Source of the DNA: Mesostigma viride
Lineage: Eukaryota; Streptophyta; Mesostigmatophyceae; Mesostigmatales; Mesostigmataceae
NCBI GenBank assembly: GCA_009746045.1
Contig: RPFO01000104.1
Coordinates: 1,703,109 to 1,767,108 of the forward strand
Direction of reading: 5' to 3'
DNA length: 64,000 bases
The notes under the pieces were generated by a model. The model was not told the origin of the DNA. It searched no databases and was given only the letters and a program-made list of their open reading frames with translations. The translations under genes and the position numbers were made by a program. This document shows, piece by piece, positions 1-64,000 of this stretch (position 1 is its first letter; each line of letters begins with the position of its first letter).

Positions 1-590
1 AGGTGGGGGCGGCGGAGTTCGAGGATGGAGTCGAAATCGTAAGTGCGCCTCTGGAAAGCATTGACGAGGCCACCCTGGAGGAAGAGTTGCTTGCACAGTT
101 CCGTAAGTGAGGCATGCGATATCCAAAAAAGGCGCATTCTAGCAGAATGCGATCGTGGTCGAGCTTGTCAAAAAAGCCGGGCTGGCGCGCTGGCGTCAAA
201 GTCGTACTCATCACAGTTCGGCTCGGCAGGGCGACTGCACGTGGGCTCATGCAGGCGACGCTGCGGGCGAGGCAAGCCCGGGGGGCTGCCGACAATCACT
301 AGGACTTGGCTAGCACTTGGCGCCGCTGCCTTCTGGGCCGGAGGGCGAAGCTGCAGCCGGAGCTGCAGACGTATTTTCAAAGCTGAGCGCAGCCGCCAGG
401 CTGTGTTGCCGCGGCGGAGGAGCAGTTTGCTCGCCATATATTGCGTAATAGCTTCGGAAAGTTCTATAAGCGTGTGCGTCTTAGAAAGACGAAGCGATTG
501 TGATATTCACGGCCGAATTAGTGGTGCCCAAACGTGACAGTTATGAGCTCCGCCGTCAGCCATGGCTACCTCGTGGCTCGTGGCTCGTGG
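1..590 (-). mobile_element. LINE family A, 5' UTR and ORF1 N-terminal fragment
   Basis: Read on the minus strand, this stretch matches the start of the ORF1 copies at 37,890 and 39,800. It has the 5' UTR motif (ctcgtggctcgtggctcgtgg at 570-590 is the reverse complement of the tandem CGAGCCA repeat at 39,727-39,792), the block around gctccgccgtcagccatgg, and the ORF1 peptide ending in SRPAEP-CDEYDFDAS, compared with SRPAEPRWDEFDFDAS near 38,130. The window edge cuts the copy. It is broken by frameshifts and is not a host gene. Confidence 0.75.
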
Positions 591-1799
<1,209 letters not shown>

Positions 1800-4675
1800 C
1801 TATGCTCCATCTTTGAGATGGCTGGTGCCCCCTGATCGCTCGAGCTGGGACATGATCTCCGCCGCCTGGTGAACCCACCCAGGGAGAGTGGTAGATAGAC
1901 AAAAGACACGCAAGGGGATCCACCCAGGGAGTCAAAACAAGAAAAAGCAGCTAAAGTGCATCCATCCAAGAAGTTCCCCGCAAACACATTCCCCCACTCA
2001 TCTAAAGCGTGAACCAAACACTACAAACAAGGGAACCCTTAAACCCTTATAAAATCCCCTTCAACTGGGAGGGTTGGGTGTATGACTTTGTCCCTTATAT
2101 CTTAGTATCTGTGTCTCAATAAGGCAGAAAGTCATATGCCCAACCTTTGCCCATGGCAGTGAGGCATGCAGTCGTCCCAAATGTTACCGGCCTGCCAAAA
2201 TTGGCTCATTGATATGCCACACTCTTCGACGAAATGGCATCATGCCAACACACGTCATGACACTGAGAGCGATCATGACCAATCATGAAACCCAACGGGA
2301 ATGGCATTCTCAGTCTCCGTTTCTTCCACGAAAGCACGACTTCTCATGCGGGAAAGTACACAGTACCCTGTTCATGAACTAAGTGACATGAGGATGGCTG
2401 ACGTGGTCATACACAAATCGTTTGATGGACGTACTAGACTGCCCCACGAGCATAACAACTATTTTCACACAAGGGTGCTTCGGAGAGCCTAACGTGGACA
2501 GTGCCCATTGCCTCCCAACAGCTGACCAAGGCTTTAGCTTTCACAAGAGTCCTTTGTCAGAATACGGACGCGCACCTTGGCTACGATAGCTACAACAGTG
2601 GAACTGCTTGTACGGCACACTGAAGTACACTGCAGCACTTACACTGACCTGGTGCTTTCAGTGACCTGATGCTTACAGGGACCTGGTGGTTACAATGACC
2701 TGGCCCACCTGCATCTCACCTCAACAGAGTGCACGATAGCATTCATACAAACCTCCATGTATAGTGACCACACGACTCCTGGATCCAGGTTTGTACATTA
2801 CACCAAACTACAGTGACCCACCTGTTCCTCGATCCACATGAGCGAGCTCGTGTGGTTGTTGAGCGCGTGAGTACATTATAGCGAGTACAGTGTCCTGCGA
2901 TGATAGTGACCCACCTGCTCCTCGATCCACATGAGCGAGCTCATGTGGTTGTTGAGTACCCCAACCGCCAGGTCCACGGGGTTGGATGGCTGCGCACCCG
3001 CGGCGGTGCCGGTCTGCCAGCAGTGAGCCAAGCCATCGCGGATGCCGGGGGAGGGGGGGGGGGAGGGGGGGCGTGGATTGAACATTTGTCCGCCAAACAC
3101 CCAAACAAACATACACCCACACGCACATGCCTCTCCCCACACACGCCAACACACATACAGGCACCCCACACCCACCCACACAAGCCCACCCACACATACG
3201 CCCACACGCCCACACATACACCCACACGCCCACACCCACACATACACCCACACGCCCACGTCCACACATACACCCACACGCCCACGCCCACACATACATC
3301 CACACGCCCACGCCCACACATACACCCACACGCCCACACATACACCCACAAAGTGACCGAAGGGAGTTAGGAAAAAGGGAGCCAGCGTGCGCAAGGACCA
3401 ACGTGAATAAAGAAAAAAACAGGCTAACGGGAATAATGAACGTGAATCGATTCATGAGGGCCAACGTGAGTCCGCGCGTTGGAGTAAGGGGAAGGGGAGC
3501 CATCGCAAGCAAAAGAGACGTGAGTTCGCGCGTTGGAGTCAGGACAAAAGTCAGGACAAAGGGAGGCCACGCTAGTGAGGACCAGCACAAGGATGAGACT
3601 GTGTCACCCGCCAGGTTTCTAACCAGACATGGCGTCGTGATGCAGGCAGGCGGAAGCCAGCATCGCTTGACCTGTCCCCCACCATGCGTACAAGGATGGT
3701 GGCGGCAAGCACCCGTCCCTCACCACCCGTACAAGGATGGTTGCAGGCACCTGTCCCTCACCACGCTTCGCATATGAACACCCCATGCCCCTCGCGACGC
3801 CCATTTACAAACACCTCCTGCGCCCCGCGACGCCCTTCAGGGACACCCGGTGCGCCCCGCAACACCCCGGAAGAACCACCAGGGAAGACACGGCTGACAA
3901 GGCTTCGGGAACATTGCATGCGAGCGGCGAGGTGACGACGATCAAGGCGACGGCGAGACAGCAGTGCATTGGTGGTCATTTGGGGGGTGGGTCATTGGTG
4001 GCGTTAATTCTTTCCCCCCCCCCCCCTTCCCGTCCACATGGGGAGGGGGGGGGATCCCCCTCCATCTGGTCACTAAGCTCCCCTGCGCTTTAACTGACAA
4101 GTAGCGGCCGTTCCACCCTACCGTCGTGCACGGCAACGGCTACCAGAGGGTGGATTCGACTGTGCTAGCTGGGGTGGAAAGGAAGGAAACTCGAGCCTAC
4201 CCCCGGACAGCCAGTATTCACATCCAGGCCAAATGCCCTTTCGACCAGACGGCCAAGCCTGTCATCGTCGACTTTGATGCACCTCGACTTGGACGGATCC
4301 CGGTCGCAGTACAAGCAAGACTGTGCAATCGCACGCATGTTGAGACTCTGCAACGGTAGCACACTGGAGCGACCGCGTCACCTGCTGGATACCCATGTAA
4401 ACGATTGCATGGAGCCGTGCACACATGCGGGCCAGCTCTGGTCACGATAGCATCGCAAACACCGCCCTAGAGTGACTGGCTTACCCGCTGGTTGACCGCC
4501 TTGATGATGTCATTGAGGCGTTCGCCCATGTATTCCAGCTGGCTGCTGACGGCGAGCGCCCGGTCATACCTGCGCAGGAGAGTAGAGACACGCGCATGCG
4601 CGCGCCCACCCAAACGCACGGTGTTCACACACACACACAATAAAGAAACGAATTAACACCAAAAGCAAACACTCG

Positions 4676-4717
<42 letters not shown>

Positions 4718-4751
4718 AAAGAAACGAATTAACACCAAAAGCAAACACTCG

Positions 4752-4795
<44 letters not shown>

Positions 4796-5937
4796 CACAC
4801 ACAAAAGCAAGCAAGCACACGCGCCCACACAAGCAGCATTGCAAGGGCATGCGACAAGGATAAGACCGATTTCATCTGCCAAGGACACGAGGGGTAGGTG
4901 GCCAAAACCTGCACGGGACTACAATAGTCCGCGCTGCTACCGATCTTCAGTCGGTGAGGTAAAGGTGTGTACCTGTCCCTGCCTCCCTCCCTCCCCTCCC
5001 CTCCCCTCCCCTTCCCTCCCCTGTGCTTTGCTTCCCTTCCCACGCTCTGTTTTCCACCTCATTGCGCCTCGTCTATGCGGAAAACGAGGGGGTTTTGAGC
5101 GCTTACTTTCTCAACCCCCCCTGCCCTCTCCCCCCCGCCGCCCCCCCTTAAATGGATGGATGATGAATAAACAATTCTACCTGTTCTATTCTATCTAATG
5201 CCAAAACTAGAAAAAAACGAGGGACATGCCACGTAGCAGGTAGTGCCTAGCTCTAGCGGTCACGCCGGCCGTTCTTTCCATGACGGGTGACGCACTTCTT
5301 CCCCACTGGGCGGGGATCATTGTCCAATAGGACATGGGCCCAGATAGCCTTGCTCCTCATATTTCTCCATATCCGCGGCTAGATGGGTCTCCTGATCCGA
5401 AGGCATCCCAAGCTACAGCCCAAGTGCGAAAACAACTTTTTGCCGTCCGAGCGCCAGTGGGTTTGTTGAGCGGTCGTCTGCGTGTGTCTCTGTGTGCGTC
5501 TGTGTCTGGCGTAGCAACGCAGGTGAAAACATATCAGTTGCCCGAGCAATTCGTACAAGCTTCTGAAGGTTCGAAACCAGCTCCAGCTGGGAGAGACTGG
5601 CGGTGTCGAAGTTAGTGCTACAGGAATTGAAGGGCCGTGGCCCCAAGTCTTTTCAGCACGTCACCACTGCTAATGAGGCCATTGAGACTCCCATGGTCGA
5701 AGGAGAGATGGCGGGGACCGAGGGAAGTCATGAGTGTGAGGGAGAGGATGTAAAGGAGCCCACTACGAAGAAGAAGAAGAAGAAGAAGAAGAAGAAGAAG
5801 AAGAAGAAGAAGAAGAAGAAGAAGAAGAAGAAGAAGAAGAAGAAGAAGAAGAAGAAGAAGAAGAAGAAGAAGAAGAAGAAGAAGAAGAAGAAGAAGAAGA
5901 AGAAGAAGAAGAAGAAGAAGAAGAAGAAGAAGAAGAA

Positions 5938-5984
<47 letters not shown>

Positions 5985-8900
5985 AGAAGAAGAAGAAGAA
6001 GAAGAAGAAGAAGAAGAAGAAGAAGAAGAAGAAGAAGAAGAAGAAGAAGAAGAAGAAGAAGAAGCGCGGACAAATACGGCGACTTCTTCTTCTTCTTCTT
6101 CTGCTGCTGCTGCTGCGTCCTTGTCTTCTTCTTCGTCGTGGGCTCCTGCACATCCTCTCCCTCACACTCATGACTTCCCTCAGTCCCCGCCACCTTTCCT
6201 TCGACCATGGGAGCCTCAATGGCCTCATTAGCAGTGGTGACATGCTTCAAAGACTTGGGGCCAACCTTCAGAAGCTTGTACGAATTGCTCGGGCAACTAA
6301 TACGTTTTCACCTGCGTTGCTAGGCCAGACACAGACGCACACAGAGACACACGCAGACGACCGCTCAACAAACCCACACGCGCCACTTTACCCTCGAGCT
6401 CTGTTTCACATGCCCTGTTTCACATGCCCTGTTTCACATGCCCTGTTTCACATGCCATGTGTCACATGCCCTGTTTTACATGCCCTGTTTCTGGCATACT
6501 AGCCAGGCTACCACATCCATCGCAACGCGCTCGGCGGCGGCGTGGTCCCCAAGGGGTGACGTACGAGCATTCTAATGGTAATACTGTATTTAGTGTACAA
6601 TACTATACTTAGTGTACAATACTATATTTAGTGTACAATACTGTATGAAGTGTACAATACTATATTTAGTGTACAGTACCACTCATCTAGCCACATACAT
6701 GGCAACGCGCTCGGCGGCGGCCTGGTCCGCCCCGTTGGCCAACCCGTGCTGCCGGAACAACTCCTCGGCTTGCCCCTCAATTGACATGAGCGCCTCGTGC
6801 ACCTGGGGGGGGGAAGGAGGGGGGGGGGGGGGGGGGGGGGGGGGAGGAGGGGAGCGGGGGGGGAATGTGCAGACAGTGATAGCGGAAAAACAGTGAGGGT
6901 TGGCTTTGGGACCCTCAGGGCGGAACCTCGACAGACCTGCCAGGTGTAAACAGGTGGTGCGCAGACCTGCCAGGCAAGTGCATGCATGGGCCGGCACCTC
7001 ACAAAAAAGTGCAACTGCAAAAAAACAAACAGAAAAAACGAGTGCACTCTCGGTGCACTAGCGAGCTAGCACTATCCCTCGCACATGGTTGTAACGGCAG
7101 TTGAAACAAACTACAAAGTCGTACTGGCTTTCAGCCGGTAAGCAGTAGGCGGTGTTGACTAGGCAATAGGCAGGCAGCGGGCGGCGGGCGGCGGGCGGCG
7201 GGAGGCGGGAGGCGGGAGGCGGGAGGCGGGAGGCGGGAGGCGGAAGGCGGGAGGCGGGAGGCAGGAGGCAGGAGGCAGGAGGCAGGAGGCAGGAGGCAGG
7301 AGGCAGGAGGTAGGAGGCAGGAGGCATTTTTCGGGCCAGTTTAATGAGCTATCTGTGGCTGATGGGGATGCATACGTCTGTGTGGCTGTGTGTGGCTGTG
7401 GGTGCGTGCGTGCGTGCGGTGCGCATGGTACACATGCAGGGCCCTAGCTCAAACGTCACCAGGCCATCACGTCACAAGCGCTGCCGAGAGCCACCAACGC
7501 GCGCTCCCACGCCCCCCGCTTGCTCCCCTCCTTTCCCTGTCATATGTGCCCTAAACCCCTGACCTGCTGCTGCCGCTTCATCATGTCCAGCTGCCCCCTG
7601 CCTTCCTCTTGCTACACCTTCTTTCGTTCACAGCCCACCCTGGAAACCACTCACCTGCTGCTGCTACTGCGGCTCGATCATGTCCCCTCACCTGCTGCTG
7701 CTGCTGCTCCATCATGTCCAGCTGGCGGTCCAGCGCACTCTGTGACAGGTTTAGCTCCAGCATGCGCTTCTGCGTAGCGTTGTTTGGTGTGTGTGGTCGT
7801 GTTGGTTGGGGGGTTGGGATCAGGGGGCAGATATATGGTGTTGATGCGTGTGGTCGGATGTGTTTGTGTGTGTGTGCGTGAGCGCGCGTGCGTGTGCTTG
7901 CGCGTGTTTTATTTTGTTTTTTTCGGGGGGGGAGGTACGGGAGTGGGCACAAGAACACGTTGGAGTCGCCACAACACTACGCTATCATTTTACAGGGAAG
8001 ATAAAAGAAACCGGGACAACCTGGTGGGTGGGCGGGTTGATAGGTAAAAGCAGGGACAGTCATACAACGTATTAAAAGCATAATCATGATAAACATGTCA
8101 AGAACAAATAGGGAACAAATTAAAGCAGGCACAGCCATATAACACACTAAAAGCATAATCATGATTAACATGTCAAGAACAATCAGGGAACAGCTCAAAG
8201 CAGGGACAGTCATAAAACGTACTAAAGCCTAGTCATGATAAACATGTCAAGAACAAATAGGGAACAAATAGCATAGAAACAGCGAACTAATACTGGGGGG
8301 GGGGGGACGAATATTGCGAGAGGAGGGGAACATGGAGGAGGAGGGTGAGATGGGGAGGACGGGGGGGGAAGGGGGGGCAGAAAACGTTGTCGGCGGGTCC
8401 AGGGTCTGCAACAAGCGGTACTCCACTGCGCTTGTCTATAAAAATAACCCAAAGGGCACCCCCCCGATGAGACCTGGATGAAAGGTCATAGCAAAGATAC
8501 CCCCGTGGAAAACACCGCGACGTGCCCACCTCCAAGTTGAGCAGGGAGTGCCGGTTGCGGCGGATGTGGCCATCCCATTGGGCCAGCGCATTGGCCTGTT
8601 CCCCAAAGCGGCGTGATCTCTCCTCCAGCTCCGCATTCCACGCGTTGATGATCTGGCGCACGGCACGACACCGCGAGTAGGCACATGGCATGGCAAGGGG
8701 GCATATGACATCACAACGCAAGTAGGTAAACACCACTACAAGGGGGCAAACTACGCCACAACGCAATTAGGTAAACAACACCACAAGGGGGCAAAGGGCA
8801 ACACAAGGCAGGCCATTGCAAAACAATGGCACTAACAAAAGGGGCGGTCGGCATCAAAAAGAAGACCGACGGCACCGCAAGGACGGCACCGCAACCGCAC

Positions 8901-11900
8901 GAGGGCCAACAGGGACGCAAGCGGGAGAATGACACCAAAAAGGGGGCAGGGCAAGGGTGAGTGCTGTGGATAACATATATCGTTTATTAGCGCATGAGCA
9001 CATGGACTAGGCAAGGATCGCAGGGTGTTGGGGAGAGAATCGGCGCGAACAACCATCATCTTCAACCTGGATGAACGCATGAACAACCATCATCTTCAAC
9101 CTGGATGAACGCACCGCGTCGCCACATAGCCGAGGGGACACGCGCACACACACGAGGCAAGGCAAGGCAAGAAAAGACTAGGCAGGCAAGGCAAGGAAGG
9201 CCGCACCGACGAATGCAGGCACGTCCGTGGTTTACAGTACCAGGGAGGTTGCCCAGGCCCAGGGTGTCATGCTTGGGGCAAAAAGATGTGCAACCCAGCC
9301 ACCTACATACCTCCCCCATGCCTGGCGTGTAGGGTCGTGAATCATATGAGCTGGATGACAAAGATAAGCGAACTTAGTAATATTATGGGATAGCTTTCCA
9401 AATAATAACTACCCCTGCTGGCATACCCACGCGCCTCCTCCCCGCTCTTGCCGACCCAGCCACCTCCTCCCAAATTTCGGGCTTATGGTTCAGAATCATG
9501 GACATCTTACACTGGCATAGATTTCAAAATAAACTTTCCTCCCCGCAGGCCAACCCACACACCTCCTCCACGTTCTTGCCCACCCACGCACCTCCACGTT
9601 CTTGCCACCCACGCACCTCCACGTTCTTGCCCACCCACGCACCTCCTCCACGTTCTTGCCAACCCACGCACCTCCTCCACGTTCTTGCCCACCCACACAC
9701 CTCCTCCACGTTCTTGCCCACCCACCCACCTCCTCCACGTTCTTGCCCACCCACGCACCTCCTCCACGTTCTTGCCCACCCACGCACCTCCTCCACGTTC
9801 TTGCCCGCAATCTCTGACGGAGGTTTGGACGGGCCGCCCAGCGTGCTGGCTGCCGCACCCGGGGCGCTGGCGGCCGCACTTCCCGCGGTCCCAGATGGCA
9901 GTGTGCTGGCACCTGCCCCAAAGGATATACCGGCGCCCGTGGCGGCTGCACCTGCCGTAGCTGGGGTGGACGCGGCTGTGGACGCGCCGCCGATGCTGCC
10001 GAGTAGCCTGGCACAGCAATTTCACATTCCGACCAGGGGGAGGGGCAGGGGAGGGGCAGGGGAGGGGGGAGGGGGGTGGGGGAAGGGCAGGGAAAGGGTA
10101 TCAGATGGCGGATTATGTTATTGAAGAAAAAACATGTAGTAGCTCTGTACCATTTGATGCAAGGGGAGGGGCAGGGAAAAGACATCGGAAGATGGAGTAT
10201 GTTACTAAAGCAACAAGGTACTACTTTAGTAGCTGTGTACTGGTTGATGCAAGGGGAGGGGTAGGGAAGACATTGGAAGATCGAGTATGTTATTTAAGCA
10301 TTAAGGTACTACTTTAGTAGCTGTGTACTGGTTGATGCATGGGGGGGGGGCAAGGGGAGCGGGAGGGGAAAGGGCAGGGGACAGGGGAGGGGATGGGGTA
10401 GGGGATGGGTCAGGGGGAATAAGGAAAAGGCATGCCACCACGAGAGAGGGCAATAAACTAGGAACAGGCGTGGCAGCACAAGGCAGAGCAATGCATGATG
10501 AAAAAGGCATGACAGCACAAGAGAGGGCAAGAAGAGACGGTGCATGACCAAACAGACAAGGCAGACACATAGGAGGAAAGGAAAAGACAAGGCAGACACA
10601 GAAGTAGAAAGGAAAAGACAAGGCAGACATGTCAAAACAAGACGCGCCATCATGTCAAATTGACCCCAAACAGTTGACCATACCCGGTGCCGATGCTGGC
10701 CCCTGTCCCCCCCAGTCCCGCCCCGCTGCTGGAAGACGTCACGGGTGCCGCCGTGGTCGTCGCCGTCGCACTTGACGACGGCGCCGCGCCAAACGAGGGC
10801 AGGCCACCGAAACTAAAACCGCCACCCGTGGACGCCGCCCCCGTCCCTGGGCCGCTCCCTGCCGTGGCCCCCGTTGTGCCGGCACCAGTAGCACTACTCC
10901 CTGGGATGGCCAAGGACGGTGAGCTGGTGGCGGCCCCAGCAGAAGAGGACAGGCCACCAAACAGGGACGGGGCGGATGCTGCCCCCCCGGTGCTCGGGGC
11001 TGGCGTCGCCGTCGCAGCGCTACTGCTAGCAGCCGGGACCGTGGTGGCAGCGGTACCAGTGTCTGCGGCACCAAAGCTGAACCCACCACCAGCGCCGGAG
11101 GACGCTCCGAACAAGGGCGTCGAGGTGGTCGCGGGGGTCGACTGCGTGCTCGCAGCTGTCCCGGTCAGCCCAGATGGGGCGGACCCGGCCCCGAACAGCC
11201 CGCCACCGGTCGTCGCGGCACCAGTTGCGGGGGGTGGCGTCACTGTGAAGGAGAGACCCCCGCCCGTGCTGGGGGCGGCTGTGGTCGTGGTGGCAGGGGC
11301 GGGGGTGGCGGCGGGGGCGGTCGTTGCGCCAAACCCTCCAAAGGAGAACGCGGGGGCGGCACTGGCGGCCGACCCCGCACCGCCAGCTGGCGTGATACCG
11401 AACAACGGCGCGGGCGTGGAAGCCGACGAGGGGGTAGCCGCGGGGTTGGCGGCGGGGGCAGGGGTGGGGGCCCCAAATAGGGATGGGGCGGAGGACGCCG
11501 CCCCCGCCCCCGTGGTGCTCGAGAGTCCGAAGGAGAAACCCGTGGAGGCCGCGGGGGTGCTGGCAGGGGCGGCCGTTGCGGATGACGGAAAAGTAAACCC
11601 GCCCGTGGAGGCAGCCGGGGCGCTGCTGCCAAAGGCGGGGGTGGTGGCGGGGGCGCCAAAGGCGGGGGTGGTGGCGGGGGCGCCAAAGGCGGGGGTGGTG
11701 GCAGGGGCGCCAAAGGTAGGGGTGGATGGGGCACCGAACGCAGGGGTGGTCGACGCGCCGAATGCGGGGGTGGAGGCCGCACCGAACGCAGGGGCGGGGG
11801 TGGCTCCGAAAGCCGGGGTGCTTGCCGCACCGAATGCAGGCGTGCTGGCCGCACCGAACGCAGGGGTGCTGGTGCTACCAAATGCTGGCGTGCTAGCACC

Positions 11901-14078
11901 AAATGCCGGCGTACTTGTACTGCCAAATGCCGGCGTGCTGGCCGCACCGAACGCAGGGGTGCTGGTGCTACCAAATGCTGGCGTGCTAGCACCAAATGCC
12001 GGTGTACTTGTACTGCCGAATGCCGGCGTGCTGGCCGCACCGAACGCAGGGGTGCTGGTGCTACCAAATGCTGGCGTGCTAGCACCAAATGCCGGCGTAC
12101 TTGCACTGCCAAATGCCGGCGTACTTGCACTGCCAAATGCCGGCGTACTTGCACTGCCAAATGCCGGCGTACTTGCACTGCCAAATGCCGGCGTACTTGC
12201 ACTGCCAAATGCCGGCGTGCTGGCCGCACCAAAAGCAGGGGTGCTGGTGCTACCAAATGCTGGCGCGCTAGCACCGAATGCCGGCGTGCTGGCAGCACCA
12301 CCAAACAGCGAGGGAGTGGCCCCGAATGCGGGCGTGGCGGCGGGCTTGGCGGGGGCACCAAACGGGGAAGGGGTGGCTGCGGGGGCAGCGGGGGTGGCCC
12401 CAAATAGCGAGGGTGCGGTACTGGCCGACGCCCCAAATGAAAAGGGAGACGCGGCAGCGCCTGAGGACGCGGCGGGTGCGCCGAAGCCCACCTGCGAGGC
12501 ATGTCATTGGGGCGCACCAAGAAGTAGAGACCGGGAAGAAGGAAAACGAGAGAGAGCAATTGATTGATAAACCTGTGCAGCGATGCGCAGAGTAGAATAA
12601 GAAATCAGGGACCAAAGTAAGTGGACAGAACTTACATGTGGGTGGGGGGCGTCTAAAGGTTGGGGAAAACAGGTGTTCGGAGAGCACGCAGAAGGAGCGT
12701 GCGAACCGATGCGGAGGAGTAGGGAGAGAGTAAACATGATTAAAAAAATGTGGAGAAACTGTAAGTTGCCATTATATACTTGTTGTAAGTTGCCCGGTGT
12801 TACTACGTTATGACGATGACGATGACTACCAGCAGGTGTTTCTTAATACTCGCTATTGCACGAATCAGCCACATGCCTCCAAACGGGTGTCCATGGAGCA
12901 AATTTACGTGCTGATTGACGTGGCCCATACACCCTGTATGAGCGGGCAGGAGTGAATGGGTTTTACCCACCCTTCACAGCACCATGCTGCAGGCCCCGTG
13001 CTCACCCAGGCCTTGTAACAGTCCACAGCCAGGTATCCTGCGTTCCTGCTCACCACATCCCTGGGGCTATTTGTGCCAGCAGTCTCATTGCTATTGAGGG
13101 AAAAGTTCCTTGGTGAGAAGAGAATTCCAGGTTCGTTCGTTCCTTTCGCGTTAGAAAGACGTCTTGGTTCCTATTTCCTTTGCCATTGCCAACTGTCACA
13201 TCCACAGGCACGCATGCAGCATCCACTAGGGCTGGCTTAGCTAGCGATATCTACCAGGTGCTGTCCAAAACAGGTATTCCCAGGCATGCTGCTTTGTCGT
13301 CGTGTACTTGCCTGACCGCCCCCCTTGCAAACACTCTCCATCTACTTGCCTGACCGCCCCCTGTGGCAAACACACGTCATGTACTTGCCTAACCGCCCCC
13401 TGTGGCAGACACACGTAATGTACTTGCCTAACCGCCCCCTGTGCAAACGCTCCTCGTGTACTTGCCTGACCGCCCCCTGTGCAAACGCTCCTCATGTACT
13501 TGCCTGATTGCCCCCTGTGCAAACACTCCATTTTGACACGGGCAAAAGTCTGCCTAGGAAGAATAAGTAATTACACTCACACTGGGAGTGGACGCAGCGC
13601 CAAAAGCCGGCGTGGGAGTAGCCCCAAATGCCGGCGCCGGTGTCGTGCCAAACGCGGGCGCGGGAGTCGCTCCAAACGACGGGAATGCGCTGGCACTGCC
13701 GAAAGCCGGGGCGGGGGCAGAGGCGCCGAACGCTGGGGTAGACGCGGGGGCACCAAAAGCAGGGGTCGAAGCCGGTGCAGCACCAAATGCAGGGGCGGCA
13801 CCAAACGCAGGGGCAGCAGTGCCGAAGGCGGGCGCAGACGCTCCAAACGCCGGTGCGGGGCTAACGGCTCCAAATGGCGAGCTTCCTAGCGTCCCCGAAC
13901 CGAATGCTGGCGCGCTTGCCCCAAAGGCTGGTGCCGACGCTCCAAACGCGGGAGATGGGGCTCCAAAGGCAGGAGCGGGAGCCGCGGCGCCAAATGCTGG
14001 CGTCGACGAGGCTCCGAATGCCGGGGTCGAGCCTGCCCCAAAACCAAATGACGAAGAGCCAAAGCCGCCAAACGACAT
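1800..14078 (-). CDS. NUP62: Nuclear pore glycoprotein Nup62 homologue (Nsp1_C family), 9 exons
   Basis: Central-channel FG nucleoporin, partner of Nup54/Nup58 in the nuclear pore. Exons on the minus strand: 14,078-13,581; 12,491-10,684; 10,007-9,788; 8,652-8,530; 7,769-7,692; 6,802-6,699; 4,569-4,485; 3,013-2,915; 1,865-1,800. Donors and acceptors are all GT-AG, phases agree, and the sum is 1,026 aa plus stop. Residues 1 to about 835 are low-complexity FG repeats (PAFG, FSFG), starting [14 protein letters not shown]. Residues about 836-1,015 form the Nsp1_C coiled coil, with telltale stretches [46 protein letters not shown] and [15 protein letters not shown], as in plant and animal Nup62. 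The ending [15 protein letters not shown] is an inferred short last exon whose phase fits. The FG part is longer than in human or Arabidopsis Nup62 (from memory of those lengths). Introns are stuffed with satellites and exon-edge copies. Product assignment is very secure; the last exon is slightly less so. Confidence 0.93.
2812..2863 (-). repeat. duplicate of Nup62 exon 8 3' end plus splice donor
   Basis: About 52 bp nearly identical to 2,906-2,957: the codons for [14 protein letters not shown] followed by GTGGGTCACT. It lies in intron 8, just downstream of the real exon, and keeps a donor-like site but has no acceptor of its own. Confidence 0.9.
3095..3352. repeat. CCCACACGCCCACACATACA-type minisatellite
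   Basis: Imperfect C/A-rich repeat in Nup62 intron 7. The long Thr/His/Pro and Val/Cys/Gly frames here are repeat artefacts. Confidence 0.95.
4629..4800. repeat. (CA)n microsatellite inside a duplicated ~93-bp unit
   Basis: The block aataaagaaacgaattaaca, followed by CA runs, is present twice (about 4,640 and 4,717), so the CA tract and its flank were duplicated together. Located in Nup62 intron 6. Confidence 0.93.
5455..6385. repeat. large imperfect inverted repeat (foldback) in Nup62 intron 6
   Basis: The left arm (5,455 to about 5,775) and right arm (about 6,085-6,385) are reverse complements with few mismatches. For example gtgggtttgttgagcggtcg at the left end reappears inverted at the right end. 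Both arms carry the same open frame in mirror orientation (SHECEGEDV followed by EPTTKKK). The spacer contains the giant GAA tract and GCTGCT/CTTCTT runs. This may be a foldback transposon or a palindromic duplication. No known protein domain was recognised. Confidence 0.85.
5766..6064 (+). repeat. (GAA)n trinucleotide tract, ~99 units
   Basis: About 299 bp of GAA/AAG with one interruption near 5,960 (GAG). Because Nup62 is on the minus strand, its pre-mRNA carries (UUC)n. The polylysine and polyphenylalanine frames are artefacts. Confidence 0.97.
6398..6492. repeat. 14-bp tandem repeat (CTGTTTCACATGCC)
   Basis: About seven copies with minor substitutions, next to the right arm of the inverted repeat. 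Confidence 0.9.
6507..6548 (-). repeat. degenerate copy of Nup62 exon 6 3' end
   Basis: It resembles 6,691-6,730, the end of exon 6 (codons for AAAERVAM and the donor). In the copy the donor GTATGT has become GGATGT, so it looks inactive. Located about 150 bp inside intron 6. Confidence 0.8.
6585..6682. repeat. ~22-bp tandem repeat (TTTAGTGTACAATACTATA)
   Basis: Five imperfect units just downstream of Nup62 exon 6, in intron 6. Confidence 0.88.
6807..6868. repeat. long G tract (C tract on the gene strand) at Nup62 exon 6 acceptor
   Basis: On the minus strand this is an almost pure C run that ends directly in CAG at the exon 6 boundary, and so would serve as the polypyrimidine tract. Confidence 0.8.
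7172..7330. repeat. 7-bp tandem repeat GGCGGGA/GGCAGGA
   Basis: About 22 units, changing from GGCGGGA to GGCAGGA along the array. Located in Nup62 intron 5. Confidence 0.95.
7558..7685 (-). repeat. two extra copies of Nup62 exon 5 3' end with donor
   Basis: Copies at 7,649-7,685 and 7,558-7,595 repeat the end of exon 5 (codons for LDMMEQQQQ) with following GTGAGT and GTCAGG. The true exon end is 7,692, since that copy keeps the frame into exon 6. Confidence 0.82.
8045..8285. repeat. ~60-bp tandem repeat, 3-4 copies
   Basis: The unit contains aagcataatcatgataaaca and tgtcaagaacaaatagggaa. It lies in Nup62 intron 4 and is not derived from an exon edge as far as can be seen. Confidence 0.9.
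9541..9800 (-). repeat. minisatellite built from Nup62 exon 3 end and 5' splice site
   Basis: Eight or nine copies of a 23-33-bp unit. On the gene strand each reads GGGCAAGAACGTGGAGGAGG followed by TGCGTGGGT, i.e. the last codons of exon 3 (GKNVEE) plus the donor GTGCGT. The first copy, at 9,788-9,810, is the exon itself. Confidence 0.92.
10085..10340. repeat. ~90-bp tandem repeat, 3 copies
   Basis: Units share gttgatgcaaggggaggggc and the block tactactttagtagctgtgt. Located in Nup62 intron 2. Confidence 0.88.
11640..12300 (-). repeat. coding tandem repeats of the Nup62 FG domain
   Basis: In-frame 24- to 54-bp units encoding (S/A)TPAFG(A/S). Runs at 12,085-12,215 are nearly identical, which suggests recent unit amplification inside exon 2. 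Confidence 0.93.
13300..13525. repeat. ~37-bp tandem repeat in Nup62 intron 1
   Basis: Six imperfect units containing cttgcctgaccgccccctgt and then gcaaacgctcctcatgta. Confidence 0.92.
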
Positions 14079-15213
14079 TGGTACCTCCTGCTATCCTCGG
14101 CAGCGTCAAATAATTATAAACGATATCCCGTTCCTAGATGCTAGGTTGTCACAGGACTAGCATCAGTGCTCTAACTCAAGTGAACCATGTAAGGACCCTA
14201 GTTTAATTTGCTGCAAGCGCACAGCCATCGCTGGCCCAGCACTGGACACTTTCCAGCCCACAAAATAAATCGAATTGACGCAGGATTGACCGTATAAAAT
14301 TTCCTCCCCTGCTTACGATGCAGGCCGGATGTGCGCAATCACTTTTCAAAACAAAAGGCGTGGGCTGCTAAATATTACTACGCACTGCCAGCAAATTCTG
14401 ATGTGCAGCACCTGATTACACCTGTTGTCCGGGTCTTCGTGACCGCCATACCTTCGAACCAGCTTCGTGACGTTTGTCAGGAGCTTCAACCCTTGTCAAT
14501 CAGGTGTCAATAGAGAACTTATGTCCCTACTCCCTAGCCTGGCGCCTGCCCGTATTATATAACATTTCTTATACCGGTAATTAGCACCGTCGAAATAGCG
14601 AGCAAACCTTTCCTAAACGGGAATGTTGTCGGTAAGTATTTATATTTATTATTTATAGCGCTTCAAAGTTCAAACGTAAACTACTTACCACAAATAACTT
14701 GAGAGGCAGATGGGTCATGGGGCATGTGGCACCGTTTACAGTAAGGTCACATCCCTGATGCGAACGGGGCCAGTCTGCGAGGTCCCTACTGTATGGTCTT
14801 GGAGCTGGTCAGTGGTCACAGTGTGTCGGTGGCATGCGTGCGCGCGAAGCTCTTTCATCTCCGCAATGAAACACGCGCGCACAGCCTGCTGCATTAATTT
14901 TAACACGTGCGAGGTAGCTTGGCTGCCGAGGAGCCAGGTCAGATATTTCGCGCAAAAATGGCGAAGCAGCTGCCCGGTAGGGAAAAGAAGGAAACCCACG
15001 CGCAGAAAAAGCTTCGGAGAAAACACTTCAGGTGTGTGGAGTAGTTGCGTCAATGCCCAGTATTTCGCGCTTTTGTGTGATACACATTGTTCGGCCGCTG
15101 AGGCAGCTGAACGGTCTGCTTCACTATAAAAGCACATGAATTTTCAGACTCTAGATGGGCCTGCTAATGAGTTCTCAGAATGCTTCTGTGCTTCTGCTTT
15201 TCGTGTAATGCAG
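14079..15213. other. intergenic / unresolved 5' exons
   Basis: A TATA-like sequence (cgtataaaattt) sits at 14,291 and a 60-codon frame begins at 14,331. Two overlapping frames on opposite strands occupy 14,710-15,137. None shows a recognisable domain. They may include upstream exons of the gene that ends at 15,361. Confidence 0.3.
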
Positions 15214-15361
15214 GGAAGCACATGCTGCCGTTAAATGGGTTGTCCCTGCCGTCCTCGGCGTGTTTTCCCTAATAGCGATGGTCGTTTGGTTCATCGCATC
15301 CAGGCCCAAGCTTGTTGTCCAGGCCGAAGAGGCGCTGGGCGCAGCTGAGACCGTGGACTAA
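15214..15361 (+). CDS. terminal exon of an unidentified single-pass membrane protein
   Basis: After a good acceptor (gtaatgcag) comes an open frame of 48 codons. It has a strongly hydrophobic segment (WVVPAVLGVFSLIAMVVWFI) flanked by charged residues, then an acidic/Ala-rich tail (QAEEALGAAETVD) and TAA. An AATAAA-like signal (gaataaacg) lies at about 15,567. The composition is protein-like and differs from the surroundings. I do not recognise a family, and the upstream exons could not be placed, so this could still be chance. Confidence 0.35.
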
Positions 15362-16270
15362 GATGTTGCTCAATATAACCCCGCCATGGTCATATTGTCA
15401 TCGTTTGTTGCAACCATATTTATGGAGGTGTACCGCCTGCCGGTGGCTGACCGCCACATACCTCAGAGCACTGAGGCCATCGCAAGCTTATGGCGGTCAG
15501 TAAATGATCCTACGTCTGGATGGGTCTTCGTCCGCTAAGTGGCCAACCGCCTTCGTGGCGACTTATTGAATAAACGTGTCGGCAGTCATCAGCACACTTG
15601 GCTACTACTACACACCGCCATCCTGGTAACCCCTCTAAGGGAGAACGCTATTTTTTCCAGAGAAGGCGCTCCCCTTATGGAGGTCGTAAATTAGGGCATC
15701 CAAAAGAGCTAACTCTTGAGGATTCTCCAGCTCTCGCAGATTCCTTCCATGTTCGGGTCCCCCATTAGGGCGTCAGTGCAGCAAATGTTCTGTTTTGGTT
15801 GCCAGCACGCCTTCTCCCTGTCAGGTGGCATTTCCCCTCCTGCAGGTTCATTCTTTTCACACGTATTTAAATTTAAGTAACAAAGCAGGCTACAGTCTTC
15901 AGCATCGCGGCGGTTCGCCAAAGTCAAAACTCTTGTTGGTTGTGCTGTTCCATAATCAGTATACCAAGATCAGTGTACAATACCATGATTACTTAACTAG
16001 TATGCTCGTGGTTAGAATGCTCTGCCAGCTGCCATCACGTCAAAGAGCTTTGAGCGCGTAAGAGCTGCCTAATTGTGGCTGCAACTTTCCAAACCAAGGC
16101 ACCTCCCACTCATCACCGAAGTTGTCAAAAGCCTGTGTGCCTCTTTGGGCCCTTGCCTGATCGAACGTGGGATGAGTCTCAGATATCCACGCGTCGATTA
16201 ATGTCCCAGCTAGCACAGACCCGGATCGAGGTAACTGAGGAGCTTGCATGAGTATATGTGAAGGCACAAG
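15362..16270. other. intergenic, nothing recognised
   Basis: No convincing gene, and no clear repeat apart from short AT-rich stretches. Confidence 0.4.
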
Positions 16271-16274
16271 AAGC

Positions 16275-16836
16275 GCATGTATAGGTGAATACCGATGTGG
16301 GCCCTGCCGGGGGGCTTAAGACGGGCCAACCAGGTAGACACCTCCTCCTATGGCAGGGTCCCCTTGTACCATCGCAACCCACTGGCAAACTTGCGCGCGC
16401 CGGGCACCGGCGCGGCGCGACCCGGACCTATGTGACACAACTGCTTGAAGATGCAGGGCTTCTGGGACTATCCGTACTCCGCGCCCGCATGATTGACAAG
16501 GAGAAATGGGCTGCCATCTGCGATAAGCACCTTCCCGAGGGGTATGCTCCTGTTTTCTCCCCACGGGCCCCGCGGCCCGTTGCTAGCCAGGGTAGAAGTC
16601 CGCAGGTGGAGGTTATTGGTCCTGAGGATAGCCGCTACACTACCGCCTCGTCTGCCATTACAGTAGAGGACAGCTCGGATGAGGATTACATCCCCATCTA
16701 GTGCTTAACGGTTGGGGGATGATGCAGACGATATTTGTTTAAACTTTTGTGTAATTATTTTTCTAATGAGATTAGCATAGTACTCCGTGGCATGCCTTTG
16801 CGCATATGACACGCAAGTACTTACTTACTTACTTCA
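16275..16836 (+). mobile_element. LINE family B, 5'-truncated 3' end
   Basis: An open frame (16,285-16,701) covers the C-terminus of a non-LTR ORF2 (shared stretch LRARMIDKEKWAA) and ends in an acidic tail (EDSSDEDYIPI). It is homologous to the minus-strand copy at 57,032-57,600. The 3' UTR (about 90 bp, also shared) is followed by (ACTT)n at 16,815-16,836, a microsatellite tail typical of target-primed reverse transcription. Confidence 0.85.
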
Positions 16837-16939
16837 GCGCATGTATGTAACTTAGACAAGCAATGTTGGCTTGAGGCGGACAATCGGCGCAGGCCTGAAA
16901 TCTGATCCGTGCCATGGAAGTTTTAAGCGTGCCGGCTTT

Positions 16940-17362
16940 GTCTTATACCTGCGTTTGCCAAGTCATTCCTGGGACGCTGGTCGATGAAGTTGGAAATGTG
17001 TAGCCTTGCATGTGTGCATGGCTATTCAGGCTGCGCGGCCCGGAGTTCCTGGGTGTGATGCAGCTCAGGAACCGCATTGTTATTGAACGAGCCATGCATT
17101 CGGCTGCCTGGCGCCCGATGGGCTTGGTCGTCGTCACCATGGCATCCATGCACGATAAACGCCTTTTGCTGGGAGCGGCGTTGCCTGCTCAAGACCACCG
17201 ACTTCAGCCTCGACGAGGACTACACGCCTACACAATTTAAGGCGAGGAGCGGAGTGTGGAACAGCCCCGCCGTCAAGGCGGCTAGGGCGCAGCAGACACC
17301 AGGTAAGCGCGTGAAGATGCGTCTGCTCCAGAATGGCACCTTTGCAGCATTCTCTCGGTGTT
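16940..17362 (+). mobile_element. probable LINE ORF1 fragment (RRM plus C-terminal domain), frameshifted
   Basis: Two overlapping frames joined by a shift near 17,180 give a segment ending in TTDFSLDEDYTPTQFKAR then VKAARAQQTPGKRV. This has the pattern of the ORF1 C-terminus in family A (TLDDDLTLAQQQRRRELW). It probably belongs to family B or a relative. The call rests on pattern similarity only. Confidence 0.5.
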
Positions 17363-17621
17363 GAGCTTAATCAATGTTCACCCCAGGTGTGGAGTCTCGT
17401 GGGGTGTCTCGTAAGAAGGGTGCTGCCTCTGGTGGTTCCAGTTGGTAGACAACTTTACTAGCTCGTCGGCTCGCGGCACCAGGCTTCCGGCGGGGACAGC
17501 CTCTAAACAGTCCCCCCCCGCCGTTCCACCCCCATGCATGCATCGACCTAGTTGACTGAGACACATGGTGGTGCCGGTATCTCGGGCCAGAACGACAGCT
17601 CTCAGCAGTCAGATTAGCAAT

Positions 17622-17890
17622 TAATTAATTAATTAATTAATTGAACTCGTGCTCCCGTTGGGGAGTCACGGAGCACCGAGGTGCTTTTAATCCCTGTGTG
17701 TGCACAACAGGAAGAAAGGGCAGAGACTCCCTTTCTCCTTCATGCCAGAGGCATGCCACAGCTGCAATCGGACACGTTAGACGATCCGGCAAGTTCTGTG
17801 GGTGCAACGTGACCCATGTGAGCATATCATAACAAGGAGCGTGGGCAAGTAATCTGATCATAGCCAGGACTACGTAGCATGGCTGTACAA
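17622..17890 (-). mobile_element. SINE family C (TTAATTAATT tail)
   Basis: Reverse-oriented copy of the element at 22,235-22,520. It shares ggcatgccacagctgcaatc, a 3' hairpin (ctcccgttggggagtc) and the (TTAA)n tail. It diverges at scattered positions, so it is an older copy. Confidence 0.85.
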
Positions 17891-18099
17891 GGACTAAGCT
17901 AATTAGGCTATGGCTGGTTGTGTACTGTGTGTTAGCGGTGCACGTGACTAGGGATCAAGGAGACAACCAGCGCAGGCCAGAAATCAGCAGGTATGGTGGC
18001 ACAGCTAGGCAAACATTCTAGGCTTGGCTGCCATGGCGGCATGGTAACTACCAATGCCGGATACAAGCTTAGAGGGCTATTATATGAGCTATTCTAGCC

Positions 18100-19713
18100 C
18101 GCAGGGGGCGTCCACATCTTGTGGTTGATCAGGTCCCCGCCCCTCCAGTGTACCCATGGGCTTCTGGGGGTCCTGAGTTGTGGCGGAGGTATTCCAGCCG
18201 CATGCAGGTCGCGTCGAGCTGCTGCTGCTGGGCGGGGGTCAGGTCGTCGTCCAGCGTCCAGGTGAGGTCGTGCAACCCGATCTTGCGACGAGAAAGGAAC
18301 CGCTGCTTGTCCTCACGGAAGGGGAAGGTGAGCAGCTGGACTGGTGGGGGAGCCGCCTTGTCCCGAGAGTGGGGATTAGGCGGTGGCACCCACGCAGTTC
18401 TACCTCACCCACCAGGCCCATGAGGGTAAGGAGCTGGTCCTTGAGCTCGTCGGCAAGGGTGGTTGACGTCTCACCTAGCTTCTGCATGGGGGAAGCGACG
18501 CAGCACCACCCGGCAGTCGCGCCGGCGAGCGCGGTCAGAGGCCTCCCGTTGTTGTGCCTGGCGAAGGTCTTCAAGCTCCTGGAGTTTCGTAGCGATGGCG
18601 TTAGTGGTTGAGGCTGTCGCTGTCCGCAGCAGGTCCGCATAGGAGACTAGGGGCGGGAGGTCGCCAGCATCCAGCTGGCCGGGGGTGGCTGGGATGCGTT
18701 GGTGGCCGTCTGCTCCGCTATCTTTGGGACCTGTGTGGCCAGCTAGCTAGGGCCTCGGTGTGGGCGGTGATGGCTTCAAGCTTCTTCATGAGCACGCCAC
18801 ACTGGCCCTCCACCTGGTTAAGGCGAGAGTCAAGTGCAGCATGCGCCTCAGATGCCTGCGCCGCGGTCTGCAGCACCGTGAACTGAGGTTGGAGCTTGTG
18901 GACGACCTTGGTTTCCACATTGGAGACCCGGGCCGAGGTCCACCGTGTTGAGCGTCGTTTTCAGCTCGAGGTCAGCTTGAATCTAGGCCAACGGCCAGGT
19001 CATGTGCTCCTCCAGCGCTGCTCGGATGTCATCCTTGCAGAGGGAGGGAGCCGATGTGGCTGCTGCTGGCTGCGCGGGCCGGCCGCCGGCTGGGTTGCGC
19101 GGGAGCTTAGCGACGAGGTCGTCGCCAGTGAGCTTGTAGAAACTGAAGAGGATAGCGAGGCGATGGTAATATTCTGGCAGGCCGGGCGAGGAACTCCTCC
19201 ACTTTGTCGGCGAGGATGGGCCCATCGGGCCCTGGCACGGAGCTTGTGTTCCAGTGCGTAGTACATGCACTATCTCGGCGCATTCTGCGTCGGTCAGGCG
19301 CAGCAAGCCGCGGAAAGAAAAGCTTGCGTAGTCCAGGCACTGTCGCCATTTGCATTTGTCGTAGCATGGTTTCTTGCAGGCTCTAGCGAGGCGCTTGGCG
19401 ATGGGTTTGCTGGCGGTGGGTTTGCGGGCCCAGACGACTGGGAAAGGACAATGGCGAGTGGGTTGGGCTGGGAGCCGGAAAGCTCCTTTTCCAAACCCCG
19501 GCCGAACGTTTTGCTTTTGGAGTCGTCATAGCTGCTTGTCACGTGCGTAACTTTGTCGATACTGCGTTTCAGCCGTAACCGATTATACTGGCGGGTGCGT
19601 CTTTACAAGGCGCATCAAATGCAAGTCGGATCTGACCGAATTTGGGGCTCAGATGCAAAAGATCTGAGCTCCGCCGTCAGCCATACCGCCATCAGCCATT
19701 TCCGATTTATTAG
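18100..19713 (-). mobile_element. LINE family A ORF1 and 5' UTR, inverted segment
   Basis: Minus-strand ORF1, broken by frameshifts. Its C-terminal motif FLSRRK-then-LDDDLTPAQQQQ matches the copies at 39,100, 41,230 and 55,050 and resembles the L1 ORF1 RRM/CTD. The 5' UTR block with gctcagatcttttgcatctg lies at the right end, next to ORF2 on the plus strand. ORF1 is an RNA-binding chaperone in this class of elements. Confidence 0.85.
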
Positions 19714-22700
19714 CAATTTACCCAACGCATGCTAGATTTTCTACGCCTCTGCGTTGCGCAATCATCCCCGAATACCCAGAGCAGGCGGCACTGAGGCTCG
19801 CATCCTACGCCTGCAGGACAAGCTCCATGCGATGAAAAGCACTATTCCATCCATCTCCCTCCCCTCCGTTCCATGCCCAGGTCCCCCATCTTCCGCTGCA
19901 TGCATCCACCCCCATGCATCCCCCATCGCCGTTCGATCCCCTGTTGGGCCAGCAGGCATCCTTGGCCCTCGCAACTTTCAACGTACGTAAATTGCTCGCA
20001 GATGGCGACCATAGCTACCGGGTGGAGGAGCTTGTTGCCTCTTGCATTGCACATCGTGTGTCTATTCTAGGCGTGCAGGAGCATTGTCGCACGGTGCCTT
20101 CCATGGCACGGTGCTCACTGATCGCCTGGCAGGCGGTTGGCGTTTTTACTTTGCTGGCAGTGGGACGCCACTGAGGCCAAGGTGGCGTTGGCCTTTTGTT
20201 TGTGTTCGCGCCGCTGGCAGCTGCCAGCCTCAGCACGCTGAAGTTTCTAACCCCGCGCCTTATGGTGGCACATTTCACCTCAGTTGAGGGGCGGTCCATG
20301 CAATGTAATTATGTAAACACCACCTCACGCGGTTGGGGTGGTTTACGCACCCCAATGACCCCATGCATAGTGGTCAGTACCTGAGTTGGAACGCCAGAAG
20401 TTCTTCGAGGGCTTGCATGCATAGCCTTGAGGGGGCCGCTACCCCGGCCCGCCACTTCTTGGTTATGCTGCTCGACGCCAACGCCACGCTCCCCGTGGGC
20501 ACTGCTGGCAGTCGCTTTGCGCCTGCCAGCTTTGCGCCTGCCAGCACGGCTGCTAACGACAACACCCTCTTATTTTCTGCCTTTTTTGCGGGATAGCGGG
20601 ATGGTTGCTATCAACTGCCACTTTCAACGTCCCTCACAGGACTTGGTCACTTTTCGGGGCCCTAACGCCCGTCATGCAGGCCGGCCTGTCTGGACTACGT
20701 GGTAGTACGGCAGCCCAGCTAGGTGCACTTCGGTTCTGGATACCCGAGTGTTCGACCCATGCAGGTGCCCACGGTGTGCTCTGACCAACGGTTAGTTAGT
20801 GCGCGCGACCATTCGGCTCCGGGTCCATGTCCCCGAGCGCCGCGCCCCAGTGGCCCGTCCTGACTGGTCGATCTGCTCTACGCCCGGTCCAGGGGGATCC
20901 TTAGTGACTGGACGGACGCCGAGCGCGAGCGGAACAGGTGCCGACGGGCGTACTTGGAGGCCCTGGACGCCCAGGCGGACGTCGACGCGCTGGCCCAGGG
21001 TGCTTCCAACGCCGCCATTTTTGCGGGCTTTGCGGCCCGCGCCCCGTTGCTGGCGGCCCGGCATGCACCTGCCGGTCATGCCCCGCCGACGCCCCGGCCC
21101 GCTCTAGCTACCGCCAGGACCCCTGGCAAGGTCTTGGCCGCCCGGCACCGCCCTCCGGCCTCAAGCGTACGTAACCGGGATCGACCCGCTGCTGAAACGG
21201 TGAAACCGGTGCTCAAGGCCGCCCTTGTGGAGGCCTACGCACACGCTCAGGACACATGCAGAGGCGGCGCCCATGCAGTGCATCGCGGATGCCAAGGCCT
21301 GCCAAGCTCGCAACCAGGGCAAGGACATGTGGTACCGTGCCTCGACCGGCTCAGCGGCTGGCGGCAGCGCATGCACCCCGGTGGAGCACACGGCCCGTGT
21401 GCTCCATCGCCGGGGACGGCACGGCGCCGGGGTCAGCCTTGACCGCTGGTTGGCCCACAATGTTTCCTTGACAGGTGGGGCTCGCGCCCCCTCCCCCGCC
21501 GCTTCACCCGGATACGGCCCAGCGGCCCCGTCTCGGTGTTGCCGGACCACCCCCGCCGCCTGCGCCCCCCTCCTCGGCCGCGGACTACCAAGTCCCCGCC
21601 TTGAAGCAGGGCTGCCTTGCCATGACTGGCATGCATGCAATATCGACGTCGTCCACCCCTTCACTTTGGAGGAATTGGACGGCGCCCTTGCTCGCCTGCG
21701 GTTCGACGCGGCCGGGCGGTCGGTGCCGACCACCTTTCTGCTGAGCTGCTGAAGACCCCTGACCCGGCGGTGCATGAGGGAGCTTCTGCTGGCGTTCTGG
21801 AACCGTGTCCTGCTCTCTGATGAGCCTCCGCCTGCTGAATGGCAGACGGCCATCCGTGTCATGCTGTACAATTAGAAGGTCTCTGCTGCTAACCCCGCCG
21901 GTAACTATCGGGGTGTCTGCCTTCAGAGCACCGCGCTGAAGGTCTTCATGCGCATGATTGCTCCGCGCCGCGCTGCAGACCCACACCTGGGTATGTCACA
22001 TATGGGTTTCCGTCATGGTCGTAACACTGTCATGGCTGTGTTTGTCGCGCGCCGGTTGATGGAGGAGGCGCATCGCCTTTGCCCTGACGGTTTGCCGCAT
22101 GGTCTACATTTTTGTAGACTATATCAAGGCTTTTGACATGGTCCTCTGGGAGGCTCTTTGGGCCCGGCATCCTAGCTCTGGATCAGGTACCGCCAGCGTT
22201 TATTGCTGCCATTCGTCGACTGTATGAGGGCTCAGAGTTCTAGCTAGTACAGCCATGCTACGCCCTGGCTATGTTCAGATTACTTGCCCACGCTCCTTGC
22301 TATGATATGCTCACATGGGTCTTATTGCACCCACAGTTTGCCGGTTCGTTAGCCTGTCCTTTTAGCTAGCCGCGCCCGATTGCAGCTGTGGCATGCCTTT
22401 GGCATGAAGGAGACTGGGGGTCTCTGCCCTTTCTCCTGTAGTGCACACACAGGGATTAAAAGCACTTCGGTGCTCCGTGACTCCCCAACGGGAGCACGAG
22501 TTTAATTAATTAATTAATTAATGAGGGCTCACAGGCAGTAGTGCGGACTGCGGAAGGCACCACCCCACCATTCCCCCTTCACCACGGGGTGTGGCAAGGT
22601 TGTGTCCTGTCCCCATATCTGTTCATTCATTATTGTCGTGGATCACGTCATGCGCCGGGCACGTGCGCGCTTTACTGCTCTTAAGGGGTTCGAGCCCGGC

Positions 22701-23815
22701 TTAGACATCCCGAACGAGCGCGAACACGGTGGCGGTGGCCCTGGCTACCGCCTGTCCGACCTGATTTATGCGGATGACACCACCCGCATCGTGCGCCCCG
22801 AGCACATTCAGACCTGGCTGGACTGTCTGGGCTTGGAGGCGCGGGCGGTGGGGTTGGAGATTAGTGTCAAAACTGATTACTGAAGCGATGGTGACGTTGG
22901 GGCTTCCAGTCGCCCGCCGCTGCCGCGGGTGCTAGACGGGACGGAGGTCCCATTCCGTGATCGCTTCAAACTACTGGGGAGCATGCTCCCCGACACCGCC
23001 GACGATGTGGACATCCGCATCGGCCTGGCCTGGGCTAGGCTTCGTTCGCTCAACACCTACTGGCGCTCGAAGGGCCTGGGCGAGCACCGCAAGCGCATGC
23101 TCTTCAAGGTCCTAGCTCGTCCTCACGGTGCTTACGTATGGCGCCGAGGCATGGACACTCACGGACACGCTGGCCGCCAAGCTAGACGACACGGTTTACT
23201 ACAGGATGCTCCGACAGATCCTGAATGTAGGGTTTTCCAAGCATAGGTCATTAGAGTCTTTGTATCAGGGTATGCCTCGCATTTCGGACGAGATTAGGCA
23301 GCGTACGGGATAGCATTTGTAGGACATCTTGCTCGCGCACCAGTCAGGTAGATCAGTACCGCCCTTGGTCTGGCCGGCCCCCAACGGCTTGGCCAACCAG
23401 GGCGGCACATCCTGACCTGGCCTGGCCCCAAGGACATTCCTAGAAAGCTGGGTAAACCTGCCATGAACTACATCCAGATGCATTGCTGGCCGACCTAGTG
23501 GTCCCAGCTCAGTTTGAACACCGCATTCACTCACTCTCTCTTCTTTGGACTGCTATGCAGAACACGAAGAGGTGGCAGAAGATTGTCCAGGCTCACACGC
23601 CAGCCCCTGTGGGCAAGCCCCGTCCCCCCAAGCAGAAGGGGCGTTTTTGCTGAGTAGTGTAGTTAGGATTTTCTAGACTAGATAGCTTAGAGTTAGCTTA
23701 GTTCGATTACACGGCTTCGCCCACCTCCACCCATCCAGCAAGGAATATGTGCTACATGATCTCCCAACGGAGTCATGTTATAATTTAATTTAATTTAATT
23801 TAATTTAATGTTTTT
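19714..23815 (+). mobile_element. LINE family A ORF2 (APE endonuclease + reverse transcriptase), decayed
   Basis: Several plus-strand frames in order: APE endonuclease start (ATFNVRKLLAD, then ILGVQEH, about 19,970-20,085) and a DANATL motif near 20,480; RT N-terminal part (FTLEELDGALARLRF, 21,660); NYRGVCLQSTALKVF (21,905); motif A FVDYIKAFD (22,105); motif B GVWQGCVLSPYLF (22,590); motif C YADD (22,770); and the C-terminal block RFKLLGSMLPDTADD (22,960) and LTYGAEAWTL. Stops and frameshifts separate them, so the copy is dead. The 3' end has a hairpin (ctcccaacggag) and a (TTTAA)n tail at 23,778-23,815. Confidence 0.92.
22235..22520 (+). mobile_element. SINE family C inserted in LINE A reverse transcriptase
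   Basis: A 286-bp insertion between RT motifs A and B, flanked by the 11-bp direct repeat atgagggctca (22,224-22,234 and 22,521-22,531). It ends in a hairpin (ctccccaacgggag) and (TTAA)n. The duplication marks the exact insertion. Confidence 0.93.
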
Positions 23816-23961
23816 ATATTTCCTAGGACTCACAGTTGGGGGGTCGTACGTCATAGTCAGTTGAGATAAGCTAGTGCAAGCTGATCGAGGGCGCCGGCCC
23901 TCCTTCCTCGCCATGACACAGTCTACGTGCTGACCATGAACTAATGTGAGCAATACCATGC

Positions 23962-24010
23962 ATCCGCAGACCGGCACTAAACGCAAATGGTTTTCACCTT
24001 TGCGGCGTGC
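23962..24010 (+). mobile_element. SINE family D, 3' end remnant
   Basis: It matches the last ~47 bp of the SINE at 24,236-24,430 (ccggcactaaacgcaaatgg and following). Confidence 0.8.
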
Positions 24011-24235
24011 CATCAGAATATACGCTTGGCTGATCTCGATAGTACCGGCTACGCCCCCTTCTCAAGAAGGTTCCAGCCGTGTTCAGCCCGTCTCACGTGT
24101 CGAGACTGAACAAGTCTCGAGTGGACACGTGTGTATTTTCTGATTCGGACACGTGTGTAGTAATCCTACACACACAGATCTCGAATGATTTATCTAGTAC
24201 CAAATCCGAATGGCTTGCATCACTCCCCGGAAAGG

Positions 24236-24430
24236 AGAACTTTTGCGGTTGGACTGTAGGTGTCAGCTGGCGATGCCTTAGGATCAGGAGACGTCCGTCC
24301 TATAGTCAGCAAAAGTGGGTGCGAGAGGTCCCCAGTTCGATTCCGGCCTGGATTCATTTGCAGATCGCGTTTTCCGCGGACCGGCACTAAACGCAAATGG
24401 TTTTCACCTTTGCGGCGTGCCAAATCAGAA
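24236..24430 (+). mobile_element. SINE family D, tRNA-derived
   Basis: The 5' half is tRNA-like, with a B-box (GGTCCCCAGTTCGATTCCGG) at about 24,328-24,347 and a plausible A-box upstream. The 3' half is unrelated and ends gccaaatcagaatacc. A full inverted copy lies at 39,432-39,642. RNA polymerase III transcription is inferred from the boxes. Confidence 0.85.
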
Positions 24431-24950
24431 TACCATGCATAGACCTGCCATGCCAGTCATTATCTTAGCCATGGCATGCTTCCAAACATCCAACATAGAC
24501 TGAACACCTGTAGTGCAAATGCATGTATCATATTATGCATGTATCATATTATGTTGCAAAGGGCGGTATGTCAGGTGTGAGCCAATGACCCGCGGCACAT
24601 TAAGCACTGCCGGACAACAATATGGCTTATATACACAAACTGCTGATCAGAATTGCTATACAAAACCTCTTGGCAATGATCCCTAGAAGCAGTACCGGGA
24701 AGAGAGTTGACCGAATACATAGCCTGATATCTCGCATCAATGCCAGCAATCCTCCTGACAGATTAGAAGCGCACGCCATCTTACACTCATGCCTACGCTT
24801 CGCGAGTGCCACTTCCTTGAGCACTTGGCGCGCGGTTGCTTCCCACAGTTCTAGCGCACAGTCCTGATGCCAAGAACCGGGCCAACCGGAAATACCGCCG
24901 AGGTAAAGTAACCATGCTACATGGCTACATGTCAGTCGTCCCAATGGGGT
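24431..24950. other. intergenic, nothing recognised
   Basis: Downstream flank of the VOC gene. Weak overlapping frames on both strands (24,622-24,944) show no domain. Confidence 0.4.
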
Positions 24951-26963
24951 TCACACCTGGGCAAACTCGAGGCCGTTGCCGTCAGGGTCCCTGGTGAAGA
25001 GCGCCTGACGTCCCGAGCGGCTCATGGTGTACGGGACGCCAGCCTTATCCATCGACGCGGCGATGGCGGCTATGTTCTTCACGTTCATGCACACGTGCCG
25101 GTCCGCACCCGCGTGGGCCGGCCGGCCCTCGAGAGGGTCCGGGTTGGGTAGCTCCATCAGGTGGATCTGTTGACGGAGGACAGAGTAACATGACCAACCG
25201 TGGGTGAGGCCAAGAATGGGTACACCCCACACACACACCTTTAAGATTGGGGTCCGGCCGACCCAGGGCTGCGATCTTAAACCTAAAATCAAATCCAGGG
25301 CTGACGATCTTAAAGTTGCAAGCTGTAGGCGATCTTAAACCTGATGCGGTATACCTGAGTACATAATCTATATCGCATACCACTGACCAGCTATTTGTAC
25401 CTACTTTAAGATCTTTTCCCAAAACCAGCCCTGCGCTCTAAAACCTGACATTCCTAAATCCAAGGTGTCAAGATCTTTAACCTGGGAATCTTAAAGGGGG
25501 GCGGGGGGGGGGGGGGGAGTAATGGCAGATGTTTATGTATTTGAGCGGCAAAACGGGAAACAGATGCAGGCTGCCCCAGATGGGTCTACTGGCAGGCAAC
25601 ACGGTGCAGTCCATGGAGGCGGATGCATGTACGATCTATTAGCAAAAGTAGTAGCTCCATCCGATGGGTCTAATGGCAGGCTACCGGGTGCAGTCATGGA
25701 GACGGAGGCATACACGATTGATTAGCAAAACTAGTAGTTCCATCAAAGATCTGTGGGAAACAGCACACGCAAAAATTAGTTGGTTAGTTAAAGGATGTGC
25801 TAACAGGAGGTGCAAAGCGTGCATGTGTGGCACAGCTAAGGTGTACTGTAGACCCCCGCTTAGGAAACTGGGAGGACGAGGGAGGGCGACCCAGGTTTTC
25901 TCATTCCCAGGAGGCAGGCCACAGCGTGCTCTCTTTGCATCAATGGCACAGTCGTCAGTGCTAACCACACTCAAGTAACCTCAAGTTACCAACATGTAAA
26001 TCAGCAAGAATAAGTCAGTCAGAAAAAGACGTCAACTTGCGAAGTAGTAAATTAGTTAGCTAAGTATTCATGACATGCGGCGGTGCGGAGGAAAACCCTG
26101 GGCATGGGTAAACGCATATTGTGCCTGATGGCTGACAGCTGACGGCTGAGGGCTGACGGCTGAGGGCTGACAGCATACTTCACCTGTGCTCTGACGGCAT
26201 AAAACATGTACAGCAGAAGCCTTTGCTAGATGTCTCATTGATCTAGAACATGTCCTCAGCAGGGAGAAAGAAGCCAATGTGCTCGCCATCTGACGGTCAC
26301 AAAACCCAAGCCCGCTAAACGAGCGATTCGAGCGTGAGATGTGCGCGCCGCAAAGGATACCACGGTCAACCTGACACGTGGAAGGTTTCTAGTAAACCGT
26401 ATCCTTCGAAATAATTTAGCAACGACCGCGACAACACCCACAACCGGGGGGCAGTGTAGGGAGCAACCAACACATTATATGGAGTTTGGCCATGCAGCGC
26501 AGCATTCACTTACCATTTGGTTTCCCACCCACAACCAGGCCCCCCGATAGGGTAGCTTCTCATCAGGCCGGTCCAGGCTAAATGTCAGACCCAAGCGGCC
26601 GCAGTAGAATTCCAGGGACTTCTCCAGATCGCGGCACAAGAGGCCGGCGTGATGCAACTCCTTGAACCCAATGGCCTCTCGAATGTCGTGAGCGATGTGT
26701 GTGCGGGCTTGAAGCTCAGAGCTCTTCCTTGGCTTCCCCTCATTGGGTGCAACGGGATGCCAATCAGCTGGGGCGGTTGCATGCCCCGCAGATCCTTCAG
26801 CCGCCATGGCAAGTGCAAAGCGGCGGGGCTTTCTGGGGGCGAACGACCGAGCACTGTGTGCCTTTTGCTGCGGTTCTGGCGCGCACACGCCCAGCGAATC
26901 CCGACCTAGGCTAGACAAAGTTCCAATCTGCTTGGCCAAGGCAGCGAATGCAAAGTTAGACAT
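24951..26963 (-). CDS. VOC/glyoxalase-fold metalloenzyme, probably plastid-targeted, 2 exons
   Basis: Exons 26,963-26,514 and 25,166-24,951 on the minus strand (donor ATG|GTAAGT, acceptor ACAG|ATC, phase 0) give 221 aa. Residues 1 to about 85 are rich in Ser, Ala and Arg and look like a chloroplast transit peptide. From residue 100 there is one VOC module: FKELHHAGLLCRDLEKSLEFY, then, across the intron, IHLMELPNPDPLEGRP, DRHVCMNV, and FTRDPDGNGLEFAQ. The four positions that bind the metal in glyoxalase I-like proteins are filled (His104/105, Glu155, His174, Glu217). The closest remembered relatives are plant lactoylglutathione-lyase-like VOC proteins of plastids, whose substrate is not settled. 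The terminal V-stop overlaps a possible GT donor, so a further exon is conceivable but not needed. Confidence 0.88.
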
Positions 26964-27012
26964 GACAACCGCCAGCGACTGCTACTCGTTTTCCAAGATG
27001 TAAAACCCCTTT

Positions 27013-27150
27013 AATTGCGAGCTTCGTACCGTTTAAAGACTTCAGGATCCGGAAATTCAACAGGCAGGTCCGTGTGCGCTACTGCCCGGGTTGAGGATAT
27101 GGCGTTCCGCATGTGCTGAATGGTGACAATCCGCCTCGCATCGGCCATCA
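27013..27150 (-). CDS. 45-codon open frame, possibly a terminal exon or small protein
   Basis: Starts ATG GCC GAT and ends TAA just 50 bp upstream of the VOC start codon, on the same strand. The peptide (MADARRIVTIQHMRNAI, then DLPVEFPDPEVFKRYEAR) has a protein-like composition, but I recognise no family. It could be the last exon of an upstream gene, an upstream ORF of the VOC mRNA, or chance. Confidence 0.3.
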
Positions 27151-27159
27151 CTTAAATTC

Positions 27160-28470
27160 CGGCCAAGCGATTTTCATAGCATTGGCGTTTTTTGCGTGCG
27201 TTGTGACAAGTTGGCAACGTTGGTTCGGGGTTATAGCTGTGGTGCCGTACCAGGGCCTCCAGTTCATGGCTACCCCTTGAAGCAGTCTTGCAGACGTCCG
27301 TCTTGTATTCGTATCGCAATCCAAGTTGACGCAACCGGCAGCGCCCTTAGATACGGTTTGAGGACAGGTGACTGATCTATCGTGCATGTGTGCACAACTA
27401 ACGGATCTCAACCATATCCGTCACTGGATCAAATGGCAACGCGACTTACGCGCGTCCCCAAATGAATTCTGAGCTGGCAGGCCTAGCAGCGGCTATGGTC
27501 CTCGAGTTCTTTGACCGCAGTTAATGCCTAAAGAGCAGCGTTGCTGAGGTCAGGGGCGTGCTGGCGTCAGGGCCGGCGGAAAACGACGTTGCCCGTCAAT
27601 ATCTATATAAACGAGTCGCGCTAGGGGAGGGGCCACTTTTGGGAAGCAGCAATGTCTTGTCATTTGGTAGCGCATGCAAGGTACGAGTAGCTAAAATAGC
27701 CAGGCACCGAATGTGTAATGGGCCAATCCCGCATTTGCATCTCTTTGCTTGGTCTGCATGTGTACTCTTCGTGGTTTTGAGCCTCCTTACCGGTTGAAGT
27801 TTGGGAAATGTTGGAACCAGAATGGGTAGCGATAATAGGTCCACCTTTTGTTGGCTTTTATTACTAACGCAGACATGCAATGTGCGTGCCGCTCATCGCC
27901 CACACCTGCATATGCGGGGTGCTCGCGCCGCGATTTCATCCCTAATGCCAGCTGCGTTGCACCTAGTGCGGAACACTGCGTAGTGCCGGATAGATCCCGG
28001 GATTCCGTCGACGGGCATAACAGGCCCTCCGCATTCTGGTCGTCGGCGCGCTCCTCTAAGGGAGCCAAGCTCAGCGTTGTCAGCCTCGTCAGCAGAAAGG
28101 GAGGTCGCTCACGGGGTCACTGGTCGATAGAGCACGTTGCTCGAGGCGAAGTTGTGCGAGCACGGGTCTCGGAAGCGCCAATTATAAACGAAGCGACCAA
28201 GGCGGATCCGGAAGCCCAGGTCGGCGGCATTCAAGTCATGTTTGTAGTTGGTGAATTCTTAGGTGGAACCTAGCCGCAAGCATTTATACGGCCCAGGATG
28301 TCAATCCCAAAGGCATTGCGGCACTTTCTCGCTGGCCAAGTACGACTTCCACCACGTGGCATGACCTGTCACGGAAAGATCTTCATAGTCATACCTTGCC
28401 TTTAGAAAGTGGGTTGCTGGAAGGTGTAATCCAAGGCTTCAAGCGCGTAGTCCATCCAGGCTTGTCTGGA
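27160..28470. other. intergenic, nothing recognised
   Basis: A 141-codon plus-strand frame (27,848-28,273) and overlapping minus-strand frames show no domain and no obvious splice structure. Confidence 0.35.
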
Positions 28471-28870
28471 GGGACCAAGACACGCCTTGTTCCACAGGGG
28501 ACCAACAGACACGCCTTGTTCTACAGGGGACCAGCAGACACGCCTTGTTCTACAGGGGACTAACAGACACGCCTTGTTCAACAGGGGACCAGCAGACACG
28601 CCTTGTTCCATAGGGGACCAGCAGACACGCCTTGTTCTATAGGGGACCAGCAGACACGCCTTGTTCTATAGGGGACTAGCAGACACGCCTTGTTCTATAG
28701 GGGACCAACAGACACACCTTGTTCTACAGGGGACCAGCAGACACGCCTTGTTCCATAGGGGACCAGCAGACACGCCTTATTTTATAGGGGACCAGCAGAC
28801 ACGCCTTGTTCTATAGGGGACCAGCAGACACGCCTAGTTATATACTACTAGGGGACCAGCAGACACATCT
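28470..28870. repeat. ~28-bp tandem repeat, ~14 copies
   Basis: Unit gacacgccttgttctatagg plus ggaccagca. Upstream flank of the PRPP synthetase gene. Confidence 0.95.
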
Positions 28871-29237
28871 AGTGTCTCGCCAACCTAGTACACTGAGGGT
28901 TTGTAACCCTGGGTTTGAACCCTGGCATGCTGCTCGAGTAGGGGACAGTAAAAGTTGAGAACAAGATTGATGGGAGTGCTCGGCTCTGCTGGTTAGGCAG
29001 CAGGTTCCTGGCCGTGACAGCAATCGTCCCTCTTTGGATACATGAAGCCTGTCACTAACCCCCCAATCTGGCTGCGCCAGGGTCGCAGGCCCTTCTATTT
29101 ATAGCAACAACTATAGTGACCTATTGACGGTAGCATCAGTAAGCTTGTTGGCATTGCGAAGGTTGGCTGAACCTTGAGCATGGACACATCGACGTACATC
29201 AAGGAAACATGGCGGTCCCAAAGTAGTGATAGCAGCA

Positions 29238-29392
29238 GTACCAGCACCAGCACCAGCACCAGCACCAGCACCAGCACCAGCACCAGCACCAGCACCAGCA
29301 CCAGCACCAGCACCAGCACCAGCAGAACCAGCAGAACCAGCAGCACCAGCAGCACTAGCAGCACCAGCACCAGCAGCACCAGCAGCAGCAGT
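29238..29392 (+). repeat. (CCAGCA)n hexanucleotide tract
   Basis: About 25 units of ACCAGC/AGCACC upstream of the PRPP synthetase start codon. One frame gives poly(Ser-Thr). It is probably 5' flank or UTR. Confidence 0.93.
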
Positions 29393-29558
29393 AACAATCT
29401 CTTGACCAGTGAGGCGTGTCTTCCATGCCTCCCCCCCACACACCTCCCCCCCCAACACACTTGGCAAAAAGCAGCAGACACCCCGCGCTCCCCGCCCCTG
29501 TGACGACAGCCTCGCAGCCCGCAGCTCGCGCCTCGGTGTTCCCCTGCACTTGTCCGGC

Positions 29559-32500
29559 ATGGGCGGCGGCGATGACAAGTGCGCAAAGGAGGTCCTGTTG
29601 TTGTACTGCGACGAGGCGGCCGAGCTGGCGCACAAGGTGGCCGCGGAGACCAAGTGCATATCGCTGTCCACCGTCACGTGGAGGTGGGTGGGCAGACACA
29701 GGGCCTTGGACGCCTGTAGCATTGTGCATTATGGCTTCAACCTGCGGTGCATATCGCTGCCCACCGTCATGCGGAGGTGGCTAGACCAAGCACACATCGC
29801 TGCCTACGGTCACGATGGTGGAGGTGGGTAGACCAAGCCCACATCACTGCCTACCGTCACGATGGTGGAGGTGGGTAGACCAAGCGCACATCACTGCCCA
29901 CTGTCACGATGGTGGAGGTGGGTAGACCAAGCGTGCTCTTGACCATCACCTGGCCGCGGATTGGCAGACATCCAGCGGCCGGCCTGGCGTTTGGTGTGCT
30001 GTGACGAACAACCAGACCCAGAGAGGATGTCACTATTGAACATCGCCTGGAGGTCGATGGGCAGACAGCGCGTCTCTGGTTTGGGGTTTAGGGTCTAGGG
30101 TTTGGGCTTTAGGGTCTAGGGTTCGGGGTGGGTGCACGGTTCCAGTTGGTTTGCCTACCAAACAGTAACCATCGGATACGTGCATACCACTGCCCACCGT
30201 CACCTACCCACTGTACACACACATACTAATGCCCGTGCCCGCCCCCGCAGCCGTTTCGCCGACGGCTTCCCGGACCTGTTCATCACGGACGCGCTGTCGC
30301 TGCGCGACCGCCACGTGGCGTTCCTGGCCTCGTTCCACACGCCGGGGGCCATCTTTGAGCAGCTGGCGGTGATCTACGCGATCCCTCGACTCTTTGTGCG
30401 CTCGTTCACGCTGGTGCTGCCCTACTTCCCAACGGGCACGGTCGAGCGCATGGAGGATGAGGGGGATATCGCGACCGCCGTCACGCTGGCCCGGATGCTC
30501 TCGGCGCTGCCACTGTCGCGCGGTGGGCCCACGCCGCTGGTCATCTTTGACATCCACGCGCTGCAGGTGGGTGGGCATTAATCCATTATCACTGCCACGC
30601 GAGCGACGGTCAGAACCCATCTCCACTCACACTAGCATTAGTACATCTGAGACATCCATGCACTGTCCGTGGTGGTGGTGGTGGGTGTGGGTGTGGTGGT
30701 GGGTGTGGGTGGGGTGGGGGGGTGGGTGGGTGGGTGGGGTGGGGGGGGGGGGAGCGGGTGCTTGAGTCATCCATAGGCTGCGGGTGGGTGGGATGATCAA
30801 GTGACGGGGGGTGGGTGCGTGGCAATGTATGGATGATGAGTCGCTAAAGGGACATGCACGCGCTTTACTTGAAACTCTCCTGCCTACCCACCCACCTGCC
30901 CTGCACGGAGACCCAATCGTGATCATCCCCCCCCCCTGTCTGGCCATCTTCTGAATTAACCAAGGAAGCACCGCCCCCCGCTTGTACTCTCACGTCCTGG
31001 TTGTATTTTAGTAGCCACCAGCCACCGGATCTTACAAGTTACCCACTGGCTCTCCCCCCCCCAACTCCCTCTGTTCCCATGGTACCGTGCATGAGCGCTT
31101 CTACTTTGACAACTACCAACGCCTGCATTCAACAAACTGACTGCCCCCCCCCCCCCCCCCCCGGCTTTCTTACCTTCCCTATACGGCCCCTGTTGCCTGG
31201 TACCCCGCAAAGTATTTTCTACTTCAAACACCATCATCGGCCGCATCAAAGCAACTGTCTGTTTGCCCGCCACCCCCACCCCCACCCCCACCCACCCTTG
31301 CCACTACAGGAGCGCTTCTACTTCAGCGACAACGTCATGCCTTGCTTCCTGTCGGCCATCCCGCTGTTGAAGGAGGCGCTGGAGGAGCTGCCCGATGCCA
31401 ACAACGTGAGTGCCTTGTTATGCTTGCACGCTCCATGAGCGTACCATGGCGCAAGTGGGTGGCTAGTGCTGCCCGATGCCAATGATGGGACCGCCTTGTT
31501 ATGCTGTTGTGCGCCATGAGCGACCAAGCACAACGTGGTTGGTGCAGCTGCAGCAGCCGGGCATTGGCGATGTGAGGGGCTATCTCGTGATGTGGAAGGC
31601 CATAGGTAGGCTGAACAACGTGGATTTAGTGCTGCTGCCGCACACCTTGGGCCAGACACCATGACTGGCGCATGCTCGTGCATGCGCTCCATTTGCCGGT
31701 TGACGCGAGTGGCATGTGGTGCCGCCCGCGGTATGCTAGCAAACAGTCTACTTGTGTGGTCACTTGTGGTATGCCAGACAATGTGGGCAATTTATGCTGT
31801 CTACGGTTCTGGATGCCACGACGCGGCACGGCGTGCAGCTGGTCCCCCTTGCCGACGTGGATATGTTTGCCTACTCTCTGCCTCCGTTCATTCCCCTGGG
31901 CGTGCACACCCTCTTCCCTGCTCTTCCCTCCTCTTCCCTCCTCTTCCCTCCTCTTCCCTCCTCTTCCCTCCTCTTCCCTCCTCTTCCCTCCTCTTCCCTC
32001 CTCTTCCCTCCTCTTCCCTCCTCTTCCCTCCTCTTCCCTCCTCTTCCCTCCTCTTCCCTCCTCTTCCCTCCTCTTCCCTCCTCTTCCCTCCTCTTCCCTC
32101 CTTTTCCCTCCTTTTCCCTCCTCTTCCCTCCTCTTCCCTCCTCTTCCCTCCTCTTCCCTCCTCTTCCCTCCTCTTCCCTCCTCTTCCCTCCTCTTCCCTC
32201 CTCTTCCCTCCTCTTCCCTCCTCTCCCCTCCTCTCCCCTCCTCGCCCCTCCTCGCCCCTCCTCGCCCCTCCTCGCCCCTCCTCGCCCCTCCTCGCCCCTC
32301 CTCGCCCCTCCTCGCCCCTCCTCGCCCCTCCTCGCCCCTCCTCGCCCCTCCTCGCCCCTCCTCGCCCCTCCTCGCCCCTCCTCGCCCCTCCTCGCCCCTC
32401 CTCTCCCCTCTTCTCCCCTCTTCTCCCCTCTTCTCCCCTCTTCTCCCCTCTTCTCCCCTCTTCTCCCCTCTTCTCCCCTCCTATCCCCTCCTATTCCCTC

Positions 32501-35500
32501 CTATTCCCTATTCCTTCCTATTCCCTATTCCCTCCTATTCCCTCCTCTTCCCTCCTATTCCCTCCTCTTTCCTCCTATTCCCTCCTATTCCCTCATCGGC
32601 CCTCATCTTCCTCATCTTCCCTGATCCTCCCTCATCTTACCTCCTCTCCCTCATGGTCCCGCTTTAGCTCGCCTCGGCTTATCTGCCTATTCCCATGCTG
32701 GCAAATCATAATACTGGAGCCCATGCCCCCATAATAATAATGCTTGACCCCACGCCCCACCGTGTGCAGGTGACCATTGCATACCCGGATGAGGGCGCCT
32801 GGAAGCGGTTCCACATGCAGTTCCAGGGCTACCCGGAGGTAAGTAGTGTGCGTGCACACGCACAAGCCTGGCCACGAGTCTGCGTTGTCTAGCGTTGTAT
32901 GGAGCCCGGTCGCCTGATCACAGCTTGCCATCATCCTTGCTTCCCCGCAACACAGTACCCTCCTGCACCCTCAGAAATGACAGGGATATACCCCTTCAAT
33001 AGGTGCCTAGTGACATACCCCAGGAGTAGGCGTCTAGTGATATACCCCTTCAATAGGTGCCTAGTGACATACCCCTGGAATGGGTGTCTAGTGATATACC
33101 CCTCGGATAGGTCCTTGGTAATGTACCCCTTCAACCGTAACTTGACATGGTAGTCTAGAGGGAAGGAATGATGTGGGAGAACCGAATGTGGCAGAATTCA
33201 TGGCTGCCTTTGTTAGGCGCGTGTGGTATGGTTGCATGCTTGTGTGGGTGTGGCTGCTCGCTCCCGATCATGTCCACCCCGACAATGTTGTCTGTTCATG
33301 TCACTCACCTTGGGGGCCCATGCTTGCCCGGTGGTCTTGTCCAGGTGATCTGCACCACCATATGCTGTCAATGACTTCATTCTCACTCTCATACGCCCAT
33401 GCTTGTGTGGTGTGGTTGCTTGCTCCAGATCATCTACACCAGCAGACACTGCTCATTCATCCCTTCTCACTCTGGTGCCCTTCTGTGTTTGCATGTGGTT
33501 GCGTTGTCCAAATCATCTGCACCAGCGAGCACTGTCCACTAATTATTCTCTCTTTCTCGGTGTACTAAGTACTCACTCTTCACTCTCTCGTACTCATTAT
33601 TCTCTCTTTCTCGGTGTACCAAGTACTCACTCTTCACTCTCTTGCGTGTGCGGTGTGGTTGCTCTTGCCCAGATCATCTGCACCAAGGTGCGTGACGGCG
33701 ACAAGCGCATCGTCCAGCTCAAGGAAGGTCAGCCGCTGGGTCGCCACGTCGTCATCGTGGATGACCTGGTGCAGTCCGGAGGCACGCTGCTGCAGTGCGC
33801 GGTGGGTGACCCATAGTGCATGCCCGTAGCACAGTAGGGGCTATATAGGAGTAGTGCTACCTGCGTGTGCGTTGTTGTACAATGGCCTTTGTAGTGACGA
33901 TAGGTCGTGGCTGCAGTGCATGGGTGGCTGTTCTCAAGGGCGCGACACTGCAAGCATACGACTAGTGTCAGCCCGATGAACCCGTGAATAGGAGGCACAA
34001 GTAATATCAGCCCGATGAACCCGTGAATAGGAGGCACAAGTAATATCAGCCCGATGAGCCCGTGAATAGGAGGCACAAGTAATATCAGCCCGATGAATCC
34101 GTGAATAGGAGGCACAAGTAAAATCAGCCCGATGAACCCGTGAATAGGAGGCACAAGTAATATCAGCCCGATGAACCCGTGAATAGGAGGCACAGGTAAT
34201 ATCAGCCCGATGAACCCGTGAATAGGAGGCACAAGTAATATCAGCCCGATGAACCCGTGAATAGGAGGCACAAGTAATATCAGCCCGATGAATCTGTGAA
34301 TAGGAGGCACAAGTAATATCAGCCCGATGAACCCGTGAAAAGTTGGCACAAGTAATATCAGCCCGATGAACCCGTGAATAGTAGGCACAGGTAGTGTCAG
34401 CCCGGTGAACCCGTGAATAGGAGGCACAAGTAATATCAGCCCGGTGAATCCGTGAATACAAGGCACATGCATCGAGCTAGCCCATGGTCACCTTGCATGG
34501 CCTACGTATGTGCAAACCATGAAGGAGTTATGGACTACTATATTGGCAAACCATACAGAAGTTTCCTAGCCAACCTTTTGGGGGTTGTGGTTCAATATCT
34601 GAGGCGCGGCTGCAGCATCCTACTTTTGATTAATTATGGGCAAACCATAAGCGAGTTTAATGCCAATTCCGTACATCCACAACGCCATCAGTCTCCAGGT
34701 CACCGGTTACCGGTCATCGGTCCTTCATAGCCAGCCCGCTGATATATCTTGTACCCATACCAACGCTATACCAACGCTATGCTGTTTTCAGCTAAACCGT
34801 GTAGGCCTCGCTCTGAACGAGCGCCATCCCATCATTATTAGCCCATTATCATTGCCGCATAACGCTACACATTTCCAACTCCATGTCCATCGTTCTGAAG
34901 AAGTCGTCAAACCGCGATAAGACGAAAGGCAGGCATGGGTTCCAGGCTTAGATCTTCTGGGATTGGGGCCTGCGCGCTGGTTGTGACCGATGCCTCGCTT
35001 CTTCTGATTGCGCCCGCAGAATGTGCTCCTTCCCCGTCAACATGCTCCCGCTTATGGTACCTGTGTCGCTTTCGGCCATGCTCCCCCCACATGCTTATGC
35101 TCGCGCACGCAGAATGTGCTCCACGCACGTGGCGCGGTCAAGGTCAGCGCGTACGCGACACATGGCGTGTTCCCACAGGAGTCGTGGAAGCGCTTCACGC
35201 AGCCCGCAGGTACGACCCCGATCCAACAGACACACGCAAGTGTGTGAAATAAGAACAAGCATAATTGGTGAATGGCACTGTATCGGTTCTCGCAGCCCGC
35301 AGGTACGAGATGGAGCCAAGCGTAAAAAGAATTACTCTCTTTCTTAAAAGAAGAGGACAGCGCATCGGCACAATATCATGGCAAGCCAACCACCTTTCAC
35401 GTGACCGTGGTCATCAATAGCGGCTTGCGTAGCCCGCTGGTAGGACAAGGGTCCAAATGTTTGTATACTACTAGTAGCATTTGTATACTAGTATATCAAG

Positions 35501-36186
35501 GAGACAACCATACTAGTATATGGTTAGGGCCAGTTGATGTGGTTAGGGTGTGGGCACGCCGATGGGAACATGACCAGTTCGACCCGCCTGCAGGTGTGAC
35601 CCGCACTGGCTACTCTAGCTCACGGTAGCTGAGTGCTAGTGGAGAACAACTGGGCACCCCTACGAGGGGGGTCGCCGCAGCTAGCCAAGGAAAGGGAAGG
35701 GAGGGTAGGCGCAGACAGTGCGACTGAACTCCTCGGATTGGATCCCACACAGTGATAATAATAATACTAGCAGCCGGCAGGTGCATTGTGGTGGGTATGA
35801 ACGGGATCCAAGTAGGGAGGGACCTGTGGCCCAGGGTGCAAAGTGCCAGAGCAGTGGGTATATTTTGGGGAATGGAAGACTGGGTTTCTTGTAGCAGTTC
35901 CCCTGGGACCATCCGCGTGACTCGTGACAATGTGGCGCAGCGTCTCCCTGCGCTTGGAAGTCCTTCATGGATGCATCGGGGATTGATTCGTTGCTGCGCA
36001 CTGAATGCTTCTGTTCTCGCTGCCCGTGGTTGCGGCGTGGTTGTGGCTGCAGCGGACACCGGTAAGGGTTTCACCCACTTTTGGATCAGCGACTCGTGCT
36101 CCCAGACGGTCGCAGCCATCCGCGGCGTGAAGCCGTTTGAGATCCTCAGCCTGTCCGCCTCGATTGCGGCTGCGCTCCAGATATAG
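29559..36186 (+). CDS. PRS: Ribose-phosphate pyrophosphokinase (PRPP synthetase), plant class II type, 7 exons
   Basis: Converts ribose 5-phosphate and ATP to PRPP for purine, pyrimidine, His and Trp synthesis. Exons: 29,559-29,683; 30,251-30,566; 31,310-31,405; 32,770-32,838; 33,673-33,801; 35,113-35,209; 36,053-36,186. All introns are GT-AG and phases match; the product is 321 aa. The PRPP-binding loop [13 protein letters not shown] is at residues 228-240. Other plant class II signatures are [70 protein letters not shown] and [10 protein letters not shown]. Plant class II enzymes are known to be phosphate-independent. No transit peptide is seen, so a cytosolic PRS4-like role is likely, unless an extra 5' exon was missed. 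The introns carry exon-edge copies and long satellites. Confidence 0.95.
29748..29938 (+). repeat. tandem copies of PRS exon 1 end with donor
   Basis: Four copies at ~48-bp spacing of the exon 1 end (tgcatatcgctgcccaccgt-type sequence, then GGAG|GTGGGT). The first copy retains most of the exon sequence and later ones drift. Confidence 0.9.
30078..30128 (+). repeat. degenerate telomere-like (TTTAGGG)n stretch
   Basis: Runs such as tttggggtttagggtctagg followed by gtttgggctttagggtctag resemble plant/green-algal telomere repeats. It lies in PRS intron 1, so it would be interstitial. Confidence 0.6.
31467..31522 (+). repeat. copy of PRS exon 3 end and intron 3 start
   Basis: Matches 31,388-31,440: ctgcccgatgccaa, then a run corresponding to the donor region and gccttgttatgct. 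The donor GTGAGT is replaced by gatggga in the copy. Confidence 0.88.
31917..32600 (+). repeat. 10-bp polypyrimidine satellite (CTCTTCCCTC)n, ~68 copies
   Basis: A phase-locked 10-mer array in PRS intron 3. Variants succeed each other in blocks: CTCTTCCCTC, then CTCGCCCCTC, then TTCTCCCCTC, then CTATTCCCTC. On the transcribed strand it is pure pyrimidine. The long Ser/Leu/Pro frames are artefacts. Confidence 0.97.
32985..33140 (+). repeat. ~29-bp tandem repeat, ~5-6 copies
   Basis: Unit atacccc-ttcaataggtgcctagtga in PRS intron 4. Confidence 0.9.
33252..33530 (+). repeat. dispersed copies of the PRS exon 5 acceptor and first codons
   Basis: Four copies (about 33,252, 33,335, 33,410, 33,495) resemble the real junction at 33,650-33,690: tgtggttgct, pyrimidines, CCAG, then ATCATCTGCACCA. 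Here the 3' splice site, not the donor, was copied. Confidence 0.85.
33960..34470 (+). repeat. 39-bp tandem repeat, 13 copies
   Basis: Unit atcagcccgatgaacccgtg plus aataggaggcacaagtaat. Units are 39 bp (13 codons), so frames stay open across the array. Located in PRS intron 5. Confidence 0.96.
35008..35310 (+). repeat. copies flanking PRS exon 6 on both sides
   Basis: At 35,010-35,030 the acceptor and exon start (cccgcagaatgtgctcc) is duplicated upstream of the real one (35,111). At 35,290-35,310 the exon end and donor (cgcagcccgcaggtacga) is duplicated downstream of the real one (35,209). A weaker copy occurs near 35,428. Confidence 0.82.
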
Positions 36187-37424
36187 GTCGCTGCATTCTA
36201 CTTGTGAAACGTTGCGTTCAAAGTACAGAACTGCACGCCTGAAGCAACAAAAGCAACAATGAAAAAAGCCAAACGAAAAAAAAAATGCGCCATCTCGTGC
36301 ATGAGATGAAAAGTGCTCCAAATTTTGAGCGGCGATGCCCGTGCACTCTGGGTCTTCTGGCACATACCAATAATGGGTTTAGAGATAGTCTGCCTCTGGA
36401 TGAATGGTGGGTATGAACACGGCATCCTGGCTATACACAGATGATAGCTACTGTAGGAGCTCATGTATATTAGACAACCAGCTCTGATGACAATAACAGT
36501 TCTAGATTGTTGTCGTGGCCTGGGTTTTCAAAGTACACCAGGGTGCCATGATATCGTGCAAGGCGTGCAGTGCTCAGATGTGGATGCGGTATCTAGTGGG
36601 ATGCGCTATCCAGTGGAGCATGCCTCCGCGCATGGGTATGGAAGTACTTGTGCGTACTTGATGGGACAACCAATGCTAGACGCATGGCATATACTTGTTT
36701 GGAAATGCTGGTCGGTTCATGGTCCAGTGAAACTCAAGGTCGAAGAAAACCTGGGAGACCTAATGTTCAAGAACTGGCTGCGCCAGATGGCTGAGCCATG
36801 GAATACATGGCATTGTATTCCATGGAGAACAGAAGGGAGAGCTTCATATGAGGGGAGTCCATGCGCAAAGTTGTGGGACGTTTTCCTTCCCTCGTGAGGG
36901 GGGGCGAGGGCTCAGACAATCGATTAATTTGCCGTCAAACAGCACACCGATGCTCAAGTGGGGGTTGGGTCACTGGGCAGGCCCAAGGTCAAATAATAAT
37001 ACAGTGGGAAACCATGGGGAGGCCTCTCCTTTGCTTGGAGGAAGATGTAGGACAAGGGGGTGAGGCAACGTGTAGAGAGGCCAACGTGCTTCCCCTCCCA
37101 GGTGGGGAAGGCATGCATCACCCTCCATGGGGCCCGCAACCAGGCAACTCAGGGCCCTACCCCAGCTAGTGTAGAATAAATTATAACCGGATTATTAGAT
37201 AGGCCCAGTGGATTAGCTTAGTTGCCTACACCATCACAAGGGCCCATCACAAAGGCTTCGTGGCTGCCCAACAGGACTGCAAGACTACATGAACGATTAA
37301 TTGATTAAAATGGGGAGGTTGTGATGGCAAGCGCAAGCGAGTACTTGCGTGTCACGCACAGAGGCATGCAGCAAGTACTGTTATATTAAGTGAGACTATG
37401 TTCCCGATCAATCCATCCATCCAT
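36187..37424. other. intergenic, no assigned gene
   Basis: A 144-codon frame (36,463-36,897) and some minus-strand frames have no recognisable domain. A block near 37,345-37,375 (agtacttgcgtgtcacgcac) is the inverted end of a LINE B-type tail (compare 16,795-16,820). Confidence 0.35.
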
Positions 37425-37482
37425 TGGAGTTAATACTCCATGACTCCCCAACGCGAGCACAAGTTTAATTCATTAATTAATG
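37425..37482 (+). mobile_element. SINE family C 3' remnant
   Basis: Contains ccatgactccccaacgcgag, then cacaagtttaatt and a TTAATTAA tail. Only the last ~55 bp of the element is present. Confidence 0.7.
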
Positions 37483-37562
37483 CAGCAAGAAGACGGAAGG
37501 ATGGCGGCGGGGCCCGCAGGCCCCGATCACCAGACTTCTTATCTCGATCCTTGATGGCTCCT

Positions 37563-37665
37563 CTGTCCGGATTTCCAGGAGCGGTTCAAGCTGTTGGGCA
37601 GCATCTTGCCTAGCTCTGCCAACGACATTCATGCTAGGATAGGCCTCGCTGCATAGGCGACTCTC
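37563..37665 (+). mobile_element. LINE reverse-transcriptase C-terminal fragment
   Basis: The frame RFKLLGSILPSSANDIHARI matches RFKLLGSMLPDTADDVDIRI at 22,950-23,010. It is an isolated ~100-bp piece in front of an ORF1 copy. Confidence 0.75.
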
Positions 37666-37889
37666 AATCCACAGGGACCGAGCCCCTGGGCAGGCTTTGG
37701 TACTCATGAATCCCCCTGGCCAGCCTCACCATGGAAACGTGGACTGTTACAGTAGTTTGCCGGACGTTAATACTCCCGTCTGTGAACTTTTGACGGGTGT
37801 GGCTGGTAAGTTGGGGGTACTCACAAAAAGCACTTTTTTCCCATGGGGTGGCCACGGCGCATCTGACACGGGGTGGCCGTGAAAACAGG

Positions 37890-39415
37890 ATTTTCTTGTA
37901 GGCCTTGAAGTCACGCAATATTATGGCGAGCAAACGCTCCTCCGCACAACGCAGCCTGGCGGCTGCGCTCAGCCCTGGATTTACGTCTGCAGCTCCGGCT
38001 GCAGCTTCGCCCTCCGGCCCAGCAGGCAGCGGCGACACTAGCCAAGCCCTAGTGGTCACCCAGCCCCCCGGGCTCGCCTCGCCCGCAGCGTCGCCTGAGC
38101 CCAAGCGCAGTCGCCCTGCCGAGCCGAGGTGGGACGAGTTCGACTTTGACGCCAGCCAGCCCGGCTTTTCTTACAAGCTCAACCACGACCGCCTCTTGAG
38201 CTACGCGTTCTGGGGATCGCACGCCTCGCTTACTGAAATGTGCAAGCAGCTCTTCCACCAGGGTCGCCTCGGTGATGCCTTTTACAGGAAGCGCCCATAC
38301 GAATACATCCTCACCGCCCCCCGCCCAAAACTGCAGCTATACGACCTCATTCTCCCTCCTAGCTTGGACGCTCCATCGAGGAGCTCTGGCCCCCCAAGCC
38401 CCTCACCACCACCTTGACCGAATCCTCCATCCGCTCAGTCCTTAAGGAGGCCCTCGCGCAGCACGCGTGGCCCCCCTCGCTGCAGATGTGGCAGCCATGG
38501 GCAGCACGCGCTGGCTGCCGAGCTCCCCCTCCTCTCCACCATCTCCACCGCCACCTCCACCCTCCTCGCCTCCTCCATCGCCACCACACCCACCACCGAC
38601 GCCATCACCGCCCAGCTCCGCGACATCGACCAGCGCCTCAAGGACAACGCCACCGCCATCGAGTGCCTGCACAACACCGCAGGCCAGTCACCGCCCAGGC
38701 GGTGAAGGACATTGCCAGCCCCCGCTGGCCCCCGGGCTGGCGATGCCCCTCCCACCCAGACCTGGGTGGACATGCTCAAGCAACACACCACCTCCACCAC
38801 CGACCTGCGCCGTCGCAGCGCAGCTCAAGCAGCAGACGCTCGACCTCCGCGAGGAGGCCGAGCTCGACGTACAAGCAGAGCCTTAACGTCATCGTCAAGA
38901 ACTTTGGCCTGGCGGAAGGTGAGAATTCCGTGACGCTTCCACAGGCCTTTGAGAGAGAAATCGATCCTTGGCCGCATGGGCCTCATTGGAGTGATCAAGC
39001 GGGACGCCCACCGCCTTCCCCGCTCGCGGGATAAGGCAGGGGCGCCTCAGCTTCTGCTCCTCTTTGAGAATCCGGCGGACAAGATTTCGTTTCTCGGACG
39101 ATGCAAGCGGCTCGAGAAGACTCACTACACCTTGGACGACGACTTGACCCTCGCGCAGCAACAACTACGCCCAAGCAAGCTGACCCCATAGGGAATGGGG
39201 TCACCCTCGTGAAACGTAGAACGGCGATGGGAGCTATGGCCGACCTACCTCCAGCTCCCGCAGCTAGAACGCGGCGGGGAAGCCAGTGTACTGGAAGGGG
39301 GCGGCCATCTACGTCGGCCACAAGCCCTGGCAAGCGACCCCCGCTGCCCCAGCCCCTCCAGACACCCCAGCTTAGGGGAATACAGCAGTAGTATAGTGTA
39401 GAATAGTAAGGCCTA
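37890..39415 (+). mobile_element. LINE family A ORF1 copy
   Basis: Begins MASKRSSAQRSLAAALS at 37,923 and stays open to 38,417 (Pro/Ser-rich, then WDEFDFDASQPGFSYKLNHD and FWGSHASLTEMCKQ). It continues in shifted frames through a coiled-coil-like middle to LEKTHYTLDDDLTLAQQQ (39,110-39,165). A ~37-bp extra segment interrupts the last block near 39,170-39,215. The product would be the nucleic-acid-binding protein of the LINE. Not functional as it stands. Confidence 0.85.
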
Positions 39416-39431
39416 GCCACCGTGGCCTTGT

Positions 39432-39642
39432 AGATTCTGATTTGGCACGCCGCAAAGGTAAAAACCTTTTGTGTTCAGTGCCGATCCGCAGAAATCGCGA
39501 TCTACAAATGAATCCAGGCCGGAATCGAACTGGGGACCTCTCGCACCAACTTTTGCTGACTATAGGACGGACGTCTCCTGATCCTAATTAAGGCATCGCC
39601 AACTGACACCTACAGTCCAACCGCAAAAGTTCTCCATCAAAA
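39432..39642 (-). mobile_element. SINE family D, tRNA-derived, full-length inverted copy
   Basis: Reverse complement of the element at 24,236-24,430. The B-box reads ccggaatcgaactggggacc on the plus strand. It sits between two LINE A ORF1 copies. Confidence 0.88.
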
Positions 39643-39726
39643 GTTGTACATATACGCCTATAACGGGCCCTATATACCAGCTGATGCCTTAGCATTATTT
39701 AGCCATGTACATGTGTGCCTATATAC

Positions 39727-41440
39727 GAGCCACGAGCCACGAGCCACGAGCCACGAGCCACGAGCCACGAGCCACGAGCCACGAGCCACGAGCGGACATG
39801 GCTGACGGCGGAGCTCAGAACTTTTGCGTCTGAGCCCCAAATGCAGTCAGATCACTTGCAACCGATGCGTCTTTTCTAGGCGCATCTGCTACTATCATCG
39901 GTTACAGCTGTAACGCAGTATTGTGACCAGCCTGCAGCTATTACGCAAAGCACCACGGCATCTTTCTAAGACGTATACGCTGATATATTTTCCCGACGCC
40001 ATTACGCACTATTGTGGCCAGCAAACGCAACTCGACGAATCGCAGTTTGGAGGCTGCCATGAGCCACGCAAATATGCCTGCAGCCCCAGCCATGCAGTTC
40101 CGCCTCCCGGCCTCCCAGGCAGCGGTGACCCTAGCCAAGAGTTAGTGGTTCACTCGGCTGCTCACGCGGCCTCGCCATCGGCATCGCCCGAAACCAAACG
40201 CAGTCCGCCCATCCGCGGTCCGCGAACCGCATTTCAAGCCCAAAACCTTCAACGTCGACGATTACGACTGGTACAACATTGCCCCGTGCACTGCTCTGGA
40301 GTGCATTTTCTACGGGGATTACGCCTCGCTCCTTGAGCTGTGCCTCCACCTTCACAGCATCAACCGTCTTCTCGAGCCAGATGGCCGCAGGCTTCAAAAC
40401 CGAGATCTGCTGCTGACGGGCCTCCACTACAACCGGCCAGACCTTCAGCACCTGACTCTCTGCTCCCTCCTCACGAAGTCTGCCGGCGAGATCTGGGCTC
40501 CATCATCCATCTCCGCATCTACACTCCGCTCCATCCTTACGGAGGCCATCCAGCAGCACGTGACCCCCCTTGCCGCAGATGTGGCAGCAATGGGAGGCAC
40601 GTTGGCTGCTGAGCTCCCTCACATTTCCACCAGTGACCGTCACCTCCACCTCCACCTCCACCCTCCTCGCCTCCACCTCCACTGCCGCCTCCACCTGAGT
40701 CCACAGCCGACATCAAAACCCAGCTCCACGACATCGACCAGCGCCTCCACGACCACGCCATCGCCATCGAATGCTTGCAAAACACCGCAGGCATCACCGC
40801 CCAGGCGGTGAAGGACATCGCTGCCCAGCCGGCATCTGCTGGCCCGGCCAGCGATGCTCCTCCCACCCAGACCTGGGCGGACCTGCTCAAGCACCACTCC
40901 ACCACCACCACCTCCACCATCGCGGCACAGCTCAAGCAACAAGCCCTCGACCTCCGCGAGGAGGCCGACCGCACCCAGCATAGCCACAATGTCATCGTCA
41001 AGCACTTCGACCAGCCGGCAGATGAGACCTCGACGAGTCTTCTCACGGAATTTAAGCGCGACATCATCTTGCCCCCATGCACATCACTGGTCGGGTGAGC
41101 TGCGGATGTCGGCTGCCCGCCTTCCCCGCGCGCGGGGTAAGGCTGGCCCGGCTCCCCTGCTCCTCACCTTTCAAGTACATGGCGGACAAGCTGTTGTTTC
41201 TTAAAAGCCGCAAGAAGCTCTCGAGGACTCACTTCACGCTGGACGACGACCTGACCCTGGCCCAGCAACAACGGCGACGCGAGCTATGGCCGACCTACCT
41301 CCAGCTCCGGCAAAGCGCAGGGGGGGAACCGGTATACTGGCGGGGGGACGTCATCCACGTCGACCACAAGCCGGCCTTGGCAGGCACCCCCAGTCTAAGG
41401 AATATAGCAGTAGTGTAGATTAGTAAGGCTTAGCCTACCA
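39727..41440 (+). mobile_element. LINE family A 5' UTR and ORF1 copy
   Basis: Starts with ~9 tandem CGAGCCA units (39,727-39,792), then the family 5' UTR (tgacggcggagctcagaact). ORF1 follows from about 40,020 in several frames (start block similar to 37,923). It includes RTQHSHNVIVKHFDQPADE, and the C-terminal RRM/CTD block KKLSRTHFTLDDDLTLAQQQ, then ELWPTYLQLRQ and VYWRGDVIHVDHK (about 41,205-41,370). ORF2 is absent downstream. Confidence 0.87.
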
Positions 41441-41544
41441 CGCGGCCCCAGCGCATGTGCGCCCATAATGGCCATGGATGATGCAATTAAGAATTTAGCC
41501 ACGCCCTGCCTATAATGGGACCCCCATGGATGAATTAGCTCAGC

Positions 41545-42385
41545 CCTGCCTATACAGAGAGTCACTCTCTGATGAGAAGCCATGCCCTAGCTCTTGTATA
41601 GCAATGGTGATCTTTCCCCCCCATGACAGGCTCCCCTTAGTTGGGTTGAGCTTGAGACTCTGGGAGGTGCAGGTGCCCCTTGGTGCACCTAGAGCAAGTG
41701 TCGTTTACATTCCCACCCTTGCATGAAGTAGCTTAGAATGTATTAAAAGCCATAATATGCCCCTTCTCTGGGATATGTGCTACATATTCTCCCAACGGAA
41801 TTATGTTCCTAATTAATGTGTGCCTATGATGTGCCACACACCAGATGATTAAACTAAATTAAACTAAATTAAACTAAATTAAACTAAATTAAACTAAATT
41901 AAACTAAATTAAATTATAACATGACTCCGTTGGGAGATCATGTGGCACATATTCCTTGCTGGATGGGTGGAGGTGGGCGGAGCGGCGGAATCGAACTAAG
42001 CTAACTCTTGAGCTATCTAGTCTAGAAAATCCTAACTACGCTACTCAGCAAAGCGCCCCTTCCGCTTGGGGGGAGGGGGCTTGCCCACAGGGGCTGGCGT
42101 GTGAGCCTAGACAAACACCAGATGATGCCTAGCTTTATTTAGTTATGCTATGCCCATGCTGAGAGCTACTCTCTGCTGAGAAGCCATGCCCTAGCCCTTG
42201 TTTAGCCACGATGATCTTCCACCCCATGCCAGGCCTTTGAGCTCTGATACATCATGGTGGTGCAGGTGCACTTTGTGCACCCAGAGCTTGTGTAGTTTAC
42301 ACCCTACCAGGTGCAGGAAGTAGCAAGAATGTATTACAAGCCATATGCCCCTTCTCTGGGACATGTGCTACATAAACTCTTGCAA
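41545..42385 (+). mobile_element. two tandem copies of a ~290-bp non-autonomous repeat (family E)
   Basis: Copy 1 (41,545-41,837) and copy 2 (42,150-42,385) share gagaagccatgccctagc, a middle block with gtgca and tgcacc, and cttctctgggacatgtgcta near the end. Copy 1 ends in a ctcccaacgg hairpin and an ATTAAT tail resembling LINE A and SINE C. The LINE A fragment at 41,850-42,114 lies between them. Confidence 0.8.
41850..42114 (-). mobile_element. LINE family A, 5'-truncated 3' end with target-site duplication
   Basis: The minus strand matches 23,583-23,815: ggctcacacgccagcccctg, the 3' UTR, the hairpin, and a long (TTTAA/GTTTAA)n tail at 41,850-41,918. It is flanked by the perfect 12-bp direct repeat acaccagatgat (41,838-41,849 and 42,115-42,126). 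Confidence 0.93.
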
Positions 42386-43468
42386 GTGAGACAACTATCC
42401 AAGAGACGACCAACGCACTATGCTCGCGCACTTAGTTCATGACTTATAGACACGCCTATTCCGTATACAAGTTTCCCAAACGAACTGTATGTGGGAAACG
42501 CGGCGATTCCGTTTTTGTTAGGTTTTATTTCGAAAGGTGGGCTATTAGCCCATCAAAAATTCTTCTGAGGCCCGAAGGCCTACAGAAGGGGGATTGGTAT
42601 AGTTTTCAATTGGCAGTAGCCGCCCATCTGTAGAACATCACACGGCGCGGCATTGCCCCAAGCGCAAAGATAACCTTAAAGTGGCATCGTCACGATCTAT
42701 ATCCGGCGAACAACTGCAAAGCGTCTGCTGGTTTTCGTGATGTTCATCGACGGTAGCTTGTTGTCGCATCTACGGTGAAGCGCGCAACTCGCGGCGCGGC
42801 GAAATCTTCTAATTCTTGCATCGCTGCTTTTGTTCTGGAGGATAAACAAAGGCACGTGCAGCGAGAATTCTAGGCTCTCGGCAATTCATGGTGGCAATGG
42901 CCAGCCAGATGGTGCCCACAATTTCCCTTAGAAGCTCATCCGCCTCCCTTAATTGTTGCCCAATTGTTGGCAGCAACCAAGAAGCCTCGCTAAAAGCTGC
43001 TTGCCCTTCGCATATTTTCCAACGGTGCACAAGAAAACGCGACAGTTTCAGGCACGTGATGATCTGCTGGTGCCAGAACAGAATGTGTGCCAGCTAGCCT
43101 CTCCGAACTTTTGCACTCTCCTGCAGGTGTGATGACCGTATGGTACCTATATATTAATGCCAGGGCTGTCGTGGCGAAACCGTTTCACTAGTTTAAGCGG
43201 ACATTCCTGTTCCTAAACAACCGAATAATGAGATATTCCGCCGAGTGATGGTCCATTCCCCGTAAGTGGCGATGATGAAGATTTACTTAGAAAATATTAT
43301 TTATCGTGTCTAGGTAAAATAATAAAACTTGGCAGGCCACTTTCTGGCTGTGCCGCGTATGTGGTGATCAAATGCAGGCAGACAGCGGGGATCGGGGTTT
43401 GGGGCACCCCGTTAGCGCCCCGCGGCCAACGGCTATCTGCTCCCGCGAGACCACGCAACGCAGTTGTG
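42386..43468. other. upstream region of the PfkB gene
   Basis: A 64-codon plus-strand frame (42,439-42,633) and a 73-codon minus-strand frame (42,809-43,030; leucine-rich, with a hydrophobic stretch IVGTIWLAIATM) show no known domain. The PfkB first exon could extend upstream in frame to an ATG at 43,361. Confidence 0.3.
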
Positions 43469-46400
43469 ATGGCAAGCGCTAAAGACATAAAATCTCGGCC
43501 AGAAGACACGATCGTGGTGAGGCATTGCATTGTAGACCTTCGCACGGGTTCTGCTCGATCCTCCCCCCCCCCCCCTTCCACCACCTCCACCACTATCACC
43601 CCTTTTCTGGTCTTACCCAGCAACCGTCGGCCTCCAGGCAGGCGCGTCGGATTTCGCACGACGCTGCGATGCTGCAGCTTGTTCGCTCAAATAGTTTGTC
43701 AGCAAATAAAATAGAAGGATGTACCTGTGTCTGCATTCTCCATACCATGGCTTGAGACTACGCCGTTATCTAATGCGCTTGTCAGATATTGTTCATAGTT
43801 GTTAATCTACTGCGCTCATGCCAACATTGGGTGGAAGCGCAATGCCTGCAGTTGTCCAGCATAAGGCACAGGGTTCAAACAGTCTTGACAGTGCTCCGGG
43901 GCCTCCCTATGAGGGCGCGTAGACACGCCTTAATTTAGTTAACTTGTTTCAAGGATAGTAGTAGATAGATTGACAAGCATGTTCAAGCTGGTGGGCGAGT
44001 ACCTTGACACCTGGGGTCGATTGGGAATGTGTGGCTTTCTATCTCTTCCAGACCATGTTTTTCCGTCCAGCATAGCTCAGGGGGCCAATTTGCTATGTGT
44101 GGCTATCTATATCTTCCAGGCCATGTTTTACCGTCCAGCGTAGCTTAAAGGGCCGATTGGCTATGTGTGGCCATCTGTCTCTTCCAGGCCATGTTTTACC
44201 GTCCAGCGTAGCTCAAAGGGCCGATTGGCTATGTGTGGCCATCTGTCTCTTCCAGGCCATGTTTTACCGTCCAGCGTAGCTCAAAGGGCCGATTGGCTAT
44301 GTGTGGCCATCTATATCTTCCAGGCCATGTTTCACCGTCCAGCATAGCATAGGTGGGCATGGGTGGCATTGTCTGGCTTGACATGTGCGGCTATTTATAA
44401 ACTGGCTATTTAAACATTTTTCTGGCGTCATGCACGTTGGGATAGGAGGCACCGTCTAGCTTGACATGTGTGGCTATTTATGTCTTCTGGCATTGTGCAG
44501 GTTGGGGTGGGGGGCATCGGCATCGACTATGTGGCCACCGTCGACAACTATCCCCGCGCAAATGACAAGATCCGGTCCAATGATCTCAAGGTGAGGGCGG
44601 GCGTGTGTGTGGGCACATTCACGGTGAGGGTGGGCGTGTGTGCGGGCACATTCACGGTGAGGGTGGGCGTGTGTGTGGGCACAATCAAGGTGAGGGTGGG
44701 CGTGTGTGTGGGCACAGTCAAGGTGAGGGCGGGCGTGTGTGTGGGCCCATTCACGGTGAGGGTGGGCGTGTGTGTGGGCGCACTCAAGGTGAGGGCGGGC
44801 ATGTGTGTGGGCACAGTCAAGGTGAGGGTGGGCGTGTGTGTGGGCACAGTCAAGGTGAGGGCGGGCGGGTGTGTAGAAGAGCTCAAGGTCAGGTTCGGCT
44901 TGCGTTGCTGCCGTGTAGAAGAAGTCACTCTACTATATACTAACCAGCCGATTGCATGGTTCTGTATTGTTTGGCTCTGTGTGCAAAGACCTGTGGCACC
45001 TATGACTAATAGATAGGCTATTCTATAGATAGGCTGGCGTAATTAGCTAGGTAATACAAACCCGCCACCTTGTCCGTGTTCTTTGCGCCACGTGCTGGGT
45101 GCTGAGTGGTGACAGCACGGCAGCTTGGCCGGCGCACCAATGCTCAACCATCCCCTCAGCCCTTGTCGCTTACACCCACGTGCCAGACATGTCCTCCCCG
45201 TGTAGAGTGGCCGGTGCACTTAAGGTTGATTCTCCCATTCACCTCGTCCTTCCACCTCGTAAGGTTAATCCAGTCACCTCATCCCAGCGTTGTTTGTCGT
45301 TTGCCAGATCCTGGGCACTGGCCACATGTTTGACGTGGGGGGGGGTCCTTCCACCTATCACTAATCCATCTACCTCGTCCCCGCTGCACATGCGTGCCAG
45401 ATCCTGGGCGGTGGCAATGTGGGCAACGCCCTCACCGCATCGGCACGGCTAGGCCTCCGCCCCGCCATCCTCTCCAAGGTGTGTACAGGTGCTCAACGAT
45501 TATTGTTCCTATATACTTCATTATTAGCGGCCCTCCGTCTCCTCTCCAAGGTGTGCGCAGGTGCTCCACGATTGTTGCTCCTATATACTTCCTTACTAGC
45601 AGCCCTCCGTCTCCTCTCCAAGGTGTGCGCAGGTGCTCAACGATTGTTGCTCCTATATACTTCCTTACTAGCGGCCCTCCGTCTCCTCTCCATGGTGCAG
45701 GTGATAGTCTTTGCGGTCGCTCCTATGAGCTACTACAGATGCCATGCCATAGCAGGAACGCGGCTGGGATGTGTTGCCCCTTCATCCTCTCCAAGACGTG
45801 CTCGGGGGCATAGTACTTGAAACAGGTTCCCCCTACAAGGCCATCAGGTTCCCTCCTTAAGGGTTTCAGCTTGCCTCACCTCACTACGGCGATCGGCCAG
45901 CGTGGAGCATAGCTGACTGGTACTCGGCATAGGTCTTCTTGCCTCCGTGGCGACGGATGGCAATCAGACCAGATGTCCCTCGTGCGTGCGGGGCAGAAAG
46001 CACTTCCTCCCTCGTTGCGGTGCCCCTGCGGCCTCCCACTAGAGGCATATGTGCATATGCGCGCATATGTAAAACTTGCTATCCTTCTTTCCCCAAATGC
46101 CTGCCGGGGGCATCTGCCAGTAGAATATCTGCTGGTGGAAGAGCTTAGTATGCTTGCATTCGCAAGGTCGTGGTGCCGATGGAAGTTAGTTTCGGGCACT
46201 GTGGCTCCCCAGCAAAGGTGCGTGTATATTTAGGTAATTAGTCAAATAATTGGAATTTATTTGATTATGCCGACCTTGCCGGTGCATGGCTGGGCACACA
46301 GGTGGCGGATGATGCGACGGGCGACAGCATACTCAAGGAGCTGGAGGCGGACGGCATCAGCACCCAGCACATCAAGGTAGGCTGGATTAAGATGTGGTGG

Positions 46401-49400
46401 ACCAGCAAGCACATTAAGGCGGGTGGATGCATCAGCACCCGGCACATCAAGGCGGGATGGATGAAGGTGTGGTGGACCAGCAAGCACATTAAGGCGGGTG
46501 GATGCATCAGCACCCGGCACATCAAGGCGGGATGGATGAAGGTGTGGTGGACAAGCAAGCACAGAAAGGTTGGGTGAATGCATCAGCACCCCGCAGTGAG
46601 CACAGCAAGGTATGATGCATCAAAGTGTGGTGGACTGACGTGTGCACCAGGCTATGATGCGACCTACGTTTGGTGGCAGATGAATAGTCGTTTTGTGGGT
46701 GAGTTTTCTGCTTGCAATCGGCGGTTGAATGCCTGACTATATTTCATCCCTATGGCTTTGTATCTACATGTGTCAGGCCTGTGTCCATTTTTTCGTTTTC
46801 TATCACCGTTAGCGAAGATCATCCGTCCGCCCGTGCCTGACGTCATTCGTCCACCCATCCACCTACCCGCATCTGGCTGCTTAAGGTGCCCCTATTCAGG
46901 GCACGAGTTAGTGACCGCACTTCTCATTTTTTCATGTCAACTGACCGATCCCTTCCTTTCGTCATCCGCCCTGGACGTGGCGATGGCGCCCTGCCACCTG
47001 GCGCAGATCGGCAAGGGTGGCACGTCACCGTTCACATACATCATCGTCGCCAGTGTCGGGTGGGTGCCCATACTTAGTACTACGGAGTATGCCATGGAAT
47101 AACTACACTATAGTAGCATTGCTTTTCCTTAGTTCTGGGTGGGTGCACATACTTAGTACTACGGAGTATGCCATGGAATAACTACACTATAGTAGCATTG
47201 CTTTTCCTTAGTTCTGGGTGGGTGCACATACTCTGTAGTCTGTATAGCTTGTATTTATTTTCTTTCGGGTTCTTCTTCTTTTCGGAGTTTTCCTTTTGTT
47301 GCATGCCCATCTTAACTCCGTAATTTATCATTCTCAATGAATGTATAGCTTTTCCTGAATGCTGGGTACAGGCTGCTTGGGCACCTATACTTGGGCACCG
47401 CCTATTCCCAGGAACTCACCTGAGGGAACTCGTCGGAGGTGATGCAATAGTCGGTCCCCTATTAGCTTAAATAGGGGAGTGGATAAATGCACGTCTGGAT
47501 GGGGTTGTGGCGGCAAGAACAGATGTCGACGAATGACAGAGTCACACACTACGGTTGACCCAGATACTGTAATACCAGTTGTACTCCTATCACCGGACCC
47601 AGATACCAGTTGTACTCCTATCACCGGACCCAGTTACTGTAATACCAGTTGTACTCCTATCACCGGACCCAGATACCAGTTGTACTCCTATCACCACTTC
47701 AGCGGGGTAGTGTGTACCGGAATGAAACCGACCTGAGGACGATAACCACGTATATTTGAGCCAGCGGAATGGTAGAACAACTCTTTCACAGTAAAAATTC
47801 TTGTAGAACAGAAAACAGTCTCTTCGAGAGTTAACGATTTGCAGCCGATTGTACTCCCAGCCTGAGTAAAGGGGTAGGGAGCTGCATGGGATGATTGATG
47901 GCAAGTATCAAAGTAGTGTACTGGCTAATGGCTTCTCCTTGACCCCGGCATGTGTAGTACTGCGGACCAGAGTCTGGTGGTTTCTTATCAACAGGGTACT
48001 AGCACAGAACCATCGTAAACCGGCTTCTTAGTGACCCCAGCATATGAAGCACCTCTGACCCGTCAGCCCGGTACCGCAGTACCAGTCAGTGTGCTCTGAG
48101 AGATACTGTGGGCCTTCCAGTACCAGGTGGTGGAGCTGACAGGTGGGTGGTTCAGACCCCTGCAAGGGGGCATCTGCGCAATGCCTCCCCACGTCTCGCG
48201 GCCGCCGCTGTCTTGCTCGACCCTGCTAGCGGCCAACCCCGGGGGCTTGCCCCCTGTCTTGCGTGCGGGAGCTGTCCTCCCTACTAGGACGTGGAAGCGA
48301 CGCGGCTGCCTAGAAATAATCTGCCAAAGCATGCGTGTGCATCTCCGTTTGCCGATACGCCCGCGCAGAAACACGCGCACGTGCATCCACCAGCCTGGCA
48401 CGCCGGCGCTGACGCCCGACGAGGTCTCACCCGCAGACGTCGACAACTTGCTCCAGGGCGCGCACATGGTCTTCTTCGACGGGCGGCTGCCGGACACAGC
48501 CATCAAAGTGGCCCAAGCGGTGCGTCTAGTAGCTGTGTGGTTGATCGCTCCAGTGCAGATATGCTGGTAGTGTGCGATGATGCCTGCCGGACACAGCCAT
48601 CAAAATGTCCCAAGCGGTGCTTTGAAGACCTGAAATGTCGACAAAATAGTGTATACTGTCATAATGGCTGCCGGACGCTGTGGTGTTCAAGCTGGCTCAA
48701 GCTGTGTGGTGTTCACATAGTACCATAGTACTAAAGTATATTGTAGTACTATGGTATATGCCGGACGCTGTGGTGTTCAGGCTGGCTCAAGCTGTGTGGT
48801 GTTCACATAGTAACATAGTATATTGTAGTACTACAGTATATTGTAGTACTATAGTATATTGTAGTAGTAAAGTATATGTATGAACCGTTACCATGTTTAT
48901 GGCTGCCGGCCACTGCGGGTCGTGGTACGCAGCGAATCCATTTGCTGAAGCGCTGCCCTATCGCTTTCTTGAGATCATATACTACCGCCTACGGTCAGGT
49001 TCCATCACTCCATATCCTTGGCCATTCTTACTGCCAAGTACCATCATGCGCCATCGCTTGCCATCGGTCACCGTCACTCCCTATTGCTGACCATCACGCA
49101 CCATCCCTGGCCATTCACTATCATCATCCCTCCCTTGTGTGCGCCTCCAACCTGGTGCCTGCCACCCCTACCGCCCTTGCCTCCCAACCCAACCACCCTG
49201 ACACCTGGCAGGCGGTGGCCAAGGGCATCCCCATCCTGGTGGAAGCCGAGCGGCCGAGGGAGGGTCTGGACCCTCTGCTGTCACACGCCGACTATTGCAT
49301 CACCTCCACCGAGTTCCCTGAGGTGAGTTCCCTAGGATAACGCGGGCTTCCCTGGTAGCCTGTACCCAGGCGATGAGTTCCCTGAGGCAGGGTTGTCCTA

Positions 49401-52400
49401 AGGAGGTGGTTTGCGGTGGGGGTTGTTCCGTGAGGCGGGTTGAGGTGGGTTGTCCTCACGAGGTGGTTTGAGGTGGGGGTTGTTTGTGAGGCGGGTTGAG
49501 GTGGGGTTTGTCTAATGAGACGGGTTCCGTATTAATGATTGGATCCTGTTCCACGAGTTGGTTTCTTTTTCACGCTGTGGTGTGTGGTGTGGTTTAATCA
49601 ATTAATTAATTAAGGCGTTGGGATTTGTTTCATAAGTGAGGTTGTTTGCACAAGGTGAGTTTTATGTTAAGAGGTGTTCTTTTTCCATGCGGTGGGTATC
49701 TCCATGGGATAGGCAACTTAGTCGATTTCGCGCTGTCTCAGAATCCTCCGCTCTATCAACATATACCCGTCAACATATACATAATTACCTGATCAACATA
49801 TACGTAATTAATCAACATATACCTCTCTGGACGGGTGGCGTCTCTGGCAGTCAAACTCACGCCGCCAATGCCTTGCTCTTGCGGGCATGTGTTTAGCAAC
49901 AAAGCCTCCCCAATCTAAACCCCTGCCGGCACGCTGTAGAACAGATCAAGTCCTCCCAACGCTCCCAATGCTGCCATGTCAACCATTCCATTCCTTGCAA
50001 TGCACTCCCCCCCCACCACAGGAGCGGACAAACACACACACAAAGTACACAAACATACACAAACATATGCTCGCGTGCGGACACACAGACAAGCATGCAC
50101 ACACACGCACACACACATTCGCACACATTCGCACACATTCACACACATTCACACACGCACACACGTGTGCATACGCACACACAGATGTTCACACACGCAC
50201 ACACACGCACTCATGCACAGACACGCATGCACACCCACGCACAAATACACGCACGCAGATGTGTGAACCAACCTGGCCAAGCATTTCCACCCACCATTGA
50301 TCAAACCTTGTCCTCACCCACCGTTGATCAAAGCATTTCCACCCACCGTTGATCAAACCTTGTCCTCACCATTGATCAAACCTTGTCCCCACCCCGCGAT
50401 CTCGCCTCCCCCCAACCCGCCCTACCACCACCAGTCATGGACCAAGCTGCCCAACCTGGCAAACTCACTCACCGAGATGCTCCACCGACTGCCCAAGGCG
50501 CGCTTCATCGTGACCACGCTCGGCGACCGCGGGTGCGTGATGCTCGAGAGGCTGCCACCTGGCGAGAAGCTGCCCCCCCGCGATGCCATCGATGTGCTTA
50601 GGGACACAATGGGGGCGTTTGCGCCCCCCGAGTCTGGATGGGTGCTGGAACCTGCCGCGGCGGCGGGAGGGAAGGCGTTTGGGGCAAAGGAGAAGGGGGC
50701 AGCGCCGGCGGTGGCAGGGACGGGACTCGCCAAGTTGCCACTCAAGGAGGCCATGGCCAAAGGTGGGTGGGGGGTGGGGGGTCTTTGCTAAATAATGCCG
50801 AGTCTTATTTTTTCCGGCAAGGTTAAAAGACCAGCAACTTTTGCGCCAAGGATGCTGGCGAGTTAACGTTGCCAGAATAAATAATACTTCGGAGTTTGAG
50901 TGTCGCAGTGGCAAAAAAGCTTCCGATGTTATTTAACTATGTAAAAGGTTCCGATGTTATTTAACTATATAAAAGGTTCCGATATTATTTAACTACATAA
51001 AAGGTTCCGATATTATTTAACTATATAAAAGGTTCCGATATTATTTTACTATATAAAAGGCTCCGATATTATTTTACTATATAAAAGGTTCGATGTTATT
51101 TAGCTAATTGTTCCCATGGGGACAATCGAGTGATTACTGCCATTCTCAAAGAGGCCATGGCCAAAGGTTGTGGTGGTGGGGCGTTGTTGGGGTAATCGCC
51201 CTACGGTTTTGGGGTGGGGGGCATGTTGGAGGCGGCAGCTGAAGGGGAGAAACACAGCAGAAGGAGAGAAACAGCTAAGGTGCCTGACGGCGTGTTTGGG
51301 GAGTTTTTGTTCGGGGTTGAGCCAAGGTTGGGCAGGGGGGTGAGAGAAAAATGTTTTAGGGACACACGTGTGGGAGGGCACGCAGCATTGTTGAGGGGTG
51401 TTAGACACCTCAGAGGCTGGGATCCCCTACTGGGGCCTGCATTTAAAGTGAAGCACATCACATAAGGGGAGGGGGGAGGGGGGAGGGGGGGGGGCTCACA
51501 TCACGAATAATTTATGGCAAAGCACATCACATTAATTAATAACTTTAGTTGTTCATTTTAATTTGGAAACACATCACACAAGGGCTTTTCAGGCATGTGG
51601 TGGTGCTCCGGCATCTAACCAGAGGCGCGTGTTTCTCTAGTCACATGTATCAGAGCTATCTAGTGCTCAATTGCGCGGCCACCTCCCAACAGAGGCACGT
51701 ATTTCCTGTGGTTGCTTCGTTGATGCCACCACCGCCAACAATGTTTACTGACCTCCCAGCACCTAGGCAATGGGCAAGCCACATGATGGTTTTGCTTTTC
51801 GATTTGGTCCCACATGCCGTCCTTCCTGTTAACTACAAGCACGTAGACTCCATCATGGTAACCTAGTATTGCCTCCAAATGGCTCTCACGATGAACCCCC
51901 CTGGCATAAACGAGGGTACAACCAGCATGCCAGAATAATGAGGGTGCGACAGAGGGGAGGGGGGGGGGACGATCAGAAGTGGCATGCCAGAATAATGTCA
52001 ATAAAACCTGACCACCTGCTTCGGGCCAGCGCCCCACCCGCTCCCCTCCCTGCAGGCAGCAGTGTCAGATGCTCCCCGTCGCACCTGCTGACGCGTCCCA
52101 GGGACCTGCTGTCCGACCTGGCGGGCAGCTCGCAGTCGCCGCTGAACGGCCGCTTCTGGTTCGCCAGTGCGGTGCCTGTGCAGGACGCTGACATCGTCGA
52201 CACCACGGGGGCGGGCGATGGGTTCATTGGGGCGTCTATCTACGGTGGGGGGGGGGGGGATGTCCATCTACGTTGGGTGGGGTTTCTTTACACGGGTTGG
52301 TTATTCATCAGCACTGTGAGATGTGATTCTATGGTGGTGCCCTCCACATACAGTCCATCCATCACCATGAGATCTTAATTGATGCAGATTTCAAGCTGAT

Positions 52401-54002
52401 TTGTGCTGATTTATGGAGTGATGGGCAGTGCTTTGAGATACCGAAAGTTGTGGTCGTTGATGACAGAAAGCTCTACGAGAAGGTACTATGCGCTGGATCG
52501 TGAGGGCCCTTATGTAACCTAATTGTCACGCATAACAACGTATTCCCTGTATGTCTTCCATGCTAGCTGCAGGTCTTATCCAGCTAGCAGACGCCCACAA
52601 AAGTCACCTGGGTGTGGTTTGTCGGCGTCACTAAACTACCCACTCACGCCATGACCCAACCCCGCCGCTGATCACTTGGGCGCAGTCAGGGATCTTGCCT
52701 CCCACATCGCCCATGCCGTTGCCTTTGCCTTAGGACTTGCCCTCACGTCGCCGTTGTCCCTGCCCCGTCCCCTTGCTCTTGTCGCCTTGGTGTGCAACCA
52801 GCCCTGGCGATGGGCCTGCCTTACGACAAGATGCTGCGGCTGGCGAGCACCGTGGTAGGTTCTATGATATGTCTTCTACGGCTTTGCAAGGCAACCCCTT
52901 GGTATATAGATGATGCGGATAGATGATGTAGATAGAATCTTGGTTCTATGGTATGTCTTGGTATGTAGATGATATGGATTGATGATGTAGATAGAATCTT
53001 GGTATAGATAGTGTCTTGATATATAGTTTTTTTAGATAGATTATATAGATGTTGTCTTGAATTGTATCTGTGCACGTTACATTGACCTCTACGATGCTGC
53101 GGCTTGCAAGCTCAGTGGTTGATACTGGCACTGCTTGTATTTATTTGGTACATCAGCAGTAGCACACTATAGCCCATGCACCACACAGTGACCTGACCGA
53201 TGCTGAGGCTACCACTATCAGCCCTGTGCTGCTGTGTGGTACCGTGGTGTAATAGCATCCTTTAGTCAATCTCACCCCACAGTGACCAAGGTGTCGCGGC
53301 TAGTGATTGCCATGGTAAGCATATGACTGCCTAGACAGTCCTCAAATCGTCTGCCAACTGCCGACCTGTCTAAGATTCATATGCTAGCCTACACCTGCAT
53401 TGTTTGGGACGTGATTCCATGCCAGCACCGCAACGTGGCCTGGTGCCTGATTCACTCCGTTGCGTGTACAGCACCCTCGCAACTGCCGGCACACACGGAA
53501 TAGGGGCCAAATTGTGATCAGTGTGGACTTCCTTGGAGCGGTTGGCATCTGTGCCTGGCCTGTGCCACACTTGGTAATATGTGAAAGATTTTGTACGATA
53601 CCGAGCGTGTGTGGATGTTTCCACACACCTTGTGTGACCATGTGCGTGGCCGCTTTCCCTGCTATCAAGGGGACAGCATCGAGCTATTATGCTGATGCGT
53701 ACACGATAACTTGTTTGTGTCTTTGCTATGACTTGTCTGTGTTGTTGTTGTACCCTCTTGCGAGCCATTGTCCTATATCGTTCTGCATGGTCTCACCATG
53801 GGATACTTCAGGTGCGTGCAGTACAGAGCCATCACTCGGTCAAAAATATGTTAGTACTACTCCAGGTTGCTGACAAGTTGCTGACAAGATTCATCCTGAT
53901 TTTTCTCTCTTAATTGTCCCACAGGCCGCGAGGAACATCTGTGCTCTTGGGGCGAGGCCAGGCCTCCCTTACCGGAGGGACATTGATCCGGAGCTTCTTT
54001 GA
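43469..54002 (+). CDS. PfkB-family carbohydrate kinase, plant-like, 11 exons
   Basis: ATP-dependent sugar kinase of the ribokinase/PfkB family; substrate unknown. Exons: 43,469-43,516; 44,501-44,590; 45,401-45,478; 46,302-46,376; 47,007-47,059; 48,369-48,519; 49,212-49,322; 50,435-50,762; 52,056-52,244; 52,802-52,854; 53,925-54,002. GT-AG and phases agree throughout; 417 aa. N-terminal GIGIDYVATVDNYPRANDKI and the Gly-rich GGGNVGNALTASARLG form the sugar-binding side. PfkB signature 2, DTTGAGDGFIGAS, with catalytic Asp366, is in exon 9. Exon 8 has an Ala/Gly-rich insert. The order and length match an uncharacterised plant pfkB-like kinase group. An alternative ATG at 43,361, in frame, would add 36 residues (Arg/Ala-rich, a possible transit peptide). 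A TGTAA motif, the usual green-algal poly(A) signal, follows the stop by 11 bp. Confidence 0.93.
44020..44345 (+). repeat. ~62-bp tandem repeat, 5 copies, before PfkB exon 2
   Basis: The unit contains ggctatgtgtggccatctgt, ctcttccaggccatg and accgtccagcgtagctcaaa. The tgtggctatttatgtcttct run before the true acceptor (44,500) resembles it, so the array may derive from the acceptor region. Confidence 0.9.
44575..44890 (+). repeat. 30-bp array made of PfkB exon 2 end and donor
   Basis: About ten units of tcaaggtgagggcgggcgtg plus tgtgtgggcaca. Each contains AAG|GTGAGG, identical to the true exon 2 junction at 44,590. Because units are 30 bp, reading frames stay open. Confidence 0.95.
45302..45325 (+). 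repeat. copy of PfkB exon 3 acceptor and start
   Basis: gccagatcctgggcactgg copies the true junction at 45,397-45,415, about 95 bp upstream of it. Confidence 0.82.
45469..45705 (+). repeat. 72-bp array made of PfkB exon 3 end and donor
   Basis: cctctccaaggtgtgcgcag occurs at 45,469 (real), 45,541, 45,613 and 45,684 (mutated to ccatggtg). Exact 72-bp spacing. Confidence 0.94.
46360..46580 (+). repeat. 78-bp array made of PfkB exon 4 end
   Basis: gcatcagcacccggcacatc-aagg recurs at 46,425 and 46,503 after the real junction at 46,376. In the copies the donor GT has become GC (aag|gcggga). Confidence 0.92.
47051..47240 (+). repeat. 80-bp array starting at PfkB exon 5 donor
   Basis: gggtgggtgc followed by acatacttagtactacggag recurs at 47,139 and 47,219. 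The first unit starts at the true donor (47,060). Confidence 0.9.
47315..47348 (+). mobile_element. putative retroelement 3' end (AATG tail)
   Basis: cgtaatttatcattctcaat followed by gaatg matches 54,433-54,468, where it ends in (AATG)n. The shared end with a microsatellite tail suggests an unnamed LINE/SINE family. Confidence 0.5.
47555..47700 (+). repeat. ~31-bp tandem repeat
   Basis: Unit agataccagttgtactccta plus tcaccggaccc, about four copies. Located in PfkB intron 5. Confidence 0.92.
48505..48870 (+). repeat. copies of PfkB exon 6 end, then AT-rich repeats
   Basis: Copies of gccggacacagccatcaaag plus tggcccaagcggtg occur at 48,585, 48,667 and 48,760, drifting with distance. They are followed by gtagtactatagtata repeats. 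Confidence 0.88.
49310..49510 (+). repeat. copies of PfkB exon 7 end and G-rich intronic repeats
   Basis: gagttccctgagg recurs at 49,375 after the true junction at 49,322. Then come gaggtgggttgtcc/ggtttgaggtgggggttgt units. Confidence 0.75.
50035..50260 (+). repeat. ACAC/GCACAC minisatellite
   Basis: Imperfect CA-rich repeat in PfkB intron 7. The Thr/His and Val/Cys frames are artefacts. Confidence 0.93.
50280..50395 (+). repeat. ttgatcaaaccttgtcctca-type tandem repeat
   Basis: Four to five units of 20-30 bp just before the PfkB exon 8 acceptor. Confidence 0.85.
50935..51105 (+). repeat. 28-bp tandem repeat, ~7 copies
   Basis: Unit aaggttccgatattatttaa plus ctatataa in PfkB intron 8. Confidence 0.95.
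51139..51175 (+). repeat. copy of PfkB exon 8 end
   Basis: ctcaaagaggccatggccaa followed by aggttgtgg copies the true junction (50,741-50,768). It lies ~400 bp downstream, beyond the 28-bp array. Confidence 0.85.
53085..53230 (+). repeat. degenerate copies of PfkB exon 10
   Basis: acgatgctgcggcttgcaag at 53,091 and a weaker copy at 53,197 resemble exon 10 (acaagatgctgcggctggcg). The AG|GT-type donor is lost. Confidence 0.7.
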
Positions 54003-54865
54003 TGCTCGCACTTGTAACAGAATGAAATGCTCGCACCAAGCTATCAACGTGGCAACCGTGTCTCCTTGATGTCTACGTTTGGGGTTCCTGTGGTCCCCAG
54101 CATTGCTTTAGATCACGACAAGGTTCAATATTTAACGTAAAATGAGATTGGGACATTTGGGTGAATATTTTGCACAGATGTCGCTTTCCAGATGTTGGGA
54201 AATACGTTGTTGATGTGTGCAATGCCCTTGCACGGGAGCTTTTTTTATTTGCGATCAGCTCACATGATTTTGTATCATTAACCAATATTCATCAAAGCAT
54301 ACAACTGTGTTACTAGACATGGTCATGCATAGATCATTATGAAATGGAGTGGGTGCCCAGGGGTGAACAGATGGGAACATACTAGTATATGTGTAAGGAT
54401 CTAGATCCTGCTGCATGTCGGTCTCATTCCCGTAATTTATCATTCTCAATAAATGAATGAATGAATCATGAATAAGCACGTGACTGCGTCACGTGGTTGC
54501 CAATACAGAGTTAAGGAACCTTCAACCATATATACACTATGAGAAAGAGGAAGGGCGCCCTAGCTTCTCTCACTGCCGCAAGTGGGCAGGCCACAGAGCG
54601 CTCTCTCCGCAGCATGGTGCGCAACACTGGGGCGCAACACTGTGGGTGCAATACAACCAATCTAATACCGTAGGTAGGCTGACGCATCGCTTATGCTACA
54701 AAGGTGAGGTGGGCTCAAGACGTTGGCTAAGGCGCAAGCTGATGGCCACAAGGCCTGCCAGAGCTAATTGGTACTATAGCGCTGTGCGCTAATATCATTT
54801 CAAGTGCTGTCTAAGCTGTCCCATAATCGATTGCCCCCATGTAGACAACTAGCCTGCTGAGTGCT
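54003..54865. other. intergenic, 3' flank of PfkB gene
   Basis: No gene recognised. 54,433-54,468 carries the AATG-tailed retroelement end also seen at 47,315. Confidence 0.4.
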
Positions 54866-55260
54866 CTATCCCGGGGGAGCCCCGGGGGGCTTCCACAGTT
54901 TCTTGTTGACATAAAGGTCCCCGCCCCGCCAGTACACTTGGGGCTTCTCGGGGTTGGCCTTGTGGCGGATGTAGTCGGGCCACTGATCGCGGCGTTGCTG
55001 CTGCTGGGCTGGCATCAGGTCGTCGTCAAGCGACCAGGAGGTGTTCACCAGCTTCTTGCGGCGAGAGAGGAACCGAACTCGGGCTGTGATGTCGCTGAAG
55101 GTGAGAACCACTGGAGGGGGCCCAGCCTTGGATCCCGTGGATGGGGCAGGCAGTAGGCGCCCTGCATTGTCGCACCTGGCAGCTCCATGCACGCCAAGAG
55201 TTGTTTCTTCAGCTCGTCGAGAAGAGAGTCTGGGGTCTCCTCCGGCTGTGTATAGGGATC
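54866..55260 (-). mobile_element. LINE family A ORF1 C-terminal fragment
   Basis: Minus-strand frame with VRFLSRRKKLVNTSWSLDDD, LMPAQQQQRRDQWPDYI and VYWRGGDLYVNKKLW. This is the best-preserved RRM/CTD block of the family in this window. Confidence 0.87.
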
Positions 55261-55264
55261 TAGA

Positions 55265-57031
55265 TTGTATTTAAATTAAATTACATGACTGCTTGGATTA
55301 GATCGATAGGTTTATATAGATTGAATAGGTGTCGATTTCTGGCCTGCGCTGGTTGTCTCCTTGATAATGTATAAGGGCATGTTGTGCAAAGTAGATGGTA
55401 CATGCAAACCAGTAACTGCATCAAGATGCAAGCTTGCAAATTATCAATGACACAACCAGCGCAACCTGCACAACCAGCGCAACCTGCAGGCCAGAATTGA
55501 TCTGGAGAATCTAGACCATGGTACGTAGCTCGATCGAGCCTCAGTAAGTAAGTAAGCACTTGCGTGTCATGCGCATGGGCATGCCACGTGTCGCGTTTGC
55601 GTGCCATTATATCCTGGATTATCACTTGGAAGGCATATCCATAGCAATAGAGTACTCATGTGTGTGATCCACTATAGTCCCCCCCACGTTTTAGCTCGAA
55701 AATGGGAAGAGCCAAAAAGTTAAAAAAAGAGGATCACAGAGGGAAAAAAAATTCCCACGGCATGCAGGACCACACATGCTTTTCAAATAGGCTAAGCAAT
55801 AACCTCTTCAGCAGTGCTTTTTCAAGGATAAGCATAATCCTCTTCATGGCTTTTTCAAGAATAAGCCTAATCCTCTTCATAGCTTTTTACAGGATCCTCT
55901 TCCAAGTGCTTGATTCTGCAAGCAGCTTGGGTCTATCTCCGGCTCAGGCTGGCCGAACTGAACCCGCCAAGGGTTGTTCGCTCGTAAAAATCCTGTGTGA
56001 TGCAGGTCACGGACATGCTTGACCGCCGACCTCATGACAGGCAATTCCGTAGCCAACCAGATGTAGAATAAAACCATGATGCTTTATATATTTGGAAAGC
56101 AACCAAAACATTCACATTTAATTTCAAAAGACATCGACAAGAATACAAGTGTTGTCTAGTCGTATAATGTCGTACTTGTGCGTCACTGTCCGAATAAGGC
56201 TAAGCGGTTCTTGATAACCTAGCAGGCCTCGGGTGACGCCACACTGCTCCGCTTGGCTTACGGCTGGCAGTGTCCTTATAAGCGCCCCCTATCCTGTCTA
56301 CCTATCCCGCTTACCCCAGCTATGGCTCACTGGCCAACGACGACCGGGTTCCTTCCCGAGTCTCGCCCACAATACACACATCATCTTCACGAAACCAAAC
56401 AGTTATCACTTCCGTCAACCAATCTCGTGACAATTATACTCATTGCAACCACTCTCGGGGCTGCTCCGGATTGTTCCACTGTTAAACCCCTTGACGACAA
56501 CACCAAGTTGTGAGGGAGAGTAACGAGCGAACAACGACCACCATGGCCGCTGCTGTGCTCCTAAATACCTCCAATAATCCCGGCATCCATGCGCTGTCGC
56601 ATTTGCCAGCAAGCCGCCTGACGTGCAGTTAGACTGCCAGCAAAATGCAGAGCAAGTCTGTTCGACAGCCACGTGCGAGCCAGCACACCGCACACTACGA
56701 TCTGCGCGTATCTAGCTTTGTCCGATGGACTGAACATCATTCCGTCTGGACAATACAAAAGATTCGTAACTGCCAAATGTCACGCACCGGAATATTGCGC
56801 AAGCCACCAAGGCTTAGCGCCCCAAAGTCTTGCGCCTGAACCTAAGGCAGGTCACCTAAGACTGTCACTCTAGAAATTCAGGCCTTTCCGGCGCGGCGCT
56901 CCACACGGCCGGCCCAAGGAACAAAGCCTGCGGCCTACTGAATCGGAACCAACCAAACGTCGGTAACGATTCCGATTACGGCAACCGCATAATTCTTGAG
57001 TGCACGGACGTATACGTAAATGATCACGGAC
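55265..57031. other. intergenic, short repeat remnants only
   Basis: 55,335-55,365 (ttctggcctgcgctggttgt) and 55,545-55,590 (gtaagtaagtaagcacttgc, an inverted LINE B tail) are repeat remnants. A ~30-bp duplication occurs at 55,825-55,885. No gene recognised. Confidence 0.4.
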
Positions 57032-58080
57032 GTGACACACGGAGTACTATGCTAATCTCATTAGAAAAATAATTACACGAAAGTTACAAATATCGTCTGC
57101 ATCATGCCCCAACCACTGATATAGTCACTATAGAGGGGGATATAATCTGAGCTGTCCTCTACTGTAATGGCACACGAGGCGGTAGTGTAGCGCGGCTATC
57201 CTCAGGGGCAATAACCTCCACCTGAGGACTTCTACCCTGCATGCAGTACCAACGGGCCACGGGGCCTGTGGGGAGAAAACAGGAGCATGCCCCACATGCA
57301 GGAAGCACGGTGCTTTATATCGATCGAGGACGGCAGCCCATTTCTCCTTGTCTATCATGCGGGCGCGGAGTACAGATAATCCCATGCAGAAGCCCTGCAT
57401 CCTCAAGCTTAATTGTGTCACGTAGGTCCGGGTCGCGCCGCATGGGTGCGGGGCGCTCGCCAATTAAGTTTGCCAGTGGGTTGAAACGGTACAAAGGGAC
57501 CCTGCCATAGGAGGAGGTGTCTACAGTACCTCACTGGTTGAGCATATGGCCAGTCCTAAGCCCGCCCGAGCGCAGGGCCCACATCGGTATTCACCTGGTC
57601 TGTGCGGGCAAGATGGCCGGCTGAAAGAGGAGACGGCGGTGTCGGATGGTATGGGTGACAAGAGGGAGCTCGCAGTAGAGCTATAGCTCGGCCCGGGTGC
57701 GGCGCTCTAATTGGTAGTGGACGACGAGGATGTGACAGAGCATTGGAGTGACTGTGCCGTCAAGCTGCTTGCTCAGCGCCAGTGGTACGTCCAGGGTCCA
57801 CGCCTTGCAGCCGTAAAGGAGGATGCTGAGGACAAGGGCCTTGAACAGAATGCGCGTGCGTCGCTCACTCTGTCACTCAGTTACATAGCGACATGTCCAG
57901 CTGCTGTCGAGGCGGCGGAGGGCCGCGGGCGCCCTACCCGCCCAGGCCTGGCCAATGTGGGTGTTGATGTCGTCGGCCGTGGAGGGGAGCCAGCTGCCTT
58001 AAGGTCTGAGCTTAAAGCGAGTCGCCGGGGCCCGGCGGGGGGGACGGGGCTGCCGTTCAGCAGGAGGAGGGTGTAACGTG
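57032..58080 (-). mobile_element. LINE family B ORF2 3' part
   Basis: Minus-strand frames in order: LLNGSPVP and WLPSTADDINTHIGQAWA (about 58,070-57,940); LFKALVLSILLYGCKAWTL (about 57,840-57,790); then, about 57,780-57,610, further RT C-terminal sequence; then the LRARMIDKEKWAA block and 3' UTR shared with 16,275-16,790. The C-terminal RT pattern is homologous to family A. Frameshifts show decay. Confidence 0.85.
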
Positions 58081-58663
58081 CCAAGCCTATCTATGCACGT
58101 AGGGTGGTCCGGCCCAGCGGGGAAGCCGATGGCCATAACCTCCGTTAATTTTCTTGCTGATCATAAGCCCCACAGCTTGAGCCTGTCGTTATCCTATTCG
58201 CGTTTTCGGTTCGTTCAGGATGATGGAAATCAATGGACATGGAGTATGATTATAAGCAGCCGCCACCGCAATATTTGCTGGAAGCTCCAGTGGCGGGACG
58301 GCAATTAAGCAACATTGGCAGCACTATATATTCATATCCCTTTAAACCGTACTAACTGACTGATATTTACAGCGGACAGTACCAACTGACCGCTACAAAT
58401 AGCGGACAGTTGGTAGTGAGAATAACACGAATGCCAGTAGGTATTTCCGTGATATTTTTAGCCAGGCGTCTTCAGCTAGATGTGTACTACGTCCCGTACC
58501 TAAACATCACTATATTCTGACAAGTACACAGGGACTAATTATTGACTCAAGTACAGGGGGTACCCTTTTCAATGGGACGAAAACGTGAATGTAAAATATT
58601 GACGTCCGTGCAGATTTGCGGCCATGGCGGTGCAGAAAACTGACTGGCGCAGGAGCATTGATG

Positions 58664-58808
58664 CACGATTGCAGCTGTGGCATGCCTTTGGCATGAAGGA
58701 GACTGGGGGTCTCTGCCCTTTCTCCTGTAGTGCACACACAGGGATTAAAAGCACTTCGGTGCTCCGTGACTCCCCAACGGGAGCACGAGTTTAATTAATT
58801 AATTAATT
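58664..58808 (+). mobile_element. SINE family C, 5'-truncated copy
   Basis: Nearly identical to 22,380-22,520 (gattgcagctgtggcatgcc through the hairpin to (TTAA)n). The near-identity suggests recent insertion. Confidence 0.92.
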
Positions 58809-58809
58809 G

Positions 58810-60127
58810 ATGCACGGACTCGTTCCAAATTTTGTGGGCACTGTCACTTTATACGTCGATCATAAAGATGGTATTGACCTAGTTGCGCAACCTCTACCGA
58901 GGCGCGCAATCATCTCGGGCTGGTTTTTAATTTGCGTCAACATGCACGCGTTTACTACAACGGGGATGCCGATGAAGCTAGCACTTGCAGTATTCGCCGT
59001 TTTATCATCGAATATTTCGCAACGATTAACTTTTATTATGATGTATATCGCATAGTTCATCAGCGCAGTGTGGGCCACAATAGAAACGAAGTCGGCCAGG
59101 AAGGGAAGGTGGGGAATAGGCATAAGTCCACTTTTGTGGCAGCCACCCAAAGACCCCCTTTAGCACTTGTTATGAGCCCTATACAGTGCATGTTGGCTCT
59201 ATGTAAGCTGTACTTATTTGTAAAAAACAACTGTTGCCTGGTGCAACCCAAGCGTCAGCAGGTTAGCGTTAGAAGTGGATTATCCGAGCTTTTGCTCACC
59301 CTATCTGCGGTATAGAGGGACTACGGAAGTCTGGGGTGCGGCCGAATAGACTTTGCCGCGTAAGACTAGGAGGAGGAGGTGCGCCGGCTGTGACCGGTAG
59401 TGGTTCGTTCCGCCTGTACGTGTGCGGTCTACCGCCTGCGCGCGGTAGAAAGACTTAGAAAATTTGTACGAATTTGTGAAAACGAACCTTTAATAGCTGT
59501 GGCACAAGTGACGGGGGGAGGGTAGGGGCAGACCTTGCGCAGCGCCAGCGCCAGCGCCGGTACCGGCACTGCAGTGTTACGTCGCGTAACAATTCGTTGT
59601 AGTTACGGACGTAAATTAGGTCTTTTGCCTCGGTTGTACCTAGGTTTACGTGTAAGCTCCTACCGGGACATTATTGTCCTCGTAACAGTACTGTGGTATA
59701 TTGGGTGCCGTCGGGCGCCGCGCCGCGTACTTTACTAGTGGTCCTGATCCTTTGGTCCTGTGGTAGAATGTAGTGGACCAGCGTGCATCTGTAGATGTAG
59801 TGGACCAGCGTGCATCTGTAGGCGAGGGCCATGTCGGCCCGAGCGTGTTGGACCGTTGGTGACCATTTATGCACGTTCTACCCCTCGTGTGTGCACTCGG
59901 CGTGTGTTAAATGAATTAACACATTTAGGCTTGGGTCACGGCAGTGTAGTTGTGTTTCCTTCCTCTATTCCTGGAGTAAACGGGTTTTGGTAAATGGTTG
60001 TATGGCGTATTATAGTAACACATACGTTAATGCATTGAGATCAGCTCCGTCACGTTCGTCTTTCGCCAGAGGTTTGAGTAGAGGAGGCCTGACCAGTTTA
60101 GGTAGTATCAGGCCCATTAGAGGTAGA
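58810..60127. other. unassigned; may include the LTR or leader of the downstream retrotransposon
   Basis: Short frames only. A duplicated block tgtagtggaccagcgtgcatc occurs at about 59,770 and 59,800. No LTR boundary or primer-binding site could be fixed without the 3' LTR. Confidence 0.3.
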
Positions 60128-60771
60128 GGTGGAGTTAGGTTAAATAGTGCCGGAACCTTTTGCCCACTGAGGCAAATCGGGCCGGAACACTATTTTGCCC
60201 GGAATAACCACTTCCGAGCACCCAAGTTAATTCGGCCGAATTAACTTGGGTGCTCGGAAGTGGTTATTCCGGGCAAAATAGTGTTCCGGCCCGATTTGCC
60301 TCAGTGGGCAAAAGGTTCCGGCACTATTTAACCTAACTAAAACCTGGCCTCGTGGAGGGGGGACGAAGAGCCCGAGACATCCGCCTAGGCCGCTGAGCAC
60401 GCACCACTAAATGCGCCGGAGCTGCCTCAGTGAGGATTCGAACCCCTGACCTCCAAGGTGCACAGGTTTTAGTTAGGTTAAATAGTGCCGGAACCTTTTG
60501 CCCACTGAGGCAAATCGGGCCGGAACACTATTTTGCCCGGAATAACCACTTCCGAGCACCCAAGTTAATCCGGCGCATTTAGTGGTGCGTGCTCAGCGGC
60601 CTAGGCGGATGTCTCGGGCTCTTCGTCCCCCCTCCACGAGGCCAGGTTTTAGTTAGGTTCGGCCGAATTAACTTGGGTGCTCGGAAGTGGTTATTCCGGG
60701 CAAAATAGTGTTCCGGCCCGATTTGCCTCAGTGGGCAAAAGGTTCCGGCACTATTTAACCTAACTGGTGGA
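60128..60771. mobile_element. nested palindromic (foldback/MITE-like) element
   Basis: The ~100-bp arm A (from ttaggttaaatagtgccgga to acttccgagcacccaagtta) occurs four times, as A A' B A B' A' (primes are inverted). The first pair, A A' (60,135-60,341), is a nearly perfect palindrome. B (about 60,342-60,474) and B' (about 60,570-60,658) are also inverted repeats. The whole is flanked by a 7-bp direct repeat (ggtggag). B contains a tRNA-like B-box on the minus strand (ggggttcgaatcctcac). Confidence 0.85.
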
Positions 60772-61330
60772 GGTAGATATCCGCGGCGTAACAATGGTTC
60801 CGGAGGAACTTCAGTTGGTAGAGAACGAGACGACTATCCCTTGCCACATACGCCTTTTCAAGACCCCTTCCGCGTCCAGGAATACGAAGCCGACACGTCC
60901 TTGATAGGTAATGGGCGGGTCGCCTTCAAGCTAGGAGAGTAGTGCTGCCCGTTTCGGGACACGCTCTACCTAGATGCTAGTCTGACCTGCTCGCAGCGGA
61001 TAAACCCTTTCGTAGTTAGCCTGTCCTTCGCCTTGTTTTCCTGCTTACGGTTGTTTCCTGACTTAGATAGGGGAGTATTACTGTTCGGAGACGATTAGCG
61101 TCGCAGTACCTACACCTTTTTCCTTGTGCTGCTGCTTTATTAGACGGCCGCACCCGCAGAGTTACGGGTCGCTGTGTTAGGACGAGCGCTGGACTATCCG
61201 GTCGCTGACTTAGGACGAGAGCTGGACAATTCCGCCCTCATTCTCCTTTCGGTGATCCAGATCGTCCAGATAAGTCGCCTACCCCTACTTCTTCTAGCGT
61301 GACGTCACAAGACCCACCAGGTGAGTTACC

Positions 61331-61722
61331 ATGAGTCAACGTCGTGTTTTTACTGCGCCTTCCCATTCATCTAGTGATAATAGCTTAGCTAAATATTACG
61401 TAGTTATTACCCCTCAATGGTCAGCCATTTTCCTCTCTTGGTCAGATGCTAGGAAGATAGTGCAAAATCGTACATATAATGTAATTAGGTATAAGAAATT
61501 TGTTACCTTCGAGGAAGCCAACAATTCCTTATAGACCATAGTGTATCAGATCTAGGCCTACACGTACGTTCTACTCCTCATGGTCGCCCTCCTGTAGAAG
61601 CTCTAGATTTTGCTACCCCTCCTTCGTCTCCCCCTAAGCGGGCTGCATCCTCATCTAGCTTAGATACTCCTCTCACCTTAGAATTCGGTTCCCTATCCAT
61701 TACTGTTGTTAAAAAGGATTGA
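61331..61722 (+). pseudogene. small ORF with RNase H1 N-terminal / viroplasmin-like domain
   Basis: The first frame (61,331-61,534) contains YYVVITPQWSAIFLSWSDAR and YKKFVTFEEA. This matches the pattern of the hybrid-binding domain found at the N-terminus of eukaryotic RNase H1 and in caulimovirus viroplasmin: YYVV, SW, then an aromatic-K-F-x-x-x-E-E-A end. A -1 shift near 61,525 opens a further ~63 codons with a Pro/Ser-rich tail (PPSSPPKRAASSSS) to a stop at 61,722. It lies ahead of gag in the retrotransposon. A domain search would decide. Confidence 0.6.
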
Positions 61723-61846
61723 TTTAAATTGTTTCCTTCTTTTAAGCCATTAAAAGCTTTTTCTTTTCTTTCCTTGCCTTAAATTAGGCCTTGTCCTTTA
61801 TCCTTGTTGCTTTCAGTTAGATTTCTGATCATTTACTTAAATAAAA

Positions 61847-63600
61847 ATGGATCCAGTGGGTGGTAACATGTCGCCTATACCTACCAATACTCCTACTATG
61901 AGTAATAATAATAATAATACTAACAACCATAACAACAATCGTGGTAACCGACGGGACTCACTTGAAACGGTGCACCATCTCACTCCTCAAGGTAATCTTC
62001 GTACCTCACCTCCTTCTCCTGTTGCTGGTGGTCGCCGTCGTCCCTCACTTACCCCTCCTACCTATGAACAACGTCAACGTATGCAGTCAGATTTAGTGAT
62101 GACCCTTCCCTTACCCTGAACCAGGCCCCTGCCCCTCCTGCAACCTTGGCTCAACCCTCCAGCAGGTCCTCACTAACTAACAATGTTCTAGGCCTCCTTC
62201 CCACCCTGTGCCTTCCATGCCTGCTTTAACACGGGTCGTGCCTCTGCCCCTGTCGGTCCTTCTGGGCGCCCTAGTGCAGTTCCCTTTTACCCACCTGCTT
62301 CCTGGTCCTACCCTGAGACGGCCTATGAGGCAGCCCAGGTCCCTACCCGTGTGGCTGATTTAGAAGTTAATAGTGATTTCAGCACCATGCCCCTAGATGA
62401 TAGAAATTATGATCATTTTGCCTATTCCTCTCTTCGTGAGCAATATACTGTCCCCTTCTCTTATGGGCACCAGCCTGAAACGGTGGCCCCTTCTAGACCC
62501 CTACCCAAGACTTTTCCTCTTCCTTCCTTCTATCCCGCTTATGTAGCAGTGGAAGATAGTGGCCCTATGGGAAAAACTGACTCTTCTAATCCCCCTAAGC
62601 CCCCTGCTCTTCCCCTCTTTGCTAACCTTCCCAAGCTGGATGTCAAGTCTACCCCTCAACAGTTTTTCACCTTTATTATGTTGCTTACCCAGAACACGGA
62701 GTCGTGGCAGAATCATAATAGATGGCGTCTTTCTGATGCTGTATTAGTTCCTCACTATCTTACAACCTGTATTACTCCTGAGCTTGCTAACCTCATTCAG
62801 TGTGAGTCTTTGGCCTCTCATGCCTACCCTAACTCTGTAGCAGAATTGTTTAAGCGTTTAGAGAACCATTTAGTCCCTCCTGATTCAGATTGGCAGGATA
62901 GATTAGCCTTTGGTACCTTGCAGCAGGGTACTAAATCATTTAAGGAGTATATGAAAGAGTTTGATGCTCAGATGGTACGAATTAGGGATTTGTCGGGTGC
63001 AGAAGTACGTGCTCGCTTCCTCCAAGGCCTCAGTAGACCCTTATTACGTGAAGTCAAGCGCCAGTTCTCTGCCTACCGTTTTACTGATCTGCCCCTCAAG
63101 CATGTGCGCCAGCATCTCTTGCGTGTAGCAGATTTCTTCACCACCCTTCTCTTCCTACCCGTTCCCGTATTAATAATATTATCCTTACCCCTGAGGAGGA
63201 GAACTCCTATGTAGAAGAATTAGATATCTGTGTTACTGACCTTTCAGCCCTTGATGTCTCTCATATCACATGCTATCATTGTAAGGAAGTAGGTCATCTT
63301 AAACGTGAGTGCCCCAAGTTCCTTTCGGGTGCTCCCCCTCATCCCGACGCTCGCCCTCCTCGTACCCCTCAGCGTGCTCCTATTCGTCCTACTTCAGGAC
63401 GCATTCCCTCAGCTACCCCTAGTAGGCTGAATGCTGTGCAGGCAGGACCCCCAGGGTTCCCCTATGATAATCAGGCTCCCGCACCCTCTTCGCTCCCTCG
63501 TGACCCTCCAGCAGTGGCTTTTTCGCCAGGGTCTTCTTCGGGGTTAGTTCCTATGGATTTGGGGGGGAGGGGGAACAGTAGGCCTGTCAGCCGGGGGTAA
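61847..63600 (+). pseudogene. Gag polyprotein (Retrotrans_gag capsid, CCHC zinc knuckle), frame-disrupted
   Basis: Starts MDPVGGNMSPIPTN, followed by an Asn-rich stretch; that frame stops at 62,119. The capsid part is open from about 62,230 to 63,214 in the same frame. It includes the retrotransposon Gag pattern LAFGTLQQGTKSFKEYMKEF and ARFLQGLSRPLLREVKRQ. After a frame change near 63,130-63,160 comes the zinc knuckle CYHCKEVGHLKREC (63,270-63,311), then a Pro-rich tail ending at TAA 63,600. Gag packages element RNA in virus-like particles. Confidence 0.85.
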
Positions 63601-63675
63601 CCTGGACAGGTCCTTAGATAGTACCCCAGATAAAAATTTTTGCCTGCCTGTTTTTATAACCTCTGTAGGAGCTGA

Positions 63676-64000
63676 ATCTTCCCTACCACTACGTGTGCGT
63701 CCTCTTATGTTCTTGAATGGTGGTTTAACCGTCCCTCACACTGTTGTAGACCCTTCTTGCATGCTGATGAACTCTTGAATGTCTCTGTGTTGGTAGATAG
63801 CGGTGCGGCTAGCTCCTTTGTGAGCGAGGCCCTAGTTAGGCGTTTAGGACTAGTCCCTACCCCTCACACCAAACCCGTTACTGTTCATTATGCTGATGGT
63901 CGCACCAGTCATTCCCCGGGTACGGTGTCCCTTCCCATGGTTATACAAGGACGTACTGTCAACCTGACGGCCACTATAGGCCCTATCACTACCGCTGATG
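63676..64000 (+). CDS. retropepsin-like aspartic protease, start of Pol, partial
   Basis: Open frame to the window end with the active-site pattern VLVDSGAASSFVSEALVRRL and then VTVHYADGRTSHSPG. A different frame precedes it up to about 63,775, so another shift (or -1 frameshifting) separates it from gag. Reverse transcriptase and integrase should follow beyond 64,000. Confidence 0.83.
   Translation, partial: MFPTTTCASSYVLEWWFNRPSHCCRPFLHADELLNVSVLVDSGAASSFVSEALVRRLGLVPTPHTKPVTVHYADGRTSHSPGTVSLPMVIQGRTVNLTATIGPITTAD

Follow-up and report, generated by a model that had tools for sequence, protein, structure and literature searches.

Introduction

Why do the edges of exons, with their splice sites attached, reappear inside the adjoining introns of unrelated genes in Mesostigma viride? 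The question was raised by a 64,000-nt stretch of the genome of this streptophyte alga (the window; all coordinates are positions within it), in which an earlier note had described such copies in at least 17 of 25 introns. The window belongs to an assembly of 439.9 Mb in 2243 contigs. The available text of the genome paper describes a published assembly of 441.8 Mb, obtained with PacBio and an optical map, with a mean intron of 1142 nt (PMC6947507).

Gene models and introns tested

Twenty-five introns were rebuilt in four nuclear genes of the window (8+6+10+1), in agreement with the number given earlier. On the minus strand these were a gene which we take by resemblance to be Nup62-like (1800..14078; 9 exons, 8 introns) and one presumed on the same grounds to be glyoxalase-like (24951..26963; 2 exons, 1 intron), both identified by an open spliced frame. 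The plus strand carried PRS, a ribose-phosphate pyrophosphokinase (29559..36186; 7 exons modelled, 6 introns tested), and a PfkB-family sugar kinase (43469..54002; 11 exons modelled, 10 introns tested), both matching annotated proteins. All 25 modelled introns were GT-AG, and every spliced frame of the four genes was open.

The PRS model (321 aa) was contained letter for letter in the annotated protein jgi/Mesvir1/787, and the PfkB model (417 aa) in Mesvir1/788. The 16 modelled introns of these two genes agree with the annotated proteins, which require the upstream donor. The annotated PRS protein (P0001) has an N-terminal extension, a further upstream exon and at least one additional intron; the annotated PfkB protein (P0121) is longer at its start, its N-terminal extension being coded upstream of at least one additional intron. 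The figure of 25 introns is therefore a lower bound, and the edge tests covered the modelled introns, with these implied upstream introns set aside. With the annotated protein as guide, the custom spliced aligner placed all six PRS introns exactly; distant homologues gave 6/6, 6/6 and 5/6 of them (8 introns being predicted in the last case).

Exon edges are copied into their own introns

In the edge rank test, a query of 30 exon and 8 intron bases was aligned to the rest of the edge's own intron, and the score was ranked against 200 equal-length pieces of other introns, for the 50 edges of the 25 introns. Own-intron matches reached p<0.01 at 21/50 edges, comprising 16/25 donors and 5/25 acceptors, and 19/25 introns, PfkB intron 9 among them, had at least one such edge. 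With exon bases alone as the query, 16 edges of the window were significant (13 donors and 3 acceptors). In a control with the own intron reverse-complemented, the 95th percentile of the null was exceeded at 2/50 edges with the 30+8 query, and at 5/50 both with exon bases alone and with 15 intron bases, with 2.5 expected. The copies lie on the strand of the exon that they repeat.

A copy was scored where at least 6 exon bases were included and the score exceeded the null's 99th percentile. Such copies were present at 16/25 donors and 6/25 acceptors, and in 20/25 introns. Sixteen of the 17 introns listed earlier held a copy above this threshold; the exception was PfkB intron 5, where the match includes only 2 exon bases and is non-significant. 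Introns added to that list were PfkB 1, PRS 2, Nup62 7 and glyoxalase 1. PfkB 1 and Nup62 7 were non-significant in the rank test, and PfkB 9, significant there, was absent from the set defined by copies. The copies were tandem, many had a G|GT junction, and GT was retained in 33/45 donor-side copies of the window, as the remark that many keep GT had implied.

On the minus strand, Nup62 intron 3 contained five alignments of the exon 3 end and donor in a 29-nt unit (9418..9748), with a TRF array at 9549-9806, and intron 5 contained two copies of the exon 5 end and donor (7544..7665). One copy of the exon 6 end with its donor position read as GG was present in intron 6 (6508..6548; 38/41 identical), a weak and, by rank, non-significant copy of the exon 7 end and donor in intron 7 (4364..4426; 40/63; p=ns in that test), and two copies of the exon 8 end and donor in intron 8 (2752..2863), the best of which was identical at 50/52 positions and included 42 exon nt. 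Glyoxalase intron 1 held one copy of the acceptor and exon 2 start (25651..25671).

Copies in PRS lay on the plus strand. Intron 1 carried seven copies of the exon 1 end, most with the donor (29747..30203); intron 2 carried two copies of the exon 2 end and donor (30644..30792) and one of the exon 3 start in which the acceptor dinucleotide is AT (31076..31129). A single copy of the exon 3 end with GG at the donor was found in intron 3 (31468..31505), four copies of the acceptor and exon 5 start in intron 4 (33244..33524), one of the acceptor and exon 6 start in intron 5 (35001..35029), and two of the exon 6 end and donor in intron 6 (35284..35456).

The PfkB copies, also on the plus strand, began with a weak copy of the acceptor and exon 2 start in intron 1 (44420..44474; p=0.09 in the rank test). 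Intron 2 held eight copies of the donor with 5-6 exon nt in a 33-nt unit (44619..44874) and one copy of the acceptor and exon 3 start (45302..45322). In intron 3, three copies of the exon 3 end, two with GT, recurred in a 72-nt unit (45528..45809); in intron 4, three of the exon 4 end and donor (two GC, one GT) in a 75-nt unit (46406..46634); and in intron 5, two donor copies that include just 2 exon nt in a 79-nt unit (47137..47237). Further downstream were two copies of the exon 6 end and donor in intron 6 (48584..48706; best 35/37), one of the exon 7 end with GA as the donor dinucleotide in intron 7 (49375..49404), one of the exon 8 end and donor located 375 nt beyond the exon in intron 8 (51138..51189), and one of the exon 10 end and donor in intron 10 (53093..53126). 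The periods of the donor arrays named for Nup62 and PfkB ranged from 29 to 79 nt.

Recurrence in chaperonin genes

A genome search with the chaperonin family PF00118 gave 58 exon hits on 13 contigs. Seven loci, chosen before their introns were inspected, were modelled with human CCT and E. coli GroEL as guides, the models of the Group I loci L041 and L042 coming from GroEL. The 44 introns counted exclude the first predicted intron of L039, which had a weak splice context, and all three introns of L038, a second copy of L037. The hits on C777, C1407, C557, C1912 and C1106 also lie outside this sample, as do the C2011 hit, which is a single exon, and the remainder of the C1641/C887 gene. Adenosine kinase and ribokinase guides run on 12 background stretches supplied no gene for the test: in one stretch a gene scored high and had a single predicted intron, a doubtful one, another gave a gene with a 170-nt predicted intron, and the other ten scored low.

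Own-intron matches at p<0.01 were found at 12/44 donors and 3/44 acceptors, spread over 15 different introns, with 2 donors and 1 acceptor in the reverse-complement control. Exon bases alone gave 9 donors and 4 acceptors (control, 1 and 1). Exon-edge copying is thus real beyond the window, and about half as dense there. The proposal that it is a habit of the genome and not an accident of particular genes was borne out; the high density claimed (17/25 introns) describes the window and not the introns elsewhere (15/44).

When the 25 window and 44 chaperonin introns were pooled (69 introns), an ungapped match of at least 20/24 to the last 24 exon bases was present in the own intron in 15/69 cases and in 0/1380 trials with introns of other genes; at 18/24 or better the values were 18/69 and 2/1380. 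Exon edges do, as had been claimed, match their own introns more often than other introns. Introner elements were rejected as the source because the copies are not common to introns of different genes.

A clear case outside the window was intron 3 of a CCT8-like gene: the final 31 exon bases and the donor appear again from 9 bases into the intron, a 40-nt head-to-tail duplication of 31 exon and 9 intron nt. This gene occurs on two contigs (L037 on C1641 and L038 on C887) that are 96.3% identical over 3.3 kb, and the duplication is present on both. Their alignment has 15 gaps, none inside modelled exons; the pair may be alleles left unmerged or the product of a segmental duplication.

Duplications are frequent at donors and rare at acceptors

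The position of duplications was compared between short segments placed within introns, within exons and across splice sites, a segment being scored as duplicated at rank 1 of 61. Interior intron segments were duplicated in 112/300 cases in the window and 69/296 in the chaperonins (181/596 pooled), and interior exon segments in 4/92 and 5/192. Segments straddling the donor were duplicated in 15/25 and 17/44 cases (32/69 pooled) and those straddling the acceptor in 5/25 and 3/44 (8/69 pooled; donor vs acceptor, p=1e-5). Donors stood above the intron interior (p=0.009), also when the window (p=0.03) and the chaperonins (p=0.04) were taken separately, and acceptors below it (p=6e-4; chaperonins alone, p=0.01), the acceptor deficit being non-significant in the window alone (p=0.13). 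Enrichment at both intron ends was not seen in these 69 introns.

The donor excess could signal a true hotspot, with duplication starting at the 3′ exon edge under the influence of transcription, R-loops or splicing. Both the rank comparison and the class of matches of at least 18/24 agree with this (donor-straddling 24/69 vs interior 101/589, p=0.001; segments low in dinucleotide complexity had been excluded, and denominators are the segments that remained). Younger copies showed no such excess: at 20/24 or better the counts were 8/69 at donors and 76/599 in the interior, and at 22/24 or better 7/68 and 5/69 at the donor edge against 63/579. The suggestion that AG|GT-containing segments are specially copied was not supported by these counts. 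Copies of 22/24 or better were found at 0/69 acceptor edges, and at 18/24 or better there were none in exon interiors (0/260) or on the reverse complement (0/69). A model in which the exon side is frozen predicted a donor excess of 2.0x for exon-only segments and 1.4x for straddling segments in every identity class. The observed donor-to-interior ratios ran from 0.67x to 2.03x, and the fit is loose. Since a frozen exon side by itself predicts a similar and lasting donor excess, a donor-specific copying step seems unnecessary, and we regard a hotspot as unlikely.

Two further candidates were considered. Tandemly duplicated alternative exons were rejected, as they do not suit an exon overhang of only 6-56 nt (query capped at 60) together with the empty exon interiors. 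A process confined to introns seemed likely from the window alone, where repeats were found in 45% of 300 intron segments vs 9% of 300 pooled intergenic segments (14-19% in three separate intergenic stretches). It was weaker in a wider sample with 20 genome stretches as background: 141/1213 in introns, 46/445 in the window flanks and 30/646 in other stretches, the latter two being unannotated.

Fate of the copies and of the donors that they carry

The copies nearest the exon had been described as usually the best preserved. No such decay was seen; among the 69 introns, in those with at least two copies, identity was unrelated to distance from the exon (Spearman -0.06, p=0.66). The GT of the copies was retained in 118/130 bases vs 1394/1659 nearby bases (p=0.04). 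No purge of GT was seen in these bases, and the slightly better retention is unexpected if the copies are wholly neutral.

Fifty-seven look-alike donors bearing GT were found in 26/69 introns, 40-831 nt beyond the real donor, the nearest in each intron being 40-404 nt away, and 34 of the 57 fitted the consensus as well as the real site or better. Position and not strength must single out the real donor. Protein homology and annotation, rather than RNA, suggest that the first donor is the one used. In human test genes, the intron-proximal of two equal donors is reportedly often preferred, which is the opposite of the first-donor use that our best explanation needs. No donor-edge copy was found upstream inside the exon (0/69). 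A bias in reading frame held over all look-alikes, whose spacing from the real donor was divisible by 3 in 29/57 (p=0.007), and vanished when the nearest alone was counted per intron (10/26, p=0.68); it was rejected.

Growth of introns by this route was not measurable in their length: introns with donor copies (n=29) had a median of 810 nt and those without (n=40) of 731 nt (p=0.51). A composite account, in which the 3′ exon edge is a copying hotspot seeded by transcription or splicing, AG|GT copies act as ratchet or back-up donors and introns grow outward from their donors, is in our judgement improbable. That the copies are functional, as back-up or AG|GT ratchet donors held by selection, would suit their GT retention and the look-alikes that equal or beat the real site, but 38/69 donors had no copy with at least 6 exon nt, and copy number, spacing and phase vary, with no phase bias per intron. 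Maintenance by selection is accordingly quite improbable.

Birth of the introns from such copies is very improbable

Zhuo 2007 is among the references cited for intron gain by tandem duplication. In the Rogers model, tandem duplication of an exonic AGGT segment leaves between its two copies a stretch that becomes the intron, and the copies in M. viride had been proposed to mark such a route to new introns. Tandem copies of a splice-junction segment, many with G|GT, were indeed found at exon edges, in keeping with a gain of the Rogers type. The model also predicts that the donor and acceptor contexts of one intron are alike, and it fails because their likeness did not exceed that of shuffled pairs (9.68 vs 9.43 of 30 in the 25 window introns; 9.68 vs 10.18 in the 44 chaperonin introns); moreover, the copies sit inside introns that use a different acceptor. 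Intron birth is thus a very improbable source, and similarity between an exon edge and its intron is by itself no evidence of intron gain.

An artefact of assembly or chance is hardly credible, even with many simple repeats in the window (129 rows), a pattern first picked by eye and 2 and 5 chance matches of at least 18/24 in 1380 trials with introns of other genes, given the absence of such matches at 20/24 and of reverse-complement matches, the recurrence in chaperonin genes not selected for it, the PacBio and optical-map basis reported for the published assembly (PMC6947507) and the same copy on two separate contigs.

Other repeats in the window

Nup62 intron 6 contained a large inverted repeat (5451-6383) that looks like a fold-back element, with arms at 5451-5571 / 6263-6383 (96%) and 5638-5818 / 6083-6263 (90%); it encloses a (GAA)n tract roughly 300 nt long. 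The upstream PRS intron implied by P0001 (28220-29480) contained a 29-nt array of 13 copies, in which the repeated unit looks, by eye, like the acceptor edge of the same intron. At 62192-63600, Pfam identified retrotransposon gag and CCHC zinc-knuckle domains in two overlapping frames. Four coding-like stretches (37902-39400, 40020-41420, 1-480 and 54866-55270) have translations that look alike and are perhaps copies of one element; the frames at 37902, 40146 and 54866 had no Pfam match. A similar stretch, again judged by eye, occurs on opposite strands at 24280-24440 and 39430-39620; it contains a box resembling the 3′ part of a tRNA and may be a tRNA-derived SINE; no tRNA genes were found in the window. 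A 150-nt repeat, 99% identical, lies at 22374-22523 and 58663-58812, 36 kb apart.

A proposed model of local duplication filtered by splicing

The reading that we favour, with a probability of about 0.7, is ordinary local tandem duplication filtered by splicing, in which donor units are tolerated and acceptor units mostly removed; tandem duplication as the source of the copies, proposed earlier, is supported. Small local tandem duplications would accumulate throughout the introns of M. viride, arising probably by slippage or break repair. A unit that by chance straddled the 5′ splice site would copy the exon end and donor head-to-tail into the intron. If the upstream-most donor stayed in use, the mRNA would be unchanged and the event near neutral. 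Selection on the protein would freeze the exon side while the intron copy drifted, so that the resemblance would fade more slowly than it does between two copies lying within the intron. A duplication on the acceptor side would set another complete acceptor ahead of the real one, and would presumably be harmful in most cases and be removed by selection.

Should the pattern extend to the whole genome, M. viride would offer a natural experiment in how splice sites are chosen, in which the first donor is apparently still the protein-preserving one despite look-alikes in 26/69 introns. Donor-side duplications seem nearly free and acceptor-side duplications costly, a difference measurable on thousands of introns.

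Comparison with known systems

The earlier statement that no description of the pattern exists was too strong. Tandem repeats enriched near intron-exon junctions were reported in 2013 for Chlamydomonas reinhardtii and Volvox carteri (PMC3887541), so that tandem-repeat enrichment near the intron ends of green algae is already known; the donor/acceptor asymmetry was not met in the literature searched. Among the matches listed from the open-licence literature, as far as their available text goes, no paper described donor-edge copies with such an asymmetry, and the accessible part of the M. viride genome paper makes no mention of exon-edge copies (PMC6947507).

Human segmental duplications likewise have internal tandem repeats whose units lie at exon-intron boundaries, according to the text available of a 2009 report (PMC2812944), which describes 27 modified introns in recent paralogs and links them with new introns and with alternative transcripts. 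The M. viride copies, unlike these, occupy established introns in unrelated genes. In intron gain by tandem duplication (PMC4974935; Drosophila, PMC2891723), a segment with a splice site is duplicated in tandem, as in M. viride; the outcome described there is a new intron, whereas the M. viride introns lack a signature of birth. In Cryptococcus, gene structure is likewise altered by repeat expansion, which is reported to make introns (PMC2395259), but whole introns are multiplied there and only exon edges in M. viride. Chlamydomonas intron lengths are treated in PMC8226300.

A close parallel is with Chlamydomonas and Volvox, green algae in which, according to the available text, repeats are densest in introns and towards their ends (PMC3887541). 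That text reports repeat density and is silent on exon bases or splice sites within the repeated unit. These two are chlorophytes and M. viride a streptophyte, and, unlike them, M. viride has a donor edge enriched in duplications and an acceptor edge depleted of them.
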